From the IMG/VR virus record IMGVR_UViG_3300032163_000886, positions 1-39,091 of that record: a DNA stretch of 39,091 nt, one strand, 5' to 3'. Each line of letters starts with the position of its first letter. Within the stretch, counting starts at the first letter, position 1. The notes under the pieces were generated by a model. The model ran no database searches, had not been told where the DNA came from, and saw only the letters and a program-made list of their open reading frames with translations. This DNA comes from a virus. The translations under genes were made by a program, and so were the position numbers. Shown here in pieces: positions 1 to 39,091 of this stretch.

Positions 1-821
1 AGGCCAAGACTAAAGCCCTGTTCCTTGATGAACTGATTAAGGTCAAACTGAGCTTGTTTAGCGCCCTTGGTTTCGGTAGTTTTAGCCAATTCACCAGCCC
101 TGGCCAGGTCCTCAAATGTTCTAGCCTTATAGAGATTTTGCTGGTTACGCTGTTGAGTGAATTGTTGCTCCTGACGACCTTCGGTTGTGGCGTTAGCTTT
201 CTGCGCCGCCGCTAACTGCTGTTGCCCGATACCACCAGAAGAAACATTTTTAGCCTGAGCTAAGCGCGCTTGGTCATAAGCTGTACCCGAATCAGTTTGG
301 AACTGGTCGGCAGTCGTATTTATTTGGCCCAAATTAGTATTTACGTCTTGTGTTGTACGCTGGCCCGTAATGTTATTTTGCTGAAGCGTATTATTTAACT
401 GGTCTTGTAGATCCTGAATATTGGTAGCAGTTTGAGCTTCTTGTTGTTTTTTCTCGTAGACTTGTTGAGAAACGAAGTCATTCAAAGATTTTGTATAAAA
501 TGGATTAACGGCACCCGCGGCAGCTTTACGAGCTTGCGATGCTATACCCGCTAAATTTAAATTTGGTGCATAAACTTGCTGATTAGCTTGCGCGTTAGCT
601 AAAGCCTGACGCTGTGCATTTATAAAAGCGTCCATGGCATTAGTTTGCGTATCAGCTTTAACAGGAGCTGTGATATATCTACGATTTCGTATATCATTAG
701 CCTGATAAATAGCAGCTCGATAGGCATTATCAGATGCGCTAGCTTGAGCATCTAAAGCTTTATTGGCATCATAGGCACCAAGAGTCGCGATATTCTTAAC
801 TGCTCCGAAGATATCTGCCAT
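1..821 (-). CDS. Partial Gln/Ala-rich virion protein, ejection-type (3' end outside window)
   Basis: The frame is open from the ATG at 821 to the edge of the window, giving the first 273 residues; the C-terminus is missing. The sequence is rich in Ala, Gln and Asn with long predicted helices and few hydrophobic stretches. The first 15 residues (MADIFGAVKNIATLG) could form an amphipathic helix. Composition and position, last after the fibre and nozzle genes, resemble the internal or DNA-ejection proteins of short-tailed phages; this is an analogy and I see no diagnostic motif. There is no Shine-Dalgarno before the start. Instead, promoter element TAGACCATTG lies 43 nt upstream and a -10-like AATAAT ends 6 nt before ATG. 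Confidence 0.6.
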   Translation of the reverse strand, partial: MADIFGAVKNIATLGAYDANKALDAQASASDNAYRAAIYQANDIRNRRYITAPVKADTQTNAMDAFINAQRQALANAQANQQVYAPNLNLAGIASQARKAAAGAVNPFYTKSLNDFVSQQVYEKKQQEAQTATNIQDLQDQLNNTLQQNNITGQRTTQDVNTNLGQINTTADQFQTDSGTAYDQARLAQAKNVSSGGIGQQQLAAAQKANATTEGRQEQQFTQQRNQQNLYKARTFEDLARAGELAKTTETKGAKQAQFDLNQFIKEQGFSLG

Positions 822-864
822 GTCTGTATTATTAAGTTATTCTTTTATAAAAAACAATGGTCTA
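822..864 (-). promoter_or_regulatory. Late promoter 1 (TAGACCATTG, leaderless)
   Basis: On the minus strand TAGACCATTG (855-864) is followed by T-rich sequence and AATAAT, which ends 6 nt before the ATG at 821. The TAG is the stop codon of the upstream gene. Distance from TAG to ATG is 43 nt. No ribosome site is present. Confidence 0.65.
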
Positions 865-1254
865 ATGGGGAACTTCGTATAAAACAGCACTAATTTCAAT
901 CGTTTGGGTAATGAGAGTAATCGATCCGCCTGTGCCATTAAAGATTGAAAAGGTGACGGTAATAGTGCTACCATCATAAGTTGCTAACTGGCTACAAGTT
1001 TCTGTGCTGACAGCTGTATAGGGGGATTGCCTGGAGCCTCCACTGATAGGACGTTTCTGTCCAGTCGTAAGATTTTTGGCATATAGGTCAGCCCTAGTTT
1101 TAACACGACTGTAAGGTATAACAGTTAAAAAATTAACTGTATTTCCGTTTCCTATACTACCTGAGATATTTATATTACTGATCAGAGTCTTATAGTTTAA
1201 ATAAGTATCTATTAAATTGCTTAACAGAACATTGTCTGGTCTAATTTGCGTCAT
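862..1254 (-). CDS. Small beta-rich phage structural protein, function unknown
   Basis: A 130-residue protein with alternating polar and hydrophobic residues, many Thr, Ser, Ile and Gly, and no signal peptide or membrane segment. It looks like a beta-sandwich appendage or fibre-associated protein, but I do not recognise a family. Its start overlaps the upstream gene by 14 nt and no clear Shine-Dalgarno precedes it, so translation is probably coupled. Its stop codon TAG is the first three bases of the promoter element that drives the next gene. The position between fibre-like genes and the ejection-type gene suggests a virion component. Confidence 0.6.
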   Translation of the reverse strand: MTQIRPDNVLLSNLIDTYLNYKTLISNINISGSIGNGNTVNFLTVIPYSRVKTRADLYAKNLTTGQKRPISGGSRQSPYTAVSTETCSQLATYDGSTITVTFSIFNGTGGSITLITQTIEISAVLYEVPH

Positions 1255-1945
1255 AGTAGATTCGATACCAGGCCCTTCTAGTGGCGTTACTAAATTTATC
1301 CATACGGATGGTAATAGTACTAGAAGTTATAATTAATCGGCATTCATCTTGGGCAAAGTCATAGCTGAAGGGATTACTAGCCCCTCCCGCATTCAGGGGC
1401 CAAACCTGATTGGCAAATGCTTCAAAGTAAACCTTGGTATTAGGAGTATAACCTAAGTTGTGGATTACGGTTTGAGTTTCGGTAATACCAAAAGTTCCTG
1501 GGGTAAAACTAAGTATATTTTGATCTTTAATCTTCTGATAATTTAATCGGCTATCAAATTGAATCGGATTATCGTTATAGATTTTAGTATCAATAAAAGG
1601 ATTAGTATTATCATAGTCATCTATCCATGAACAATAGACTTTATACTGAATTGGACCACTAGCTGCCGTCCCATGAAAAATATAAATGTATGTATTATCC
1701 GAATAGGCTAAGCTATTTACACCGCCATCTTCCCAAGTAACACCACCATCTGAAGACCATATCATTTCACAGGCAACTGGACGCGGTAAATTGTGGGCTA
1801 TTTTATAAACATGAATCGTGGCTATTGTACCTACTATAGCTACTAAATCTGTTGAATTGTAGGTACCAGAGAAGATTCTAACTATTTTATCAACAGGTTG
1901 CTGAGTATTAAAAGCTACATCAGTAATATTATCAATTAATGACAT
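1241..1945 (-). CDS. Phage appendage/fibre-like protein, unknown
   Basis: A 234-residue protein, probably extracellular and virion-associated. It contains an Ser-Asp-Gly-Gly-Val-Thr-Trp segment near residues 65-71 that resembles an Asp-box (BNR) turn of beta-propeller and sialidase-like folds. A single copy cannot establish that fold. The rest is beta-rich with many aromatic residues (IHNLGYTPNTKVYF around residues 163-176), as often seen in receptor-binding appendages. The gene overlaps both neighbours by 14 nt, indicating a translationally coupled tail operon. The start at 1945 lies inside the end of the previous gene without a strong ribosome site. No enzymatic motif is evident. Confidence 0.6.
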   Translation of the reverse strand: MSLIDNITDVAFNTQQPVDKIVRIFSGTYNSTDLVAIVGTIATIHVYKIAHNLPRPVACEMIWSSDGGVTWEDGGVNSLAYSDNTYIYIFHGTAASGPIQYKVYCSWIDDYDNTNPFIDTKIYNDNPIQFDSRLNYQKIKDQNILSFTPGTFGITETQTVIHNLGYTPNTKVYFEAFANQVWPLNAGGASNPFSYDFAQDECRLIITSSTITIRMDKFSNATRRAWYRIYYDAN

Positions 1946-2315
1946 CGTTAATACTAAAACCCGACTTGGTGATTATAAAGCCACGAGTACCACCAGGAAA
2001 TACTCTGAAACTTAAGAACTCTTTGTTATTAGTATCAACCATACCTATTTTATTATTCTCACCATCTAGAGTAATATCACCAATACTTAGAGTTCCTTTT
2101 AATCTAATATCACCTGTCCAATCACCAACTTGACCAACATTACCAGTTCTAAATGTATCACCTATGACCCCAGTGACCTGTGCTCCATCGTACCTAATAG
2201 CCATACTGGGAGGCCCAGGCGAGGCTAAGTTGGCTTGGACCACGCCATCTATAGACCTCGATAAGAAACCGTCGAAGCCGGCTGTCTCGTAAGTATAATC
2301 TATTTGCGGGTTCAT
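1932..2315 (-). CDS. Small phage tail-fibre-like protein, unknown
   Basis: A 127-residue Gly/Asp/Thr-rich protein with a repeated pattern of short strands and turns (GDIRLKGTLSIGDITLDGEN around residues 68-87). This resembles the shaft segments of phage fibres and pyocin-like appendages. The start ATG at 2315 follows a good ribosome site (CGGAGGCGAGTTA then ATG). The start shares one base with the upstream stop region, so it is co-transcribed with the nozzle-like gene. I do not recognise a named family. A structural role is inferred from composition and neighbours. Confidence 0.6.
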   Translation of the reverse strand: MNPQIDYTYETAGFDGFLSRSIDGVVQANLASPGPPSMAIRYDGAQVTGVIGDTFRTGNVGQVGDWTGDIRLKGTLSIGDITLDGENNKIGMVDTNNKEFLSFRVFPGGTRGFIITKSGFSINDVIN

Positions 2316-4330
2316 TAACTCGCCTCCGAGACAAACATTTCTTCCAGGCTAAAGTAGGTCGTTAGACCATTAATAATTGGCGGGTCGCCACTATCATTAT
2401 GAACTATCTTATAATCAATATCACGCGACACCTTGAGCTGGCCAGCCTGCGGGAAGATTAACTGCGTAATAGTATCGTTAATTTCACCAAGTGTGTTGAA
2501 CGGACCACCATCGAGCGAGTACTGAAGTATGGCATTACGAGCATTTTCGGAATCTACCAAAACTGACATGTATTTCTTCTTTTGGTCTGTCCCAAAGTTG
2601 TCGCGGCCAATCTCAATTTCCATCGGTATAGGGTCAAAATTATCCAAATTAGTAGTTTCATCCCTAAATAAACGGCCCGTTTCGTCAGTAAAGTAAGGCT
2701 TAGTGTAGCCATTCATTGTGTAGTTGAATTGGAAACGAATCTCGCGCTTGTGCTCTTCGGTCCACCAACTGTTCAAATCCATGTCGTAACAAAGACGGAT
2801 AACTTTCTTAGTGGATGCGAGTGTTGTAGTAGTAGTTGAACTTGTACTAAAACTAGTTGAACTTGAAGTACTGGAAGTGGATAAACTAGTCGATGATGTA
2901 CTGTTTGAAGTACTCGAAGTCGATGTACTCGAAGTCGATGTACTTCGTGAAGTTGAGCTGGTAGAGGTTGTTATAGACGCGGTTGTAGTCGAGACGGATG
3001 TGGAAGAAGTTGAAGTAGAAGAGGTGCTAGTAGACGTAGTCGTAACTGTAGTTGAGGAAGTGGAGGTTGAAGTAGTAATGCTGTCTAGCGGCAGTAATTC
3101 GCCAACTGCTAGTTTATAAACCTGACCAACTACGCCTGCTGAGGCAAAACGGAAGTTGGTTTGATTAATCGCATTAATGTAAGGAGTAATAGTTCTGGAT
3201 AGTAATTTAGGCGGATTACCCGTAGTATCGTTATAACCCCAGACACCCGTGTTGTGCAGCCAAATAGTCCAGCCGCCAATATTTTGAATAGTTTCATGCG
3301 AAACGCAGCCTATAGTATCGGAAACAGTTATAAGATTGGCTCCGTCCCATTTAGATACAGAGTTTTTAGTAAATAGTAATAGACGGTTATTGTTCTTGCC
3401 GTGGCCCGTAAAGGTAGCCCGAGCTTCTTTGGGGTTTTCTATTTTCTCCCAATCGGAGCTTTCGGGCGTGGGATAATCGGTATTCCAAAATCTAGATAAG
3501 GTGCCTTTAGTGCCTGTTAACCAGATTTCATCATTATCTAGAACTGTAATACTGGTAGGGTTAAAACTTATTCGGTTATTCTTTTTGTCAACAGAAACTA
3601 TTGGGAGGGCACTAACTATTTTTGCTTCAGTACCCGCAGAGTAAATATCAACTGTCATACCAGCTTTTAAGTATTGGACTAGGTTGACCCTTAATTGGTT
3701 CAACAAACCTGATTGGTCGGTCTGGATCAAAGTTATATAACCTAATGGTGGCGAGGAGATATAGAATCTGTCATAGTAATATTTGCCACCTATAAAACAG
3801 TTTATGGCATAGAGTTGACGACCATATTCGGCAATGAATTTACAGGCGGGGGCATTGAATACATTGCTTGTAGTGGATGGAATCAAAGTAGCGTCAACAC
3901 TCGTCAATGGCATATAGGTGTTGGAATCAGATACCCCAGCCACATATAATTTGTCTAAATCATTGAGCATCTGAAAGCGAGTATTGATTGCGGCATTGGT
4001 AAGTAAATTAGTCCAATAACCACCGATATCCAGATATCTCAAGGTGGCATTAGTATTAGCGGTATTATTGATACCAACTATAACTCGATTATCGGTATTG
4101 TAGCGAAAGATTATAGCTCCCAGAGAGTCATTGCCTGATTCAATAGTCTGACCGACCTTTTCATAGCCATTGCGGCGCTTAGCCGACCCAATGATATCGT
4201 TATAAACAGCATTTTTAGTAGCTTTGACCTCATTACGCTTACGTAGCAAATGAGAGGTGCCAACTTGAAGGCCGCCTGATAAATCTAGGATGGGATATGG
4301 CTTTGGGTAATTATATAGTTGCCGTGGCAT
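2315..4330 (-). CDS. Nozzle/tail protein with internal Ser/Thr mucin-like insert
   Basis: A 671-residue protein. The N-terminus (LDLSGGLQVGTSHLLRKRNE, residues 16-35) and the next 350 residues match the pattern of phage tail proteins with repeated propeller-like blades. These tail-hub or nozzle proteins typically begin with an 'FSGGLQTGTNPFLLKDNE'-type segment. Residues about 418-508 form an almost pure Ser/Thr block inserted before a C-terminal beta-domain of about 160 residues. The Ser/Thr block resembles those at 6894-8237 and 26546-27382. A ribosome site (AGGGGATAATGT) precedes the ATG at 4330. Function as nozzle or stopper is inferred from position next to the adaptor-like gene. The insert could be a hinge or a glycosylated surface patch. 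Confidence 0.65.
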   Translation of the reverse strand: MPRQLYNYPKPYPILDLSGGLQVGTSHLLRKRNEVKATKNAVYNDIIGSAKRRNGYEKVGQTIESGNDSLGAIIFRYNTDNRVIVGINNTANTNATLRYLDIGGYWTNLLTNAAINTRFQMLNDLDKLYVAGVSDSNTYMPLTSVDATLIPSTTSNVFNAPACKFIAEYGRQLYAINCFIGGKYYYDRFYISSPPLGYITLIQTDQSGLLNQLRVNLVQYLKAGMTVDIYSAGTEAKIVSALPIVSVDKKNNRISFNPTSITVLDNDEIWLTGTKGTLSRFWNTDYPTPESSDWEKIENPKEARATFTGHGKNNNRLLLFTKNSVSKWDGANLITVSDTIGCVSHETIQNIGGWTIWLHNTGVWGYNDTTGNPPKLLSRTITPYINAINQTNFRFASAGVVGQVYKLAVGELLPLDSITTSTSTSSTTVTTTSTSTSSTSTSSTSVSTTTASITTSTSSTSRSTSTSSTSTSSTSNSTSSTSLSTSSTSSSTSFSTSSTTTTTLASTKKVIRLCYDMDLNSWWTEEHKREIRFQFNYTMNGYTKPYFTDETGRLFRDETTNLDNFDPIPMEIEIGRDNFGTDQKKKYMSVLVDSENARNAILQYSLDGGPFNTLGEINDTITQLIFPQAGQLKVSRDIDYKIVHNDSGDPPIINGLTTYFSLEEMFVSEAS

Positions 4331-4333
4331 ACA

Positions 4334-5548
4334 TTATCCCCTAAATCGTTTGATGGTGCTATTAGGAATACTGAAACTTCTTGGACTTCCTTGGTCTTTA
4401 CGATCCAAGCCTTTAAGTTTATTTTTCTCAATTTGGTACTGACCAAAATAAGTATTAGCTACGTTGTTCATGGTAACATCGGAAATACCTCGTTTTTGGT
4501 AATACATGGCTTTGCAGTAAAGTTTATAAATTTTAGGTGTAGGCGTTTGAATAATATCGCCTTCAGAATCGATTACACTGAAGAAAGACCAGTAGTGTAG
4601 ATAGAAAACATTACTTAAAGTCGTGGCCGCGTAATTTGAAAAACGAAAGCGATTAACTGAAGTGTCAAGTGTCATAGCCGCTGGCTTCTTGTCACTTTGA
4701 GTAGTTGAATCATTTGTATTGTCTGAGTAAGTATTTCTAAATTTCTCGGGCGACAATACTTTGCCAATAGTATCGGTTACATTTGTTGCTGGAGTGGTAG
4801 TAGAATCAGTAAAGTTATAATCCATGTAATCAAACTTCCACATGGTTTGTTTACCATTAGAGTCGGTGGGGAAGTCAATATAATTACGTCCCGCGGTTCT
4901 AGTTAGGGCCATACGAGCGTGTAGGAAGTCATAAGGTTTGGAAACTTGAGCGGTTAGGTCATCATTAATATCATTGAAGTAGCCTAGCAATTCAGTACGG
5001 GTAATATTTAATTCATTTTGGTCTGAAACTTCAGTTAGAATCTCATCTATAATATTTCCAACTTGTTCTCGTCGCCAGCCAGTTCCGCCTATAACATCAG
5101 AAAAGGCACTCTCCAAGGTAGATATTGAATGGTAAACTGTAGTTTTATAAAAGTAAGCTGAAGCACCCGTTGTATCATCATAGACAGTTTGTAAGCTAGC
5201 ATTATCTACGTCAAGATTCTGAGTGGAGATAATGGTGTAAGTACCACTTGAGGTAGTAGTAGAACGATAGAATCTGACTTGATCAAAGCGTAGTTTATAA
5301 ACTGGGTCATCAGCTGAATGTGAAAAGACTGTAGCTCCAACAGTCATGGTATTACCGTCAACATTGACATTAGAAACAGTTACAACTTCTGTTTTTTCTT
5401 GGCCCATTTCACCAATCATGATACGGTCATTAACAGCGAATCTATCTGAGTTTTTAACTAGAATAGAAGTTACTCCTACTGAGTAAGGATTTAAAAGAAA
5501 GGATTTCTCTAGGTCTATGGTTTCTGGGTTAAAGGCTTTTATGATCAT
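4334..5548 (-). CDS. Head-tail adaptor or tail-tube-like structural protein
   Basis: A 404-residue protein from the ATG at 5548, which follows AAGGATATAT. An eight-residue longer frame exists but its start lacks a ribosome site. The N-terminal 130 residues are beta-rich with SILVKNSDRFAVNDRIMIGE, a pattern found in phage baseplate and tail proteins. The middle (about residues 150-215) is helical (DEILTEVSDQNELNITRTEL), reminiscent of adaptor or tail-tubular proteins of short-tailed phages. The C-terminus (about 340-404) is basic. It sits in one operon between the fibre at 5557 and the nozzle-like gene. The exact class is not resolved by reading alone. Confidence 0.55.
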   Translation of the reverse strand: MIIKAFNPETIDLEKSFLLNPYSVGVTSILVKNSDRFAVNDRIMIGEMGQEKTEVVTVSNVNVDGNTMTVGATVFSHSADDPVYKLRFDQVRFYRSTTTSSGTYTIISTQNLDVDNASLQTVYDDTTGASAYFYKTTVYHSISTLESAFSDVIGGTGWRREQVGNIIDEILTEVSDQNELNITRTELLGYFNDINDDLTAQVSKPYDFLHARMALTRTAGRNYIDFPTDSNGKQTMWKFDYMDYNFTDSTTTPATNVTDTIGKVLSPEKFRNTYSDNTNDSTTQSDKKPAAMTLDTSVNRFRFSNYAATTLSNVFYLHYWSFFSVIDSEGDIIQTPTPKIYKLYCKAMYYQKRGISDVTMNNVANTYFGQYQIEKNKLKGLDRKDQGSPRSFSIPNSTIKRFRG

Positions 5549-5556
5549 ATATATCC

Positions 5557-6645
5557 TTATAGGTAGGCACAAACAGCCTTTAATATTGTGGGGGTCATGG
5601 TAGAGCCAAGCACTTCTAACGTCCCCGCACCTGTTTTACCCATGAGGGTATAAGTAGCAGATGCTGCAAGACTAATATCTTTTTCAGCTTGTCCAGTGTA
5701 GCTAGTTGCTTTCGAACCAGTAGCAGAGCTTAGGTTATTGAGGACTAAGCTTAGTTGAGTATCTGTTTCAGTTGAAGCATCTGACGATAATGTTATTCGC
5801 CCATTGTATGAACTGGTTGAGCTGGTGTTTATGTCAAAATGTGCTTTTAGGGACAGTTTCCAAGCCCCTATTGGAACAGTTATTGCATCTGTTAGGGTAG
5901 CCAGAGTAGCGCTAGTTGTGGTTCTGTCGCTAGAACTTGTTGTAGCTACCGTCCACTTAGTTGGGTTTATTGGAAAGCCAAAAGGCGCTTTTTGGGATGA
6001 ATACTGTGGTGATGTAATAGCATTATTAGTTAGAATATAATCTGTGCCAAAATAGCCTGTAAGCGAAGTAGCCGCTACGGCCGTAATAATAAAATATTGT
6101 TGTCCATTATTCTGGATACTGCCTTTCATACCCACTGAGTATTTATTAGTTGCATTAGATGGTACAGTAATTACCCCTGTAACATTAGTCGCGTCCCACG
6201 AAGAGAAACTCCAACTTTCATTAGCGTTAACCCATCCAGTTAGAGTATCTTGAAATGTAGGGCTGGAGATAGTTGGGGAATTAATAGTCGGCGATGTATA
6301 AATTGCGCTTCCTGAAACAGTTCCCGAAATAGCAGGGTTACTAAATGTACCTGATGGCAAGGTTAAGCCACTTAAGCTAGTTTGGCCAATACCACCGTTA
6401 TTGACAGGTAAAGTTCCGGTTACATCAGTCGTGAGCCCAACTTGTGCCCAAGTAGAAGTCCCAACCCCATTACCTCTTAAAACCGTATTATTAGTTGAAG
6501 TTGAAGCTCCAGTCCCAATTTTAGTCTGAGTAGCTACAATTTCAGCTTGTTCAGAGTTATGTTGAGAGGCATGAGAGTCTGCGGCTAATGTATCACTAGC
6601 ATTAAAACCAGCGAACGAACTAATAGCGCCAGGAAATATAGGCAT
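5557..6645 (-). CDS. Phage tail fibre protein
   Basis: A 362-residue fibre. Residues 1-60 give the virion-attachment style start (FPGAISSFAGFNASDTLAAD, then SQHNSEQAEIVATQTKIGTG). A glycine/Ser/Thr shaft follows with the common fibre motif LPVNNGGIGQTSLSG (about residues 80-95) and ISPTF-type repeats. The C-terminal half is a beta-rich knob. Such proteins bind host surface receptors. There is no Shine-Dalgarno. The gene starts 42 nt after a TAGACCATTG promoter element, so a leaderless transcript is likely. It ends just before the adaptor-like gene. Confidence 0.8.
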   Translation of the reverse strand: MPIFPGAISSFAGFNASDTLAADSHASQHNSEQAEIVATQTKIGTGASTSTNNTVLRGNGVGTSTWAQVGLTTDVTGTLPVNNGGIGQTSLSGLTLPSGTFSNPAISGTVSGSAIYTSPTINSPTISSPTFQDTLTGWVNANESWSFSSWDATNVTGVITVPSNATNKYSVGMKGSIQNNGQQYFIITAVAATSLTGYFGTDYILTNNAITSPQYSSQKAPFGFPINPTKWTVATTSSSDRTTTSATLATLTDAITVPIGAWKLSLKAHFDINTSSTSSYNGRITLSSDASTETDTQLSLVLNNLSSATGSKATSYTGQAEKDISLAASATYTLMGKTGAGTLEVLGSTMTPTILKAVCAYL

Positions 6646-6687
6646 GGCTTTATCTAATAATAGGATTAGTTAAAAAACAATGGTCTA
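6646..6687 (-). promoter_or_regulatory. Late promoter 2 (TAGACCATTG, leaderless)
   Basis: TAGACCATTG (6678-6687), then TTAGAT ending 6 nt before the fibre gene ATG at 6645. TAG is the stop of the 69-residue gene. Distance from TAG to ATG is 42 nt. Confidence 0.65.
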
Positions 6688-6894
6688 TCGACTTCGTTTT
6701 ATGCTCACTTTGGGAATATATGACTTAATCTGACTTTGCGCAATATCAACAGATGTTGTTGGCCCACCGACTAAAGCTGTTATACTATCTACTTTCGCGA
6801 CAGTATCATCTACTAAAGTAGCATCACTAGTAATAGGCGTAATGGTATGACCTTGGTGTTTAATAATTGTTATTGGTATATCTGTTGTTGCCAT
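6685..6894 (-). CDS. Small phage protein downstream of Ser/Thr-rich protein, unknown
   Basis: A 69-residue protein with a Thr/Ile/Val/Asp-rich body and a basic tail ending KVSIKRSR. Its start shares TAATG with the stop of the Ser/Thr-rich protein, so the two are translationally coupled and probably act together. No known family recognised. The stop codon TAG forms the first bases of the promoter element for the fibre gene at 6645. It may be a small fibre cap or chaperone, but this is only inferred from position. Confidence 0.55.
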   Translation of the reverse strand: MATTDIPITIIKHQGHTITPITSDATLVDDTVAKVDSITALVGGPTTSVDIAQSQIKSYIPKVSIKRSR

Positions 6895-8237
6895 TAGTGT
6901 ACCCTCAATTTAATTCGTTTAATTCTGACATCGTCGGTTTGTATACTCATTCTATTGACTTCTGGTCTAATTGTACCTCTAGGATCATCGGTTTGTACAC
7001 TCATTCTATTTATCTCTGGTTTGATTGTACCTCTAGGAATCATATTGTAGTCAATCAGGGTTGTTGTAGTGGAAATACTGGTTGAAGTGGATGACGTACT
7101 TACTGATGTGGATGTAGAACTTGTGGAAATTGAGGTGCTTATACTGGTCGAGACAGATGTGGATGTGCTGGAAGTGGAAACTGAGGTAGAGGTAGAGACA
7201 CTGGTAGACGTGCTACGACTGGTTGAGCTAGTTGATAAGCTTGTCGAAATACTCGTACTGGTTAAAGAAGTTGAAATACTTGTCGAAATACTGGAACTTG
7301 TGGAAGATGTAGAAAATGACGTGCTAGTAGAGCTGGTGGATAGAGAAGTCGATGTGGAGGTTGAACTTGTCGAAATGCTTGTGCTAGAGCTGGTAGAGCT
7401 GGTACTCAACGAAGATGAAGTCGAGGTACTTGTTGATGATGTACTAATCGAAGTTGAGATACTAGTTGAACTGGTACTAAAACTGGTGGAAGTGGAAGTT
7501 GAAGATGTACTTATACTGGTCGAGGTGCTGGAAGTCGAAATAGAACTTGAGGTACTAGAGGTTGATATACTCGTTGACGTAGAGCTAGTGGAAATTGAGG
7601 TCGAAGTACTAGTACTGCTTGTACTAACAGATGTGGTCGTACTGAGCGAAGTTGACGTAGATGTGCTAGATGTTGAAATCGAGGTACTGGTCGACGTACT
7701 GCTAGTCGAAATAGAAGTGGAAGTTGAGCTGGTACTGATGCTCGTGCTAGTCGAGCTTGTAGAGATTGATGTTGACGACGACGTGCTAGAAGTCGAAGTT
7801 GTGACCGAAACCGTTGTAGATGTACTAGTTGATACCGACGTGCTAGTCGAAGACGTAGAAAACGAAGTACTTGTTGAAGTTGAGCTAGTGGAAATGCTAG
7901 TGCTTGTGCTGGTACTTGATGTACTTGTTGAAGTTGAGGTGCTAGAAGTACTGATACTGATCGAGGTTGAACTTGTTGAAATACTAGTGGAGGTCGATGT
8001 ACTGGTAGATGAGGTGCTAAAACTTGTTGAAAATGATGTTGACGTGCTAGTACTGCTGGTAGATAACGAAGTCGAGGTGCTGGTTGAAGATGTGCTTATA
8101 GATGAGCTGGTGGAACTTGTAGAGATACTAGTGCTTGTACTGCTGGATGTGGAGCTGGTTGATGTAGTTGTAGCCGCCGCTTCTGGACCATAATATTGCC
8201 CAAAATACGGCTGCCCAAAGTAATTAGTGCCAGCCAC
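6894..8237 (-). CDS. Mucin-like Ser/Thr-repeat virion protein
   Basis: A 447-residue protein of extreme composition. Residues 1-20 are Gly/Tyr/Phe/Gln-rich (YFGQPYFGQYYG). Residues about 22-392 are almost only Ser and Thr in STSSTSTS-like units, with single Ile, Leu, Val or Phe residues always flanked by Ser/Thr. The tail carries two tandem 18-residue units (RGTIKPEINRMSVQTDDP and RGTIRPEVNRMSIQTDDV) and a basic end. The start is GTG at 8237, preceded by AGGA. Such blocks are extended, heavily O-glycosylated stalks in other proteins. The glycosyltransferase cassette next door makes that attractive here, but glycosylation is inferred. It lies among fibre genes, so a virion or host-contact role is likely. 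Confidence 0.75.
   Translation of the reverse strand: MAGTNYFGQPYFGQYYGPEAAATTTSTSSTSSSTSTSISTSSTSSSISTSSTSTSTSLSTSSTSTSTSFSTSFSTSSTSTSTSTSISTSSTSISISTSSTSTSTSTSSTSTSTSISTSSTSTSTSFSTSSTSTSVSTSTSTTVSVTTSTSSTSSSTSISTSSTSTSISTSSTSTSISTSSTSTSTSISTSSTSTSTSLSTTTSVSTSSTSTSTSISTSSTSTSISTSSTSSSISTSSTSTSISTSSTSTSTSFSTSSTSISTSISTSSTSTSTSSSLSTSSTSSSTSISTSSTSTSTSLSTSSTSTSFSTSSTSSSISTSISTSLTSTSISTSLSTSSTSRSTSTSVSTSTSVSTSSTSTSVSTSISTSISTSSTSTSVSTSSTSTSISTTTTLIDYNMIPRGTIKPEINRMSVQTDDPRGTIRPEVNRMSIQTDDVRIKRIKLRVH
6931..7038 (-). repeat. Two tandem 54-bp repeats in the C-terminal tail
   Basis: Copies at 6931-6984 and 6985-7038 are in frame and encode RGTIRPEVNRMSIQTDD and RGTIKPEINRMSVQTDD-type units. The two copies differ at a small number of positions, consistent with a duplication that has started to diverge. 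They end the Ser/Thr-rich protein and may be a binding or attachment tag. Confidence 0.85.
7060..8170 (-). repeat. Ser/Thr-encoding degenerate repeat tract
   Basis: About 1.1 kb encoding roughly 370 Ser/Thr residues. The protein repeats are strong but the DNA repeats are poor. Ser is encoded by both AGY and TCN codons and Thr by ACA, ACC, ACG and ACT in mixed order, so neighbouring units differ at many bases. The tract has no stop codons on the opposite strand, which produces a misleading antisense open frame of 374 codons. Confidence 0.85.
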
Positions 8238-8245
8238 TTAATTTC

Positions 8246-8386
8246 CTAATCCTTTTTTTGCTCTAAGCCAGCTATCCTAGCGCTTATCTCTTGAATCTCT
8301 TTTTGCAGTTGTTGGATTTGGACTTGTAAGGCTTCGGCTTGGCGAAGTTTATCGTAGGCTTCAGCCTTTAATTGGTTGACTTCCAT
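8246..8386 (-). CDS. 46-residue coiled-coil peptide
   Basis: A short frame of 46 residues starting MEVNQLKAEAYDKLRQAEAL and ending GLEQKKD. It has a clear heptad-like pattern of Leu/Ile and Gln/Glu/Lys and should form one coiled-coil helix. A strong ribosome site (TAGGAGCAGTAG then ATG) supports it being real. The start lies 26 nt inside the end of the upstream gene and the stop lies 9 nt before the Ser/Thr-rich gene, so it fits the operon exactly. It could trimerise or chaperone a fibre. No family recognised. Confidence 0.65.
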   Translation of the reverse strand: MEVNQLKAEAYDKLRQAEALQVQIQQLQKEIQEISARIAGLEQKKD

Positions 8387-8615
8387 CTACTGCTCCTATT
8401 TCGCTTAGTTGATTATTGATACTGTCAAGGTGTTGTTCGGCATCAGCTTTGGCTACCTGTAACTTCTCGGTGCGGTAATCCGTTACAAATTCATCAACGG
8501 CTTTCTGATTAGCCTCAACAAAAGCTAGTAACTTGTCTATGTTTTCTTGGGTCGGGTTGGCCATGTGGTTAGCGAACCAGTCTGCTAAGTGAAATGCTCT
8601 ATCTTCGTTATTCAT
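8361..8615 (-). CDS. Small helical phage protein, unknown
   Basis: An 84-residue, mostly helical, acidic protein (NEDRAFHLADWFANHMANPT, then ENIDKLLAFVEANQKAVDEF). Start ATG at 8615 follows AGAAAGGAAAATC, a good ribosome site. It sits between the large fibre-like gene at 8631-10106 and the coiled-coil peptide, which it overlaps by 26 nt. The composition suits a small chaperone or assembly factor, but no named family is recognised. Confidence 0.65.
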   Translation of the reverse strand: MNNEDRAFHLADWFANHMANPTQENIDKLLAFVEANQKAVDEFVTDYRTEKLQVAKADAEQHLDSINNQLSEIGAVDGSQPIKG

Positions 8616-8630
8616 GATTTTCCTTTCTTA

Positions 8631-10106
8631 TTATAATGCTAATGCCCTTGATACCTCATACCAGTTAATGCCATCACTCACCCAGTGGCTCGTTGAGGCT
8701 TTGCTGGTTGTCCCCACTATTGTAGCACTGGGCTTGAAGTTCGTGCCGAAGGTAATGGTTTTACCAGAAGTGGCATCGTTTATAATCAATATCCAAATAT
8801 GCTGTCCAGCCACACCAGCAGCCGAAGCGTTTATTGTAGCGTTGCCCGTGGCATTAACAGTAGTAGTCTTGTGTAAATTACCTAATTGGACGTTAAGACT
8901 AATCGTAGCGGCGTAAGTCATGGTGTCCATATTGCCAGCGTAATAGCCAGCCTGAACATCTACCGCTGCACCAGTATTAGCATTGGCATTAGCCCCAAAA
9001 GTCGCACCTGTAGTCCCTGTACCAGTTTGTATCAGACTTGAAGCATTGCGAATACCGATATTAAGTGTAGTGGCTTTTATAAAGGCTGGGATTTCTATCC
9101 CTATGCGATTGACTACCGTCCCACTACCCGATGAGTCTGTAAACTTAGCGTCATAGAGATTGGTTACCGTTGTGCCTGTATTAACGGCAGTACCAGCACC
9201 ATCAATGCCATACATATTGGTGGTAGTGAGTGTCCCTGTGCTAACAACCGAGAAAGCCCCCGTATAGCGTAGTGCTCGAATATTTGCCTGCGTAAGAGCT
9301 GCCGTATCGGCTTTCATAGTTGGTTGATGGACGAATGAATAAACAGGGCCGAAATTGGCTGCTACCCCACTGGTATTCTGAAAAGTGGCAGCATTATTAA
9401 ATAGTGTACCTAGGGACACACCGCTAGCACTTTGATTTATAGTTATGGTGGGTATAAATGCCACTACCGCCCCCCAGGCAGTATTAGCAAAGTCCAGGGT
9501 ATAGTTATTGCCAATCGTTATATTATGATATGGGTTTGCCGTCATTGTTTTATCTTCGCCCATAATCTTTATCCAGTCAGTGACTATGACTTGCGCCCTT
9601 GTAGCATGCGAAGTAGATTGTAGGGTTAAATTACCGCCAGAAGCCGCACTGCCATAATAAAGCGGAGCCGTTATGGCGGTAGTGAAAGTAGGCGAAGTGC
9701 CGAATACCAAAGAGCCTGAGCCTGTTTCATCAGACAAAACAGTTTTTAGTTGTAGTGAAGTCGTAGAACCAAATTGTCCTAAGTCGGCTGTTTCAATATC
9801 GGTGAAAGTCTTAGCCGTAATTGTAGCGGCTATCTGGTCGCCCACGATAACAGTGCGGGCTGAGGTGCTTTCTTGGGCACGAGTGATTGTAAAGGTATCC
9901 GTAGAGATAGTCGTAACACGGACTATTTCAGCATTCGTGGTGGTTGGTTGGACTCCAGCAGGCCAGATGGTGGCGTTAAATGAAACAGCAGGGAATAAAG
10001 CCCCCTGCCCGCTATTTACTGCTAGGGAAGTGCCAGAGCTTGCAGGACTGGGAGCGGTTAGGACTGTCCCATATGCAAAGTTAGGGCTATGAACGTCGAA
10101 AGCCAT
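8631..10106 (-). CDS. Phage tail fibre/appendage protein
   Basis: A 491-residue protein. Residues 1-100 form the typical phage appendage head: FAYGTVLTAPSPASSGTSLAV, then a strand-rich segment with NAEIVRVTTISTDTFTITRA, a pattern common to baseplate and fibre adaptor domains. The central and C-terminal parts are Gly/Ala/Thr-rich beta structure (TGTTGATFGANANANTGAAV around residues 360-380) ending in a small globular domain that closes with WVSDGINWYEVSRALAL. This last region resembles the final domain of many phage fibre and structural proteins. There is no Shine-Dalgarno. The ATG at 10106 lies 43 nt after TAGACCATTT. Confidence 0.75.
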   Translation of the reverse strand: MAFDVHSPNFAYGTVLTAPSPASSGTSLAVNSGQGALFPAVSFNATIWPAGVQPTTTNAEIVRVTTISTDTFTITRAQESTSARTVIVGDQIAATITAKTFTDIETADLGQFGSTTSLQLKTVLSDETGSGSLVFGTSPTFTTAITAPLYYGSAASGGNLTLQSTSHATRAQVIVTDWIKIMGEDKTMTANPYHNITIGNNYTLDFANTAWGAVVAFIPTITINQSASGVSLGTLFNNAATFQNTSGVAANFGPVYSFVHQPTMKADTAALTQANIRALRYTGAFSVVSTGTLTTTNMYGIDGAGTAVNTGTTVTNLYDAKFTDSSGSGTVVNRIGIEIPAFIKATTLNIGIRNASSLIQTGTGTTGATFGANANANTGAAVDVQAGYYAGNMDTMTYAATISLNVQLGNLHKTTTVNATGNATINASAAGVAGQHIWILIINDATSGKTITFGTNFKPSATIVGTTSKASTSHWVSDGINWYEVSRALAL

Positions 10107-10149
10107 ACTCTAATTAGTAACATAGAACTAGAAACGTATAAATGGTCTA
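10107..10149 (-). promoter_or_regulatory. Late promoter 3 (TAGACCATTT, leaderless)
   Basis: TAGACCATTT (10140-10149) with ACTAAT ending 6 nt before ATG 10106. TAG is the stop of the last glycosyltransferase gene. Distance 43 nt. The element therefore separates the sugar cassette from the tail-fibre genes. Confidence 0.65.
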
Positions 10150-11118
10150 TAGAGGAGCTACTGTGTTTTGAGGTATTTGATACACTTCGTCAGAATGTTT
10201 GGGACATACAGCTATTAGTCCATCAGTGGTATGCATGATTTCATGACATACATTACCGCCAGCATTTAGTTTCTGACAATAAACTCCCCACATATCGTGG
10301 CGCTCACCCCATTTTTCCCTTAAATCACTATGCTTAAGTTCATCCTGAACTAGTTGGCGCATATCTTGTTCTTCGTCAACTGATTGAAAACTTCTACTCC
10401 AGTGATGGAACACCCAGGATAAAGTAGTACCAATACAGCGATAACCAAACATACTGGCTCTACAGCAGAGATCATAATCATTAGCATTACCTGGATACCA
10501 AAACTCATCAATTAGACCCACCTCCAGCAAGCGTTTAGTATCAGCCACTGAACAATATAGGTTAATACCGTCAATAACAGTGCCTGGCTCAATTGTCATA
10601 CGCTCATTGACGTAGTGAGGCTCATCTATTAGCCAGCGCCAATCTTCTTCAGTATATTTTTCTTTGTAAGGCAAAATATAGTGGTCCTGGCCTTTAGGAA
10701 GCCCTACGGACCAATCGGGCAGTTTAATCGAAGCCGCGTTAATCAGTAACGCTGGACGCGTTGGTGTAGCCCGCTCAACCTTAATAAAGGTATCGACGAT
10801 GCCCTGCCACCAACCTATATTGACAAATTCTACGTCGTCGTTAAGAAATGTCACATAGGGTGTTTGGACTAAAGAAACACCTAAGTTAGTAGCCTGAGAA
10901 TGCCCTAAATTCCCCGTAAAATGGGTATCGGTACGAGGGGTACGAATAATCATGAGATTTTTAAATCTATCTCTCAACGACATATCAATACCCCTAGCTG
11001 TTTGGTCGACAATTATGACGTAAAAATTGTCGGGCGTATAGGCATATAAAGTCTCTAGGCAACGCTCAATCAAATCACCCCTAATAATAGGGATGATAAA
11101 CGTATTTTCTTTAGGCAT
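10147..11118 (-). CDS. GT2-type glycosyltransferase
   Basis: A 323-residue GT-A fold enzyme that should transfer a sugar from a nucleotide donor. The N-terminus has the short start form FIIPIIRGDLIERCLETLYAY. The metal-binding motif is NDD-VEF at residues 93-98 (DXD-like). The acceptor side shows the aromatic-rich NANDYDLCCRASMFGYRCIG stretch near residues 211-230, as in GT2 rhamnosyl-type transferases, and a later HHWSRSF. It is the last gene of the sugar cassette. Its start is coupled to the gene before it and its TAG stop belongs to the next promoter. Acceptor and sugar are unknown. Confidence 0.85.
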   Translation of the reverse strand: MPKENTFIIPIIRGDLIERCLETLYAYTPDNFYVIIVDQTARGIDMSLRDRFKNLMIIRTPRTDTHFTGNLGHSQATNLGVSLVQTPYVTFLNDDVEFVNIGWWQGIVDTFIKVERATPTRPALLINAASIKLPDWSVGLPKGQDHYILPYKEKYTEEDWRWLIDEPHYVNERMTIEPGTVIDGINLYCSVADTKRLLEVGLIDEFWYPGNANDYDLCCRASMFGYRCIGTTLSWVFHHWSRSFQSVDEEQDMRQLVQDELKHSDLREKWGERHDMWGVYCQKLNAGGNVCHEIMHTTDGLIAVCPKHSDEVYQIPQNTVAPL

Positions 11119-11476
11119 CTAGCAGTTTAGTGATGACTGGACCCATTTGATATTTCAGCAGTTCAGCGTCATCTACCTCTTGTACGTCTGACATCATGAA
11201 GCCTAAACTATCTACCAATTCTGGTCCTGTTGGACCGCTCTGGGTCCCCGAAATCCACTGACGAGTTTTCTTATTGTCGTCCAGTAAATATACTTTGTCA
11301 CCTGAAGTTTTTGTTCTAACTACTCTTTGACCCGCAGGCGTAACGCGTGCTGGCTCAACCGCGACTGGTTCAACGACCGTACCTTCTACTACTGGAGCGG
11401 GAACAGCTGTTTCAGCGGCTCGCTCTTCAGCGGCCCACTGGTCAATTAATTGATGTAATTTTACTATGTTTTGCAT
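11111..11476 (-). CDS. Small protein with KVYLL-type domain in glycan cassette
   Basis: A 121-residue protein: a helical start, an Ala/Pro/Val/Glu-rich linker (about residues 20-45), then a compact domain KVYLLDDNKKTRQWISG (about residues 61-77) followed by LVDSLGF and LLKYQMGP. This pattern (KVYL.d.gkkrWI..p...lGf) occurs as a short accessory domain in surface and glycan-related proteins of several uncultured bacterial groups. Its function is not established. A strong ribosome site (TAAGGAGGGCTAAA then ATG) precedes it. It overlaps the GT2 gene by 8 nt, suggesting a partnership. A possible role is carrier, acceptor or targeting module for the transferases. Confidence 0.6.
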   Translation of the reverse strand: MQNIVKLHQLIDQWAAEERAAETAVPAPVVEGTVVEPVAVEPARVTPAGQRVVRTKTSGDKVYLLDDNKKTRQWISGTQSGPTGPELVDSLGFMMSDVQEVDDAELLKYQMGPVITKLLDA

Positions 11477-11477
11477 T

Positions 11478-12455
11478 TTAGCCCTCCTTAATTATTTTAT
11501 CTATACGCTCCATCATTTGAGGAGTTGTATATTCATGGTTAATTAAATACTGACGATAGGATTCACTGTCATATTCTCCGTCAGTTATCATATCAATTGC
11601 CTCATCAATTCCTTGCCATACCCAGCCTGAATCACCCCAAAGTGGCTTATACCCTCCAAAAGCATGTATAACGGGTCGTATGCCCTTAGCAGCAGCCTCA
11701 GCGGTAATAGCAGAAAAGGCTTCCTTGATAGAGTTATTTAATAAGTAGTTCTTGTCTTCCAGCCATTCATCCAGATTATCCACCCAGTCTATAAAGGTAA
11801 TATTCAGTTTGTTATTCTTGATGAACTCTTCCATATAATAGCGGTGCCAGTGGTACTGTTGGTCTTTACCGAGATAGTAAATATGGTACCTTGGGTCGAT
11901 TCGCTTGAGTTTGAGGGCTATCTGGAGGGTGTAATCTATCCCTTTGGACTCCCAAATTTCCGATACTACAGCTATCTTAAACCCAGGTTTGCGCTCCCTA
12001 AACGTCCACTTATCTAAATTAACAGAGAACGGGATAACATGAATCTTCATCTTACTCTGTTGTGGGCGAGAGTCAGCCATCATTAAATCTCGTATATGAG
12101 GAGCAATGAATATGCAATCATTAACCAAATCCCAAAGCTTCTCATCAGCATGATGCCCACTAAAGACTTCTATATCCACTGGTTGAACTATAACTTTTTT
12201 ACCAGTTAAATCCATTTTGTGCATATCTGATTCTATAATCCCATCCTGAAGCCAGAGAGCTTGTAGGGCTTCATCAGGGTTCATAGCGGATTTCAAATTA
12301 TTATCGCACGTAAAGAAGTAGATTATATCAGCCCATTCAATTAGCGTAGGGTTGTAATACTGCTGATACTTAACCTCGTAGCCGTGAGACTCCCACCACT
12401 CCATAGGGTCTCTCATAAATTTCAGCCCATAGGGGTCGAATAAAAGTATCTTCAT
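11478..12455 (-). CDS. GT4-type glycosyltransferase
   Basis: A 325-residue GT-B fold enzyme. The N-terminal Rossmann half begins MKILLFDPYG, and the C-terminal half contains KIAVVSEIWESKGIDYTLQ (about residues 179-198), the donor-binding entry of GT4 enzymes. The region SIKEAFSAITAEAAAKGIRP (about residues 261-280) corresponds to the conserved EX7E area with Glu and the Gly turn. Its ATG overlaps the previous stop as ATGA. The donor and acceptor sugars are unknown. Part of the cassette that includes ten probable transferases. Confidence 0.8.
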   Translation of the reverse strand: MKILLFDPYGLKFMRDPMEWWESHGYEVKYQQYYNPTLIEWADIIYFFTCDNNLKSAMNPDEALQALWLQDGIIESDMHKMDLTGKKVIVQPVDIEVFSGHHADEKLWDLVNDCIFIAPHIRDLMMADSRPQQSKMKIHVIPFSVNLDKWTFRERKPGFKIAVVSEIWESKGIDYTLQIALKLKRIDPRYHIYYLGKDQQYHWHRYYMEEFIKNNKLNITFIDWVDNLDEWLEDKNYLLNNSIKEAFSAITAEAAAKGIRPVIHAFGGYKPLWGDSGWVWQGIDEAIDMITDGEYDSESYRQYLINHEYTTPQMMERIDKIIKEG

Positions 12456-13324
12456 AGGATACCCCGAACTATCGTCAGTAAATCTTTGACTCGGTTAACA
12501 ACTTTTAAATTCTCTTGAGCATATTGATACGATTTATCATCACCCCCCAAATGCCCGAAGTTTCTTATTTTTTCTATACAGTCATCAATATTATAGAAGT
12601 AGTCTACATAGTCATGAAATGTGCTTTCCATTAAAGGTATATGCCTAACCAGCGGTCTAGCTCCACAACACATTATCTGTGCCATTCTGTCTGACCAATA
12701 CCCTCTTTCTAATGTATGGTCTATTGCTAGAATAACTTTGGCCCTAGCATACAACTCGGGTAGGCCCTCATCCATAATCGGTGGACGCACATCCTCAAAC
12801 CCGTCCCATGCGTTTACTGAATGAATTACTAGGTTAAACTTCTCATCCACAGCTTTCAGGGTTTCATTTCTCTCAGTCGCCCAAGGAAGATAAGAACCCG
12901 TGAATAGGACATCAATGTCTTTCTCCACACTCAAATTAAGGCTTTTATCTAAGAACTTGGGCGCAAAGTCTTGACTTAAATATTGCCAGTTAGGATATTT
13001 AGAATCAGCTATTCGTTTAGATAAATATAAGTCAGCCCCAGCTACAAGTCTTTCGTGCCATTCTTGACCCCATTCCTGAAAGTCAAAACTCCAATAGACT
13101 ACAGGACAATTGAAATGTCGGAGATTAGTAGTCAATACTGCTGAATAGCCATCCCATTGAGATATAAGGATAAAATCATATTCTCCATAAGGAATCTGTA
13201 GTTCTTCACGTTGTTGCCTACTGACCTCATGCCCTAGTTCTTCTAATGCTCCAGCAATATGCTCTTCATCGCAAATAGAGCCATCCCAGCCTCTGCCAAA
13301 ATTACCAATACTTAATATTTTCAT
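12452..13324 (-). CDS. GT-B glycosyltransferase, CgeB/Glyco_trans_1_2-like
   Basis: A 290-residue enzyme from ATG 13324, chosen because it overlaps the upstream TGA as ATGA; a longer frame with 17 extra residues would overlap the upstream gene deeply. The N-terminus MKILSIGNFGRGWDGSICDE is Rossmann-like. DVLFTGSYLPWATERNETL (about residues 137-155) and DRMAQIMCCGARPLVRHIPL (about residues 218-237) match the C-terminal donor domain of the CgeB/Glyco_trans_1_2 group. Substrate unknown; expected to be cytoplasmic. Confidence 0.8.
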   Translation of the reverse strand: MKILSIGNFGRGWDGSICDEEHIAGALEELGHEVSRQQREELQIPYGEYDFILISQWDGYSAVLTTNLRHFNCPVVYWSFDFQEWGQEWHERLVAGADLYLSKRIADSKYPNWQYLSQDFAPKFLDKSLNLSVEKDIDVLFTGSYLPWATERNETLKAVDEKFNLVIHSVNAWDGFEDVRPPIMDEGLPELYARAKVILAIDHTLERGYWSDRMAQIMCCGARPLVRHIPLMESTFHDYVDYFYNIDDCIEKIRNFGHLGGDDKSYQYAQENLKVVNRVKDLLTIVRGIL

Positions 13325-14301
13325 GATGTAGCCTCCCTCAAAAACTCTCTCCAAGGCTGGATATGTTTGTCCCACTTCCAGTTATCTTGTATCTCGGCCC
13401 AGGCTAGATTACCCATAATCTTACGCTCTTTAGGGTGGTCACGCATCCAAACAACCGCATCTCTAACCTTTTCAGCCAGCTCTGGCTCGTCCTTATCTAT
13501 CAGAATACCTCCACCAGCGTCAGTAATGTGACGGTCAATACCTGTATTAGTAGCAATGACTGGGACTCCGCAAGCTGCAGCCTCTAGTACGGGGAAGGAT
13601 AAGCCATAGTAAGAATCACACCTCAGTAAAACATCTAAGCGATTATAGATATTAGGCATTCCCGACCAATACTTGCCACCAGCTACCACGCGCCCTATAA
13701 ACTCCATGCCGCCTAGTCGTTCAATCTTATCTTCTGTGCCACCATTATTCACCCAGCTCTGAGAAAATATCATAATACGCACACCCTCTAAATCGTAAAG
13801 CGGTTTAATGGCCTCTTCGAACATACGTCGCGGATTACCATAAGAACCAACAATACCAACGTGCAATAAATCATCTTCGCGCACCATGGGAAATGGTTTA
13901 AATAAATCCGTATCAATCCCAAACCGCACTTTATGAACTTTTTTGCCTGGGTACTCTCCAGCATCAGTTACGTCAGTCGTGGAAGCTAGGTGTTTAACTG
14001 CATTCCAGTGACCCTCACCTGGTTCATACATGACGATAGCCATCTTATCGAACCACTCTTTAGTTGTAGGCACTCCAGCATGTGTCGGCAATAAAGGAAT
14101 AATTAAGTCATACTCATTCGGATTACGTTCAAAGGGTGACGTGGCAGGGAAACGGTCTAAGAAATTATCAAATGGTTCGTAAGGTACTTGAGCCATTTCA
14201 ATAAAAAACTCATCGGATAGATACCTAATTAAGTATTCATAATGGGCTTCCATATACCAGCCACCCTGAATTCCTGGAGGAATGAACAATATTTTTTTCA
14301 C
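13321..14301 (-). CDS. GT4 glycosyltransferase
   Basis: A 326-residue GT4 enzyme with the clearest family signature in the cassette: GLSFPVLEAAACGVPVIATNTG at about residues 233-254, with the conserved Glu240. The GT-B donor half begins near HVGIVGSYGNP (residues 147-157). The start is GTG 14301, overlapping the previous TGA as GTGA. It lies between a methyltransferase and the CgeB-like transferase, so several sugars are probably added in sequence. Donor sugar not deducible. Confidence 0.88.
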   Translation of the reverse strand: MKKILFIPPGIQGGWYMEAHYEYLIRYLSDEFFIEMAQVPYEPFDNFLDRFPATSPFERNPNEYDLIIPLLPTHAGVPTTKEWFDKMAIVMYEPGEGHWNAVKHLASTTDVTDAGEYPGKKVHKVRFGIDTDLFKPFPMVREDDLLHVGIVGSYGNPRRMFEEAIKPLYDLEGVRIMIFSQSWVNNGGTEDKIERLGGMEFIGRVVAGGKYWSGMPNIYNRLDVLLRCDSYYGLSFPVLEAAACGVPVIATNTGIDRHITDAGGGILIDKDEPELAEKVRDAVVWMRDHPKERKIMGNLAWAEIQDNWKWDKHIQPWREFLREATS

Positions 14302-14852
14302 TTTTGCACTCTACCAATCTTTCCATGAAGCGCTTCCCACTTGCCCTCACCGAAATGGTCGTTCAGAAACTCTTTAACTCCTGGAGCGGCATAGTCTATG
14401 TCATGAAATAGCATTACTGAACCTGGAGCCATAAACGGTTCCCAACGCAGACAATTCTTTTTGACCTCTTCGTAATCATGACCGCCGTCAATAAATATCA
14501 GATTAATTGGCCTAGTCCAGACTCCAGCAAACTCATCAGCATCGCCGTGTACAAAGAAACCACGCTTCTCGAAACCAATAACACCTTCTTGTTCCGCAAA
14601 TGGGCCACGGCCAATCGTATGAGGCGCTACGGGCGGGACATCATGGATATCAACACCCACGATAAAGACGCCAGGTTTAGCGTAGTGCGAAGCCACAGCC
14701 ATACTACGTCCTTCGTCAACCCCTATTTCCAAGTAAATATCACCTGGTTCTAGCTTTTCAATTTCTGCTTTCATGATTAGCATATCGGCAGGACCAAACA
14801 TCCCCTGAATCGATTTTTCGATATGAGCACTTAATTCGTCAATAGTTTTCAC
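14298..14852 (-). CDS. SAM-dependent methyltransferase (class I, CmcI/Methyltransf_24-like)
   Basis: A 184-residue Rossmann methyltransferase. The SAM loop is IYLEIGVDEGRS (residues 39-50). VGVDIHD around residue 65 is the acidic strand-2 end. FIDGGHDYEEV (residues 120-130) provides the metal-type Asp/His/Asp seen in sugar and antibiotic O-methyltransferases of this group. It closes with VMLFHDIDYAAPGV. It starts with GTG overlapping the previous TGA as GTGA. A related enzyme occurs at 18773-19270. The likely role is O-methylation of a cassette sugar. Confidence 0.82.
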   Translation of the reverse strand: MKTIDELSAHIEKSIQGMFGPADMLIMKAEIEKLEPGDIYLEIGVDEGRSMAVASHYAKPGVFIVGVDIHDVPPVAPHTIGRGPFAEQEGVIGFEKRGFFVHGDADEFAGVWTRPINLIFIDGGHDYEEVKKNCLRWEPFMAPGSVMLFHDIDYAAPGVKEFLNDHFGEGKWEALHGKIGRVQK

Positions 14853-15739
14853 AATCGGTTTCTCCAGTCAACTAGAATATCTTCTAGTGTTTGCTCTAAT
14901 TTATATTGAGGCACCCAGCCACCATACATCCGAAACTTCTCACATGATGGCTTTTTAAAACTAAAATCACCAGGCCGATAAAGTGCAGGATTTATCTTAG
15001 TCTGAATGTCACATTTAGCCTTGCTAATTAAAATGTCCATAATTTCCTGCATAGTGACATTTTGGTCAGAACAGATAGAGTAAACCCCTGAAGGTAGTTC
15101 TATGGCTTGTTTGTAGGCCCGAACAATATCGCGTACATCGGTGTAGTTACGAACTGACTCCAAATTACCATGTTCCACAACTTGCCTAGTCCCATTCTCT
15201 ATTTCTACAATCTGTTTAGCAAAAGCACTCTCAGCGTACATCTCGCCCCTGCCTGGGCCTGCGTGGTTGTACGCACGTGTAATCACCACATCTAGGCCGT
15301 AATGGGCGTACAGGCTGCCTAAATGGTCCATAGCGAGCTTAGAAATTGCGTAAGGAGATAGTGGCCGCGGCAGAGATAGTTCGGTAATAGGAGCCTCGGC
15401 ATCGGTAGTATCGCCAAACTCTTCTGAAGTCCCAGCCAGATGAACTCTAGTTTTAATGCCCAGTTGCTTAACCGCTTCCAATAAATTCAGTGAGCCTAGA
15501 GTGTTTACCTCAAACGAGCGTCTGGGATTAACAATGGACTCGGGTACATAGGCCTGAGCTGCCAAGTGAAATATATGCGTAGGTCTGAAAACATCCAATG
15601 AGTTACGTAGTTGTTCATAGTTACGGATATCCTGACCATCACGCAGATTGAAGCCCTGAACCTCCCAACCCTCAGTTTCTAGTAAACTAGTGAGATGTTG
15701 ACCAACAAATCCCTTTGAGCCACTAATCCATGCTTTCAT
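14849..15739 (-). CDS. NAD(P)-dependent nucleotide-sugar reductase/epimerase (Rmd-like SDR)
   Basis: A 296-residue extended SDR. The cofactor loop is SGSKGFVG (residues 6-13; G-x2-G-x2-G). Catalytic Tyr130 and Lys134 are in SPYAISK, with Thr104/Ser105 in LAGTSEEFG. NHAGPGRG (about residues 157-164) and the ESAFAKQIVEIENG segment that follows match GDP-6-deoxy-4-ketomannose reductases (Rmd), which make GDP-D-rhamnose. NLESVRNYTDVRDIVRAYKQ (about residues 197-216) also fits that group. The start ATG follows AAAGGAGTTTC. Together with the adjacent DegT-type enzyme it suggests local synthesis of a deoxysugar. No dehydratase (GMD) is visible, so the keto-sugar may come from the host or elsewhere in the genome. 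Confidence 0.82.
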   Translation of the reverse strand: MKAWISGSKGFVGQHLTSLLETEGWEVQGFNLRDGQDIRNYEQLRNSLDVFRPTHIFHLAAQAYVPESIVNPRRSFEVNTLGSLNLLEAVKQLGIKTRVHLAGTSEEFGDTTDAEAPITELSLPRPLSPYAISKLAMDHLGSLYAHYGLDVVITRAYNHAGPGRGEMYAESAFAKQIVEIENGTRQVVEHGNLESVRNYTDVRDIVRAYKQAIELPSGVYSICSDQNVTMQEIMDILISKAKCDIQTKINPALYRPGDFSFKKPSCEKFRMYGGWVPQYKLEQTLEDILVDWRNRL

Positions 15740-16805
15740 GAAACTCCTTTATGGTCTGAACCACATATTTAATCTGTTTATCACTTAAGTATTGATGACA
15801 GGGAAGCAGTAAACCGTGATTATTGACAAAAGTCGCTCTAGGAAATTTTTTATTCTTGAGATACTTCTGGGCAATTGGCTGGTTGGTCAAGGGCATAATC
15901 TGTCTAGTTTGAATATCATGGTCAGCTAAATAACTAGCTAGGTCGTCGCGGTCTTCTGCAAAAATCGGGTAAAACATATAAGCATGATTAGGCTCCGTGG
16001 GACCTAATAAACTAGCGTTAAACTGCCGAGTTTTAATTATTTCGGCTAGACTATCAAGTTCAACTAACCCAAGTGCCGCTTCGAGTTCGGTTAATCTATC
16101 AGAATAGCCAAAACGAGGAAACTTATAGTGAGCACTAGGGTCTGCAATATCATCAATATTTAAATAAGACTCGTCGCGGCCATGGAACATCATTGAACGC
16201 ATAGTAGTAGCTAATTTTTTATCATTAGTAGCTATAAAGCCGCCAACTCCTGTTGTAACCAGATGAGCTAAATAGGTTGAGTAGCAAGCTACATCACCCC
16301 TGGGTTCGTAATCGATACCCATCATTTCACAGGAGTCTTCTATAACTTTTAAATTATTTTTCTTAGCACTAGCTATGATTCTCTGCATATCTGCAGGCCG
16401 CCCCAATAAGTGAACTGGGATAATCGCTCTAGTACGATTAGTCATAGACTGTTTCATTTTGGCAGGGTCTATATTTAAGGTGTCTTGGTCGATATCCACC
16501 AACACTGGCACTAAGTTATTCATCACCACTACATTCATAGTAGCCACAAAGGTCACGGCAGGAATTAATATTTCGTCGCCGTCTTTCCAACCATATTTAT
16601 CTTTCATGGCATGAATGGCTATTTTTAATGCATCCGTACCCGATGAGGTAAATAGAACATAGCCCCAATCGTGCAACTCAGCAAACTTCTCTTCCAGTTT
16701 TTCGGTAATTGGACCATAGGTTAAGCGCCCACTCTTAAGAACTTTATTAACCAACCTCTTCTGTTTCCAGGAAACCTTCCAATCGGCTAGTGGAACTGTA
16801 ATCAT
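15723..16805 (-). CDS. DegT-family PLP sugar enzyme with His in place of catalytic Lys (3-dehydratase-like)
   Basis: A 360-residue fold-type I PLP enzyme of the DegT/DnrJ/EryC1 family. TSSGTDALKIAIHAM (residues 53-67) is the phosphate-binding region, IPAVTFVATMN (81-91) is conserved, and VIEDSCEMMG (154-163) provides the ring-binding Asp157. Ordinary aminotransferases read SF...TK.(I/L)..GEGG; here the aligned stretch is STYLAHLVTTGVGG (residues 176-189), with His181 at the lysine position. Known members with His there (ColD, and E1 of CDP-ascarylose synthesis) remove the sugar 3-hydroxyl rather than transferring an amino group. Function as a 3-dehydratase is therefore inferred. Overlaps its neighbours at ATGA. 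Confidence 0.85.
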   Translation of the reverse strand: MITVPLADWKVSWKQKRLVNKVLKSGRLTYGPITEKLEEKFAELHDWGYVLFTSSGTDALKIAIHAMKDKYGWKDGDEILIPAVTFVATMNVVVMNNLVPVLVDIDQDTLNIDPAKMKQSMTNRTRAIIPVHLLGRPADMQRIIASAKKNNLKVIEDSCEMMGIDYEPRGDVACYSTYLAHLVTTGVGGFIATNDKKLATTMRSMMFHGRDESYLNIDDIADPSAHYKFPRFGYSDRLTELEAALGLVELDSLAEIIKTRQFNASLLGPTEPNHAYMFYPIFAEDRDDLASYLADHDIQTRQIMPLTNQPIAQKYLKNKKFPRATFVNNHGLLLPCHQYLSDKQIKYVVQTIKEFHESMD

Positions 16806-18058
16806 AACTTGTGCTCTCCGTCTTTATCTAGAATATAGGGGTAAGGCATAATAAATAATAACCTGCCGCCAGCCTGGATGTACTCTTGTTCACGAGCTAC
16901 AATCTCATCCTTGAAGTTCCAGGGAATCACAAACATTACATCAGGCTTCATGGCTCGAGCTTTCTCTTCTGAAATAAGTTTTATGCCCGTACCCAAAGTT
17001 TGTAAACCAACTTTGAATGGATTACGTTCTGAAATATAGGGCATCAGTTCTTTGCCAATGCCGCAGATTTGGAGTAGTACGTTGCCCTTCGTGGAAGCAC
17101 CCAGACCAATTACTAGCCCTTTCTGGCTGGCTACGTAAGCTTCAACTTTGGCGGCACTATCTTCAATCATATCGGCAAATTCTTTGTAAGTTTCGACCTG
17201 GTCAAGTCCTATGCCAATTGGTTTTTGAATTTCCTGATTCATGAATTTACCTAAATCACCATAGTCTTTATCTTCGATTTCTCGCTCTTTATGTACCACA
17301 ATAACCCGTAAGCTACCGCCGTTAACAGCATTAGTAGAGGCATCTATAATCTTCATACCATTCCGCTCCATAAGCTCAGATAAGCTGTGAAAAGAATAGT
17401 ATTCTAGATGCTCATGACAGATGTCGTAGAAATTCATATCTTTTATGGTGTCATAAAGATAACTAACTTGGATAATCGCTACACCATCATGGGTTAATAG
17501 AGTTTTGATTTCCTGAACAGCTCTATTCGGGTCGTCCAGGTCATAAAACATAGCGGTGGCAGTAATGATTTTATACAATTTATGTAACTTGGTAGAAGGA
17601 AAATAGTCTTCAATTATAGTGGTATTTTCGTCAAAATCGATAGCTGAACGGTCTATGTTCTCGGCAGGGTCTATTCCAACTTTATTTATAGTAACTGGAT
17701 AAAAAGTAAGCATTAACCCGTCATTACAACCGATGTCTAACACATTATCACCAGGGTTCAATTTGACTCTTGAACAAGCATCACGAACCACGTCACGCAA
17801 GTCACGATTCATGGTAGCCGATACATTGGACCGATAAAAATAATTCTTATAAAGCAGTTCGGGATTGACAGTTTCTTTTAACTGCACAAGTTTACAAAAA
17901 TTGCAAAGTAATAAAGTCAATGGTACCTTAATCTCTTGTTCAGGTTGCTGTTTTACAAAGGTAGAAGCTATATACTGAGGTTCAAAATGTACCACTTCTT
18001 CTAGGTCTGCAGACCCACACAAGCGACAATGAGTTATGTTAGTATAATTACTTTTCAT
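16802..18058 (-). CDS. Sugar C-methyltransferase (zinc N-domain, SAM core, C-terminal domain)
   Basis: A 418-residue, three-domain enzyme from ATG 18058, preceded by GGCAGGAGATTAAGA. An N-terminal zinc site has Cys11, Cys14, Cys52 and Cys55 (CRLCG, LLCNFCKL). The SAM core follows with NVLDIGCNDG (residues 105-114). Then come NGGSLRVIVVHKE (about residues 253-265) and the C-terminal domain VIGLGASTKGNVLLQICGIG, the pattern of NDP-keto-sugar C-methyltransferases (TylCIII/NovU/EvaC type). Such enzymes add a methyl to C-3 or C-5 of keto-deoxysugars, fitting the DegT and reductase neighbours. This would give a branched-chain sugar. Confidence 0.85.
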   Translation of the reverse strand: MKSNYTNITHCRLCGSADLEEVVHFEPQYIASTFVKQQPEQEIKVPLTLLLCNFCKLVQLKETVNPELLYKNYFYRSNVSATMNRDLRDVVRDACSRVKLNPGDNVLDIGCNDGLMLTFYPVTINKVGIDPAENIDRSAIDFDENTTIIEDYFPSTKLHKLYKIITATAMFYDLDDPNRAVQEIKTLLTHDGVAIIQVSYLYDTIKDMNFYDICHEHLEYYSFHSLSELMERNGMKIIDASTNAVNGGSLRVIVVHKEREIEDKDYGDLGKFMNQEIQKPIGIGLDQVETYKEFADMIEDSAAKVEAYVASQKGLVIGLGASTKGNVLLQICGIGKELMPYISERNPFKVGLQTLGTGIKLISEEKARAMKPDVMFVIPWNFKDEIVAREQEYIQAGGRLLFIMPYPYILDKDGEHKL

Positions 18059-18776
18059 TCTTAATCTCCTGCCATTTATTACCATCTTTTGCCATGTCAG
18101 CTATGTGGATGTCGGGATGTTCGTCCCACATAGTGTAGCGCGTCCCAGCCGTAATGTGGGTAATTAACGACTTATTAGTTACTACTAATCTGGCCCCTGC
18201 CTTATCCAAGCGGTCAAAAAAAGCAGCTTCCCCGTATTCGTTAAATAATCTATCATCCCAGCCACCCGACCTATCAAATATTTCACGAGTCATCATAATG
18301 CAGCCAGCCTCTCTGCCACCTTTACCCATAGCTTCTTCATGAGTAGCTTTGTAAGAGTCTTTAATCCATTCTCTCGTATTAGGAAACTGGTCTGGCCAAA
18401 CTACATCACCCAAGTTATTGTCTAGGTAATAGGCCATACCCTCCAACCAACCCTCGTGCACAAATACATCAGGCTGGATAAAGCACAAATATTTGCCTTT
18501 AGCCATTTTTGCGCCTTCATTAAGCGATTTATAATATCCATGGTCTTTTTGGTTAACCTTAATTTTCATGTCGTCAAGCCGTAACGCAAAATAGTCATCA
18601 CGCAAACGGTGGTGTATTTTTACGCCATCTATTTCGGCTACGTTATCAACTAGAATAATTTCGTAAGGTTCATCTGTAAAACGACGAATATTAGCTAAAG
18701 AAGCCATCGTCATATGCCTAAGCGTTCGACTAAAATCAAATAAACAATAGATTATGCTAACTTTAGGTCTTTTCAT
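18048..18776 (-). CDS. GT2-type glycosyltransferase
   Basis: A 242-residue GT-A enzyme. KVSIIYCLFDFSRTLRHM (residues 5-22) is the donor-binding strand. EIILVDN (39-45) is the first acidic motif. QPDVFV (101-106) takes the place of the DXD motif. Residues about 150-205 contain the acceptor-side REAGCIMMTREIFDRSGGWD and HITAGT. It overlaps the C-methyltransferase by 11 nt and the upstream methyltransferase at ATGA. Sugar and acceptor unknown; presumed cytoplasmic. Confidence 0.83.
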   Translation of the reverse strand: MKRPKVSIIYCLFDFSRTLRHMTMASLANIRRFTDEPYEIILVDNVAEIDGVKIHHRLRDDYFALRLDDMKIKVNQKDHGYYKSLNEGAKMAKGKYLCFIQPDVFVHEGWLEGMAYYLDNNLGDVVWPDQFPNTREWIKDSYKATHEEAMGKGGREAGCIMMTREIFDRSGGWDDRLFNEYGEAAFFDRLDKAGARLVVTNKSLITHITAGTRYTMWDEHPDIHIADMAKDGNKWQEIKNEK

Positions 18777-19270
18777 AGATAAATTCTCGCCATGCTACAT
18801 TGCTGATTAGGAGAAAAATATACTTCCAGTTTGTGCTTCTTGGCAAACTCTTCGACGGCTCGAACTACTCCTGGCGAAGTCGCATCAGCATCATGAAATA
18901 ACATCACGCCTTTTTTAGCCATCTGCGGATACCAATTATCTATATCAGCCTTACAGCCCTCGTAAGTATGGTCGCCATCAATAAAAATAACATTGACTAA
19001 TTTATTATATTTAGCCACCGTACTATCTACCTGTAGAAAAGTTGTATCTGGAACCTTGGGGTCATCTCGCAAATCAACCCCAACTACTATCACGCCCTTC
19101 TTGGCTACCATCCGCGCTATCGATAAAGACTTACCTTTGTCTACCCCTACCTCTAAGTAAACCTGACCAGCTTTAAGCTTTTGAATCTCAGGAACACATA
19201 CTTCCATATCAAATGTAGAAAAAGCACCAAGATTAGCTTTTAAATCCAAAGCCCCATAATCAACCTTCAT
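18773..19270 (-). CDS. SAM-dependent methyltransferase (CmcI/Methyltransf_24-like)
   Basis: A 165-residue class I methyltransferase from ATG 19270; a frame 22 residues longer exists but lies deeper inside the upstream gene. The SAM loop is VYLEVGVDKGKS (residues 37-48), followed by VVGVDLRDDPKVP and VIFIDGDHTYEG with the metal-binding Asp/His. It closes with VMLFHDADATSPGVV. It resembles the enzyme at 14298-14852 along its whole length, suggesting a duplication or two sequential O-methylations. It sits between two GT2 genes. Confidence 0.82.
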   Translation of the reverse strand: MKVDYGALDLKANLGAFSTFDMEVCVPEIQKLKAGQVYLEVGVDKGKSLSIARMVAKKGVIVVGVDLRDDPKVPDTTFLQVDSTVAKYNKLVNVIFIDGDHTYEGCKADIDNWYPQMAKKGVMLFHDADATSPGVVRAVEEFAKKHKLEVYFSPNQQCSMARIYL

Positions 19271-20072
19271 ACTGCCTCTGTTCGTATTTAATTTTGCTTT
19301 CGTCAGTTGGAACCATATCTTTATTGCGCCAAACATCTGAGCCTAATTCGTCTCGGTCAAAACCAAATTTGTCATGAAAAAACTGTAAGTTGTTTTGGTA
19401 GAAATCCTGGTGAGTACCATCGAACGTACCGCTCTTATTAGAAAAGTGATACACTAATACATCTCGCAAGCGCATCGGCGTAACACCAGCTAAGTTGATA
19501 CGAGTCTGTAAGTCAGTGTCGCTGTTACTCCCCCACGGGTCATAGGCCGTATCGTAGCCTCCTAGTAGTTGCCATAAATCTCTTTTAACGAAAAACGGCA
19601 AATTAAAACCAGGTTCATCATTTGGTAGGTCGTCGGTTTTACGTTTAATAAAGCCATCAATCATCTCTTTGTTAAATTCTTTAAGCGTATAACCCGCGGC
19701 AAATTTCAGAAACGGCTCAGCGCTGCCTGGATTATTGGTTGGCTCAACTAAGTTTGGCGAAAACACTGGATAGTCAAAACGCAGGTTTTTATCCCAGCCT
19801 GGCGCATAGTACATATCATCATTTGACACCAAAATGTAATCGCTGCTAGAAACTTGAACACCTATATTAGTAGCCACGCATTGTCCTTGGCCGCTAGTAT
19901 GCATTCGTTTACTAATGCCAGAAATATTAAGAGGTACGGGCGTTGGCACACCATTAGTAACGACTACAATTTCTCCGTCAAAGCCAGATTCGCGAAGACT
20001 TTCCACGCAAAGTTTTAAATAACCTACAGTTTTTTCATTCGCCAAACTCGGTATCACAACTGAATATTTCAT
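19260..20072 (-). CDS. GT2-type glycosyltransferase
   Basis: A 270-residue GT-A transferase. YSVVIPSLANEKTVGYLKLC (residues 3-22) and EIVVVTNGVP (34-43) lead to the NDD metal motif at residues 84-86 (LVSNDDMYYAPGW). The acceptor face contains GGYDTAYDPWGSNSDTDLQT (about residues 187-206), typical of GT2 enzymes with an ED/SD general-base segment. The start joins the upstream stop as TAATG. Its ATG-proximal sequence has no strong ribosome site, indicating coupling. Substrate unknown. Confidence 0.85.
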   Translation of the reverse strand: MKYSVVIPSLANEKTVGYLKLCVESLRESGFDGEIVVVTNGVPTPVPLNISGISKRMHTSGQGQCVATNIGVQVSSSDYILVSNDDMYYAPGWDKNLRFDYPVFSPNLVEPTNNPGSAEPFLKFAAGYTLKEFNKEMIDGFIKRKTDDLPNDEPGFNLPFFVKRDLWQLLGGYDTAYDPWGSNSDTDLQTRINLAGVTPMRLRDVLVYHFSNKSGTFDGTHQDFYQNNLQFFHDKFGFDRDELGSDVWRNKDMVPTDESKIKYEQRQYEG

Positions 20073-20602
20073 TATAGTTCCAGCTTTAATTTTACTAATA
20101 CGCCTAGTCCCTCAAAAGCCTGTCTTAATTGCGAGGAGGTGGCATTGTCTTCGTCGGTAAGTAAGCGATGGTGAAATTCTATATCGAGTAAATCTAGCTT
20201 TTGGGCAGTTTTATCTTCTAGCATTTTACGCATAACAGGGTACTCGGCTCCTTCGATATCCATTGAAACACATATCGTAGCATCTTTCGGTAACTCTGCT
20301 ATAAACTTGGAGAAATCCATTGTCGGTACTGTAATCTTCCTGTCCACCGAATCACGAATACCGTCTATATGGGAAGCGTCATTACGATTTTCCAGCCTGA
20401 ATTCTATCTCGCCATCATCTGTCCAGACTGCTTTTTTAATCCACTCTACCTTGAAAGGAAAACGCTTTAACGATTCTTCGACATCAAGTTCAGTATTAGG
20501 CTCAAAGGCATAAACTTCCCAAGTATCATCTAGAAAAGGGGCATAATATTCTAATGCCTTACCGATGTAGTGGCCACAATCCAGGAAATATTTGTTTTTC
20601 AT
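20072..20602 (-). CDS. FkbM-family methyltransferase
   Basis: A 176-residue enzyme with FkbM hallmarks: YFLDCGHYIGKALEYY (residues 5-20) as the SAM loop, VYAFEPNTELD (31-41), KAVWTDDGEIEFRL (57-70), and VSMDIEGAEYPVMRKML (about residues 112-128), the conserved D-IEGaE signature. FkbM enzymes O-methylate sugars and polyketides. It overlaps the deacetylase-like gene by 4 nt at TATGA and is preceded by GTGAGG, a ribosome site. One of five methyltransferases in this cassette. Confidence 0.87.
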   Translation of the reverse strand: MKNKYFLDCGHYIGKALEYYAPFLDDTWEVYAFEPNTELDVEESLKRFPFKVEWIKKAVWTDDGEIEFRLENRNDASHIDGIRDSVDRKITVPTMDFSKFIAELPKDATICVSMDIEGAEYPVMRKMLEDKTAQKLDLLDIEFHHRLLTDEDNATSSQLRQAFEGLGVLVKLKLEL

Positions 20603-21165
20603 AAAACCTCACTGACAAACCTAAAGTCCGTCTCATCTTTAATTCTATCCATAATGTATTCAAACTGTTCATAAACCCCATTGCCCATACAACTCCAGCA
20701 ATGGTGGTGCATAGAGTTCTCCCCTATCTTATATACAGATAAATCTTTAGGACGGCGCTCATCATTATAGGCTTGGTCTGCTACCCACCAATCGTTGTCG
20801 TAAAGCCATTTGAGAACCTCGTCAGAAATCTGCCAACCTGGAGCTTTAAATCCTTTAACAAAATAATCTTCAATCATGTCGTAGAAAAACTCCATTTGCT
20901 CTTCAAATTGCTCATAAGTCATTTTTTCGCACTCGTAATTACTAGAGTGGTAAAAACCGTGCACGGCTAATTCAACCCAGTCTTTATTGTCGCGCGACCA
21001 AGTTAGCATCTCATGAGTCATTTCCCCAGGGATAGCAAATAAAGTGACCTTAAAAGCTGGATTTGCCTCGTGTAAAGCATTGAGCACATCTCGGCAATCA
21101 TGGCTCTGGCACATATCAGAAATTTCATGGTTGCACCCGAAATCATCGCTATCGAAGACTATCAT
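20599..21165 (-). CDS. NodB-like polysaccharide deacetylase
   Basis: A 188-residue NodB-fold protein. DSDDFG (residues 5-10) is the first motif with the catalytic/metal Asp pair. HGFYH (residues 69-73) is the zinc HxxxH motif. FKAPGWQ (106-112) stands for the RxPY/W motif. It is shorter than many deacetylases but holds the main catalytic elements. It would remove N-acetyl groups from a hexosamine; the substrate is unknown. It starts at 21165, right after the one clear gap in the cassette (21166-21199). Confidence 0.8.
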   Translation of the reverse strand: MIVFDSDDFGCNHEISDMCQSHDCRDVLNALHEANPAFKVTLFAIPGEMTHEMLTWSRDNKDWVELAVHGFYHSSNYECEKMTYEQFEEQMEFFYDMIEDYFVKGFKAPGWQISDEVLKWLYDNDWWVADQAYNDERRPKDLSVYKIGENSMHHHCWSCMGNGVYEQFEYIMDRIKDETDFRFVSEVL

Positions 21166-21199
21166 TTCATACCTACAATATAACCAATGATTAAATGGT

Positions 21200-21838
21200 T
21201 CATACGGCTTCCTTTGTTATAATGTAGATATCGTGCTTAGCGCCTTTACGGGGAATTTCATCATGCAACCAGCTCACGCCTAGCGAATCTAGAAACTTCT
21301 CCCACTTAGGTTGAGAGTACCAAGCACCCCAACCGTCTTTATCGTTTTCAGCTGGATTAATATTAATGTGGTCATCGTTCTCGGTTAAATGCCAAAAAGT
21401 AACTATTACACGCTTCTTAGCGACACGCAGAGCCTCTTTAACTGGTCCTTCGTAACCATTTGTGTGTTCAAGTACGTCTTGATATAAAACAACGTCCCAG
21501 GAGTCATCTGGCTCGTTCGGGTGTCTAACATCGCCCACGGCATAGAACTCATTCTCCGAATCAGGCTCTTCGGTCTTCTTATCGGCATGGCGCGCGCGCG
21601 CTACGCGTACGAAGCGTTCTGAGTAATCTAGCCCTTTATAGGCTGCTATAGCTGGACCAAACTGGAAAAAGTGGTCCAAATTCCAGCCAGGGCCGCAGCC
21701 AACATCTAAAACTGTTTCGCCATCATTAATTAACCCGCCAATAAAATGGCGTAGTGGCGAACCTGGACCTTCACCGTAAGACAGCATATAGGTTGCTGCA
21801 CCGTCATCATCACCCATAAGCTCATCCCAGTAATTCAT
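21200..21838 (-). CDS. SAM-dependent methyltransferase (Methyltransf_11/23-like)
   Basis: A 212-residue class I methyltransferase. Residues 43-50 (LDVGCGPG) form the SAM loop, with the GLDYSE acidic motif next, and VVLYQDVLEHTNGYEG (about residues 115-130) supplies motif IV. The N-terminus (MNYWDELMGDDDGAATYM) and the long insert around residues 150-175 with HININPAENDKDGW differ from the CmcI-like pair. It overlaps the preceding small Cys protein at ATGA. The TGA stop is followed by AACCATTT, a weak match to the late promoter element. Confidence 0.82.
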   Translation of the reverse strand: MNYWDELMGDDDGAATYMLSYGEGPGSPLRHFIGGLINDGETVLDVGCGPGWNLDHFFQFGPAIAAYKGLDYSERFVRVARARHADKKTEEPDSENEFYAVGDVRHPNEPDDSWDVVLYQDVLEHTNGYEGPVKEALRVAKKRVIVTFWHLTENDDHININPAENDKDGWGAWYSQPKWEKFLDSLGVSWLHDEIPRKGAKHDIYIITKEAV

Positions 21839-22050
21839 GATTTAATCCTTTTCATTTCGCGTCTGGTATTGCGCGCAGGACACGCTCCCGTTGGATAAGC
21901 GTCCACTCCTTGAGTAAATTCTACATGACAATGCATACAAATCATTGGCTGGGCCATAACTTTACGCATAGTATTATCGTATAATTTTTCTTCACCTATT
22001 TGTCGCTCTGGGCCATGTTTTGTAAATTGATGTGGCCAAAAATCACTCAT
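21835..22050 (-). CDS. Small Cys-rich protein, putative zinc-binding
   Basis: A 71-residue protein. CMHCH near residues 38-42 and CPARN at 57-61 could bind a metal, but only three Cys are present and His must help. The N-terminus is rich in charged residues (PHQFTKHGPERQIGEEKLYD) and the C-terminus is basic (TRREMKRIKS). It is coupled to both neighbours by ATGA overlaps. No family recognised. Perhaps a small regulator or partner of the adjacent methyltransferase. Confidence 0.55.
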   Translation of the reverse strand: MSDFWPHQFTKHGPERQIGEEKLYDNTMRKVMAQPMICMHCHVEFTQGVDAYPTGACPARNTRREMKRIKS

Positions 22051-22718
22051 ATCGACTCCCTACTAAATATTTGCCTTATGTCCCCAGTTTCTACCTTGAT
22101 GTCGGTAATACCGTTGACGTAGCCTTCGGTAGTCACATAGGTAGAATTAGGGTTAATGTATACACGATTCCCTGTGCCAAGCGTATCTTTACCACGACCC
22201 ATTCCTTGCCGCCAGAAACCCAAAGATAATTGGGTCGAAAAAGCTACCAGATTTTCCATATAATCCTGTGGTAATTCCACGGAATCAAGTAATTTAGTTA
22301 GCATTTTAGCTCGCATAATTGAACCTGGTATATAGGCCACCTCTACAGGATAAGGTACTTTAGATTTCTTATCATAATTAGGCACAATGCCATCACTATA
22401 ATCGTTGTTAATTGAATAACCAAAAAATCTATTGGCCCAATTATTGACACAAGTCGAAGATGACATCACCGCCATTTTTTTAAACATCGGGTCTTTTTTA
22501 AATAAACCTAGTTGAGAAATGAAATAACCTGAACCGACCAGGCAATCAGCCTCTACAAAACAAACATAAATGTTTTTAATCTTTGGCAAATAATCAAACC
22601 AATCCTCAGAAACTATCAATTCAGCTCCAGGGATATCCTTTAATTCACGCCATAAATTTTCATAAGTAAGTTGCACCACCCTGTCCTCACCATCATTTTT
22701 TATGATAACGCTTAACAT
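22047..22718 (-). CDS. GT-A-like glycosyltransferase, short
   Basis: A 223-residue protein from ATG 22718, which follows GCAGGAGAAGACG; a 14-residue longer frame lies inside the upstream gene. GAELIVSEDWFD (residues 31-42) and CFVEADCLVG (53-62, with Glu56 and Asp58) resemble the DXD region of GT2 enzymes, but the GT-A core is compressed and the usual acceptor motif is not obvious. It probably still binds a nucleotide sugar. Alternatively it is a non-catalytic partner of the GT2 next to it. Function is inferred mainly from the neighbours. Confidence 0.6.
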   Translation of the reverse strand: MLSVIIKNDGEDRVVQLTYENLWRELKDIPGAELIVSEDWFDYLPKIKNIYVCFVEADCLVGSGYFISQLGLFKKDPMFKKMAVMSSSTCVNNWANRFFGYSINNDYSDGIVPNYDKKSKVPYPVEVAYIPGSIMRAKMLTKLLDSVELPQDYMENLVAFSTQLSLGFWRQGMGRGKDTLGTGNRVYINPNSTYVTTEGYVNGITDIKVETGDIRQIFSRESI

Positions 22719-23481
22719 CGTCTTCTCCTGCAAATAATAGTAATTCGTCTTTAAAATCACCTTGTGTTAAAGCTGGGTGGTCAATATCTCTATGGCCGCT
22801 CTCTTCAGGCTTCATAGTCTCTTCGTAACCCCAGCGGTCAGTTCCACCTATGCCGCGCGTACCAAACAAATGTAAACAACGAATCTGTACCGCAAAAGCC
22901 GTACCGTAACCAGCTTCTCGTAATTTTCCGCATATATATGTTTCTTCGGACCCGCGGCCAGGTGCGCCTCTATCCCATCCCCCGACCTTTTGCACAGCAT
23001 CGGTTCGCATAATCCTAAACGAACCGCCAGGGTGAGCAAAGTCTAGAATGTCGTCCCCTGCTTTATCAGAAAATTCAAATATTTCACCCGAGCCAATCAT
23101 TACTTGAGTGCGCATCGAAATGGCTGCATAAGTTTCATATTTAAACATAAGCTCAAGCATTCGCTCTAGCCAATCTTTATCTTCTTTAATCGGTGGCGGC
23201 AAACAGTCGTTATCGATACAAACAAAATATTTACTCTGAGTAGCATGGACCAACATGTACTGTCGAGCTTTTTCCAGGCCACCATTCTTATCCATAACCA
23301 TTAATTCGTCGATTAGCTTTTCTCGATGCAGTCCTTGAAGCATGATTTGGGTCGAAAGCTCTGAACTATTATCTAAAACTACCAATCGATAAGTACCTGA
23401 TTTGGTGTTGCGTTTAATGGTTCGAATAACTAATTCAGTCATTTTAGGCCGATTCCAAGATACTAGATGCAAATCAGTCAT
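22693..23481 (-). CDS. GT2-type glycosyltransferase
   Basis: A 262-residue enzyme from ATG 23481 (preceded by GGAGAAATTC). HLVSWNRPKMTELVIRTIKR (residues 5-24) is the GT-A donor strand with the Trp-Asn-Arg-Pro motif, VVLDNSSEL (34-42) is the first acidic element, and CIDNDCLPPP (88-97) carries the DXD-like Asp-Asn-Asp. FAHPGGSFRIMRTDAVQKVG and GGWDRGAPGRGSEETYICGK mark the acceptor side. An overlap of 8 nt with the next GT2 upstream suggests coupling. Substrate unknown. Confidence 0.85.
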   Translation of the reverse strand: MTDLHLVSWNRPKMTELVIRTIKRNTKSGTYRLVVLDNSSELSTQIMLQGLHREKLIDELMVMDKNGGLEKARQYMLVHATQSKYFVCIDNDCLPPPIKEDKDWLERMLELMFKYETYAAISMRTQVMIGSGEIFEFSDKAGDDILDFAHPGGSFRIMRTDAVQKVGGWDRGAPGRGSEETYICGKLREAGYGTAFAVQIRCLHLFGTRGIGGTDRWGYEETMKPEESGHRDIDHPALTQGDFKDELLLFAGEDDVKRYHKK

Positions 23482-24367
23482 GAATTTCTCCGAAATACTG
23501 ATAAATTTCTTCGCTGGCGCGTGGATACTGTACATAAAGTAGCACGTCTTTTTGTTGGTCATCGGGCAGCTCTGGTTCGGTTGGATGAAGCGGCTGTGAA
23601 AAATTATCTCTAGTCAATAAGTAAAATTGTAAATGATCGTCACCCCAGGGGTTGCCCAAACTTGTGCCGTGTCGATATTCGCCATCTTCAAATATGTTCT
23701 CTGGGTGCTCACCCCTATCTGGCTCGTTGGGCGAGAACCTCATAGGAAATTTAGAAGTAGCCGCGAACTGGTAAGGATTAACTTCGTCAGGAATTCTATA
23801 CTTCGGGTCGCTAGCCCATAGCTCACGCTTAAAGACGAACGAGCCACAACCTATACCGCCACTTCTGAACCATTCATGACCATTACCTTCCCTAAGTGGT
23901 CTAAACGTCTTCCTGATAACCGTGTGATGGTCAGGAAAATGAATAATAGAACCAAAATTAAATATTTTATACTCAGGAAAATCTTTACCGGCCTGGTCAA
24001 TCTCGCGTAAGTAGTGAGTTAAGTATTCGTCATCACTATCCATCCAGCAAATCCATTCACCTTTGGCGGCCTCCATCCCCCTATTGCGAGCAATAGCTCG
24101 GTTTTCATTTTCTTTGTGGATAACTTTAATACGCTTATCGGCTTTAGCGAATTTGTCCAAAATTCTTGGAGTCTCATCGGTACAGCCATCATCAACTAAA
24201 ATAAGTTCCCAGTCAGGAAATTGTTGGTTAATAATTGATTTAATGGCCCGCTGAACCTGTTTGGCGCGGTAGTGGCGTTGCTCTTCTGGTAGAGACTCAG
24301 GGTCGGTAGCTGAATAGACAGGTATAACTACACTAAATTTGGGTGTCGTTTTGCTGTGTGAGTCCAT
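23474..24367 (-). CDS. GT2 glycosyltransferase (classic inverting type)
   Basis: A 297-residue enzyme. FSVVIPVYSATD (residues 11-22), LILVDDGCTDETPRI (55-69), and the metal site DSDDEY (110-115) are textbook GT2 features. NRGMEAAKGEWICW (95-108) precedes the DXD. The Asp/Glu base is expected near residues 210-240 (PDRGEHPENIFEDGEYRHGT). The start ATG follows GGAGAAGGAAA. It overlaps the GT4 at 24333 by 35 nt. This is a good candidate for the first or second sugar transfer of the cassette. Confidence 0.9.
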   Translation of the reverse strand: MDSHSKTTPKFSVVIPVYSATDPESLPEEQRHYRAKQVQRAIKSIINQQFPDWELILVDDGCTDETPRILDKFAKADKRIKVIHKENENRAIARNRGMEAAKGEWICWMDSDDEYLTHYLREIDQAGKDFPEYKIFNFGSIIHFPDHHTVIRKTFRPLREGNGHEWFRSGGIGCGSFVFKRELWASDPKYRIPDEVNPYQFAATSKFPMRFSPNEPDRGEHPENIFEDGEYRHGTSLGNPWGDDHLQFYLLTRDNFSQPLHPTEPELPDDQQKDVLLYVQYPRASEEIYQYFGEIHD

Positions 24368-25652
24368 TTTCCTTCTCCACCATTAGCAACGGCTCTATAA
24401 AGTCCCTGAAAACAGCATCAGTATTGCGCTGAGTGCGGACCCAAGTTTTTGCCCTAAGTACCTTATCGTTATCTATGTAGTAACGAAGAGCTTTTGCAAT
24501 ATCCTCATAGTGGCCATTAACATTGCTATGATTAGTATTAATTTCGCCATCAAAGCCACCCATATCAATGTTGGCTCCGTCAAACTGCTTATAAAGGGCA
24601 TTGGTACCATAGATTTGCCTGAACGGTGCAAAGTCATGATTCAAGATGCAGAAATTACCTTTAAGCATAGCTTCTTGAGCAATTAAAGAATATGTTTCGC
24701 TTTTACTGGCCAGCAAGAAAACATTCGATAAAGTAAATAAATCTAAGACGATGTCATGCGAAACTTCCATAGAGGCTAAATCATCAAATTCAGAAATAAA
24801 AGTTACACACTCAGGCGCACCTAAATCATTAGCTAGAGTTTTTAGGTCTTCGCGGTAGATAACTTTATCGTCACCTGTTGACTGAAAATCACAGACCACT
24901 AAATGAGCCGATAAACCAATCGATTTACAAGCCGCAACTAAACGTACATTAGCTTCAGCATATTTACCGCGGTCTAACCTAATCGGTAATACCATCAAAA
25001 CCTGCACATCACCTAAATGTTTCTCGTCATAAAGCCGCTGAACTAGAGGATGCATCCCCTCTACGGGGTCAGTTGAATGCGGCACTTCAACAATTTCATT
25101 CTCTTCAAAGTTAAAGTTGCGAGCCACTCGCGGGATATCATAGGCATTAGGATAAGCAATTATTGAATTGGGAAAGGGCGAATTTAGGGCTTCAGCATAC
25201 TTCTCGCCGTACATGCTGCGCTCTTTACCGATAATAGTCGGGTTAGTGGCTGAGTGAATCCAGTGAACCCAGCGGATTGAAGGACGGTCCGTAGCCAAAC
25301 GACGCGCTGCAAGGTTAAGTACCGTGTAATCAGGTAAGAAGATAAGGTCATGAGTAATAACAACAGCATTGTCAGGTAAAACACTAGTAAGCTGGTCGTA
25401 GGCCAATCCCACTGTCTCATCGATATTCTGAGCCTGGTCATTAGGGCCATGCAGAGCAAAAGGATATAAATATTTAGTTTCTGTAGTTGCATAAATTTCA
25501 TCATCGGTCTCCCATCCCTCACAAGCAATAAGTACAGGATTATATCCTGCTCTCTTCATCATCTTAATTTGTTCTTTTACAACTATTATCGGAGAAAATG
25601 ACTTCAAATAAGTACTAAAGTTGGTCAACAAATAAATATCCTTAGACATCAT
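24333..25652 (-). CDS. GT4 glycosyltransferase
   Basis: A 439-residue GT-B enzyme, the first gene of the sugar cassette in transcription order. VVKEQIKMMKRAGYNPVLIA (about residues 25-44) is the N-terminal half; VLMVLPIRLDRGKYAEANVR (about residues 214-233) begins the donor half; FLLASKSETYSLIAQEAMLKG (about residues 313-333) contains the EX7E motif of GT4. Residues 190-200 contain VPHSTDPVEG. Its start overlaps the HNH gene by 11 nt; ATG 25652 and ATG 25649 are both possible. Function: sugar transfer, substrate unknown. Confidence 0.85.
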   Translation of the reverse strand: MMSKDIYLLTNFSTYLKSFSPIIVVKEQIKMMKRAGYNPVLIACEGWETDDEIYATTETKYLYPFALHGPNDQAQNIDETVGLAYDQLTSVLPDNAVVITHDLIFLPDYTVLNLAARRLATDRPSIRWVHWIHSATNPTIIGKERSMYGEKYAEALNSPFPNSIIAYPNAYDIPRVARNFNFEENEIVEVPHSTDPVEGMHPLVQRLYDEKHLGDVQVLMVLPIRLDRGKYAEANVRLVAACKSIGLSAHLVVCDFQSTGDDKVIYREDLKTLANDLGAPECVTFISEFDDLASMEVSHDIVLDLFTLSNVFLLASKSETYSLIAQEAMLKGNFCILNHDFAPFRQIYGTNALYKQFDGANIDMGGFDGEINTNHSNVNGHYEDIAKALRYYIDNDKVLRAKTWVRTQRNTDAVFRDFIEPLLMVEKENGLTQQNDTQI

Positions 25653-26088
25653 TTAATACCGCAAATTCTTTATGGAGTTTCTTCGCTTCATTATTGTATG
25701 CTTCAGCAGCTTCTTTTGCAGTATGATAAGTCCCGACAATCTTATTATTTATTTTAGTTCGAAAAGTACTTCTATCATTCCTAATAGACACACCCTTATA
25801 GCCTATTTTATTATTTCTCTGAACACCCTTATTATAATTATTCTGACTAGCAGTACAGATTCGTAAATTAGCTCGCCTATTATCCAGTTTATTGCCATTA
25901 ATGTGGTCGGTTTGCTTGTCCGCAGGTGTCCCTACGATTAGGCGATGCATCCACTCTCGCCTACTACCGTTTCGGCGAGCAGCATAAGTCCCCGTAAACA
26001 TCCACTTCCATTGATTCAACCACTCAAAGTCTGCTTTATCTATTAGTGCAAATTTGCCTTGAGTCAACTTTATTTTAGCCATTACCAT
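25642..26088 (-). CDS. HNH homing-type endonuclease with AP2 domain
   Basis: A 148-residue DNA nuclease. HRLIVGTPADKQTDHINGN (about residues 47-65) gives the H-DH core, then DNRRANLRICTASQNNYN supplies the final Asn of the HNH site. GYKGVSIRNDRSTFRTKINN (about residues 90-109) opens an AP2 DNA-binding domain. This architecture is common in free-standing phage homing nucleases. The start ATG 26088 is chosen over a TTG two codons upstream. It sits between a head-surface gene and the sugar cassette, and 11 nt overlap the GT4 gene. It may have been inserted next to an older promoter (ACCATTG at 26105). Confidence 0.85.
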   Translation of the reverse strand: MVMAKIKLTQGKFALIDKADFEWLNQWKWMFTGTYAARRNGSRREWMHRLIVGTPADKQTDHINGNKLDNRRANLRICTASQNNYNKGVQRNNKIGYKGVSIRNDRSTFRTKINNKIVGTYHTAKEAAEAYNNEAKKLHKEFAVLNDV

Positions 26089-26150
26089 GAACAATAAACC
26101 TAGTCAATGGTTTATGTCAACCACTTTAGAGAATATTGCTGTGGAAAAGT

Positions 26151-26486
26151 CTACTCTTCGCGGTAGTTCACTGAAACGAAATAATTGACTCCACCAAAGA
26201 CAGCTGTACATTTTAACGGTGAATTTCTAAGTCCTGTTATGTAAAGAGGAACATACCCTGGCTGCTGAACCGCATAAGTAACAGATATTGTATTACCGTC
26301 AATAATTAGCCGAAGCTCGCCTGAGGTAGCTGAGGTAGCAATGTAAACGCCTTTGATGGCTAGCTTAGTCCCGCTAGTGGGCGTAAGAATGGTGGCATTA
26401 GTTTGGTCAGCCTCGTACTCATTAGTAAAGGTTGTATCAAAATCCTGAGCGTTGCCGATGGCTGTTAATGATTTATAGTTGCTCAT
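26151..26486 (-). CDS. Small phage virion/decoration protein, unknown
   Basis: A 111-residue, beta-rich protein with SGTKLAIKGVYIATSATSGE (about residues 38-57) and a Tyr/Val-rich end (VNYFVSVNYREE). It resembles small head-decoration or fibre proteins that follow the capsid gene, but no diagnostic motif is present. The start ATG follows AATAAGGAGAATATT. A GC-rich hairpin lies just upstream in the 59-nt gap. Confidence 0.6.
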   Translation of the reverse strand: MSNYKSLTAIGNAQDFDTTFTNEYEADQTNATILTPTSGTKLAIKGVYIATSATSGELRLIIDGNTISVTYAVQQPGYVPLYITGLRNSPLKCTAVFGGVNYFVSVNYREE

Positions 26487-26510
26487 AATATTCTCCTTAT
26501 TTAGTTTAAA

Positions 26511-26534
26511 GAGGGCGGACGAATTGCCGCCCTC
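26511..26534 (-). terminator. GC-rich hairpin after head-surface gene
   Basis: On the minus strand GAGGGCGG pairs with CCGCCCTC around an 8-nt loop, followed by TTTAAAC. It begins just after the stop of the gene at 26546. The T-tract is short, so partial termination or mRNA end protection is possible. Confidence 0.45.
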
Positions 26535-26545
26535 GCATCACACTA

Positions 26546-27382
26546 CTACGGAGTAGTGGTTGTAGACGTAGACGTGCTGCTTGTAGATGTCGACGTTGAG
26601 CTGGTTGAGACAGAAGTACTTGAGGTACTTGAACTAGTCGAACTAGTCGAAGTCGTAATCGTTGAAGTAGACGTTGAAGTACTCGTAGACGAGGTTGAAG
26701 TCGTAAAGATGTACTCTGGCTGGTCGTTAAGAACCGTACCGTCAGACCAGTTATCGTAGGTGTAAGCTATGATGAAATTTAAAGTCCCATCAGGGGCCGT
26801 TGCGGGCGTAATGAGGTTTTTCTCAAGATAGGTATTGTCTGCAACAACTGTTGGAGCGGCCTGAACCGTTAAAGCTCCATAAGCTGTGGTATTGGTGTAA
26901 ACCTTAACGGTTGTGTTTTGTGGGAACAAACGGTGTCTAATGCCAAGTTTGTTCTGATAACCAACCGAAAAAGTACCGCCAGTACCAAGTTGTGGTTCGA
27001 TTACTATTTGGGTAACACGAGCAAAAGCGTTGACACCGTTGATGGTACCAGTAGCTCCTGATGTGGTTCGAAAACTCTCTGTAATGGTTTTGCCTTCAGA
27101 GTTCACCCCAGTAATCTGGACGCGCGAATCATTAACATCGCCAGCCGTACCGCCAACTACTACTCGAAGCGCACGAGGCACATCGGGATTAGTAATCCCA
27201 GTTGTTACGGTCTGAGTTGCTAATGAACCATTGATGGCAGCGTGAACTGCCGTGCTAGAAGCTCCCGCTACTAGCTTCTGGGTTTCCGTATACCCAAAAG
27301 TCGTATTGTAGAGATTCTTGTAATGTAGTGTGCCGAAGGTCGCTCTCCGTTGGAACGGCCAAGTAGCGTCGGTTATTGCCAT
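26546..27382 (-). CDS. Head-surface protein with Ser/Thr mucin-like C-terminal tail
   Basis: A 278-residue protein. The first 225 residues are a beta-rich structural domain (ALRVVVGGTAGDVNDSRVQI around residues 71-90, then TQIVIEPQLGTGGTFSVGYQ) that fits a head fibre or decoration. Residues about 227-278 are a Ser/Thr tail (FTTSTSSTSTSTSTSTITTS...). The tail should extend from the virion surface. The start follows GAAAGGATTTTTCT. Its neighbour upstream is the major capsid gene, consistent with a head protein. The tail is the second shortest of three such blocks in the window and may be a glycan acceptor. Confidence 0.7.
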   Translation of the reverse strand: MAITDATWPFQRRATFGTLHYKNLYNTTFGYTETQKLVAGASSTAVHAAINGSLATQTVTTGITNPDVPRALRVVVGGTAGDVNDSRVQITGVNSEGKTITESFRTTSGATGTINGVNAFARVTQIVIEPQLGTGGTFSVGYQNKLGIRHRLFPQNTTVKVYTNTTAYGALTVQAAPTVVADNTYLEKNLITPATAPDGTLNFIIAYTYDNWSDGTVLNDQPEYIFTTSTSSTSTSTSTSTITTSTSSTSSSTSSTSVSTSSTSTSTSSTSTSTTTTP

Positions 27383-27396
27383 AGAAAAATCCTTTC

Positions 27397-27438
27397 CTAG
27401 GGGGATACGGTCCCGCTAATGCGAGACCAGACCCCTAG
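27397..27438 (-). other. Long stem-loop between capsid and head-surface gene
   Basis: CTAGGGG (27397-27403) pairs with CCCCTAG (27432-27438), with an inner stem GGTC-C-CGC/GCG-A-GACC and a TAAT loop. It is followed on the minus strand by a ribosome site, with no T-tract, so transcript processing or stability is more likely than termination. Confidence 0.5.
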
Positions 27439-27454
27439 TGTTTATCAACTATTT

Positions 27455-28390
27455 CTAGCTGTTGTCGCCCTTACTTCCGTAAGTACCACGCCAACCTGAG
27501 AAGCCAACGCTATGACGAACTTCCACCTTCCACTTAGCGGATGATGTATCGAAGTCATAGAATGGACCGTCCAGGCCGCGGTCTATGCGGCTGAAGAAGT
27601 TCAATTGATGAATTGAGCTGTCAAGTAAGAACCAAGCAGTATCGCTACCACCGGTTGAAGCTGAGCCAAGCCAGTCCCAAACAATGAGCTTGACAACACC
27701 TTGGTAGGGGTTGATGTCATTGTTGGCTGTGCCGACTCGTCCTGAACTGTTAAGTAGAATACGAGCTTCCTTATCAAGCGCAGGCGCTACGATTAACGTA
27801 TCTGCCTTACACATGTAAAGTTGACCTTTGTGGTCAAGGGTTGAGCGCATCCCAACTAAACCAGTCTCCAGTGAACTTTCGTTCAAGTCGCTAGTTGTGT
27901 AGTTAGACTGCGTTGCTCCGCCATCCTCACGGGTGTGGGCGTTAGAGAATAGTGCTAACGCATCACCTGAAGTGAAGGTTGAAACACCACCACCACCAGC
28001 CGTAAAGCCGTAGTTGAAGATGTGAGCCATCATTTCTTCCTGGGTGCGAATCTTAGCCTTAGCTAAGTTAGCGGGTTTGCGAAGAATGACATTGAATTGG
28101 TCGTCTTCCCACAGGGTTTTCTGGACAGCAGTACCAAGAGCGTCGTCAACATGAGTATAAGTCACGTCGAAGCCTTGGACTTCGTCCTCATAGCTGATTG
28201 CTTGTCCCTCAGTACGACGGACTAGCTTACTCAAGCCAGAAGCAGAACTATCTTTTTCAATATTCCTGCTAGAAGTCTCCATGTGGAATATGGTCGGACC
28301 AACCGTAGACAGAATCTTTAACTCGTCACCGTAAATTTTACGGAAACGAGGGTCAAGGATATCTGCCCACTGTGATGAAGTAGATGCCAT
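27455..28390 (-). CDS. Major capsid protein (HK97 fold)
   Basis: A 311-residue protein with HK97-fold character. The N-terminal SSQWADILDPRFRKIYGDEL is an N-arm, and ISYEDEVQGFDVTYTHVDDA (about residues 65-84) is the E-loop area. LALFSNAHTREDGGA and TLIVAPALDKEARILLNSS follow the usual capsid pattern of P-domain helices and strands. It directly follows the scaffold and decoration genes, and its length is normal for a T-number-7-like capsid subunit. The start follows GAAAGGAAACATTTAA. Identity inferred from fold pattern and gene order; confidence high. Confidence 0.88.
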   Translation of the reverse strand: MASTSSQWADILDPRFRKIYGDELKILSTVGPTIFHMETSSRNIEKDSSASGLSKLVRRTEGQAISYEDEVQGFDVTYTHVDDALGTAVQKTLWEDDQFNVILRKPANLAKAKIRTQEEMMAHIFNYGFTAGGGGVSTFTSGDALALFSNAHTREDGGATQSNYTTSDLNESSLETGLVGMRSTLDHKGQLYMCKADTLIVAPALDKEARILLNSSGRVGTANNDINPYQGVVKLIVWDWLGSASTGGSDTAWFLLDSSIHQLNFFSRIDRGLDGPFYDFDTSSAKWKVEVRHSVGFSGWRGTYGSKGDNS

Positions 28391-28410
28391 TTAAATGTTT
28401 CCTTTCAATC

Positions 28411-28893
28411 TTATTGGCCGCCAGTACTAGTTGTGAATACGCTCTCTTGAACCATGAATAGGCCATATGTAGTATCGCCTTTAACAGGGTCAATTTGAGG
28501 ATTGTATTCCAAACAAACTAGTTGACCGCTGGTACCTGTGGTGGACGTGTCGACCAACTGCGCCCCTGTTGCACCAATCAAATCGAATTTTGTTCCGACC
28601 TGAGTAGCTGCAAAAGTGGTACCACTATTATCGTTCTTTAGTAAATAGGTCATGTTGGGGTCAATACAAACTTGCACAGCAACTGTTCCAGTTGTACCTG
28701 TGACGGTTTGAAGCGCCATCCCGACTAGAAGCTGAGTAGCGACAGAACTATTAGTAACGCGGCCGCTTCCATCGAAGTATACAAAGTCACCTGCCGTTAT
28801 GGTTACACCATTGGTAACGACAAAAGTATGCTGTGAAAAGTTTGAACGGCCATCAAGACGACCTCGAACAATGCTCGAGATATCGAGTGCCAT
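28411..28893 (-). CDS. Head decoration-like protein
   Basis: A 160-residue beta-rich protein (TFVVTNGVTITAGDFVYFDG around residues 23-42 and LLVGMALQTVTGTTGTVAVQ around 55-74). The alternating strands resemble Dec- or gpD-like capsid cementing proteins (trimeric beta structure). The start follows TTTAAGGAGTTTGTT. It lies between the scaffold and the major capsid gene, a common location for decoration proteins. No enzymatic motifs. Confidence 0.7.
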   Translation of the reverse strand: MALDISSIVRGRLDGRSNFSQHTFVVTNGVTITAGDFVYFDGSGRVTNSSVATQLLVGMALQTVTGTTGTVAVQVCIDPNMTYLLKNDNSGTTFAATQVGTKFDLIGATGAQLVDTSTTGTSGQLVCLEYNPQIDPVKGDTTYGLFMVQESVFTTSTGGQ

Positions 28894-28908
28894 AACAAAC
28901 TCCTTAAA

Positions 28909-29766
28909 TTATTTAACGTGGGGTTCGAGTTCGGCTATGATTTCCGCATCCGTTTTATTAGGATACATTAATCTATTAACGGCGAGCATTTGGTCAGTAA
29001 CCTTAGACTTTTTAACCTGCTTAACAGCTGATGAAGTCTTGGTTATGGCTGCTTTGTTCTTCAAAGCAACACCAAGTTTAGTCTTATCATCTGGTTTGTC
29101 GGCAACAGATTGCCAACCCAGGTTCGACGCAACGCGAGTATATAGTTCCGAGCCGATTAATATCTGGTTTCTAGACAGATAATAACCCTGCAAAGCAGCG
29201 GCTTCGTCCTGAAATTTCTGATACTCTATTGGGTCATCAGTCTGAGGGTAAGACTTTTTAAACTCCGCAAAAGTTTTTTCAACGTCCTGATTAACTAACC
29301 GTTGTGCGTAAAGCAGGTTCGGGTCAATCGGGCCTTTGTTATCTGCGGACTTGTCTTCTGTGCCAGTATCCTTTGATTCTAATTGCGCGCGAAGAGTTTT
29401 GTTCTCGTCGGCAAGTCGCTTGCCTTCGTTACTGCTCTCGCGAATAGTAGATTCAAGACTACGGGCGTAGTCCTCAAGCGTATCGCCTTTAATATTAGGG
29501 AACTCTTTGACGAATTCGGAATCATCTTCATCGGAAGCGGTTTTATCCTCTTCCTCAGACTCATCTTCTTCGGCATCGGTGTCGGTTTTACCGTCATCGT
29601 CGCCAGCTTCTTCAGATTCTTCCTCGGTGCCTTCCGCCTCAGATGCTTCGTCCGTCTCTTTGTCAGAGCTTTCTACATCATCTTCGCCGTATTTGGCTTT
29701 CCGTAAATCCTCTTCGGTTACTTTTGTGTCGTCGTCAGCAACTGTTGTGTCGGCATTTTTTGCCAT
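28909..29766 (-). CDS. Capsid scaffolding protein
   Basis: A 285-residue, very acidic protein. Residues about 1-90 are Glu/Asp/Ser-rich (EEDLRKAKYGEDDVESSDKE) and the C-terminal part is helical with a short basic segment before KTDAEIIAELEPHVK. Charge pattern and position right before the capsid gene are typical of a scaffold or core protein. The start follows GAAGGAGTCACC. The opposite-strand frames in this region are reflections of the acidic codons. High confidence in role, moderate in exact type. Confidence 0.8.
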   Translation of the reverse strand: MAKNADTTVADDDTKVTEEDLRKAKYGEDDVESSDKETDEASEAEGTEEESEEAGDDDGKTDTDAEEDESEEEDKTASDEDDSEFVKEFPNIKGDTLEDYARSLESTIRESSNEGKRLADENKTLRAQLESKDTGTEDKSADNKGPIDPNLLYAQRLVNQDVEKTFAEFKKSYPQTDDPIEYQKFQDEAAALQGYYLSRNQILIGSELYTRVASNLGWQSVADKPDDKTKLGVALKNKAAITKTSSAVKQVKKSKVTDQMLAVNRLMYPNKTDAEIIAELEPHVK

Positions 29767-29806
29767 GGTGACTCCTTCGATTTTTTCTTAGGCCAGCGAA
29801 AACTGG

Positions 29807-29845
29807 TAGTTGGTCAGGAGGGGGTGGGCACCGCCTGAACAACTA
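29807..29845 (-). other. Stem-loop ahead of the scaffold gene
   Basis: TAGTTG-G-TCAGG (29807-29818) pairs with CCTGA-A-CAACTA (29834-29845), directly after the 82-residue gene stop. A second small stem (CCAG/CTGG) follows on the minus strand. Similar position to the two hairpins around the capsid gene. Confidence 0.45.
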
Positions 29846-30094
29846 TCAACCTTCCTCTTTATTGGCATCCTTGTAATTCTTCTTTAAAACTAGATGAAGC
29901 TGTTTGTAAGCATCAGCCCGTCCTTGATGTTTAGAGATAGTCACAATATCCGTCGGTAAAACCTCAACCAACTTGGTGGCTAAGTTTACCCGCTCTAACT
30001 CCATTAGCTTTTTAAAGGCTTTGTAAGAAACCGTATCGTACCAAAGTGCGAGAGCTTTGCGTTCTCCCACCGACAACTCCGCAATAGTGCTCAT
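29846..30094 (-). CDS. Small protein between portal and scaffold, unknown
   Basis: An 82-residue helical protein (SVGERKALALWYDTVSYKAF, then LMELERVNLATKLVEVLPTD). It lies between the portal and the scaffold, where small head-assembly proteins often sit. No ribosome site; the ATG at 30094 is 42 nt after a TAGACCATTG element, so a leaderless mRNA is likely. It has no recognised family. The stop is followed at once by a hairpin (29807-29845). Confidence 0.6.
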   Translation of the reverse strand: MSTIAELSVGERKALALWYDTVSYKAFKKLMELERVNLATKLVEVLPTDIVTISKHQGRADAYKQLHLVLKKNYKDANKEEG

Positions 30095-30136
30095 ACTTGA
30101 ACTCTATACATAAGATTTTTTAAATGCAATGGTCTA
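30095..30136 (-). promoter_or_regulatory. Late promoter 4 (TAGACCATTG, leaderless)
   Basis: TAGACCATTG (30127-30136), spacer, TAGAGT ending 6 nt before the ATG at 30094. TAG is the portal stop. Distance 42 nt. Confidence 0.65.
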
Positions 30137-32308
30137 CTTGCTTTCTGGATTAGCAAAATTGGTCGGTTGCAAATCAGCTACTTGAGCCTGCGGTTGACTG
30201 GTCTGGCCCGCGCCTAGAGCGAATGGTGCGCCCATGCCTGGCGATGGCACTTGCGGTGCGCCTGGAGTTAAACCAGCTGCTCCTAGGAGGTCAGCCGAAG
30301 CGCCCGTAGCGGGATTATTATCATGTTCCTGCATGATGTGGTCGGAGAATAGTTGCTTAATTTCATTGGGTAATTGTTGGAACTCAGCAGATTTGGTGTA
30401 CATCAAGTGAACTAGAGTGTGGTCCTCTGTAGCGTCTTCAGTCCCATCTAAAGGCTGGCCCGCGGCCATGACCATGTTCTCAGATTCGGCCAACATCATC
30501 ATATCTTTTCTACCAACCGGATTCTTGAGCCACTTATCAGGTTTAATGTTATTGACTTCCAGCAAGTCAGACTGCGCTCCAGCCAAATCCATGTTGGCCA
30601 TAGTTGCTGGATTAGATATAAATAGGCTAAATAGCTCGGTTTTCTTGGTTTGCTCAATAGCCTTGCTAACTGGAGTGAAAATATCGGCATCAACCGAGAT
30701 ATCAAAGCTACCTTCCAGGTATTTGGCCATTTCAGGCTTCAGAGTTAGCGCTGAATTACCCTTAACATCTTCCATCTTAAGCTGTTTCTTGCCGTCATCG
30801 GTAACAATGCTGAATTTCTTACCCTGAACGCTCATAGTACGGTAAACTGGCTCACCTTCTTCCTCGTCATCCTCTGTAATCTTCTCCATACGCGGCGTAC
30901 CATAGAAGAATTGGATATTACTCCACTTCAAGCGGCCCAAACGCACCACGGAGTCCATTTCGTTAGTAAAGGAAATCAGATTAATGCGCTTCAGGGAACT
31001 TTCTTTCAAAATAGCTGCTTCGGTAGCTGTACCACCAACATTTACACCCTGAATTCGGTCGTCAATACCCGTAGCCCGACGAATATCTTCCAATAAAATG
31101 TCTTCAGTCTTAAAGTAACCTGGTCCGACATCGCTCATCTGAACCTGTTCGATGGCTTGGCCAACAGCTTGGCCGTTAGTATCAACTGAAATTATGCGGC
31201 CAGGCTCCAGTACGGCCTCTTCCTCGTCCAAATCAAAGGAGTTATTGTGCAGGAAAGCACCCGAAACAATGATTTTCTGCCTATCCATGTTGATATTTCG
31301 AATCGACTTGCGCTCTTCAGATAACATATGGATAACGCGAGGTATGCCAATACCCCAGAAAATACCTGGCAGCCGATATTGATAATCAACTGCTACTGGC
31401 AGCTCTTTGTGCTTAGTCTGAAGTGGTGAATCGCAAATAGGAATGTTGTTAGCTACTACCCAGTAAGCATCAACTGAACGATTGAAGTAGTGTAGAATCT
31501 CCACATCTTGAGCCGTAACATCCTGAGGCAACTTAAAGTAGCTACGGTTATTAGTATCACCCCCCGCCCTAACCCATTCGGTATTGGCAAAACCAGGCTT
31601 ATTACCGTAAATGCGGTGAAATTCTTCAATATTTAAAATCTCACGGCGGAACATATCATTGGCTTCATCGATATGCTTGGCCTTTTCGTCAATATGAATA
31701 AACTCGTTGGGCACCCACTCGGTATAATCGTCATCGAAGTCGATGATTTCCTTGTCCTGGTACTTAATAGTGCCATCAGGATTAACCGAAACGGGGTCTT
31801 TAACTACTCGCTTATCAGTCCGCCAATAGTTCATTCGGAAAGCGGTACCCCGAATCGAAGCGCTTAGCTTAGATAGCCAGGCCTGGTAATCAAAGCCCGT
31901 GTTGTTCATGTTATAAGTCAGCACCGAATTAGCGAAGTCTTCGATAGGCTCATCAGAATCTTCAGTAGCTGTTAAATGGGGCCTGGCCTTACGCTCCACC
32001 GTTTCCTGGGACTGCGATTGAATGGCCGCAAACGCATCAGGCAGTTGTAAGTGAGAGTGCCAATCATCGGGGTCAATAATCGGCGTAACCATACCGTACT
32101 CTTTATCAGCCGCTTCCCAGTCTTTTTCAGCATCTAAGCGCGACGGAGCATCACGCAGCCAATACCAGCGTTGGTAGACTTGCCTCCGAATAGCTCGCCA
32201 GCGTTTATTAGGAACAAAAGTGTTGGGTAGACTAGCTTCAGGGTCGAGCAGGGTTTCGTTATTCTGGAGTTTTAAAATTTTCTCTTCAAGACTAGGGTCG
32301 TTTGCCAT
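30134..32308 (-). CDS. Portal protein
   Basis: A 724-residue portal. The large size suits podovirus-like portals (P22 type). N-terminal KRWRAIRRQVYQRWYWLRDA and the DPDDWHSHLQLPDAFAAIQS region (about residues 75-95) match the first helices of portals; LSEERKSIRNINMDRQKIIV (about residues 345-365) is the stem region; the C-terminal 60 residues are Pro/Gln/Gly-rich and probably barrel or disordered. The start lacks a ribosome site and lies 43 nt after a TAGACCATTG element overlapping the terL stop. It forms the DNA entry channel and binds the terminase. Identity rests on pattern, size and gene order. Confidence 0.85.
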   Translation of the reverse strand: MANDPSLEEKILKLQNNETLLDPEASLPNTFVPNKRWRAIRRQVYQRWYWLRDAPSRLDAEKDWEAADKEYGMVTPIIDPDDWHSHLQLPDAFAAIQSQSQETVERKARPHLTATEDSDEPIEDFANSVLTYNMNNTGFDYQAWLSKLSASIRGTAFRMNYWRTDKRVVKDPVSVNPDGTIKYQDKEIIDFDDDYTEWVPNEFIHIDEKAKHIDEANDMFRREILNIEEFHRIYGNKPGFANTEWVRAGGDTNNRSYFKLPQDVTAQDVEILHYFNRSVDAYWVVANNIPICDSPLQTKHKELPVAVDYQYRLPGIFWGIGIPRVIHMLSEERKSIRNINMDRQKIIVSGAFLHNNSFDLDEEEAVLEPGRIISVDTNGQAVGQAIEQVQMSDVGPGYFKTEDILLEDIRRATGIDDRIQGVNVGGTATEAAILKESSLKRINLISFTNEMDSVVRLGRLKWSNIQFFYGTPRMEKITEDDEEEGEPVYRTMSVQGKKFSIVTDDGKKQLKMEDVKGNSALTLKPEMAKYLEGSFDISVDADIFTPVSKAIEQTKKTELFSLFISNPATMANMDLAGAQSDLLEVNNIKPDKWLKNPVGRKDMMMLAESENMVMAAGQPLDGTEDATEDHTLVHLMYTKSAEFQQLPNEIKQLFSDHIMQEHDNNPATGASADLLGAAGLTPGAPQVPSPGMGAPFALGAGQTSQPQAQVADLQPTNFANPESK

Positions 32309-32351
32309 ACCCCTAACTAAAATACAAACCTAGTTATTTAACAATGGTCTA
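32309..32351 (-). promoter_or_regulatory. Late promoter 5 (TAGACCATTG, leaderless)
   Basis: TAGACCATTG (32342-32351), spacer, TTAGTT or TTTAGT ending 6-7 nt before the portal ATG at 32308. TAG is the terL stop. Distance 43 nt. Confidence 0.65.
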
Positions 32352-33878
32352 ATAACCCGTAATAGTCGAGCGCGGCTTGTATAAATGTCGCTTATGGCGC
32401 GGACGGTCATCATCGCGCATATCATTGGGAGCCTTTGGTGGTGAAGCAAAATCCAGGATAGAAGATAGGGCATCAATGATATCGTCATGACGGGCACTCG
32501 GGAAATGCAATAGTTCGTACTCCAGTTCTTCAATCTGTGGACACTCTTGAATATGGTAAATATGACCATACTCATAAAACGGCGCTAGAGCACGGATGCG
32601 CTCTTCTTTGCTTCTGGCCTGATGTTTAATCTCAGTAACTGGCAGCCAGGTATTACGTCGCCGCTGCTCATTAGCCAGTTCAAAAGATAAAGATTTGGTG
32701 CCGATAACCTCTAAAATAATGCGCATGTTCTTGATGTCGCTAAACTGCTTGTCGGTATAGATTTTAAAGATGTGGTCAATCAGTTCCGAGTAGGTCATGC
32801 GCGCCCGAATGATGTAGCGCACATAAAGTTCCCTCTGATAATCCATGCCTGCTAACACTAGAGCGGCATAATCAGAATAACTTGTAGTACCGCGGGGGTC
32901 ATAATAGGATGGGTCAACTAGTAGCAGCCAGTTAATCGGCCTACCCTTGATTGTTTCCCACTTTTTACGAACTATCTGGTCGCGTTTAAAGGTAGCATTC
33001 TCGTCAGACACAGGCTCGTTCAAGTACTGTTTAGAAAATATACCGATTCCCTGGCGGCGGCGAATCTTTTCCAGTTGTTCCTCAGACAAAACTTCTGGGA
33101 AAAACAAACTACCATCAGGGTTATAAGCTGATTTTCTAAGTATATTGAAGTCCTCAGCTTCAAAATCCATAATATGTTGGTACAAATCGTTGTAGTCCCA
33201 GCGCGTTCCAATCACTATCATCGGTTTGCCAGGGTCCAACAGCGAAAAAGCCAGTTTGTAGTGGTCAATAACTTTCTGAATCAGCTCCTTATTGGTAACA
33301 TTTTGCTCAGAGTGAAGGTCGTCACAGATAATTAGGTCATAGTGCATGCCGTTTTTGGTCACATCGATGCCTGCACAAGAGATAGTCGGCTCTTTCTTGG
33401 GCACATTTCGGCAAGGCAGTATCACTTCGGAGTCGGTCCAAAGCTTCATTTGCGATTTGGTAGTAAACGGATAGACCCCATGGATAGCTTTGAAGACGTC
33501 TCGGTAGGCCTCATTGTTGGTCAGGTGGTCAATTATTTCCCGAAGAAAAGCTTTGCTCTTCCCAAAGGTCTCCGAATCGATTAGAACCCTGGCATTTGGC
33601 TCATTGAGGATAAACTGCAAGGTAAATCCAATGGTAACTACACTCGATTTAAAGGTACCTCGTGGCATAAGTAAAAGCAGTAAATTCTTCCTGGGGTCAA
33701 ATTCTGGATTAGTTGGCAGCCCTGGGTGGCTCGGTAGAATCGAAGTCGTATAATCACATAACTCCTGATGGGTATGCGGAGTCATTTTATCGTAGCCCAG
33801 AATCTCCCTGCACAAGAAATAAAGGTCAGTCTTACACCTAAGTGCTACGCGCTGGGTAAGTTCCTGACGGGCATCCAT
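32349..33878 (-). CDS. terL: Terminase large subunit
   Basis: A 509-residue packaging motor. The ATPase site is MPRGTFKSS (residues 71-79), a Walker A variant with Arg-Gly and Lys-Ser-Ser; Walker B is DLIICDD (181-187). The nuclease half begins at LLLVDPSYYDPRG (about residues 318-330) with Asp322 as metal ligand and ends with RHDDIIDALS near residue 470-480. ATG 33878 is chosen over an upstream TTG frame: TATAAT ends 6 nt before it and AAGG is directly adjacent. The gene overlaps no other except a short upstream peptide 7 nt away. It acts with the small subunit and portal. Confidence 0.92.
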   Translation of the reverse strand: MDARQELTQRVALRCKTDLYFLCREILGYDKMTPHTHQELCDYTTSILPSHPGLPTNPEFDPRKNLLLLLMPRGTFKSSVVTIGFTLQFILNEPNARVLIDSETFGKSKAFLREIIDHLTNNEAYRDVFKAIHGVYPFTTKSQMKLWTDSEVILPCRNVPKKEPTISCAGIDVTKNGMHYDLIICDDLHSEQNVTNKELIQKVIDHYKLAFSLLDPGKPMIVIGTRWDYNDLYQHIMDFEAEDFNILRKSAYNPDGSLFFPEVLSEEQLEKIRRRQGIGIFSKQYLNEPVSDENATFKRDQIVRKKWETIKGRPINWLLLVDPSYYDPRGTTSYSDYAALVLAGMDYQRELYVRYIIRARMTYSELIDHIFKIYTDKQFSDIKNMRIILEVIGTKSLSFELANEQRRRNTWLPVTEIKHQARSKEERIRALAPFYEYGHIYHIQECPQIEELEYELLHFPSARHDDIIDALSSILDFASPPKAPNDMRDDDRPRHKRHLYKPRSTITGY

Positions 33879-33885
33879 AACCTTA

Positions 33886-33972
33886 TTATAGGTCAAAGCC
33901 TAGTTCTTTGGGAGCCAGCATAATACCTAGGACCATGCCAACAATCAAAGCTAGAAATAGTTCAACGGCCAT
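33886..33972 (-). CDS. 28-residue membrane peptide before terL
   Basis: A short frame: MAVELFLALIVGMVLGIMLA then PKELGFDL. Residues 4-20 form one hydrophobic helix long enough to span a membrane, with a charged Lys-Glu end. The start overlaps the preceding stop by 11 nt and GAAGGGA lies about 8 nt upstream. Its stop TAA sits inside TATAATAAGG, seven bases before the terL ATG, so the two frames are tightly packed. A small membrane peptide beside terminase could be a holin-like or inhibitor protein; nothing here tests that. It may also be a chance frame. Confidence 0.45.
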   Translation of the reverse strand: MAVELFLALIVGMVLGIMLAPKELGFDL

Positions 33973-34234
33973 AGCGACATCCCTTCACCATGCACTGACC
34001 TTTTACTTGGCCGTGCTCACATAGAATATTTTTACCTTTATTTTTTTTCGCGGGCTTAGCGGGGGAATCCACAGCCAATTCATCAGGACTATCTTCAATG
34101 TTTTTAATTTTATTGACCATGCCATTAACACTGTGTATAGAATTTAAAGCATTATGTATCAGCTCTGACTTGTTGGGGCACTTCAGCCATTTCTCCATGT
34201 CGTCCTTGCGGATGTAGGTGGTTACGTTGGGCAT
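33962..34234 (-). CDS. Ribbon-helix-helix regulator with zinc-binding C-terminus
   Basis: A 90-residue protein. Residues 3-30 (NVTTYIRKDDMEKWLKCP, then NKSELIHNAL) have the beta-strand plus two-helix pattern of CopG/Arc-type repressors. After an acidic-Lys linker comes a small metal site with Cys72, His74, Cys81 and Cys86 (LCEHGQVKGQCMVKGC). It probably binds DNA. The promoter overlaps a 22-bp repeated palindrome that occurs again at 34486-34507, so autoregulation is likely. Its start lies 44 nt after TAGACCCTTG. Confidence 0.6.
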   Translation of the reverse strand: MPNVTTYIRKDDMEKWLKCPNKSELIHNALNSIHSVNGMVNKIKNIEDSPDELAVDSPAKPAKKNKGKNILCEHGQVKGQCMVKGCRYGR

Positions 34235-34255
34235 ATACTATATAGTACAGTATAG
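34234..34255. repeat. 22-bp repeat with 12-bp palindrome, copy 1
   Basis: Palindrome TACTATATAGTA at 34236-34247 with matching flanks. The identical 22-bp stretch recurs at 34486-34507. Copy 1 covers the -10 of the regulator gene. Likely operator for the ribbon-helix-helix protein. Confidence 0.75.
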
Positions 34256-34278
34256 GGTATATGTATGTCAAGGGTCTA
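34235..34278 (-). promoter_or_regulatory. Promoter 6 of the ribbon-helix-helix gene (TAGACCCTTGACA)
   Basis: TAGACCCTTG (34269-34278) overlaps a consensus -35 TTGACA (34266-34271). TACTAT (34242-34247) is 18 nt away and ends 7 nt before ATG 34234. This copy has TAG outside any gene, so the element is a promoter part, not a stop signal. The -10 box is inside a 12-bp palindrome. Confidence 0.7.
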
Positions 34279-34464
34279 TAAATTTTTTTTGTTATGTAGG
34301 CTGTGGACGTGGTCAATCCGACCCACAAGTAGGGCAACAGTGTCTGATTGGGTGGCTATGGGGCAATTCGAAATTCAGCCAATTCTAGTCATCATATGCC
34401 AATCTGTTAAATAATGTATCAAAACAACTCAATCAGGCCTTCATAGAGCGCGCTGGATGGGTCT

Positions 34465-34493
34465 TTGATGCATGACATGACTATGTATACTAT
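34465..34493 (+). promoter_or_regulatory. Possible plus-strand promoter over second palindrome
   Basis: TTGATG (34465-34470), spacer 17, TACTAT (34488-34493). The -10 is within the second copy of the TACTATATAGTA palindrome. It points toward terS on the opposite strand, so an antisense transcript is possible. No gene follows on the plus strand for 800 nt. Confidence 0.35.
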
Positions 34494-34507
34494 ATAGTAC
34501 AGTATAG
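34486..34507. repeat. 22-bp repeat with 12-bp palindrome, copy 2
   Basis: Second copy, with palindrome at 34488-34499, in the gap between the regulator and terS. It overlaps a possible plus-strand -10. Confidence 0.75.
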
Positions 34508-34681
34508 TAGAGTCGTACATTAGCTCTTTTACGACGTGCTCCACCCCTGTTGAGTGTCGTATTGAGCGACATAGCCATTACGATGTCCATATATAGCGTA
34601 GGTCTTATTCGGCCCCTTTTAACGCTAAAGCGGTTTGATGCTTTAAAAGATAGACCCCCCAACGAAAGGCAACCTCTACCC

Positions 34682-35173
34682 CTATTTACTCTTCCTAAAA
34701 AGCGCCTGAGTAATCACCACTTCATCTGATTCATTCAACAAAGCTGTTAAATCCTCCGATGATAAATCCGAAGAACCAGCATCATCAGATGAAACACCAA
34801 CTAACTGGTCAATCTTTAATAACTTCTCAGCTTGTTTATTACCTTGTAGTCTTAATGGTATGTTTTCTATTTCTTCATATAAAGGTACAGAAGTAGTAAT
34901 TTTATCTTTTCCTTTACCAACGGTCGTAACCTTTGTGCCACGTTGTACTTTCTCGTTGGCGTTCATAGCAACACCGACATTATGAATATAAGTATCAACC
35001 GTAACATTAGCTTTTTTAAGCTTCGGTAACACTATATCTTTATAAACTTTAGTTTTGGTTAAACTTTGTTTACGAGCCGAGCTTTCACTATATCCAGCAT
35101 CCCGCATTGCCTGACTTACAGATGCACCATTTTGCACCATATTCTTAGAAGCTATGATTGCTCTAGTACTCAT
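34682..35173 (-). CDS. terS: Terminase small subunit
   Basis: A 163-residue DNA-recognition subunit. Residues 1-45 form a helix-turn-helix (AIIASKNMVQNGASVSQAMR, then DAGYSESSARKQS), the terminase small subunit start, with a central oligomerising helical region (IENIPLRLQGNKQAEKLLKI around residues 106-125) and an acidic-Ser tail. The start has TATATT ending 7 nt before ATG and no ribosome site, so it is probably leaderless. The terL gene is about 800 nt downstream, with the regulator and a spacer between. Confidence 0.82.
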   Translation of the reverse strand: MSTRAIIASKNMVQNGASVSQAMRDAGYSESSARKQSLTKTKVYKDIVLPKLKKANVTVDTYIHNVGVAMNANEKVQRGTKVTTVGKGKDKITTSVPLYEEIENIPLRLQGNKQAEKLLKIDQLVGVSSDDAGSSDLSSEDLTALLNESDEVVITQALFRKSK

Positions 35174-35209
35174 TAGTATAAATATACCATATCATTGCGA
35201 AAACCTAAT
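35174..35209 (-). promoter_or_regulatory. terS promoter, leaderless candidate
   Basis: TATATT (35181-35186) ends 7 nt before the ATG at 35173. ATTAGG (35204-35209) is 17 nt further upstream, a poor -35 box. There is no ribosome site. A weak candidate, consistent with the other late promoters. Confidence 0.45.
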
Positions 35210-35238
35210 GTCGCACATTATCATTTAACAGATAGAGC

Positions 35239-35267
35239 TTGACATTACGGCATTGATGTGTTAATAT
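35239..35267 (+). promoter_or_regulatory. Early sigma70-type promoter 1
   Basis: TTGACA (35239-35244), spacer 17, TAATAT (35262-35267). TSS expected near 35274, about 30 nt before the ATG at 35304. The 10-mer CATTACGGCA (35243-35252) overlaps the -35 and spacer and recurs inverted at the next promoter. Confidence 0.85.
35243..35252 (+). promoter_or_regulatory. Operator candidate, half of an inverted pair
   Basis: CATTACGGCA in early promoter 1. The exact inverse occurs at 35492-35501 in early promoter 2. The surrounding sequence (CATT-N5-A[A/T]TG) is roughly palindromic, so a dimeric repressor could bind both. Confidence 0.55.
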
Positions 35268-35303
35268 TCAAAGGTCATTAATTAACAAAAAGGATAAAAC
35301 AAA

Positions 35304-35441
35304 ATGACACGCGTAATTTACTACAAAGCAGGTAAGCTCAATGTTCCTAAGACTGCATGGAGTTTAACTAAGTACTATATTTACGAGCGGTTAAATGGTT
35401 ATAAGCCGAGCAAAGCTATTGTTGAAACCTCTGTTGAATAG
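35304..35441 (+). CDS. 45-residue early peptide, unknown
   Basis: A short frame starting MTRVIYYKAGKLNVPKTAWS and ending in VETSVE, preceded by a clean ribosome site (AAAAAGGATAAAACAAA then ATG). It is about 30 nt after the predicted TSS of the promoter TTGACA-N17-TAATAT. It is rich in Lys and Tyr, pI basic. No family recognised; early location and size suggest a host-modifying or regulatory peptide, which is only an inference. Confidence 0.6.
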   Translation: MTRVIYYKAGKLNVPKTAWSLTKYYIYERLNGYKPSKAIVETSVE

Positions 35442-35478
35442 GTCTAAAAGTTGTACACAGGATTATTCAATAATCTTC

Positions 35479-35508
35479 TTGACAGTAACATTGCCGTAAT
35501 GATAGAAT
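35479..35508 (+). promoter_or_regulatory. Early sigma70-type promoter 2
   Basis: TTGACA (35479-35484), spacer 18, TAGAAT (35503-35508). It would start the structured leader RNA near 35515. Its spacer holds TGCCGTAATG (35492-35501), the inverse of the 10-mer in promoter 1. Confidence 0.8.
35492..35501 (-). promoter_or_regulatory. Operator candidate, second half of inverted pair
   Basis: The same 10-mer read on the minus strand, inside the spacer of early promoter 2. With flanks the plus strand reads CATTGCCGTAATG. Confidence 0.55.
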
Positions 35509-35516
35509 TAACTCAT

Positions 35517-35719
35517 ACCAATAATAACAAAGATTATTGGTTGGAACTTACCAGAGCAACCTAAGCACTAGCAACAATCTCTTATAGATTACTTCGCCAG
35601 GATATGCTAGGTTGCTCTACCGTTTAACTCACCAGTGTTGGCAATAACGTCTTAAGGCAGTTCATAACTGATACGTCGAGCAAGGGTAATGCTCCGAGCC
35701 ATTTATTGCTGACACTGGT
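35517..35719 (+). ncRNA. Structured leader RNA with three stem-loops
   Basis: Begins a few bases after the expected TSS of the 35479 promoter. Stem 1: ACCAATAAT (35517-35525) with ATTATTGGT (35533-35541), 9 bp. Stem 2: AGAGCAACCTA (35553-35563) with TAGGTTGCTCT (35608-35618), 11 bp, extended by GCA/TGC after a bulged A and enclosing AATCT/AGATT (35576-35580 with 35586-35590). Stem 3: ACCAGTGT and GCAATAA (35631-35647) with TTATTGC and ACACTGGT (35703-35719), 15 bp around a 2x2 internal loop, enclosing two hairpins (35658-35670 and 35678-35694), a three-way junction. It precedes the 33-residue gene. It matches no RNA class I know. Confidence 0.6.
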
Positions 35720-35748
35720 TAGTCAATTAAATAAAACAAGGAGCAGAA

Positions 35749-35850
35749 ATGCACATCACAATACCAAAAATTAAGTTCAAGAAAAGCAAAACTTATAAAA
35801 TTAGAGTCGTGCGTGAAAAGCCACGTTGGTTGGAATATATCAAGTATTAA
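35749..35850 (+). CDS. 33-residue early basic peptide, unknown
   Basis: A short, very basic frame, ending PRWLEYIKY. The ribosome site is strong (AAGGAG, five bases from the ATG). It follows a structured 230-nt leader, so translation may be controlled by that RNA. Composition (Lys/Arg plus Tyr/Trp) suits nucleic-acid binding. No family recognised and the size is near the limit of what can be supported. Confidence 0.5.
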   Translation: MHITIPKIKFKKSKTYKIRVVREKPRWLEYIKY

Positions 35851-35865
35851 AGCGAAGAAGTATAA

Positions 35866-36042
35866 ATGAGATTTACCTACATTAAAACAGGAGCAAATGG
35901 CACAGTCTATCTTAAGTCAGGAGATTTACACTACTATGCACGCCCTTTTAAAAGACAAGGTAAAACAATTAAATACAAGTGTGCTTACTGTGGTAAACCT
36001 AACGAAAAATACTACGCAGTATCTCAACTATTAAAATGGTGA
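35866..36042 (+). CDS. 58-residue early protein with CxxC zinc knuckle
   Basis: A frame of 58 residues, with KYKCAYCGKPNEKYYAV near residues 37-53 holding one CxxC pair and a Lys/Tyr-rich context. A single CxxC may bind zinc as a dimer. A weak ribosome site lies upstream (GCGAAGAAGTATAA then ATG), and it is 15 nt after the 33-residue gene, probably in the same transcript. Function unknown. It ends just before the next promoter at 36050. Confidence 0.55.
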   Translation: MRFTYIKTGANGTVYLKSGDLHYYARPFKRQGKTIKYKCAYCGKPNEKYYAVSQLLKW

Positions 36043-36049
36043 CTATCCC

Positions 36050-36078
36050 TTGACAACACGTAGCTAACGGAGTAGAAT
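36050..36078 (+). promoter_or_regulatory. Early sigma70-type promoter 3, leaderless
   Basis: TTGACA (36050-36055), spacer 17, TAGAAT (36073-36078), ending 6 nt before ATG 36085. AAGGAT between them could serve as part of a ribosome site, but the TSS lies on the ATG itself. Confidence 0.8.
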
Positions 36079-36084
36079 AAGGAT

Positions 36085-36603
36085 ATGAGATACACAATTG
36101 CACGATTAAATAGAGAGTTTCCCAACGAGGACGCTTGCCTAAAGTTCCTCTTTGAGGCTAAAAAACTACAGGCTTGCCCACGCTGCGGAACTGAACCACG
36201 CTTTTACAAACTAAGTGGTCGCAAATGCTACTCCTGTATGCACTGTGCTTTGCACATCTATCCTACGGCTGGCACGATATTCCACAAGTCCGAAACACCA
36301 CTAAAGTCTTGGTTCTTTGCCATATTCCTGTTCGGCAACAGCAAGAACGGTGTAAGTGCTAAGGAACTGGAACGACACTTAGGCGTGACGTATAAGACTT
36401 GCTATCGTATGAAAAAGTTGATACAATCAGTGTATGAAATGCTTGCAGTGCAAAACCAATCCAACGAAAGAGAGCAAGAACCTATTCTGTTCAAGGAGGT
36501 GCTACTTGCTACATCTAAAAGCCAACCCGAAAGACAGCCCAAGCTATCGCCACGGGGAGTACGGAACGCCCGTTTACAGAGCGTGGAGGCGTATGAAAGA
36601 TAG
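36085..36603 (+). CDS. IS1595/ISXO2-type transposase N-terminal domain protein (zinc ribbon + HTH)
   Basis: A 172-residue protein. Residues 9-60 match the IS1595-family zinc ribbon: Cys31, Cys34, Cys48, Cys51 (CPRCGTEP, CYSC) and then ...TAGTIFHKSETPLKSWF at residues 61-77. A helix-turn-helix (GVSAKELERHLGVTYKTCYR, residues 89-108) follows. The DDE catalytic domain is absent. From about residue 117 the frame runs through the HNH gene in another frame, so the real C-terminus probably ended there. The promoter at 36050 puts the start at the TSS, leaderless. It could be a phage regulator built from a transposase DNA-binding part. Confidence 0.7.
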   Translation: MRYTIARLNREFPNEDACLKFLFEAKKLQACPRCGTEPRFYKLSGRKCYSCMHCALHIYPTAGTIFHKSETPLKSWFFAIFLFGNSKNGVSAKELERHLGVTYKTCYRMKKLIQSVYEMLAVQNQSNEREQEPILFKEVLLATSKSQPERQPKLSPRGVRNARLQSVEAYER

Positions 36604-36973
36604 GTGCTTAAACCCGAAAGACAAACGCTATCACCGTTACGGAGGGCGAGGCATTACAGTTTGTAAGCGTTGGCTGAACTTTGAGGGGTTTAGCCAAGAT
36701 ATGGGGGCAACTTATAAAAATGGGCTAACTCTTGAGCGAATAAATAACAATGGTAACTACACGCCATCTAACTGTGTTTGGATACCTTTTGCTGAACAAG
36801 CAAAAAACCGTAGTGATACTGTGTTTATTGAGTGGAACGGTAAACGCCAGTGTATGCGTGACTGGGAGCGTGAGTTGGGCTTTAATAAAGGCACCCTGCG
36901 TATGCGACTAAGGCGTTATGGTTGGTCGGTAGAACGGGCATTATCAACTAAAGCGAAAAGTTGGGGTAGGTAG
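36434..36973 (+). CDS. HNH-type endonuclease, free-standing homing-like
   Basis: A 179-residue protein. The N-terminus has four Cys (CLQC at 3-6, Cys19 and Cys23), a zinc knuckle. Then come YRHGEYGTPVYRAWRRMKDR, KDKRYHRYGGRGITVCKRWL and FEGFSQDMG, and LTLERINNNGNYTPSNCVWI, the pattern of phage HNH-like proteins that act as homing nucleases. A basic C-terminus (RLRRYGWSVERALSTKAKSWGR is partly shown) suits DNA binding. It begins inside the transposase-domain gene in another frame, with 170 nt overlap, suggesting insertion. Its ATG lacks an obvious ribosome site. Confidence 0.75.
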   Translation: MKCLQCKTNPTKESKNLFCSRRCYLLHLKANPKDSPSYRHGEYGTPVYRAWRRMKDRCLNPKDKRYHRYGGRGITVCKRWLNFEGFSQDMGATYKNGLTLERINNNGNYTPSNCVWIPFAEQAKNRSDTVFIEWNGKRQCMRDWERELGFNKGTLRMRLRRYGWSVERALSTKAKSWGR

Positions 36974-36976
36974 ATT

Positions 36977-37201
36977 ATGAACCGTGACCACACAGTTGGT
37001 TCTCATTCTGATGACAGGGGTGGAGATAGTGACAGGCGTTGTGATTGTGAAGACAATGTACAACACTCTTGGGATAACCTAAAAGATGAGATTAGAAAAC
37101 TATACGGGGTTAAGAAAAGCCACTATATAAACTTTGAGCCTAGACTAAACCAACTCATTGAACTCTTTGAGGCTGAACTTGAACGTAGGGGCTTACACTG
37201 A
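36977..37201 (+). CDS. Small acidic early protein, unknown
   Basis: A 74-residue protein: an Asp/Arg-rich N-terminus (HSDDRGGDSDRRCDCEDN) and a helical C-terminus (EPRLNQLIELFEAELERRGLH). It starts 3 nt after the HNH gene and is close to the next one, so an early operon is likely. No family recognised. The acid-rich start resembles DNA-mimic or inhibitor proteins but I cannot test that by reading. Confidence 0.5.
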   Translation: MNRDHTVGSHSDDRGGDSDRRCDCEDNVQHSWDNLKDEIRKLYGVKKSHYINFEPRLNQLIELFEAELERRGLH

Positions 37202-37202
37202 T

Positions 37203-37556
37203 ATGAGAACGCCCTATGAACAGCAAGAATTTCAGCGTAAAAATCCTCACTTGTTTACAACGCAAACCCAGTCCGTACAACCCGATGGCTCAATAGTGGC
37301 GTACGTAGAGGTTACTAAGGCATTAAACAGCCAGCGAGAAAGATTGATAGAAATAGCCCGTACCATTGCCGCTCAAGATAAGTTCAATCCTGATTATTGG
37401 TATCTACTAGACAAATTAGCCGAAACGAAACAGGCTGTAGATTACATTGAAACCCAAATGAAAATATGTCTAGAGGGATTTACGGAAAACTATAAAAGGG
37501 TACGTGAACAAGGGGCTTGCTTGCCAGTCGCAGGAGTTGGAGAAAGTCGTGTCTAG
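37203..37556 (+). CDS. Small early protein, unknown (helical)
   Basis: A 117-residue protein from ATG 37203; a longer frame would start inside the previous gene. The middle is amphipathic (VTKALNSQRERLIEIARTIA, then DKFNPDYWYLLDKLAETKQA), all helices. It follows the acidic protein by one base. It ends TAG just inside the nuclease gene, overlapping it by 8 nt. No family recognised; likely an early accessory or partner of the nuclease. Confidence 0.55.
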   Translation: MRTPYEQQEFQRKNPHLFTTQTQSVQPDGSIVAYVEVTKALNSQRERLIEIARTIAAQDKFNPDYWYLLDKLAETKQAVDYIETQMKICLEGFTENYKRVREQGACLPVAGVGESRV

Positions 37557-38028
37557 TCATAAGTCTATTGTACTACACACTGAATTGGTCGCCCTTGCAG
37601 GTCGCTGGTTAGCGAAAGGCTGTAAGATAGCAGTTACCGAGGTTCAAACGTATTCAACCGAATTGCCAGATTGTTTTGGTTGGCAGAACGGACAAATACA
37701 TTGGCTTAACGATGAGTACGTTGCAAAAGAGGTTGGGTTTATCTTCACCACGCTTGTTGAAGTGAAAGTTAGCCGTTCTGATTTTCTCGCAGATTTTAAA
37801 AAACCACATCGTCTTGTACAGAAAGATGGGATGGGAAACTACCGTTACTATTGCTGCCCTGACGGTATGATAAAACCCGATGAACTACCAGAAAATTGGG
37901 GGCTGCTATATGAAAGAAACGGGAAAATAAAAAGCATAAAAACAGCAAAGTTTGTTGAGAGCAATAAAAGCGGGGAGTTATGGCTGCTTTACAACGCTGC
38001 ATATAAAGGAAAGAAAATATGTCTGTAA
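37549..38028 (+). CDS. MmcB-like PD-(D/E)XK nuclease
   Basis: A 159-residue protein from GTG 37549 (after GGAGAAAGTC); a GTG 15 codons upstream at 37504 is an alternative start but overlaps the previous gene by 53 nt. The nuclease core is TELPDCFGW then LVEVKVSRSDFLADFKKPHR (Asp, Glu-x-Lys motif), followed by GNYRYYCCPDGMIKPDELP and NWGLLYERNGKIKSIK. This matches the MmcB family of DNA-repair-type nucleases. It probably acts on early phage DNA with the RecB-type gene downstream. Confidence 0.75.
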   Translation: MSSHKSIVLHTELVALAGRWLAKGCKIAVTEVQTYSTELPDCFGWQNGQIHWLNDEYVAKEVGFIFTTLVEVKVSRSDFLADFKKPHRLVQKDGMGNYRYYCCPDGMIKPDELPENWGLLYERNGKIKSIKTAKFVESNKSGELWLLYNAAYKGKKICL

Positions 38029-38267
38029 AAAATACAAATACGTGCTACGATGGGATAGTCACCAATAAATATGCCCCAGATAGTGAGCGCATTTATATTC
38101 CTGGGAAGTATCACAGGGCCATCGAGAGATGCAATAGGTGTATCCGTCAACATTATAGTTATAAAGAATTAGCTGTAATTGGCAATAAGGTCTCGTCAGA
38201 TAAACTTGCATCTCCTGAAGCTCATATACCTCAACCTCGAGATGATAATGAAAAGGTTTTTTATTGA
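38019..38267 (+). CDS. Small early protein, unknown
   Basis: An 82-residue protein with three Cys residues (TNTCYDGIVTN, RCNRCIRQHY) that could form a partial zinc site near residues 38-41. A good ribosome site (AAAGGAAAGAAAAT) precedes ATG 38019. It overlaps the nuclease by 10 nt and the next gene by one base (TGATG). It lies between two nucleases, so a recombination or DNA-processing partner is possible. No family recognised. Confidence 0.55.
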   Translation: MSVKNTNTCYDGIVTNKYAPDSERIYIPGKYHRAIERCNRCIRQHYSYKELAVIGNKVSSDKLASPEAHIPQPRDDNEKVFY

Positions 38268-39091
38268 TGGACGAAACAGGACTACTCTACGAACTCTCAG
38301 GCCTTGAAGTCATGCGCCTTGATGTTGATGACGAACATTATTACTATGGCGCTAAAACTGGTGAAGAAAAGAAGTACTACATGGCCTTAACGCATGTTAT
38401 TGATATCGCTGGGCCATTTCCAGAGGGGTTGAGGCAGTATTTAAGGGTTACGAGCTATGAAGAGCAGAAAGACCGCTTACAAGCCACTGGCGACCGCGGT
38501 AGCAAGCTACATGGTGCATTAGAAGGCCTCATGAACGGCAAAGCTATGCTTAAAAAAGATTACCCAACTACTTACGAACAAGATGCTATGTGGACGTTCA
38601 GGCGGATGATTAGATTTCTAACTCCTAAAAACTTTGAGACTGAGCTAATCGTAGCCGACCCAGACCTCCGTATAGCAGGCACACTGGATTTTAAAGGTAT
38701 AGTTGATAGTTGGAAGCTTGAAGCGCTATTAGACCCTATAAAATACCTAGAATTGGACTCAGATAACGATTTACAGCTGCAAGAGCGTTGGTTAAATATG
38801 TTACCAAATAACAAGAAGCGCGTTTGTATTATTATTGACTGGAAGTTTACGGGACGTAATGCCTACTCACATAAGGTTCAAGTAGCGGCTTATAAGACTA
38901 TGAATAATAAGAGTCGCAAAGGTACGCCAGCCTCAAGAGCTTTTACCTGGCGCTATTCTACTAAACATAAGTTTGGTTTTGATTTTAGTGAGAGTTCGCT
39001 TAACTACCATTCCTTCAAGCGCATTTATGCGACTTGCATTGAGTTTCTGGGGGAGTTCCCAGAGCCGCCTACAATTCGTCGTTATCCCGAT
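38267..39091 (+). CDS. RecB-type PD-(D/E)XK exonuclease (partial, 3' end outside window)
   Basis: The frame is open to the edge, 275 residues seen. GDRGSKLHGALEGLMNGK (about residues 76-93) is the N-terminal His motif of RecB/Cas4-type nucleases. VADPDLRIAGTLDFKG (about residues 133-148) holds the catalytic Asp. IIIDWKFTGRNAYSHKVQVA (about residues 189-208) supplies the D-x-K motif and the Gln-x3-Tyr that follows. It is likely a recombination exonuclease similar to lambda Exo-type or Cas4-like phage enzymes. The missing C-terminus probably completes the fold. Confidence 0.78.
   Translation, partial: MDETGLLYELSGLEVMRLDVDDEHYYYGAKTGEEKKYYMALTHVIDIAGPFPEGLRQYLRVTSYEEQKDRLQATGDRGSKLHGALEGLMNGKAMLKKDYPTTYEQDAMWTFRRMIRFLTPKNFETELIVADPDLRIAGTLDFKGIVDSWKLEALLDPIKYLELDSDNDLQLQERWLNMLPNNKKRVCIIIDWKFTGRNAYSHKVQVAAYKTMNNKSRKGTPASRAFTWRYSTKHKFGFDFSESSLNYHSFKRIYATCIEFLGEFPEPPTIRRYPD

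Follow-up and report, generated by a model that had tools for sequence, protein, structure and literature searches.

Sugar coats are present on some eukaryotic viruses. Among bacteriophages, phage-encoded glycosylation of the C-termini of capsid and tail-tube proteins is described for mycobacteriophages (Che8, Rita; Freeman 2023) according to PMC12619734 and PMC11256854. Like those phages, the uncultured bacterial virus analysed here encodes its own glycosyltransferases. It differs in two respects: the enzymes are encoded in a cassette of 20 genes that also specifies deoxysugar enzymes and methyltransferases, and dedicated Ser/Thr tracts, present in several proteins, are gained and lost with this cassette; mycobacteriophage Maravista has two putative glycosyltransferases near the genome end. 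Gram-positive serine-rich repeat adhesins, according to PMC6973325 and PMC7948813, carry long Ser/Thr repeats that are O-glycosylated inside the cell. Their Ser-rich acceptors resemble the 55-376 aa Ser/Thr tracts of this virus in composition only, and the acceptors here would be viral proteins. Large polysaccharide-type clusters also occur in the cyanophages P-SSM2, S-SSM7 and S-SM2, whose LPS-type clusters lie near hli03/phoH; their use is called unknown in the consulted part of PMC3037559, where, in contrast to our locus, a link to acceptor tracts was not seen. For the question whether such clusters serve to modify the host or the virion, our locus offers a candidate acceptor that is identifiable and open to testing at each residue. 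Virion glycosylation as such is already known; its apparent novelty here lies in scaffold tracts dedicated to the purpose and inherited jointly with a cassette of many enzymes.

The window, that is, the whole stretch of 39,091 nucleotides that was analysed (W), contains a glycan cassette of ~15 kb at 10147-25652, made of 20 minus-strand genes that mostly overlap their neighbours (Table 1). The successive intergenic gaps are -8, +1, -4, -55, -4, -4, -17, -4, -38, -4, -77, -1, -4, +34, -4, -4, -68, -89 and -35, in agreement with the tight coupling noted in a preliminary description of this DNA. That description also placed the cassette between head and tail genes, and it does lie between head genes on one side and a tail-fibre-like gene on the other, every one of them in minus orientation; this orientation and the setting among structural genes suggest late expression. 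As to content, the ten or so glycosyltransferases announced earlier correspond to eight assigned by Pfam and a ninth, gtT, by fold. Pfam families were found for all five methyltransferases. The cassette further encodes a nucleotide-sugar reductase and a member of the DegT family, as well as a NodB-like deacetylase whose Pfam match is weak.

Table 1. Genes of the glycan cassette, flanking genes and tract-bearing proteins (window coordinates).
Feature	Coordinates	Strand	Remarks
Tail-region protein, 671 aa, internal Ser/Thr insert	2315..4330	-	residues 415-508, 94 aa (~95), between two conserved stretches
Protein mostly one Ser/Thr tract	6894..8237	-	376-aa tract; six Ser codons used evenly
Tail-fibre-like protein	8631..10106	-	cassette flank
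gtA, GT2 glycosyltransferase, core	10147..11118	-	PF00535 E 9e-9; in 8/8 compared cassettes
Small conserved protein	11111..11476	-	no Pfam match; homologues in G001, G006, G011, G013, G080
gtC, GT4-like glycosyltransferase, core	11478..12455	-	PF13692 E 2e-6
gtD, CgeB-like glycosyltransferase, core	12452..13375	-	PF13524 E 4e-8
gtE, GT4 glycosyltransferase, variable	13321..14301	-	PF13692 E 5e-12
Methyltransf_24 (CmcI-like) methyltransferase	14298..14852	-	PF13578 E 5e-17
sdrG, SDR nucleotide-sugar reductase, RMD-like	14849..15739	-	PDB 2pk3 E 9e-55; YxxxK conserved
degH, DegT-family, His at PLP-lysine position, probable 3-dehydratase	15723..16805	-	PF01041 E 1.5e-76
Sugar C-methyltransferase	16802..18085	-	PF08421, PF13489, PF08484 (Methyltransf_13/23/14)
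gtJ, GT2 glycosyltransferase	18048..18776	-	PF00535 E 2e-13
Methyltransf_24 methyltransferase	18773..19336	-	PF13578 E 6e-12
gtL, GT2 glycosyltransferase, core	19260..20072	-	PF00535 E 3e-7
FkbM methyltransferase	20072..20602	-	PF05050 E 2.5e-8
NodB-like (weak) polysaccharide deacetylase, core	20599..21165	-	PF01522 E 0.02; DSDD and HGxxH motifs conserved
Methyltransf_11 methyltransferase, core	21200..21838	-	PF08241 E 4e-13
Small Cys/His protein, 71 aa	21835..22050	-	homologues in G001, G006
gtQ, possibly degenerate GT2	22047..22760	-	no Pfam match; 26-32% homologues in cassette-free G019, G022, G023
gtR, GT2 glycosyltransferase, core	22693..23562	-	PF00535 E 4e-10
gtS, GT2 glycosyltransferase, core	23474..24367	-	PF00535 E 1.6e-28
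gtT, GT-B fold glycosyltransferase, cassette lead gene	24333..25652	-	GT4/GT-B fold match
MCP-neighbour, presumed virion protein, C-terminal Ser/Thr tail	26546..27382	-	tail = residues 224-278, 55 aa
Head genes: MCP, decoration, scaffold, portal, terminase	27455..33896	-	cassette flank

Three enzymes were analysed further. The nearest PDB entries to sdrG are GDP-6-deoxy-lyxo-4-hexulose and GDP-6-deoxymannose reductases (the second at E 2e-42), and its earlier label as a nucleotide-sugar reductase is therefore right. In degH, the position of the PLP-binding Lys of the best PDB relative is taken by a His, which three relatives share with W; thus, the DegT family given in the preliminary description holds, whereas a ColD/E1-type 3-dehydratase is a more likely role than an aminotransferase. 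The lead gene, gtT, had no Pfam match above cut-off, but its AlphaFold2 model matched GT-B/GT4 enzymes (best E 1.3e-11), and we regard it as the candidate enzyme that adds the first sugar to the tracts. In serine-rich repeat (GtfA/GtfB) systems, where further glycosyltransferases follow, a GT-B lead enzyme adjoins the acceptor gene, an arrangement that the present locus resembles. Beyond a general GT-B fold similarity, gtT was not recognised as GtfA/GtfB: NCBIfam assigned no family, and a profile search of PDB sequences returned noise only. Accessory Sec export components (SecA2/SecY2, Asp proteins) were absent from the 20 cassette genes. No gtT match was obtained by tblastn against INPHARED and no relative was found in genome_contigs; INPHARED also lacked any close nucleotide match to window bases 1-25000.

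The three Ser/Thr-rich proteins of the preliminary description do carry near-pure tracts, although they flank the cassette and none lies inside it. The tracts reach 16 or more Ser+Thr in 20 residues, a density never above 12 in the shuffled proteome of the window from which the tracts had been left out. All six Ser codons are used evenly within the tracts, and therefore it is the protein sequence that is maintained rather than a DNA repeat; Tandem Repeats Finder detected just short arrays within them, and on this ground together with the codon usage we rejected DNA-level repeat expansion as their origin. Within a single genome, tracts have a common sequence 'dialect' even when they belong to different proteins (5-mer cosine 0.765, compared with at most 0.522 in 1,000 permutations). 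The 671-aa protein had no match in a PDB sequence search and gave a poor AlphaFold2 model (mean pLDDT 53) with the tract modelled as unstructured; that it is a 'tail nozzle' is a guess.

The preliminary description had proposed to compare related contigs for joint loss or gain of cassette and Ser/Thr blocks. In one capsid-gene family, 28 informative contigs had tracts and cassette, 32 had neither, one had tracts only and none had the cassette only. The single exception, L196, is a 20-kb fragment from which the cassette is absent. In the near-complete cassette-free relatives G019, G022 and G023, neither GT2 genes, gtT nor tract was present, the homologues of the MCP-neighbour end where the tail starts, and the homologues of the 671-aa protein lack the ~95-aa insert, leaving a clean gap in the alignment. 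One contig with neither trait (L180) is yet nested among positives in the capsid tree. Parsimony on this tree gave four changes for tracts and four for cassette, and because independent contrasts number just two on well-supported branches and four on all branches, the capsid tree alone cannot reach significance.

This pattern bears on the reading that the cassette alters the host surface polysaccharide during infection, for superinfection exclusion or changed release, with the tracts as independent linkers. Its enzymes would suit such a role, since surface-glycan loci, Wzx/Wzy loci among them, typically encode soluble GT2/GT4 enzymes along with deoxysugar enzymes, and since the cyanophages P-SSM2 and S-SSM7 carry large 'LPS' clusters, whose use PMC3037559 calls unknown. 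We nevertheless consider it unlikely: it does not predict that tracts are lost together with the cassette, the cassette is encoded among late structural genes, and Pfam identified among its genes neither a flippase or polymerase nor a ligase or a membrane-bound initiating phosphoglycosyltransferase, nor did we find a strong transmembrane segment in its proteins.

Contigs were also recruited by a Ser/Thr-tract DNA pattern alone, blind to enzymes, and compared with random contigs. GT2 genes were present in 17/30 recruited contigs versus 4/31 random ones (P = 4e-4), at least three GT2 genes in 8/30 versus 0/31 (P = 0.002), and the gtT family in 10/30 versus 0/20 (P = 0.003). Contigs whose tracts were richer in Ser had more GT2 genes (rho 0.53). 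The architecture of tract plus cassette recurs in six divergent phages (G029, G033, G074, G077, G080, G095), and in four more whose structural genes differ or show only a weak relationship (G058, G060, G062, G085). Together with the capsid-family counts and the clean loss of tracts, this enrichment ties the candidate acceptor tracts genetically to the enzymes.

Exchange of tracts and cassette as one late-region block, with no action of one on the other, could account for part of the co-loss, because the tracts neighbour the cassette, and the differences of the W lineage all fall within one ~25-kb block. As a full explanation this is very unlikely, given that it requires in-frame breakpoints within two genes, and that the association recurs in other phages with different tract-bearing proteins and among the contigs whose selection took no account of enzymes.

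We therefore return to the reading that the cassette O-glycosylates mucin-like tracts on the phage's own virion, which we consider probable from the gene content and its distribution. Co-loss of tract and cassette, recurrence and the enzyme-blind enrichment all support the earlier proposal of a phage glycan on its own particle, and from them we infer glycosylation itself. Late in infection, soluble phage glycosyltransferases in the cytoplasm of the host would assemble a decorated oligosaccharide on Ser/Thr residues of tracts grafted onto several putative virion proteins, namely the C-terminal tail of the MCP-neighbour, the internal insert of the 671-aa protein and the 376-aa tract protein. The first sugar would be attached by gtT and the backbone assembled by a conserved core, with variable genes supplying strain-specific ends. 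The sugars would include 6-deoxy- and probably 3,6-dideoxyhexoses bearing C- and O-methyl groups. Released particles would carry mucin-like bristles coated in sugar, which could serve in shielding or adsorption.

The division between core and ends follows a comparison of eight cassettes, which share a conserved core of ~10 genes and differ in a variable periphery. As this organisation resembles that of antigenically variable surface glycans, the tract sugars might copy the host surface, giving the particle camouflage or reusing host glycan receptors, a mixed use that we hold to be highly improbable. A role of the glycosyltransferases in decorating hypermodified bases of the phage genome is barely credible, for although phage glycosyltransferases that act on DNA are known (see PMC12619734), no thymidylate-synthase/hydroxymethylase homologue (PF00303) was found in G000 and 11 related or tract-bearing records (0/12, several being fragments), and the tracts would be left unexplained.

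A broader proposal, for which we see the case as evenly balanced, is that of a widespread 'phage mucin': dialect-bearing scaffold tracts on ordinary virion proteins, initiated by the previously unnamed GT-B family of gtT, would yield variable sugar coats, and in several distinct lineages of virions they would move and vanish jointly with a deoxysugar cassette of modular make-up. If so, many uncultured phages would be heavily O-glycosylated, with a bearing on adsorption, particle recognition and particle stability, and gtT would represent a new family of soluble enzymes, candidates for the O-glycosylation of proteins, whose acceptor dialects can be read.

When genome_contigs was scanned for the MCP, 34 relatives came up, of which none had tracts or cassette enzymes and none named the host of the lineage. 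Several observations weigh against the glycosylation reading. One contig (L205) has a single GT2 gene and no tract, and gtQ is kept by the cassette-free relatives. Remote gtT homologues occur in G063-G066, where the tract is absent or is one short Thr run. Ser/Thr tracts are frequent in IMG/VR (71/80 pattern matches), and Thr-rich ones are common in phages without GT2 and mostly lack GT2 clusters, so that we rejected the notion that any Ser/Thr tract signals glycosylation. The potential glycosylation sites encoded per genome range from hundreds to ~1,900.

To examine the association between the near-pure Ser/Thr tracts and the cassette of sugar genes, we compared the window with other viral contigs (G and L handles). 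The window, an IMG/VR virus record of 39,091 bases, carries tracts in three proteins, named by their start coordinates and presumed to be virion proteins from gene position. In shuffled window proteomes, Ser+Thr never exceeded 12 per 20 residues. Within the tracts all six Ser codons are evenly used, though TCN and AGY lie two substitutions apart, and Tandem Repeats Finder returned short arrays only; therefore, it is the protein sequence that is kept, not a DNA repeat. A 54-bp direct repeat (6930-7043), encoding two copies of PRGTI(K/R)PE(I/V)NRMS(V/I)QTDD, follows the big tract of 6894.

Positions of the genes, tracts and homologues discussed
Feature	Position	Remarks
Terminase, portal, scaffold, decoration, capsid	33896 to 27455	minus strand, in that order
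278-aa protein	26546	minus; then small protein 26151, then HNH gene
Cassette, 20 tightly packed genes	25652 to 10147	minus; after HNH gene
Tail-fibre-like protein	8631	minus; after cassette
Tract protein	6894	minus; then further late-region genes, including 2315
Ser/Thr tract of 26546	residues 224-278	
Ser/Thr tract of 6894	residues 20-395	
Ser/Thr tract of 2315	residues 415-508	
Split 2315 homologue	G029:7038-8812; G074:38321-38599; G080:41908-43763; G095:31770-33583	
gtQ homologue	G019:23990-24583; G022:9378-9980; G023:16613-17215	cassette-free relatives
HNH endonuclease genes	window 25642-26094; G011:7220-7699; G013:6944-7429 and 15386-15826	

Four relatives of 38-55 kb (G001, G006, G011 and G013) carry the cassette at the same location, and all four have the insert in 2315 as well as large tract proteins. 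Ten genes (gtT, gtS, gtR, gtQ, mtO, nodN, gtL, gtD, gtC and gtA) were common to all eight well-covered cassettes (the window, these four, L255, L256 and L257), while the others vary. The 26546 tail is present in all eight and ranks among the best-conserved parts of the protein. Capsid-profile scans also identified cassette-free relatives, three of which (G019, G022 and G023; 47-49 kb) had no GT2, no gtT and no tract anywhere. In G019, G022 and further relatives lacking the cassette, the 26546 homologue stops at NxxPxYG(V/L/F/A), exactly where the tail starts in the window. The 2315 homologues of cassette-free relatives are continuous, without the ∼95-residue insert. The preliminary description had proposed checking whether cassette and Ser/Thr blocks are lost or gained together. 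This was borne out by the clean absence of tail and insert and by 61 informative contigs of the capsid family: 28 had both, 32 neither, one, the 20-kb fragment L196, tracts only, and none the cassette only. Eight positives had been recruited via gtT and one via the tract pattern; removing these nine left 19/32/1/0. Each trait shows four changes on the capsid tree, where L180, lacking both, is nested among positives; because just two independent contrasts fall on starred branches, the tree alone provides no significance test. The only cassette gene also present in relatives without cassette and tracts was gtQ (22047-22760; 26-32%), which may be left over from a cassette or serve some other function.

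A DNA pattern that targeted Ser/Thr tracts, with no reference to enzymes, was then used to recruit viral contigs; the 30 longer than 30 kb were compared, for GT2, with 31 contigs recruited by an arbitrary 14-mer. GT2 exceeded the cut-off in 17/30 versus 4/31 (p 4e-4), and at least three GT2 were found in 8/30 versus 0/31 (p 0.002); a higher Ser share of the tract went with more GT2 (rho 0.53). At E < 1e-40, gtT was detected in 10/30 versus 0/20 (p 0.003). Thr-dominated tracts with APP/VPP breaks (hits L063-L133) are common in other phages, mostly without GT2 clusters, and may represent a separate kind of linker that is not glycosylated. A second group of tract-recruited contigs with the same gene order (G029, G033, G074, G080, G095 and the shorter G077) has tails on small proteins adjoining the capsid gene, a cassette with gtT and very large tract proteins. 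The 2315 homologue of this group is divided between two ORFs, of which the first, N-terminal one ends in a Ser/Thr tract; that of the window protein is internal. One in-frame TAG lies in the gtT frame of G080 (24384-25703; L476, genome search), possibly reflecting stop-codon readthrough, recoding or error. Four phages with weakly related or different structural genes (G085, G058, G060 and G062) also have gtT and tracts together, the Ser/Thr total of a genome reaching about 1,940; this number comes from the 52-kb phage G058 (L294-L296), whose tracts occupy 703, 843 (plus 84), 250 and 208 residues of four proteins.

Within a genome, the tracts of different proteins are written in a common dialect (within-genome 5-mer cosine 0.765, versus ≤0.522 in 1,000 label permutations), and the nearest tract came from the same clade in 62/70 cases versus 14.6 expected. 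We read the shared dialect as enzyme-acceptor co-adaptation, to which tract-sequence exchange within a genome could contribute.

Pfam assigned eight glycosyltransferases and five methyltransferases to the cassette. gtT (24333) matched no Pfam family above cut-off; its structural model (pLDDT 70) matches GT-B/GT4 enzymes, making it a ninth glycosyltransferase by fold. The product of 14849 is of the GDP-6-deoxysugar reductase type. A DegT-family enzyme (15723-16805) has His in place of the usual PLP lysine, conserved in the window, G006, G011 and G013. His at this position is a mark of ColD/E1 3-dehydratases, and the PDB matches of 15723 include ColD (2gms) and E1 (3bb8, 3bcx), so that it looks more like such a dehydratase than an aminotransferase. 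The reductase type and this His therefore predict 6-deoxy, and probably 3,6-dideoxy, sugars, with predicted C- and O-methyl groups.

None of the 20 cassette genes resembled a flippase, polymerase, ligase or initiating membrane transferase (Pfam), and hydropathy of their products revealed no strong transmembrane segment. Soluble enzymes made among virion genes could modify virion proteins in the cytoplasm with no need of such membrane steps. In the proposed mechanism, gtT would most likely start O-glycosylation on the tracts, and core enzymes would most likely extend the sugar. That the glycosyltransferases instead serve DNA hypermodification is argued against, as no thymidylate-synthase homologue (PF00303) was found in 12 records, several of them fragments. 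Phage-encoded virion glycosylation is known from mycobacteriophages, where it is reported for capsid and tail-tube C-termini (Freeman 2023, as cited in PMC12619734 and PMC11256854). No acceptor is known for cyanophage LPS clusters (PMC3037559). The closest functional analogue is the bacterial serine-rich repeat adhesins, but gtT is no recognised GtfA/GtfB. No description of phage-virion Ser/Thr tracts co-inherited with such cassettes was found in the partial literature covered, and this aspect is apparently new.

HNH endonuclease genes lie at differing positions inside or beside the cassette among relatives, which suggests homing-type mobility within it. Elsewhere in the window (36085-36973), a zinc-ribbon ORF overlaps another HNH endonuclease gene (PHROG 3377) and, as we read it, looks like the N-terminal portion of an IS1595-type transposase.

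Follow-up and report, generated by a model that had tools for sequence, protein, structure and literature searches.

A tailed phage encodes, within a cassette of sugar genes, a DegT-family enzyme in which histidine takes the place of the catalytic lysine. Sequence, predicted structure and gene context point to a likely role as a sugar 3-dehydratase that depends on PMP, is recycled by glutamate and would work like ColD, most likely on GDP-4-keto-6-deoxymannose. The window that we analyzed is the complete IMG/VR record IMGVR_UViG_3300032163_000886 (39,091 bases), which is a tailed-phage genome or a large fragment of one. Pfam matches and the ORF list place its terminase, portal-like and capsid-like genes all on the minus strand, and about 15 kb of glycosyltransferase, methyltransferase and sugar-nucleotide genes splits the capsid side from the tail side. 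Because the window covers an entire phage record, this locus is a phage glycosylation cassette, and we dropped its reading as a bacterial O-antigen locus. The best match of the terminase was the archaeal virus ANMV-1 (26% identity), the capsid matches were 30-32% identical to phages of varied bacteria, and no tRNA genes were found in the record.

All genes of the cassette described here are on the minus strand. Its upstream half (18048 to 25652) encodes glycosyltransferases and FkbM-type and other methyltransferases according to Pfam, a block that is kept in the related phages L036 to L041. Next come a C-methyltransferase (16802 to 18085; PF08421/PF13489/PF08484) with TylC3 as its closest solved relative and HEH kept at residues 224-226, the DegT-fold enzyme (15723 to 16805) and an RMD-like SDR, the proposed C4 reductase (14849 to 15739). 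A Methyltransf_24 protein (14298 to 14852), whose gene shares 4 bp with the RMD-like gene, and GT2- and GT4-type glycosyltransferase genes (10147 to 14301) lie downstream. The DegT gene overlaps the C-methyltransferase gene by 4 bp and the RMD-like gene by 17 bp, and therefore the three genes are probably co-translated. Two small ORFs were seen outside this set. One with an HNH-like look (25642 to 26094, minus strand) lies at the edge of the cassette that faces the capsid side, and its relatives occupy differing positions within the cassettes of L036, L040, L041 and L044. The other (36085 to 36603, plus strand) runs counter to the phage genes and has a transposase zinc-ribbon match slightly below the Pfam cut-off.

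The ORF of interest starts with ATG and encodes 360 amino acids spanning a full-length DegT_DnrJ_EryC1 domain (PF01041, E = 1.5e-76). Pfam, NCBIfam, PHROGs and PDB searches agreed on its placement in the DegT/DnrJ/EryC1/StrS family, and it scored far below each NCBIfam cut-off for named enzymes. The initial annotation had proposed that the aldimine-forming lysine is replaced by His181. This was borne out when the protein was aligned by HMMER with the solved lysine enzymes 7b0m, perosamine synthetase 3bn1 and ArnB-like 8sng: 'ACYSTYLAHLVTTGVGG' lines up with 'CFSFNGNKIITTGGGG' of these enzymes, and H181 falls on the catalytic lysine. In all alignments H181 is followed by LVTTGVGG, where lysine enzymes have IITTG[EG]GG. 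S176 and D157, the usual residues for the PLP phosphate and the pyridine nitrogen, are intact. The codons of this loop signature (16240 to 16265, minus strand) gave the only exact DNA match in the window, with none in 100 shuffles and 0 expected. The only cysteines are C159, C174 and C336, and the four-cysteine [2Fe-2S] motif of the E1 type is absent from the protein; it is present in L008, L028 and L140_2.

We then looked at the residue in relatives. Scanning viral contigs with the single 360-aa sequence gave no matches. A DNA pattern of the His motif, biased to histidine by design, found 24 viral loci, and two peptide patterns that lie clear of the catalytic site and do not contain the histidine gave most of the 48 viral loci of the clade. 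Cellular genomes were scanned with one peptide pattern off the catalytic site plus the His motif. Relatives were grouped into a clade by a score of at least 200 bits to the query, with the residue itself not used, and every one of them carries histidine. Among 97 distinct clade sequences, H181 is present in 100%, Ala180 in 92% and Val187 in 95%, and S176, D157 and G56-T57 are invariant or nearly so. This invariance, together with the scan unselected for histidine, rules out a sequencing accident or gene decay behind His181. The residue before the histidine is Ala180 in the query and A, G, S, C or T across all His rows, never Asn, which is the commonest residue at that position in Lys rows (28 of 50). 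In ColD this residue is Ser187, and the double change S187N/H188K turns ColD into an aminotransferase. The clade has a loop signature of its own (TGVGG, Val187, Pro305, Lys68 and Gln309). It has Val187 where nearly all ColD/E1 rows have the Glu of a GEGG loop, and Pro305 in place of the Asn of their Gly-Asn loop, which it lacks. Gln299 of the query stands at the position of ColD Glu329, the Glu of the GIECRP stretch. The clade occurs in tailed phages, Patescibacteria, Elusimicrobia, Omnitrophota, Woesearchaeota and Aenigmatarchaeota (DPANN archaea), Acidobacteria and others.

Phylogenetic trees were built from 71 rows and from 67 rows with the motif columns removed. In both trees one branch set all His rows apart from the rest, and one change between lysine and histidine (support 83 in the masked tree) would be a parsimonious account of a shared origin of the histidine. 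The His rows formed three separate clades by SH-aLRT: that of the query (99), that of ColD and E1 (98) and a third one (100). We therefore rejected membership of the query in the ColD/E1 clade; its own clade is separate and apparently without a characterized member. Which of these two clades lies nearer to the lysine enzymes had a support of 18, with an AU p of 0.52 for the alternative. The third His clade is mostly archaeal and is marked by AHxx..CGEGGM and SMPTQHKA (L162, L163, L164, L165, L170, L177, L181, L082 and L083); we know of no characterized member. Thus, of the kinship with ColD and E1 that had been proposed, the histidine and the likeness to 3-dehydratases stood, whereas the query belongs to a clade of its own and its nearest solved structures are lysine enzymes. 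A position inside ordinary aminotransferases with lysine-bearing close relatives is contrary to what we found, as the close relatives all have histidine.

An AlphaFold2 model built on 63 family sequences had a mean pLDDT of 96.2. The best VIA-align matches were structures of GDP-perosamine synthase (3bn1 with Z 46.0 and 1.5 A for 341 residues); E1 scored Z 44.3 and ColD Z 43.0, where values within 1 Z count as ties and a common fold is no proof of function. Both by sequence and by top Z, the nearest solved structures are lysine enzymes, namely sugar aminotransferases and GDP-perosamine synthase. The latter uses GDP-4-keto-6-deoxymannose, the same substrate as ColD, and the presumed substrate is shared with the top structural match; GDP-perosamine synthases (3bn1, 3dr4, 3dr7) differ in having Lys186 within an Asn-Lys motif and in transferring an amino group. 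The protein resembles ColD of E. coli O55 (2gms, 3b8x) in the DegT fold, histidine for lysine, a small residue before it and the lack of an Fe-S motif, and its cellular relatives often adjoin GMD and an Fcl/ColC-like enzyme. It differs from ColD in its separate clade, in TGVGG for the EGG loop, in lacking the Gly-Asn loop and in being encoded by a phage next to a C-methyltransferase and an RMD-like reductase. With E1/RfbH (CDP-4-keto-6-deoxyglucose 3-dehydrase, 3bcx) it shares the fold, the catalytic histidine and Ala before it, but E1 binds [2Fe-2S] by four cysteines and needs E3. Cyanophage 3-dehydratases such as S-CAM7 AOV62415 are likewise phage His DegT proteins in a glycosyltransferase cassette, which there includes GMD and a GDP-fucose synthetase-like gene; AOV62415, however, is a true ColD-clade member (closest to 2gms, and by tree) and is only about 26% identical to the query.

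One review (PMC8987622) describes only three kinds of PMP 3-dehydratase as well characterized, namely E1, ColD and SpnQ. Their reaction opens with a Schiff base between PMP and the 4-keto sugar, the histidine takes a proton from the cofactor and the C3-hydroxyl leaves; in ColD, which acts on GDP-4-keto-6-deoxymannose, the enamine is then hydrolysed and glutamate resets the enzyme, whereas E1 and SpnQ rely on electron transfer by Fe-S (PMC8987622). By analogy, the substrate of the phage enzyme would be a nucleotide-activated 4-keto-6-deoxyhexose, most likely GDP-4-keto-6-deoxymannose, and PMP would engage its 4-keto group as a Schiff base; with His181 as the base, the C3-hydroxyl would leave. 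Hydrolysis of the enamine would then release a 4-keto-3,6-dideoxy sugar and ammonia, and L-glutamate would regenerate PMP. We prefer the ColD route over the E1 route because the query has no Fe-S cysteines. This agrees with the self-sufficiency that the initial annotation had favored: no ferredoxin- or flavin-reductase-type (E3-type) Pfam domain was found among the scanned ORFs of the window, a set that excludes several large structural ORFs, and the host could supply such a protein. From the TylC3 and RMD likenesses we infer C-methylation and C4 reduction: the overlapping C-methyltransferase may methylate a carbon next to the ketone (C3 or C5), and C4 may be reduced by the RMD-like enzyme. 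The product would probably be a 3,6-dideoxyhexose and possibly a C-methylated one. A search of the non-subscription literature found no paper on DegT 3-dehydratases in phages.

We next analyzed the gene neighbors of the enzyme in its relatives. Within 5.5 kb of the DegT gene, GMD (GDP-mannose 4,6-dehydratase) was present in 23 of 52 cellular clade loci, in 16 of them at no more than 300 bp, and Fcl-like enzymes were present in 14. Neither occurred beside the Lys-type DegT genes of the same scan (0 of 20 cellular loci each), a contrast that is indicative since the GMD and Fcl profiles were seeded from His loci. One neighboring GMD scored 528.8 bits, above the curated NCBIfam cut-off of 415. This neighborhood points to GDP-4-keto-6-deoxymannose as the substrate, although by itself it would fit a perosamine-type enzyme too. 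No 4,6-dehydratase (GMD) making the proposed substrate was found in the phage itself, and the host would have to supply it. The RMD-like SDR keeps a T-S-E motif, and we considered whether it is really a 4,6-dehydratase, but its best solved match is a reductase, GDP-6-deoxy-D-lyxo-4-hexulose reductase 2pk3. With this match and that of its neighbor to TylC3, the RMD-like and TylC-like partners that had been named at the outset were supported.

The order of C-methyltransferase, DegT and RMD-like genes is kept in the related phage L036, and the DegT-RMD pair in L037 and L041. L041 has a different methyltransferase at the place of the C-methyltransferase, and L038 keeps the DegT enzyme without either partner. 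Of the four closest phages, only L036 has the C-methyltransferase, and this gene is therefore an optional add-on. DegT-C-methyltransferase pairs also occur in the cellular loci L126, L135, L139, L150 and L152, with the C-methyltransferase after the DegT gene and HQH at its catalytic site, vs HEH in the window. In L070, L071, L074, L075, L077, L078 and L016 the gene of the His-type enzyme directly precedes a small conserved gene and that of the large terminase, and none of the sugar enzymes sought as partners is close by. A search over 5.5 kb found no such partner in the terminase-linked phages L070, L071, L074, L078, L016 and L072, which, like L038, counts against a ColD-type enzyme.

There is a small but real probability that the enzyme is a C3-dehydratase for another nucleotide sugar, namely CDP- or dTDP-4-keto-6-deoxyglucose or a GDP-heptose. 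Without GMD in the window the phage leaves the nucleotide of the substrate unfixed, E1, SpnQ and C. jejuni enzymes run the same chemistry on CDP-, dTDP- and GDP-heptose substrates, and the SDR partner in an archaeal locus (L148) is closest to GDP-heptose 4,6-dehydratase. The proximity of GMD and Fcl-like genes to the enzyme in many cellular relatives, the GDP-6-deoxyhexulose reductase match of the window SDR and the GDP-sugar enzyme at the top of the structural matches argue for GDP-4-keto-6-deoxymannose instead. PMP chemistry foreign to ColD and E1, such as epimerization, elimination of another kind or amino transfer limited to one turnover, appears improbable. It would suit a clade that stands apart and carries distinctive loop residues (Val187, Pro305, Lys68, Gln309), and SpnQ, a His enzyme, transaminates under some conditions (PMC8987622), but the characterized His members E1, ColD and SpnQ are all 3-dehydratases (PMC8987622) and the partner genes fit the ColD pathway. 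Loss of the Schiff-base lysine by itself is the expected sign of a pseudoenzyme, yet a noncatalytic protein, be it a degenerate aminotransferase or one with a regulatory role, is very improbable given a histidine and other cofactor residues that are invariant in about 100 relatives and a family that adjoins sugar-nucleotide enzymes. An ordinary sugar aminotransferase using another lysine, as the best sequence match and the best Z might suggest, has practically no probability, there being no second lysine near the motif, no lysine at that position in any close relative and a tree that sets His rows apart from Lys rows. For a ColD-type 3-dehydratase we counted the invariant histidine never preceded by Asn, the missing Fe-S motif, the top fold match sharing the substrate of ColD, and the GMD/Fcl neighbors; counted against it were the lysine aminotransferases as closest solved enzymes and the Glu, the Asn at 305 and the GIECRP Glu of ColD/E1 that are not kept.

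The cassette is flanked by three candidate glycan acceptors, all encoded on the minus strand. These are a mucin-like protein (6894 to 8237) with a 381-aa stretch of 86% Ser+Thr in which every Ser/Thr codon is in use, a 671-aa protein (2315 to 4330) with a 98-aa Ser/Thr-rich stretch and, beside the capsid-like gene, a protein (26546 to 27382) whose composition reveals a Ser/Thr-rich C-terminal tail. The stretches contain 82-86% Ser+Thr and use nearly all available codons, and hence they are selected as protein and are not DNA repeats. They were present in 12 of 12 related phages that share the glycosyltransferase cassette and in one marginal case among the other 81 viral loci (Fisher p 3e-14, which is overstated as the 12 phages are related and their loci longer). 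This pairing suggests O-glycosylation of virion proteins: the glycosyltransferases of the cassette would put the sugar on virion proteins, with the Ser/Thr-only stretches as plausible acceptors. The glycosylated capsids of the mycobacteriophages Che8 and Rita are a precedent for phages that glycosylate virion proteins (PMC11256854). Those phages are described with a few glycosyltransferase genes and with glycans on the major capsid proteins, and the paper mentions neither a dedicated deoxysugar pathway nor mucin-like stretches (PMC11256854).

If the enzyme is a 3-dehydratase, its clade would be a fourth kind of PMP 3-dehydratase, spanning viruses, candidate-phyla bacteria and archaea. The signature S-x-Y-x-[AS]-H-x-x-x-TGVGG ... 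R-x-x-x-P-L-x-x-Q-P would then find dideoxy-sugar pathways whose enzymes are currently named aminotransferases by models. More speculatively, a family of tailed phages might build its own branched 3,6-dideoxy sugar by this uncharacterized class and coat mucin-like, Ser/Thr-only virion proteins with glycans containing it, and in Patescibacteria and DPANN archaea the same class might supply surface glycans with dideoxy sugars; we regard this whole picture as possible but rather doubtful. The pairing of a proposed sugar pathway with mucin-like, presumably virion, proteins in one phage makes a testable case.

Several further features were seen in the loci of the relatives. A Lys-type DegT gene shares the locus with the His-type one in L078, L077, L122, L039, L040, L076, L056 and L057. 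The two are side by side in L078 (8734-9792 and 9998-11164), L122 (2885-4051 and 4070-5260) and L077, and such a pair could make an amino-3,6-dideoxy sugar. The region 5189-5879 of L031 contains an E1-like His DegT gene with an in-frame insertion of intein-like look in the PLP-binding region (CLAEGTLIKTDNG...EFFANGLLVKNC). Finally, in 17 viral loci (for example L024:2506-3234, L022:2801-3526 and L012:5090-5812) the His-type enzyme is preceded, at a distance of one or two genes, by a conserved protein of about 240 amino acids with a LMLDDYWLTRQVD motif and no Pfam match, which is possibly a new glycosyltransferase.
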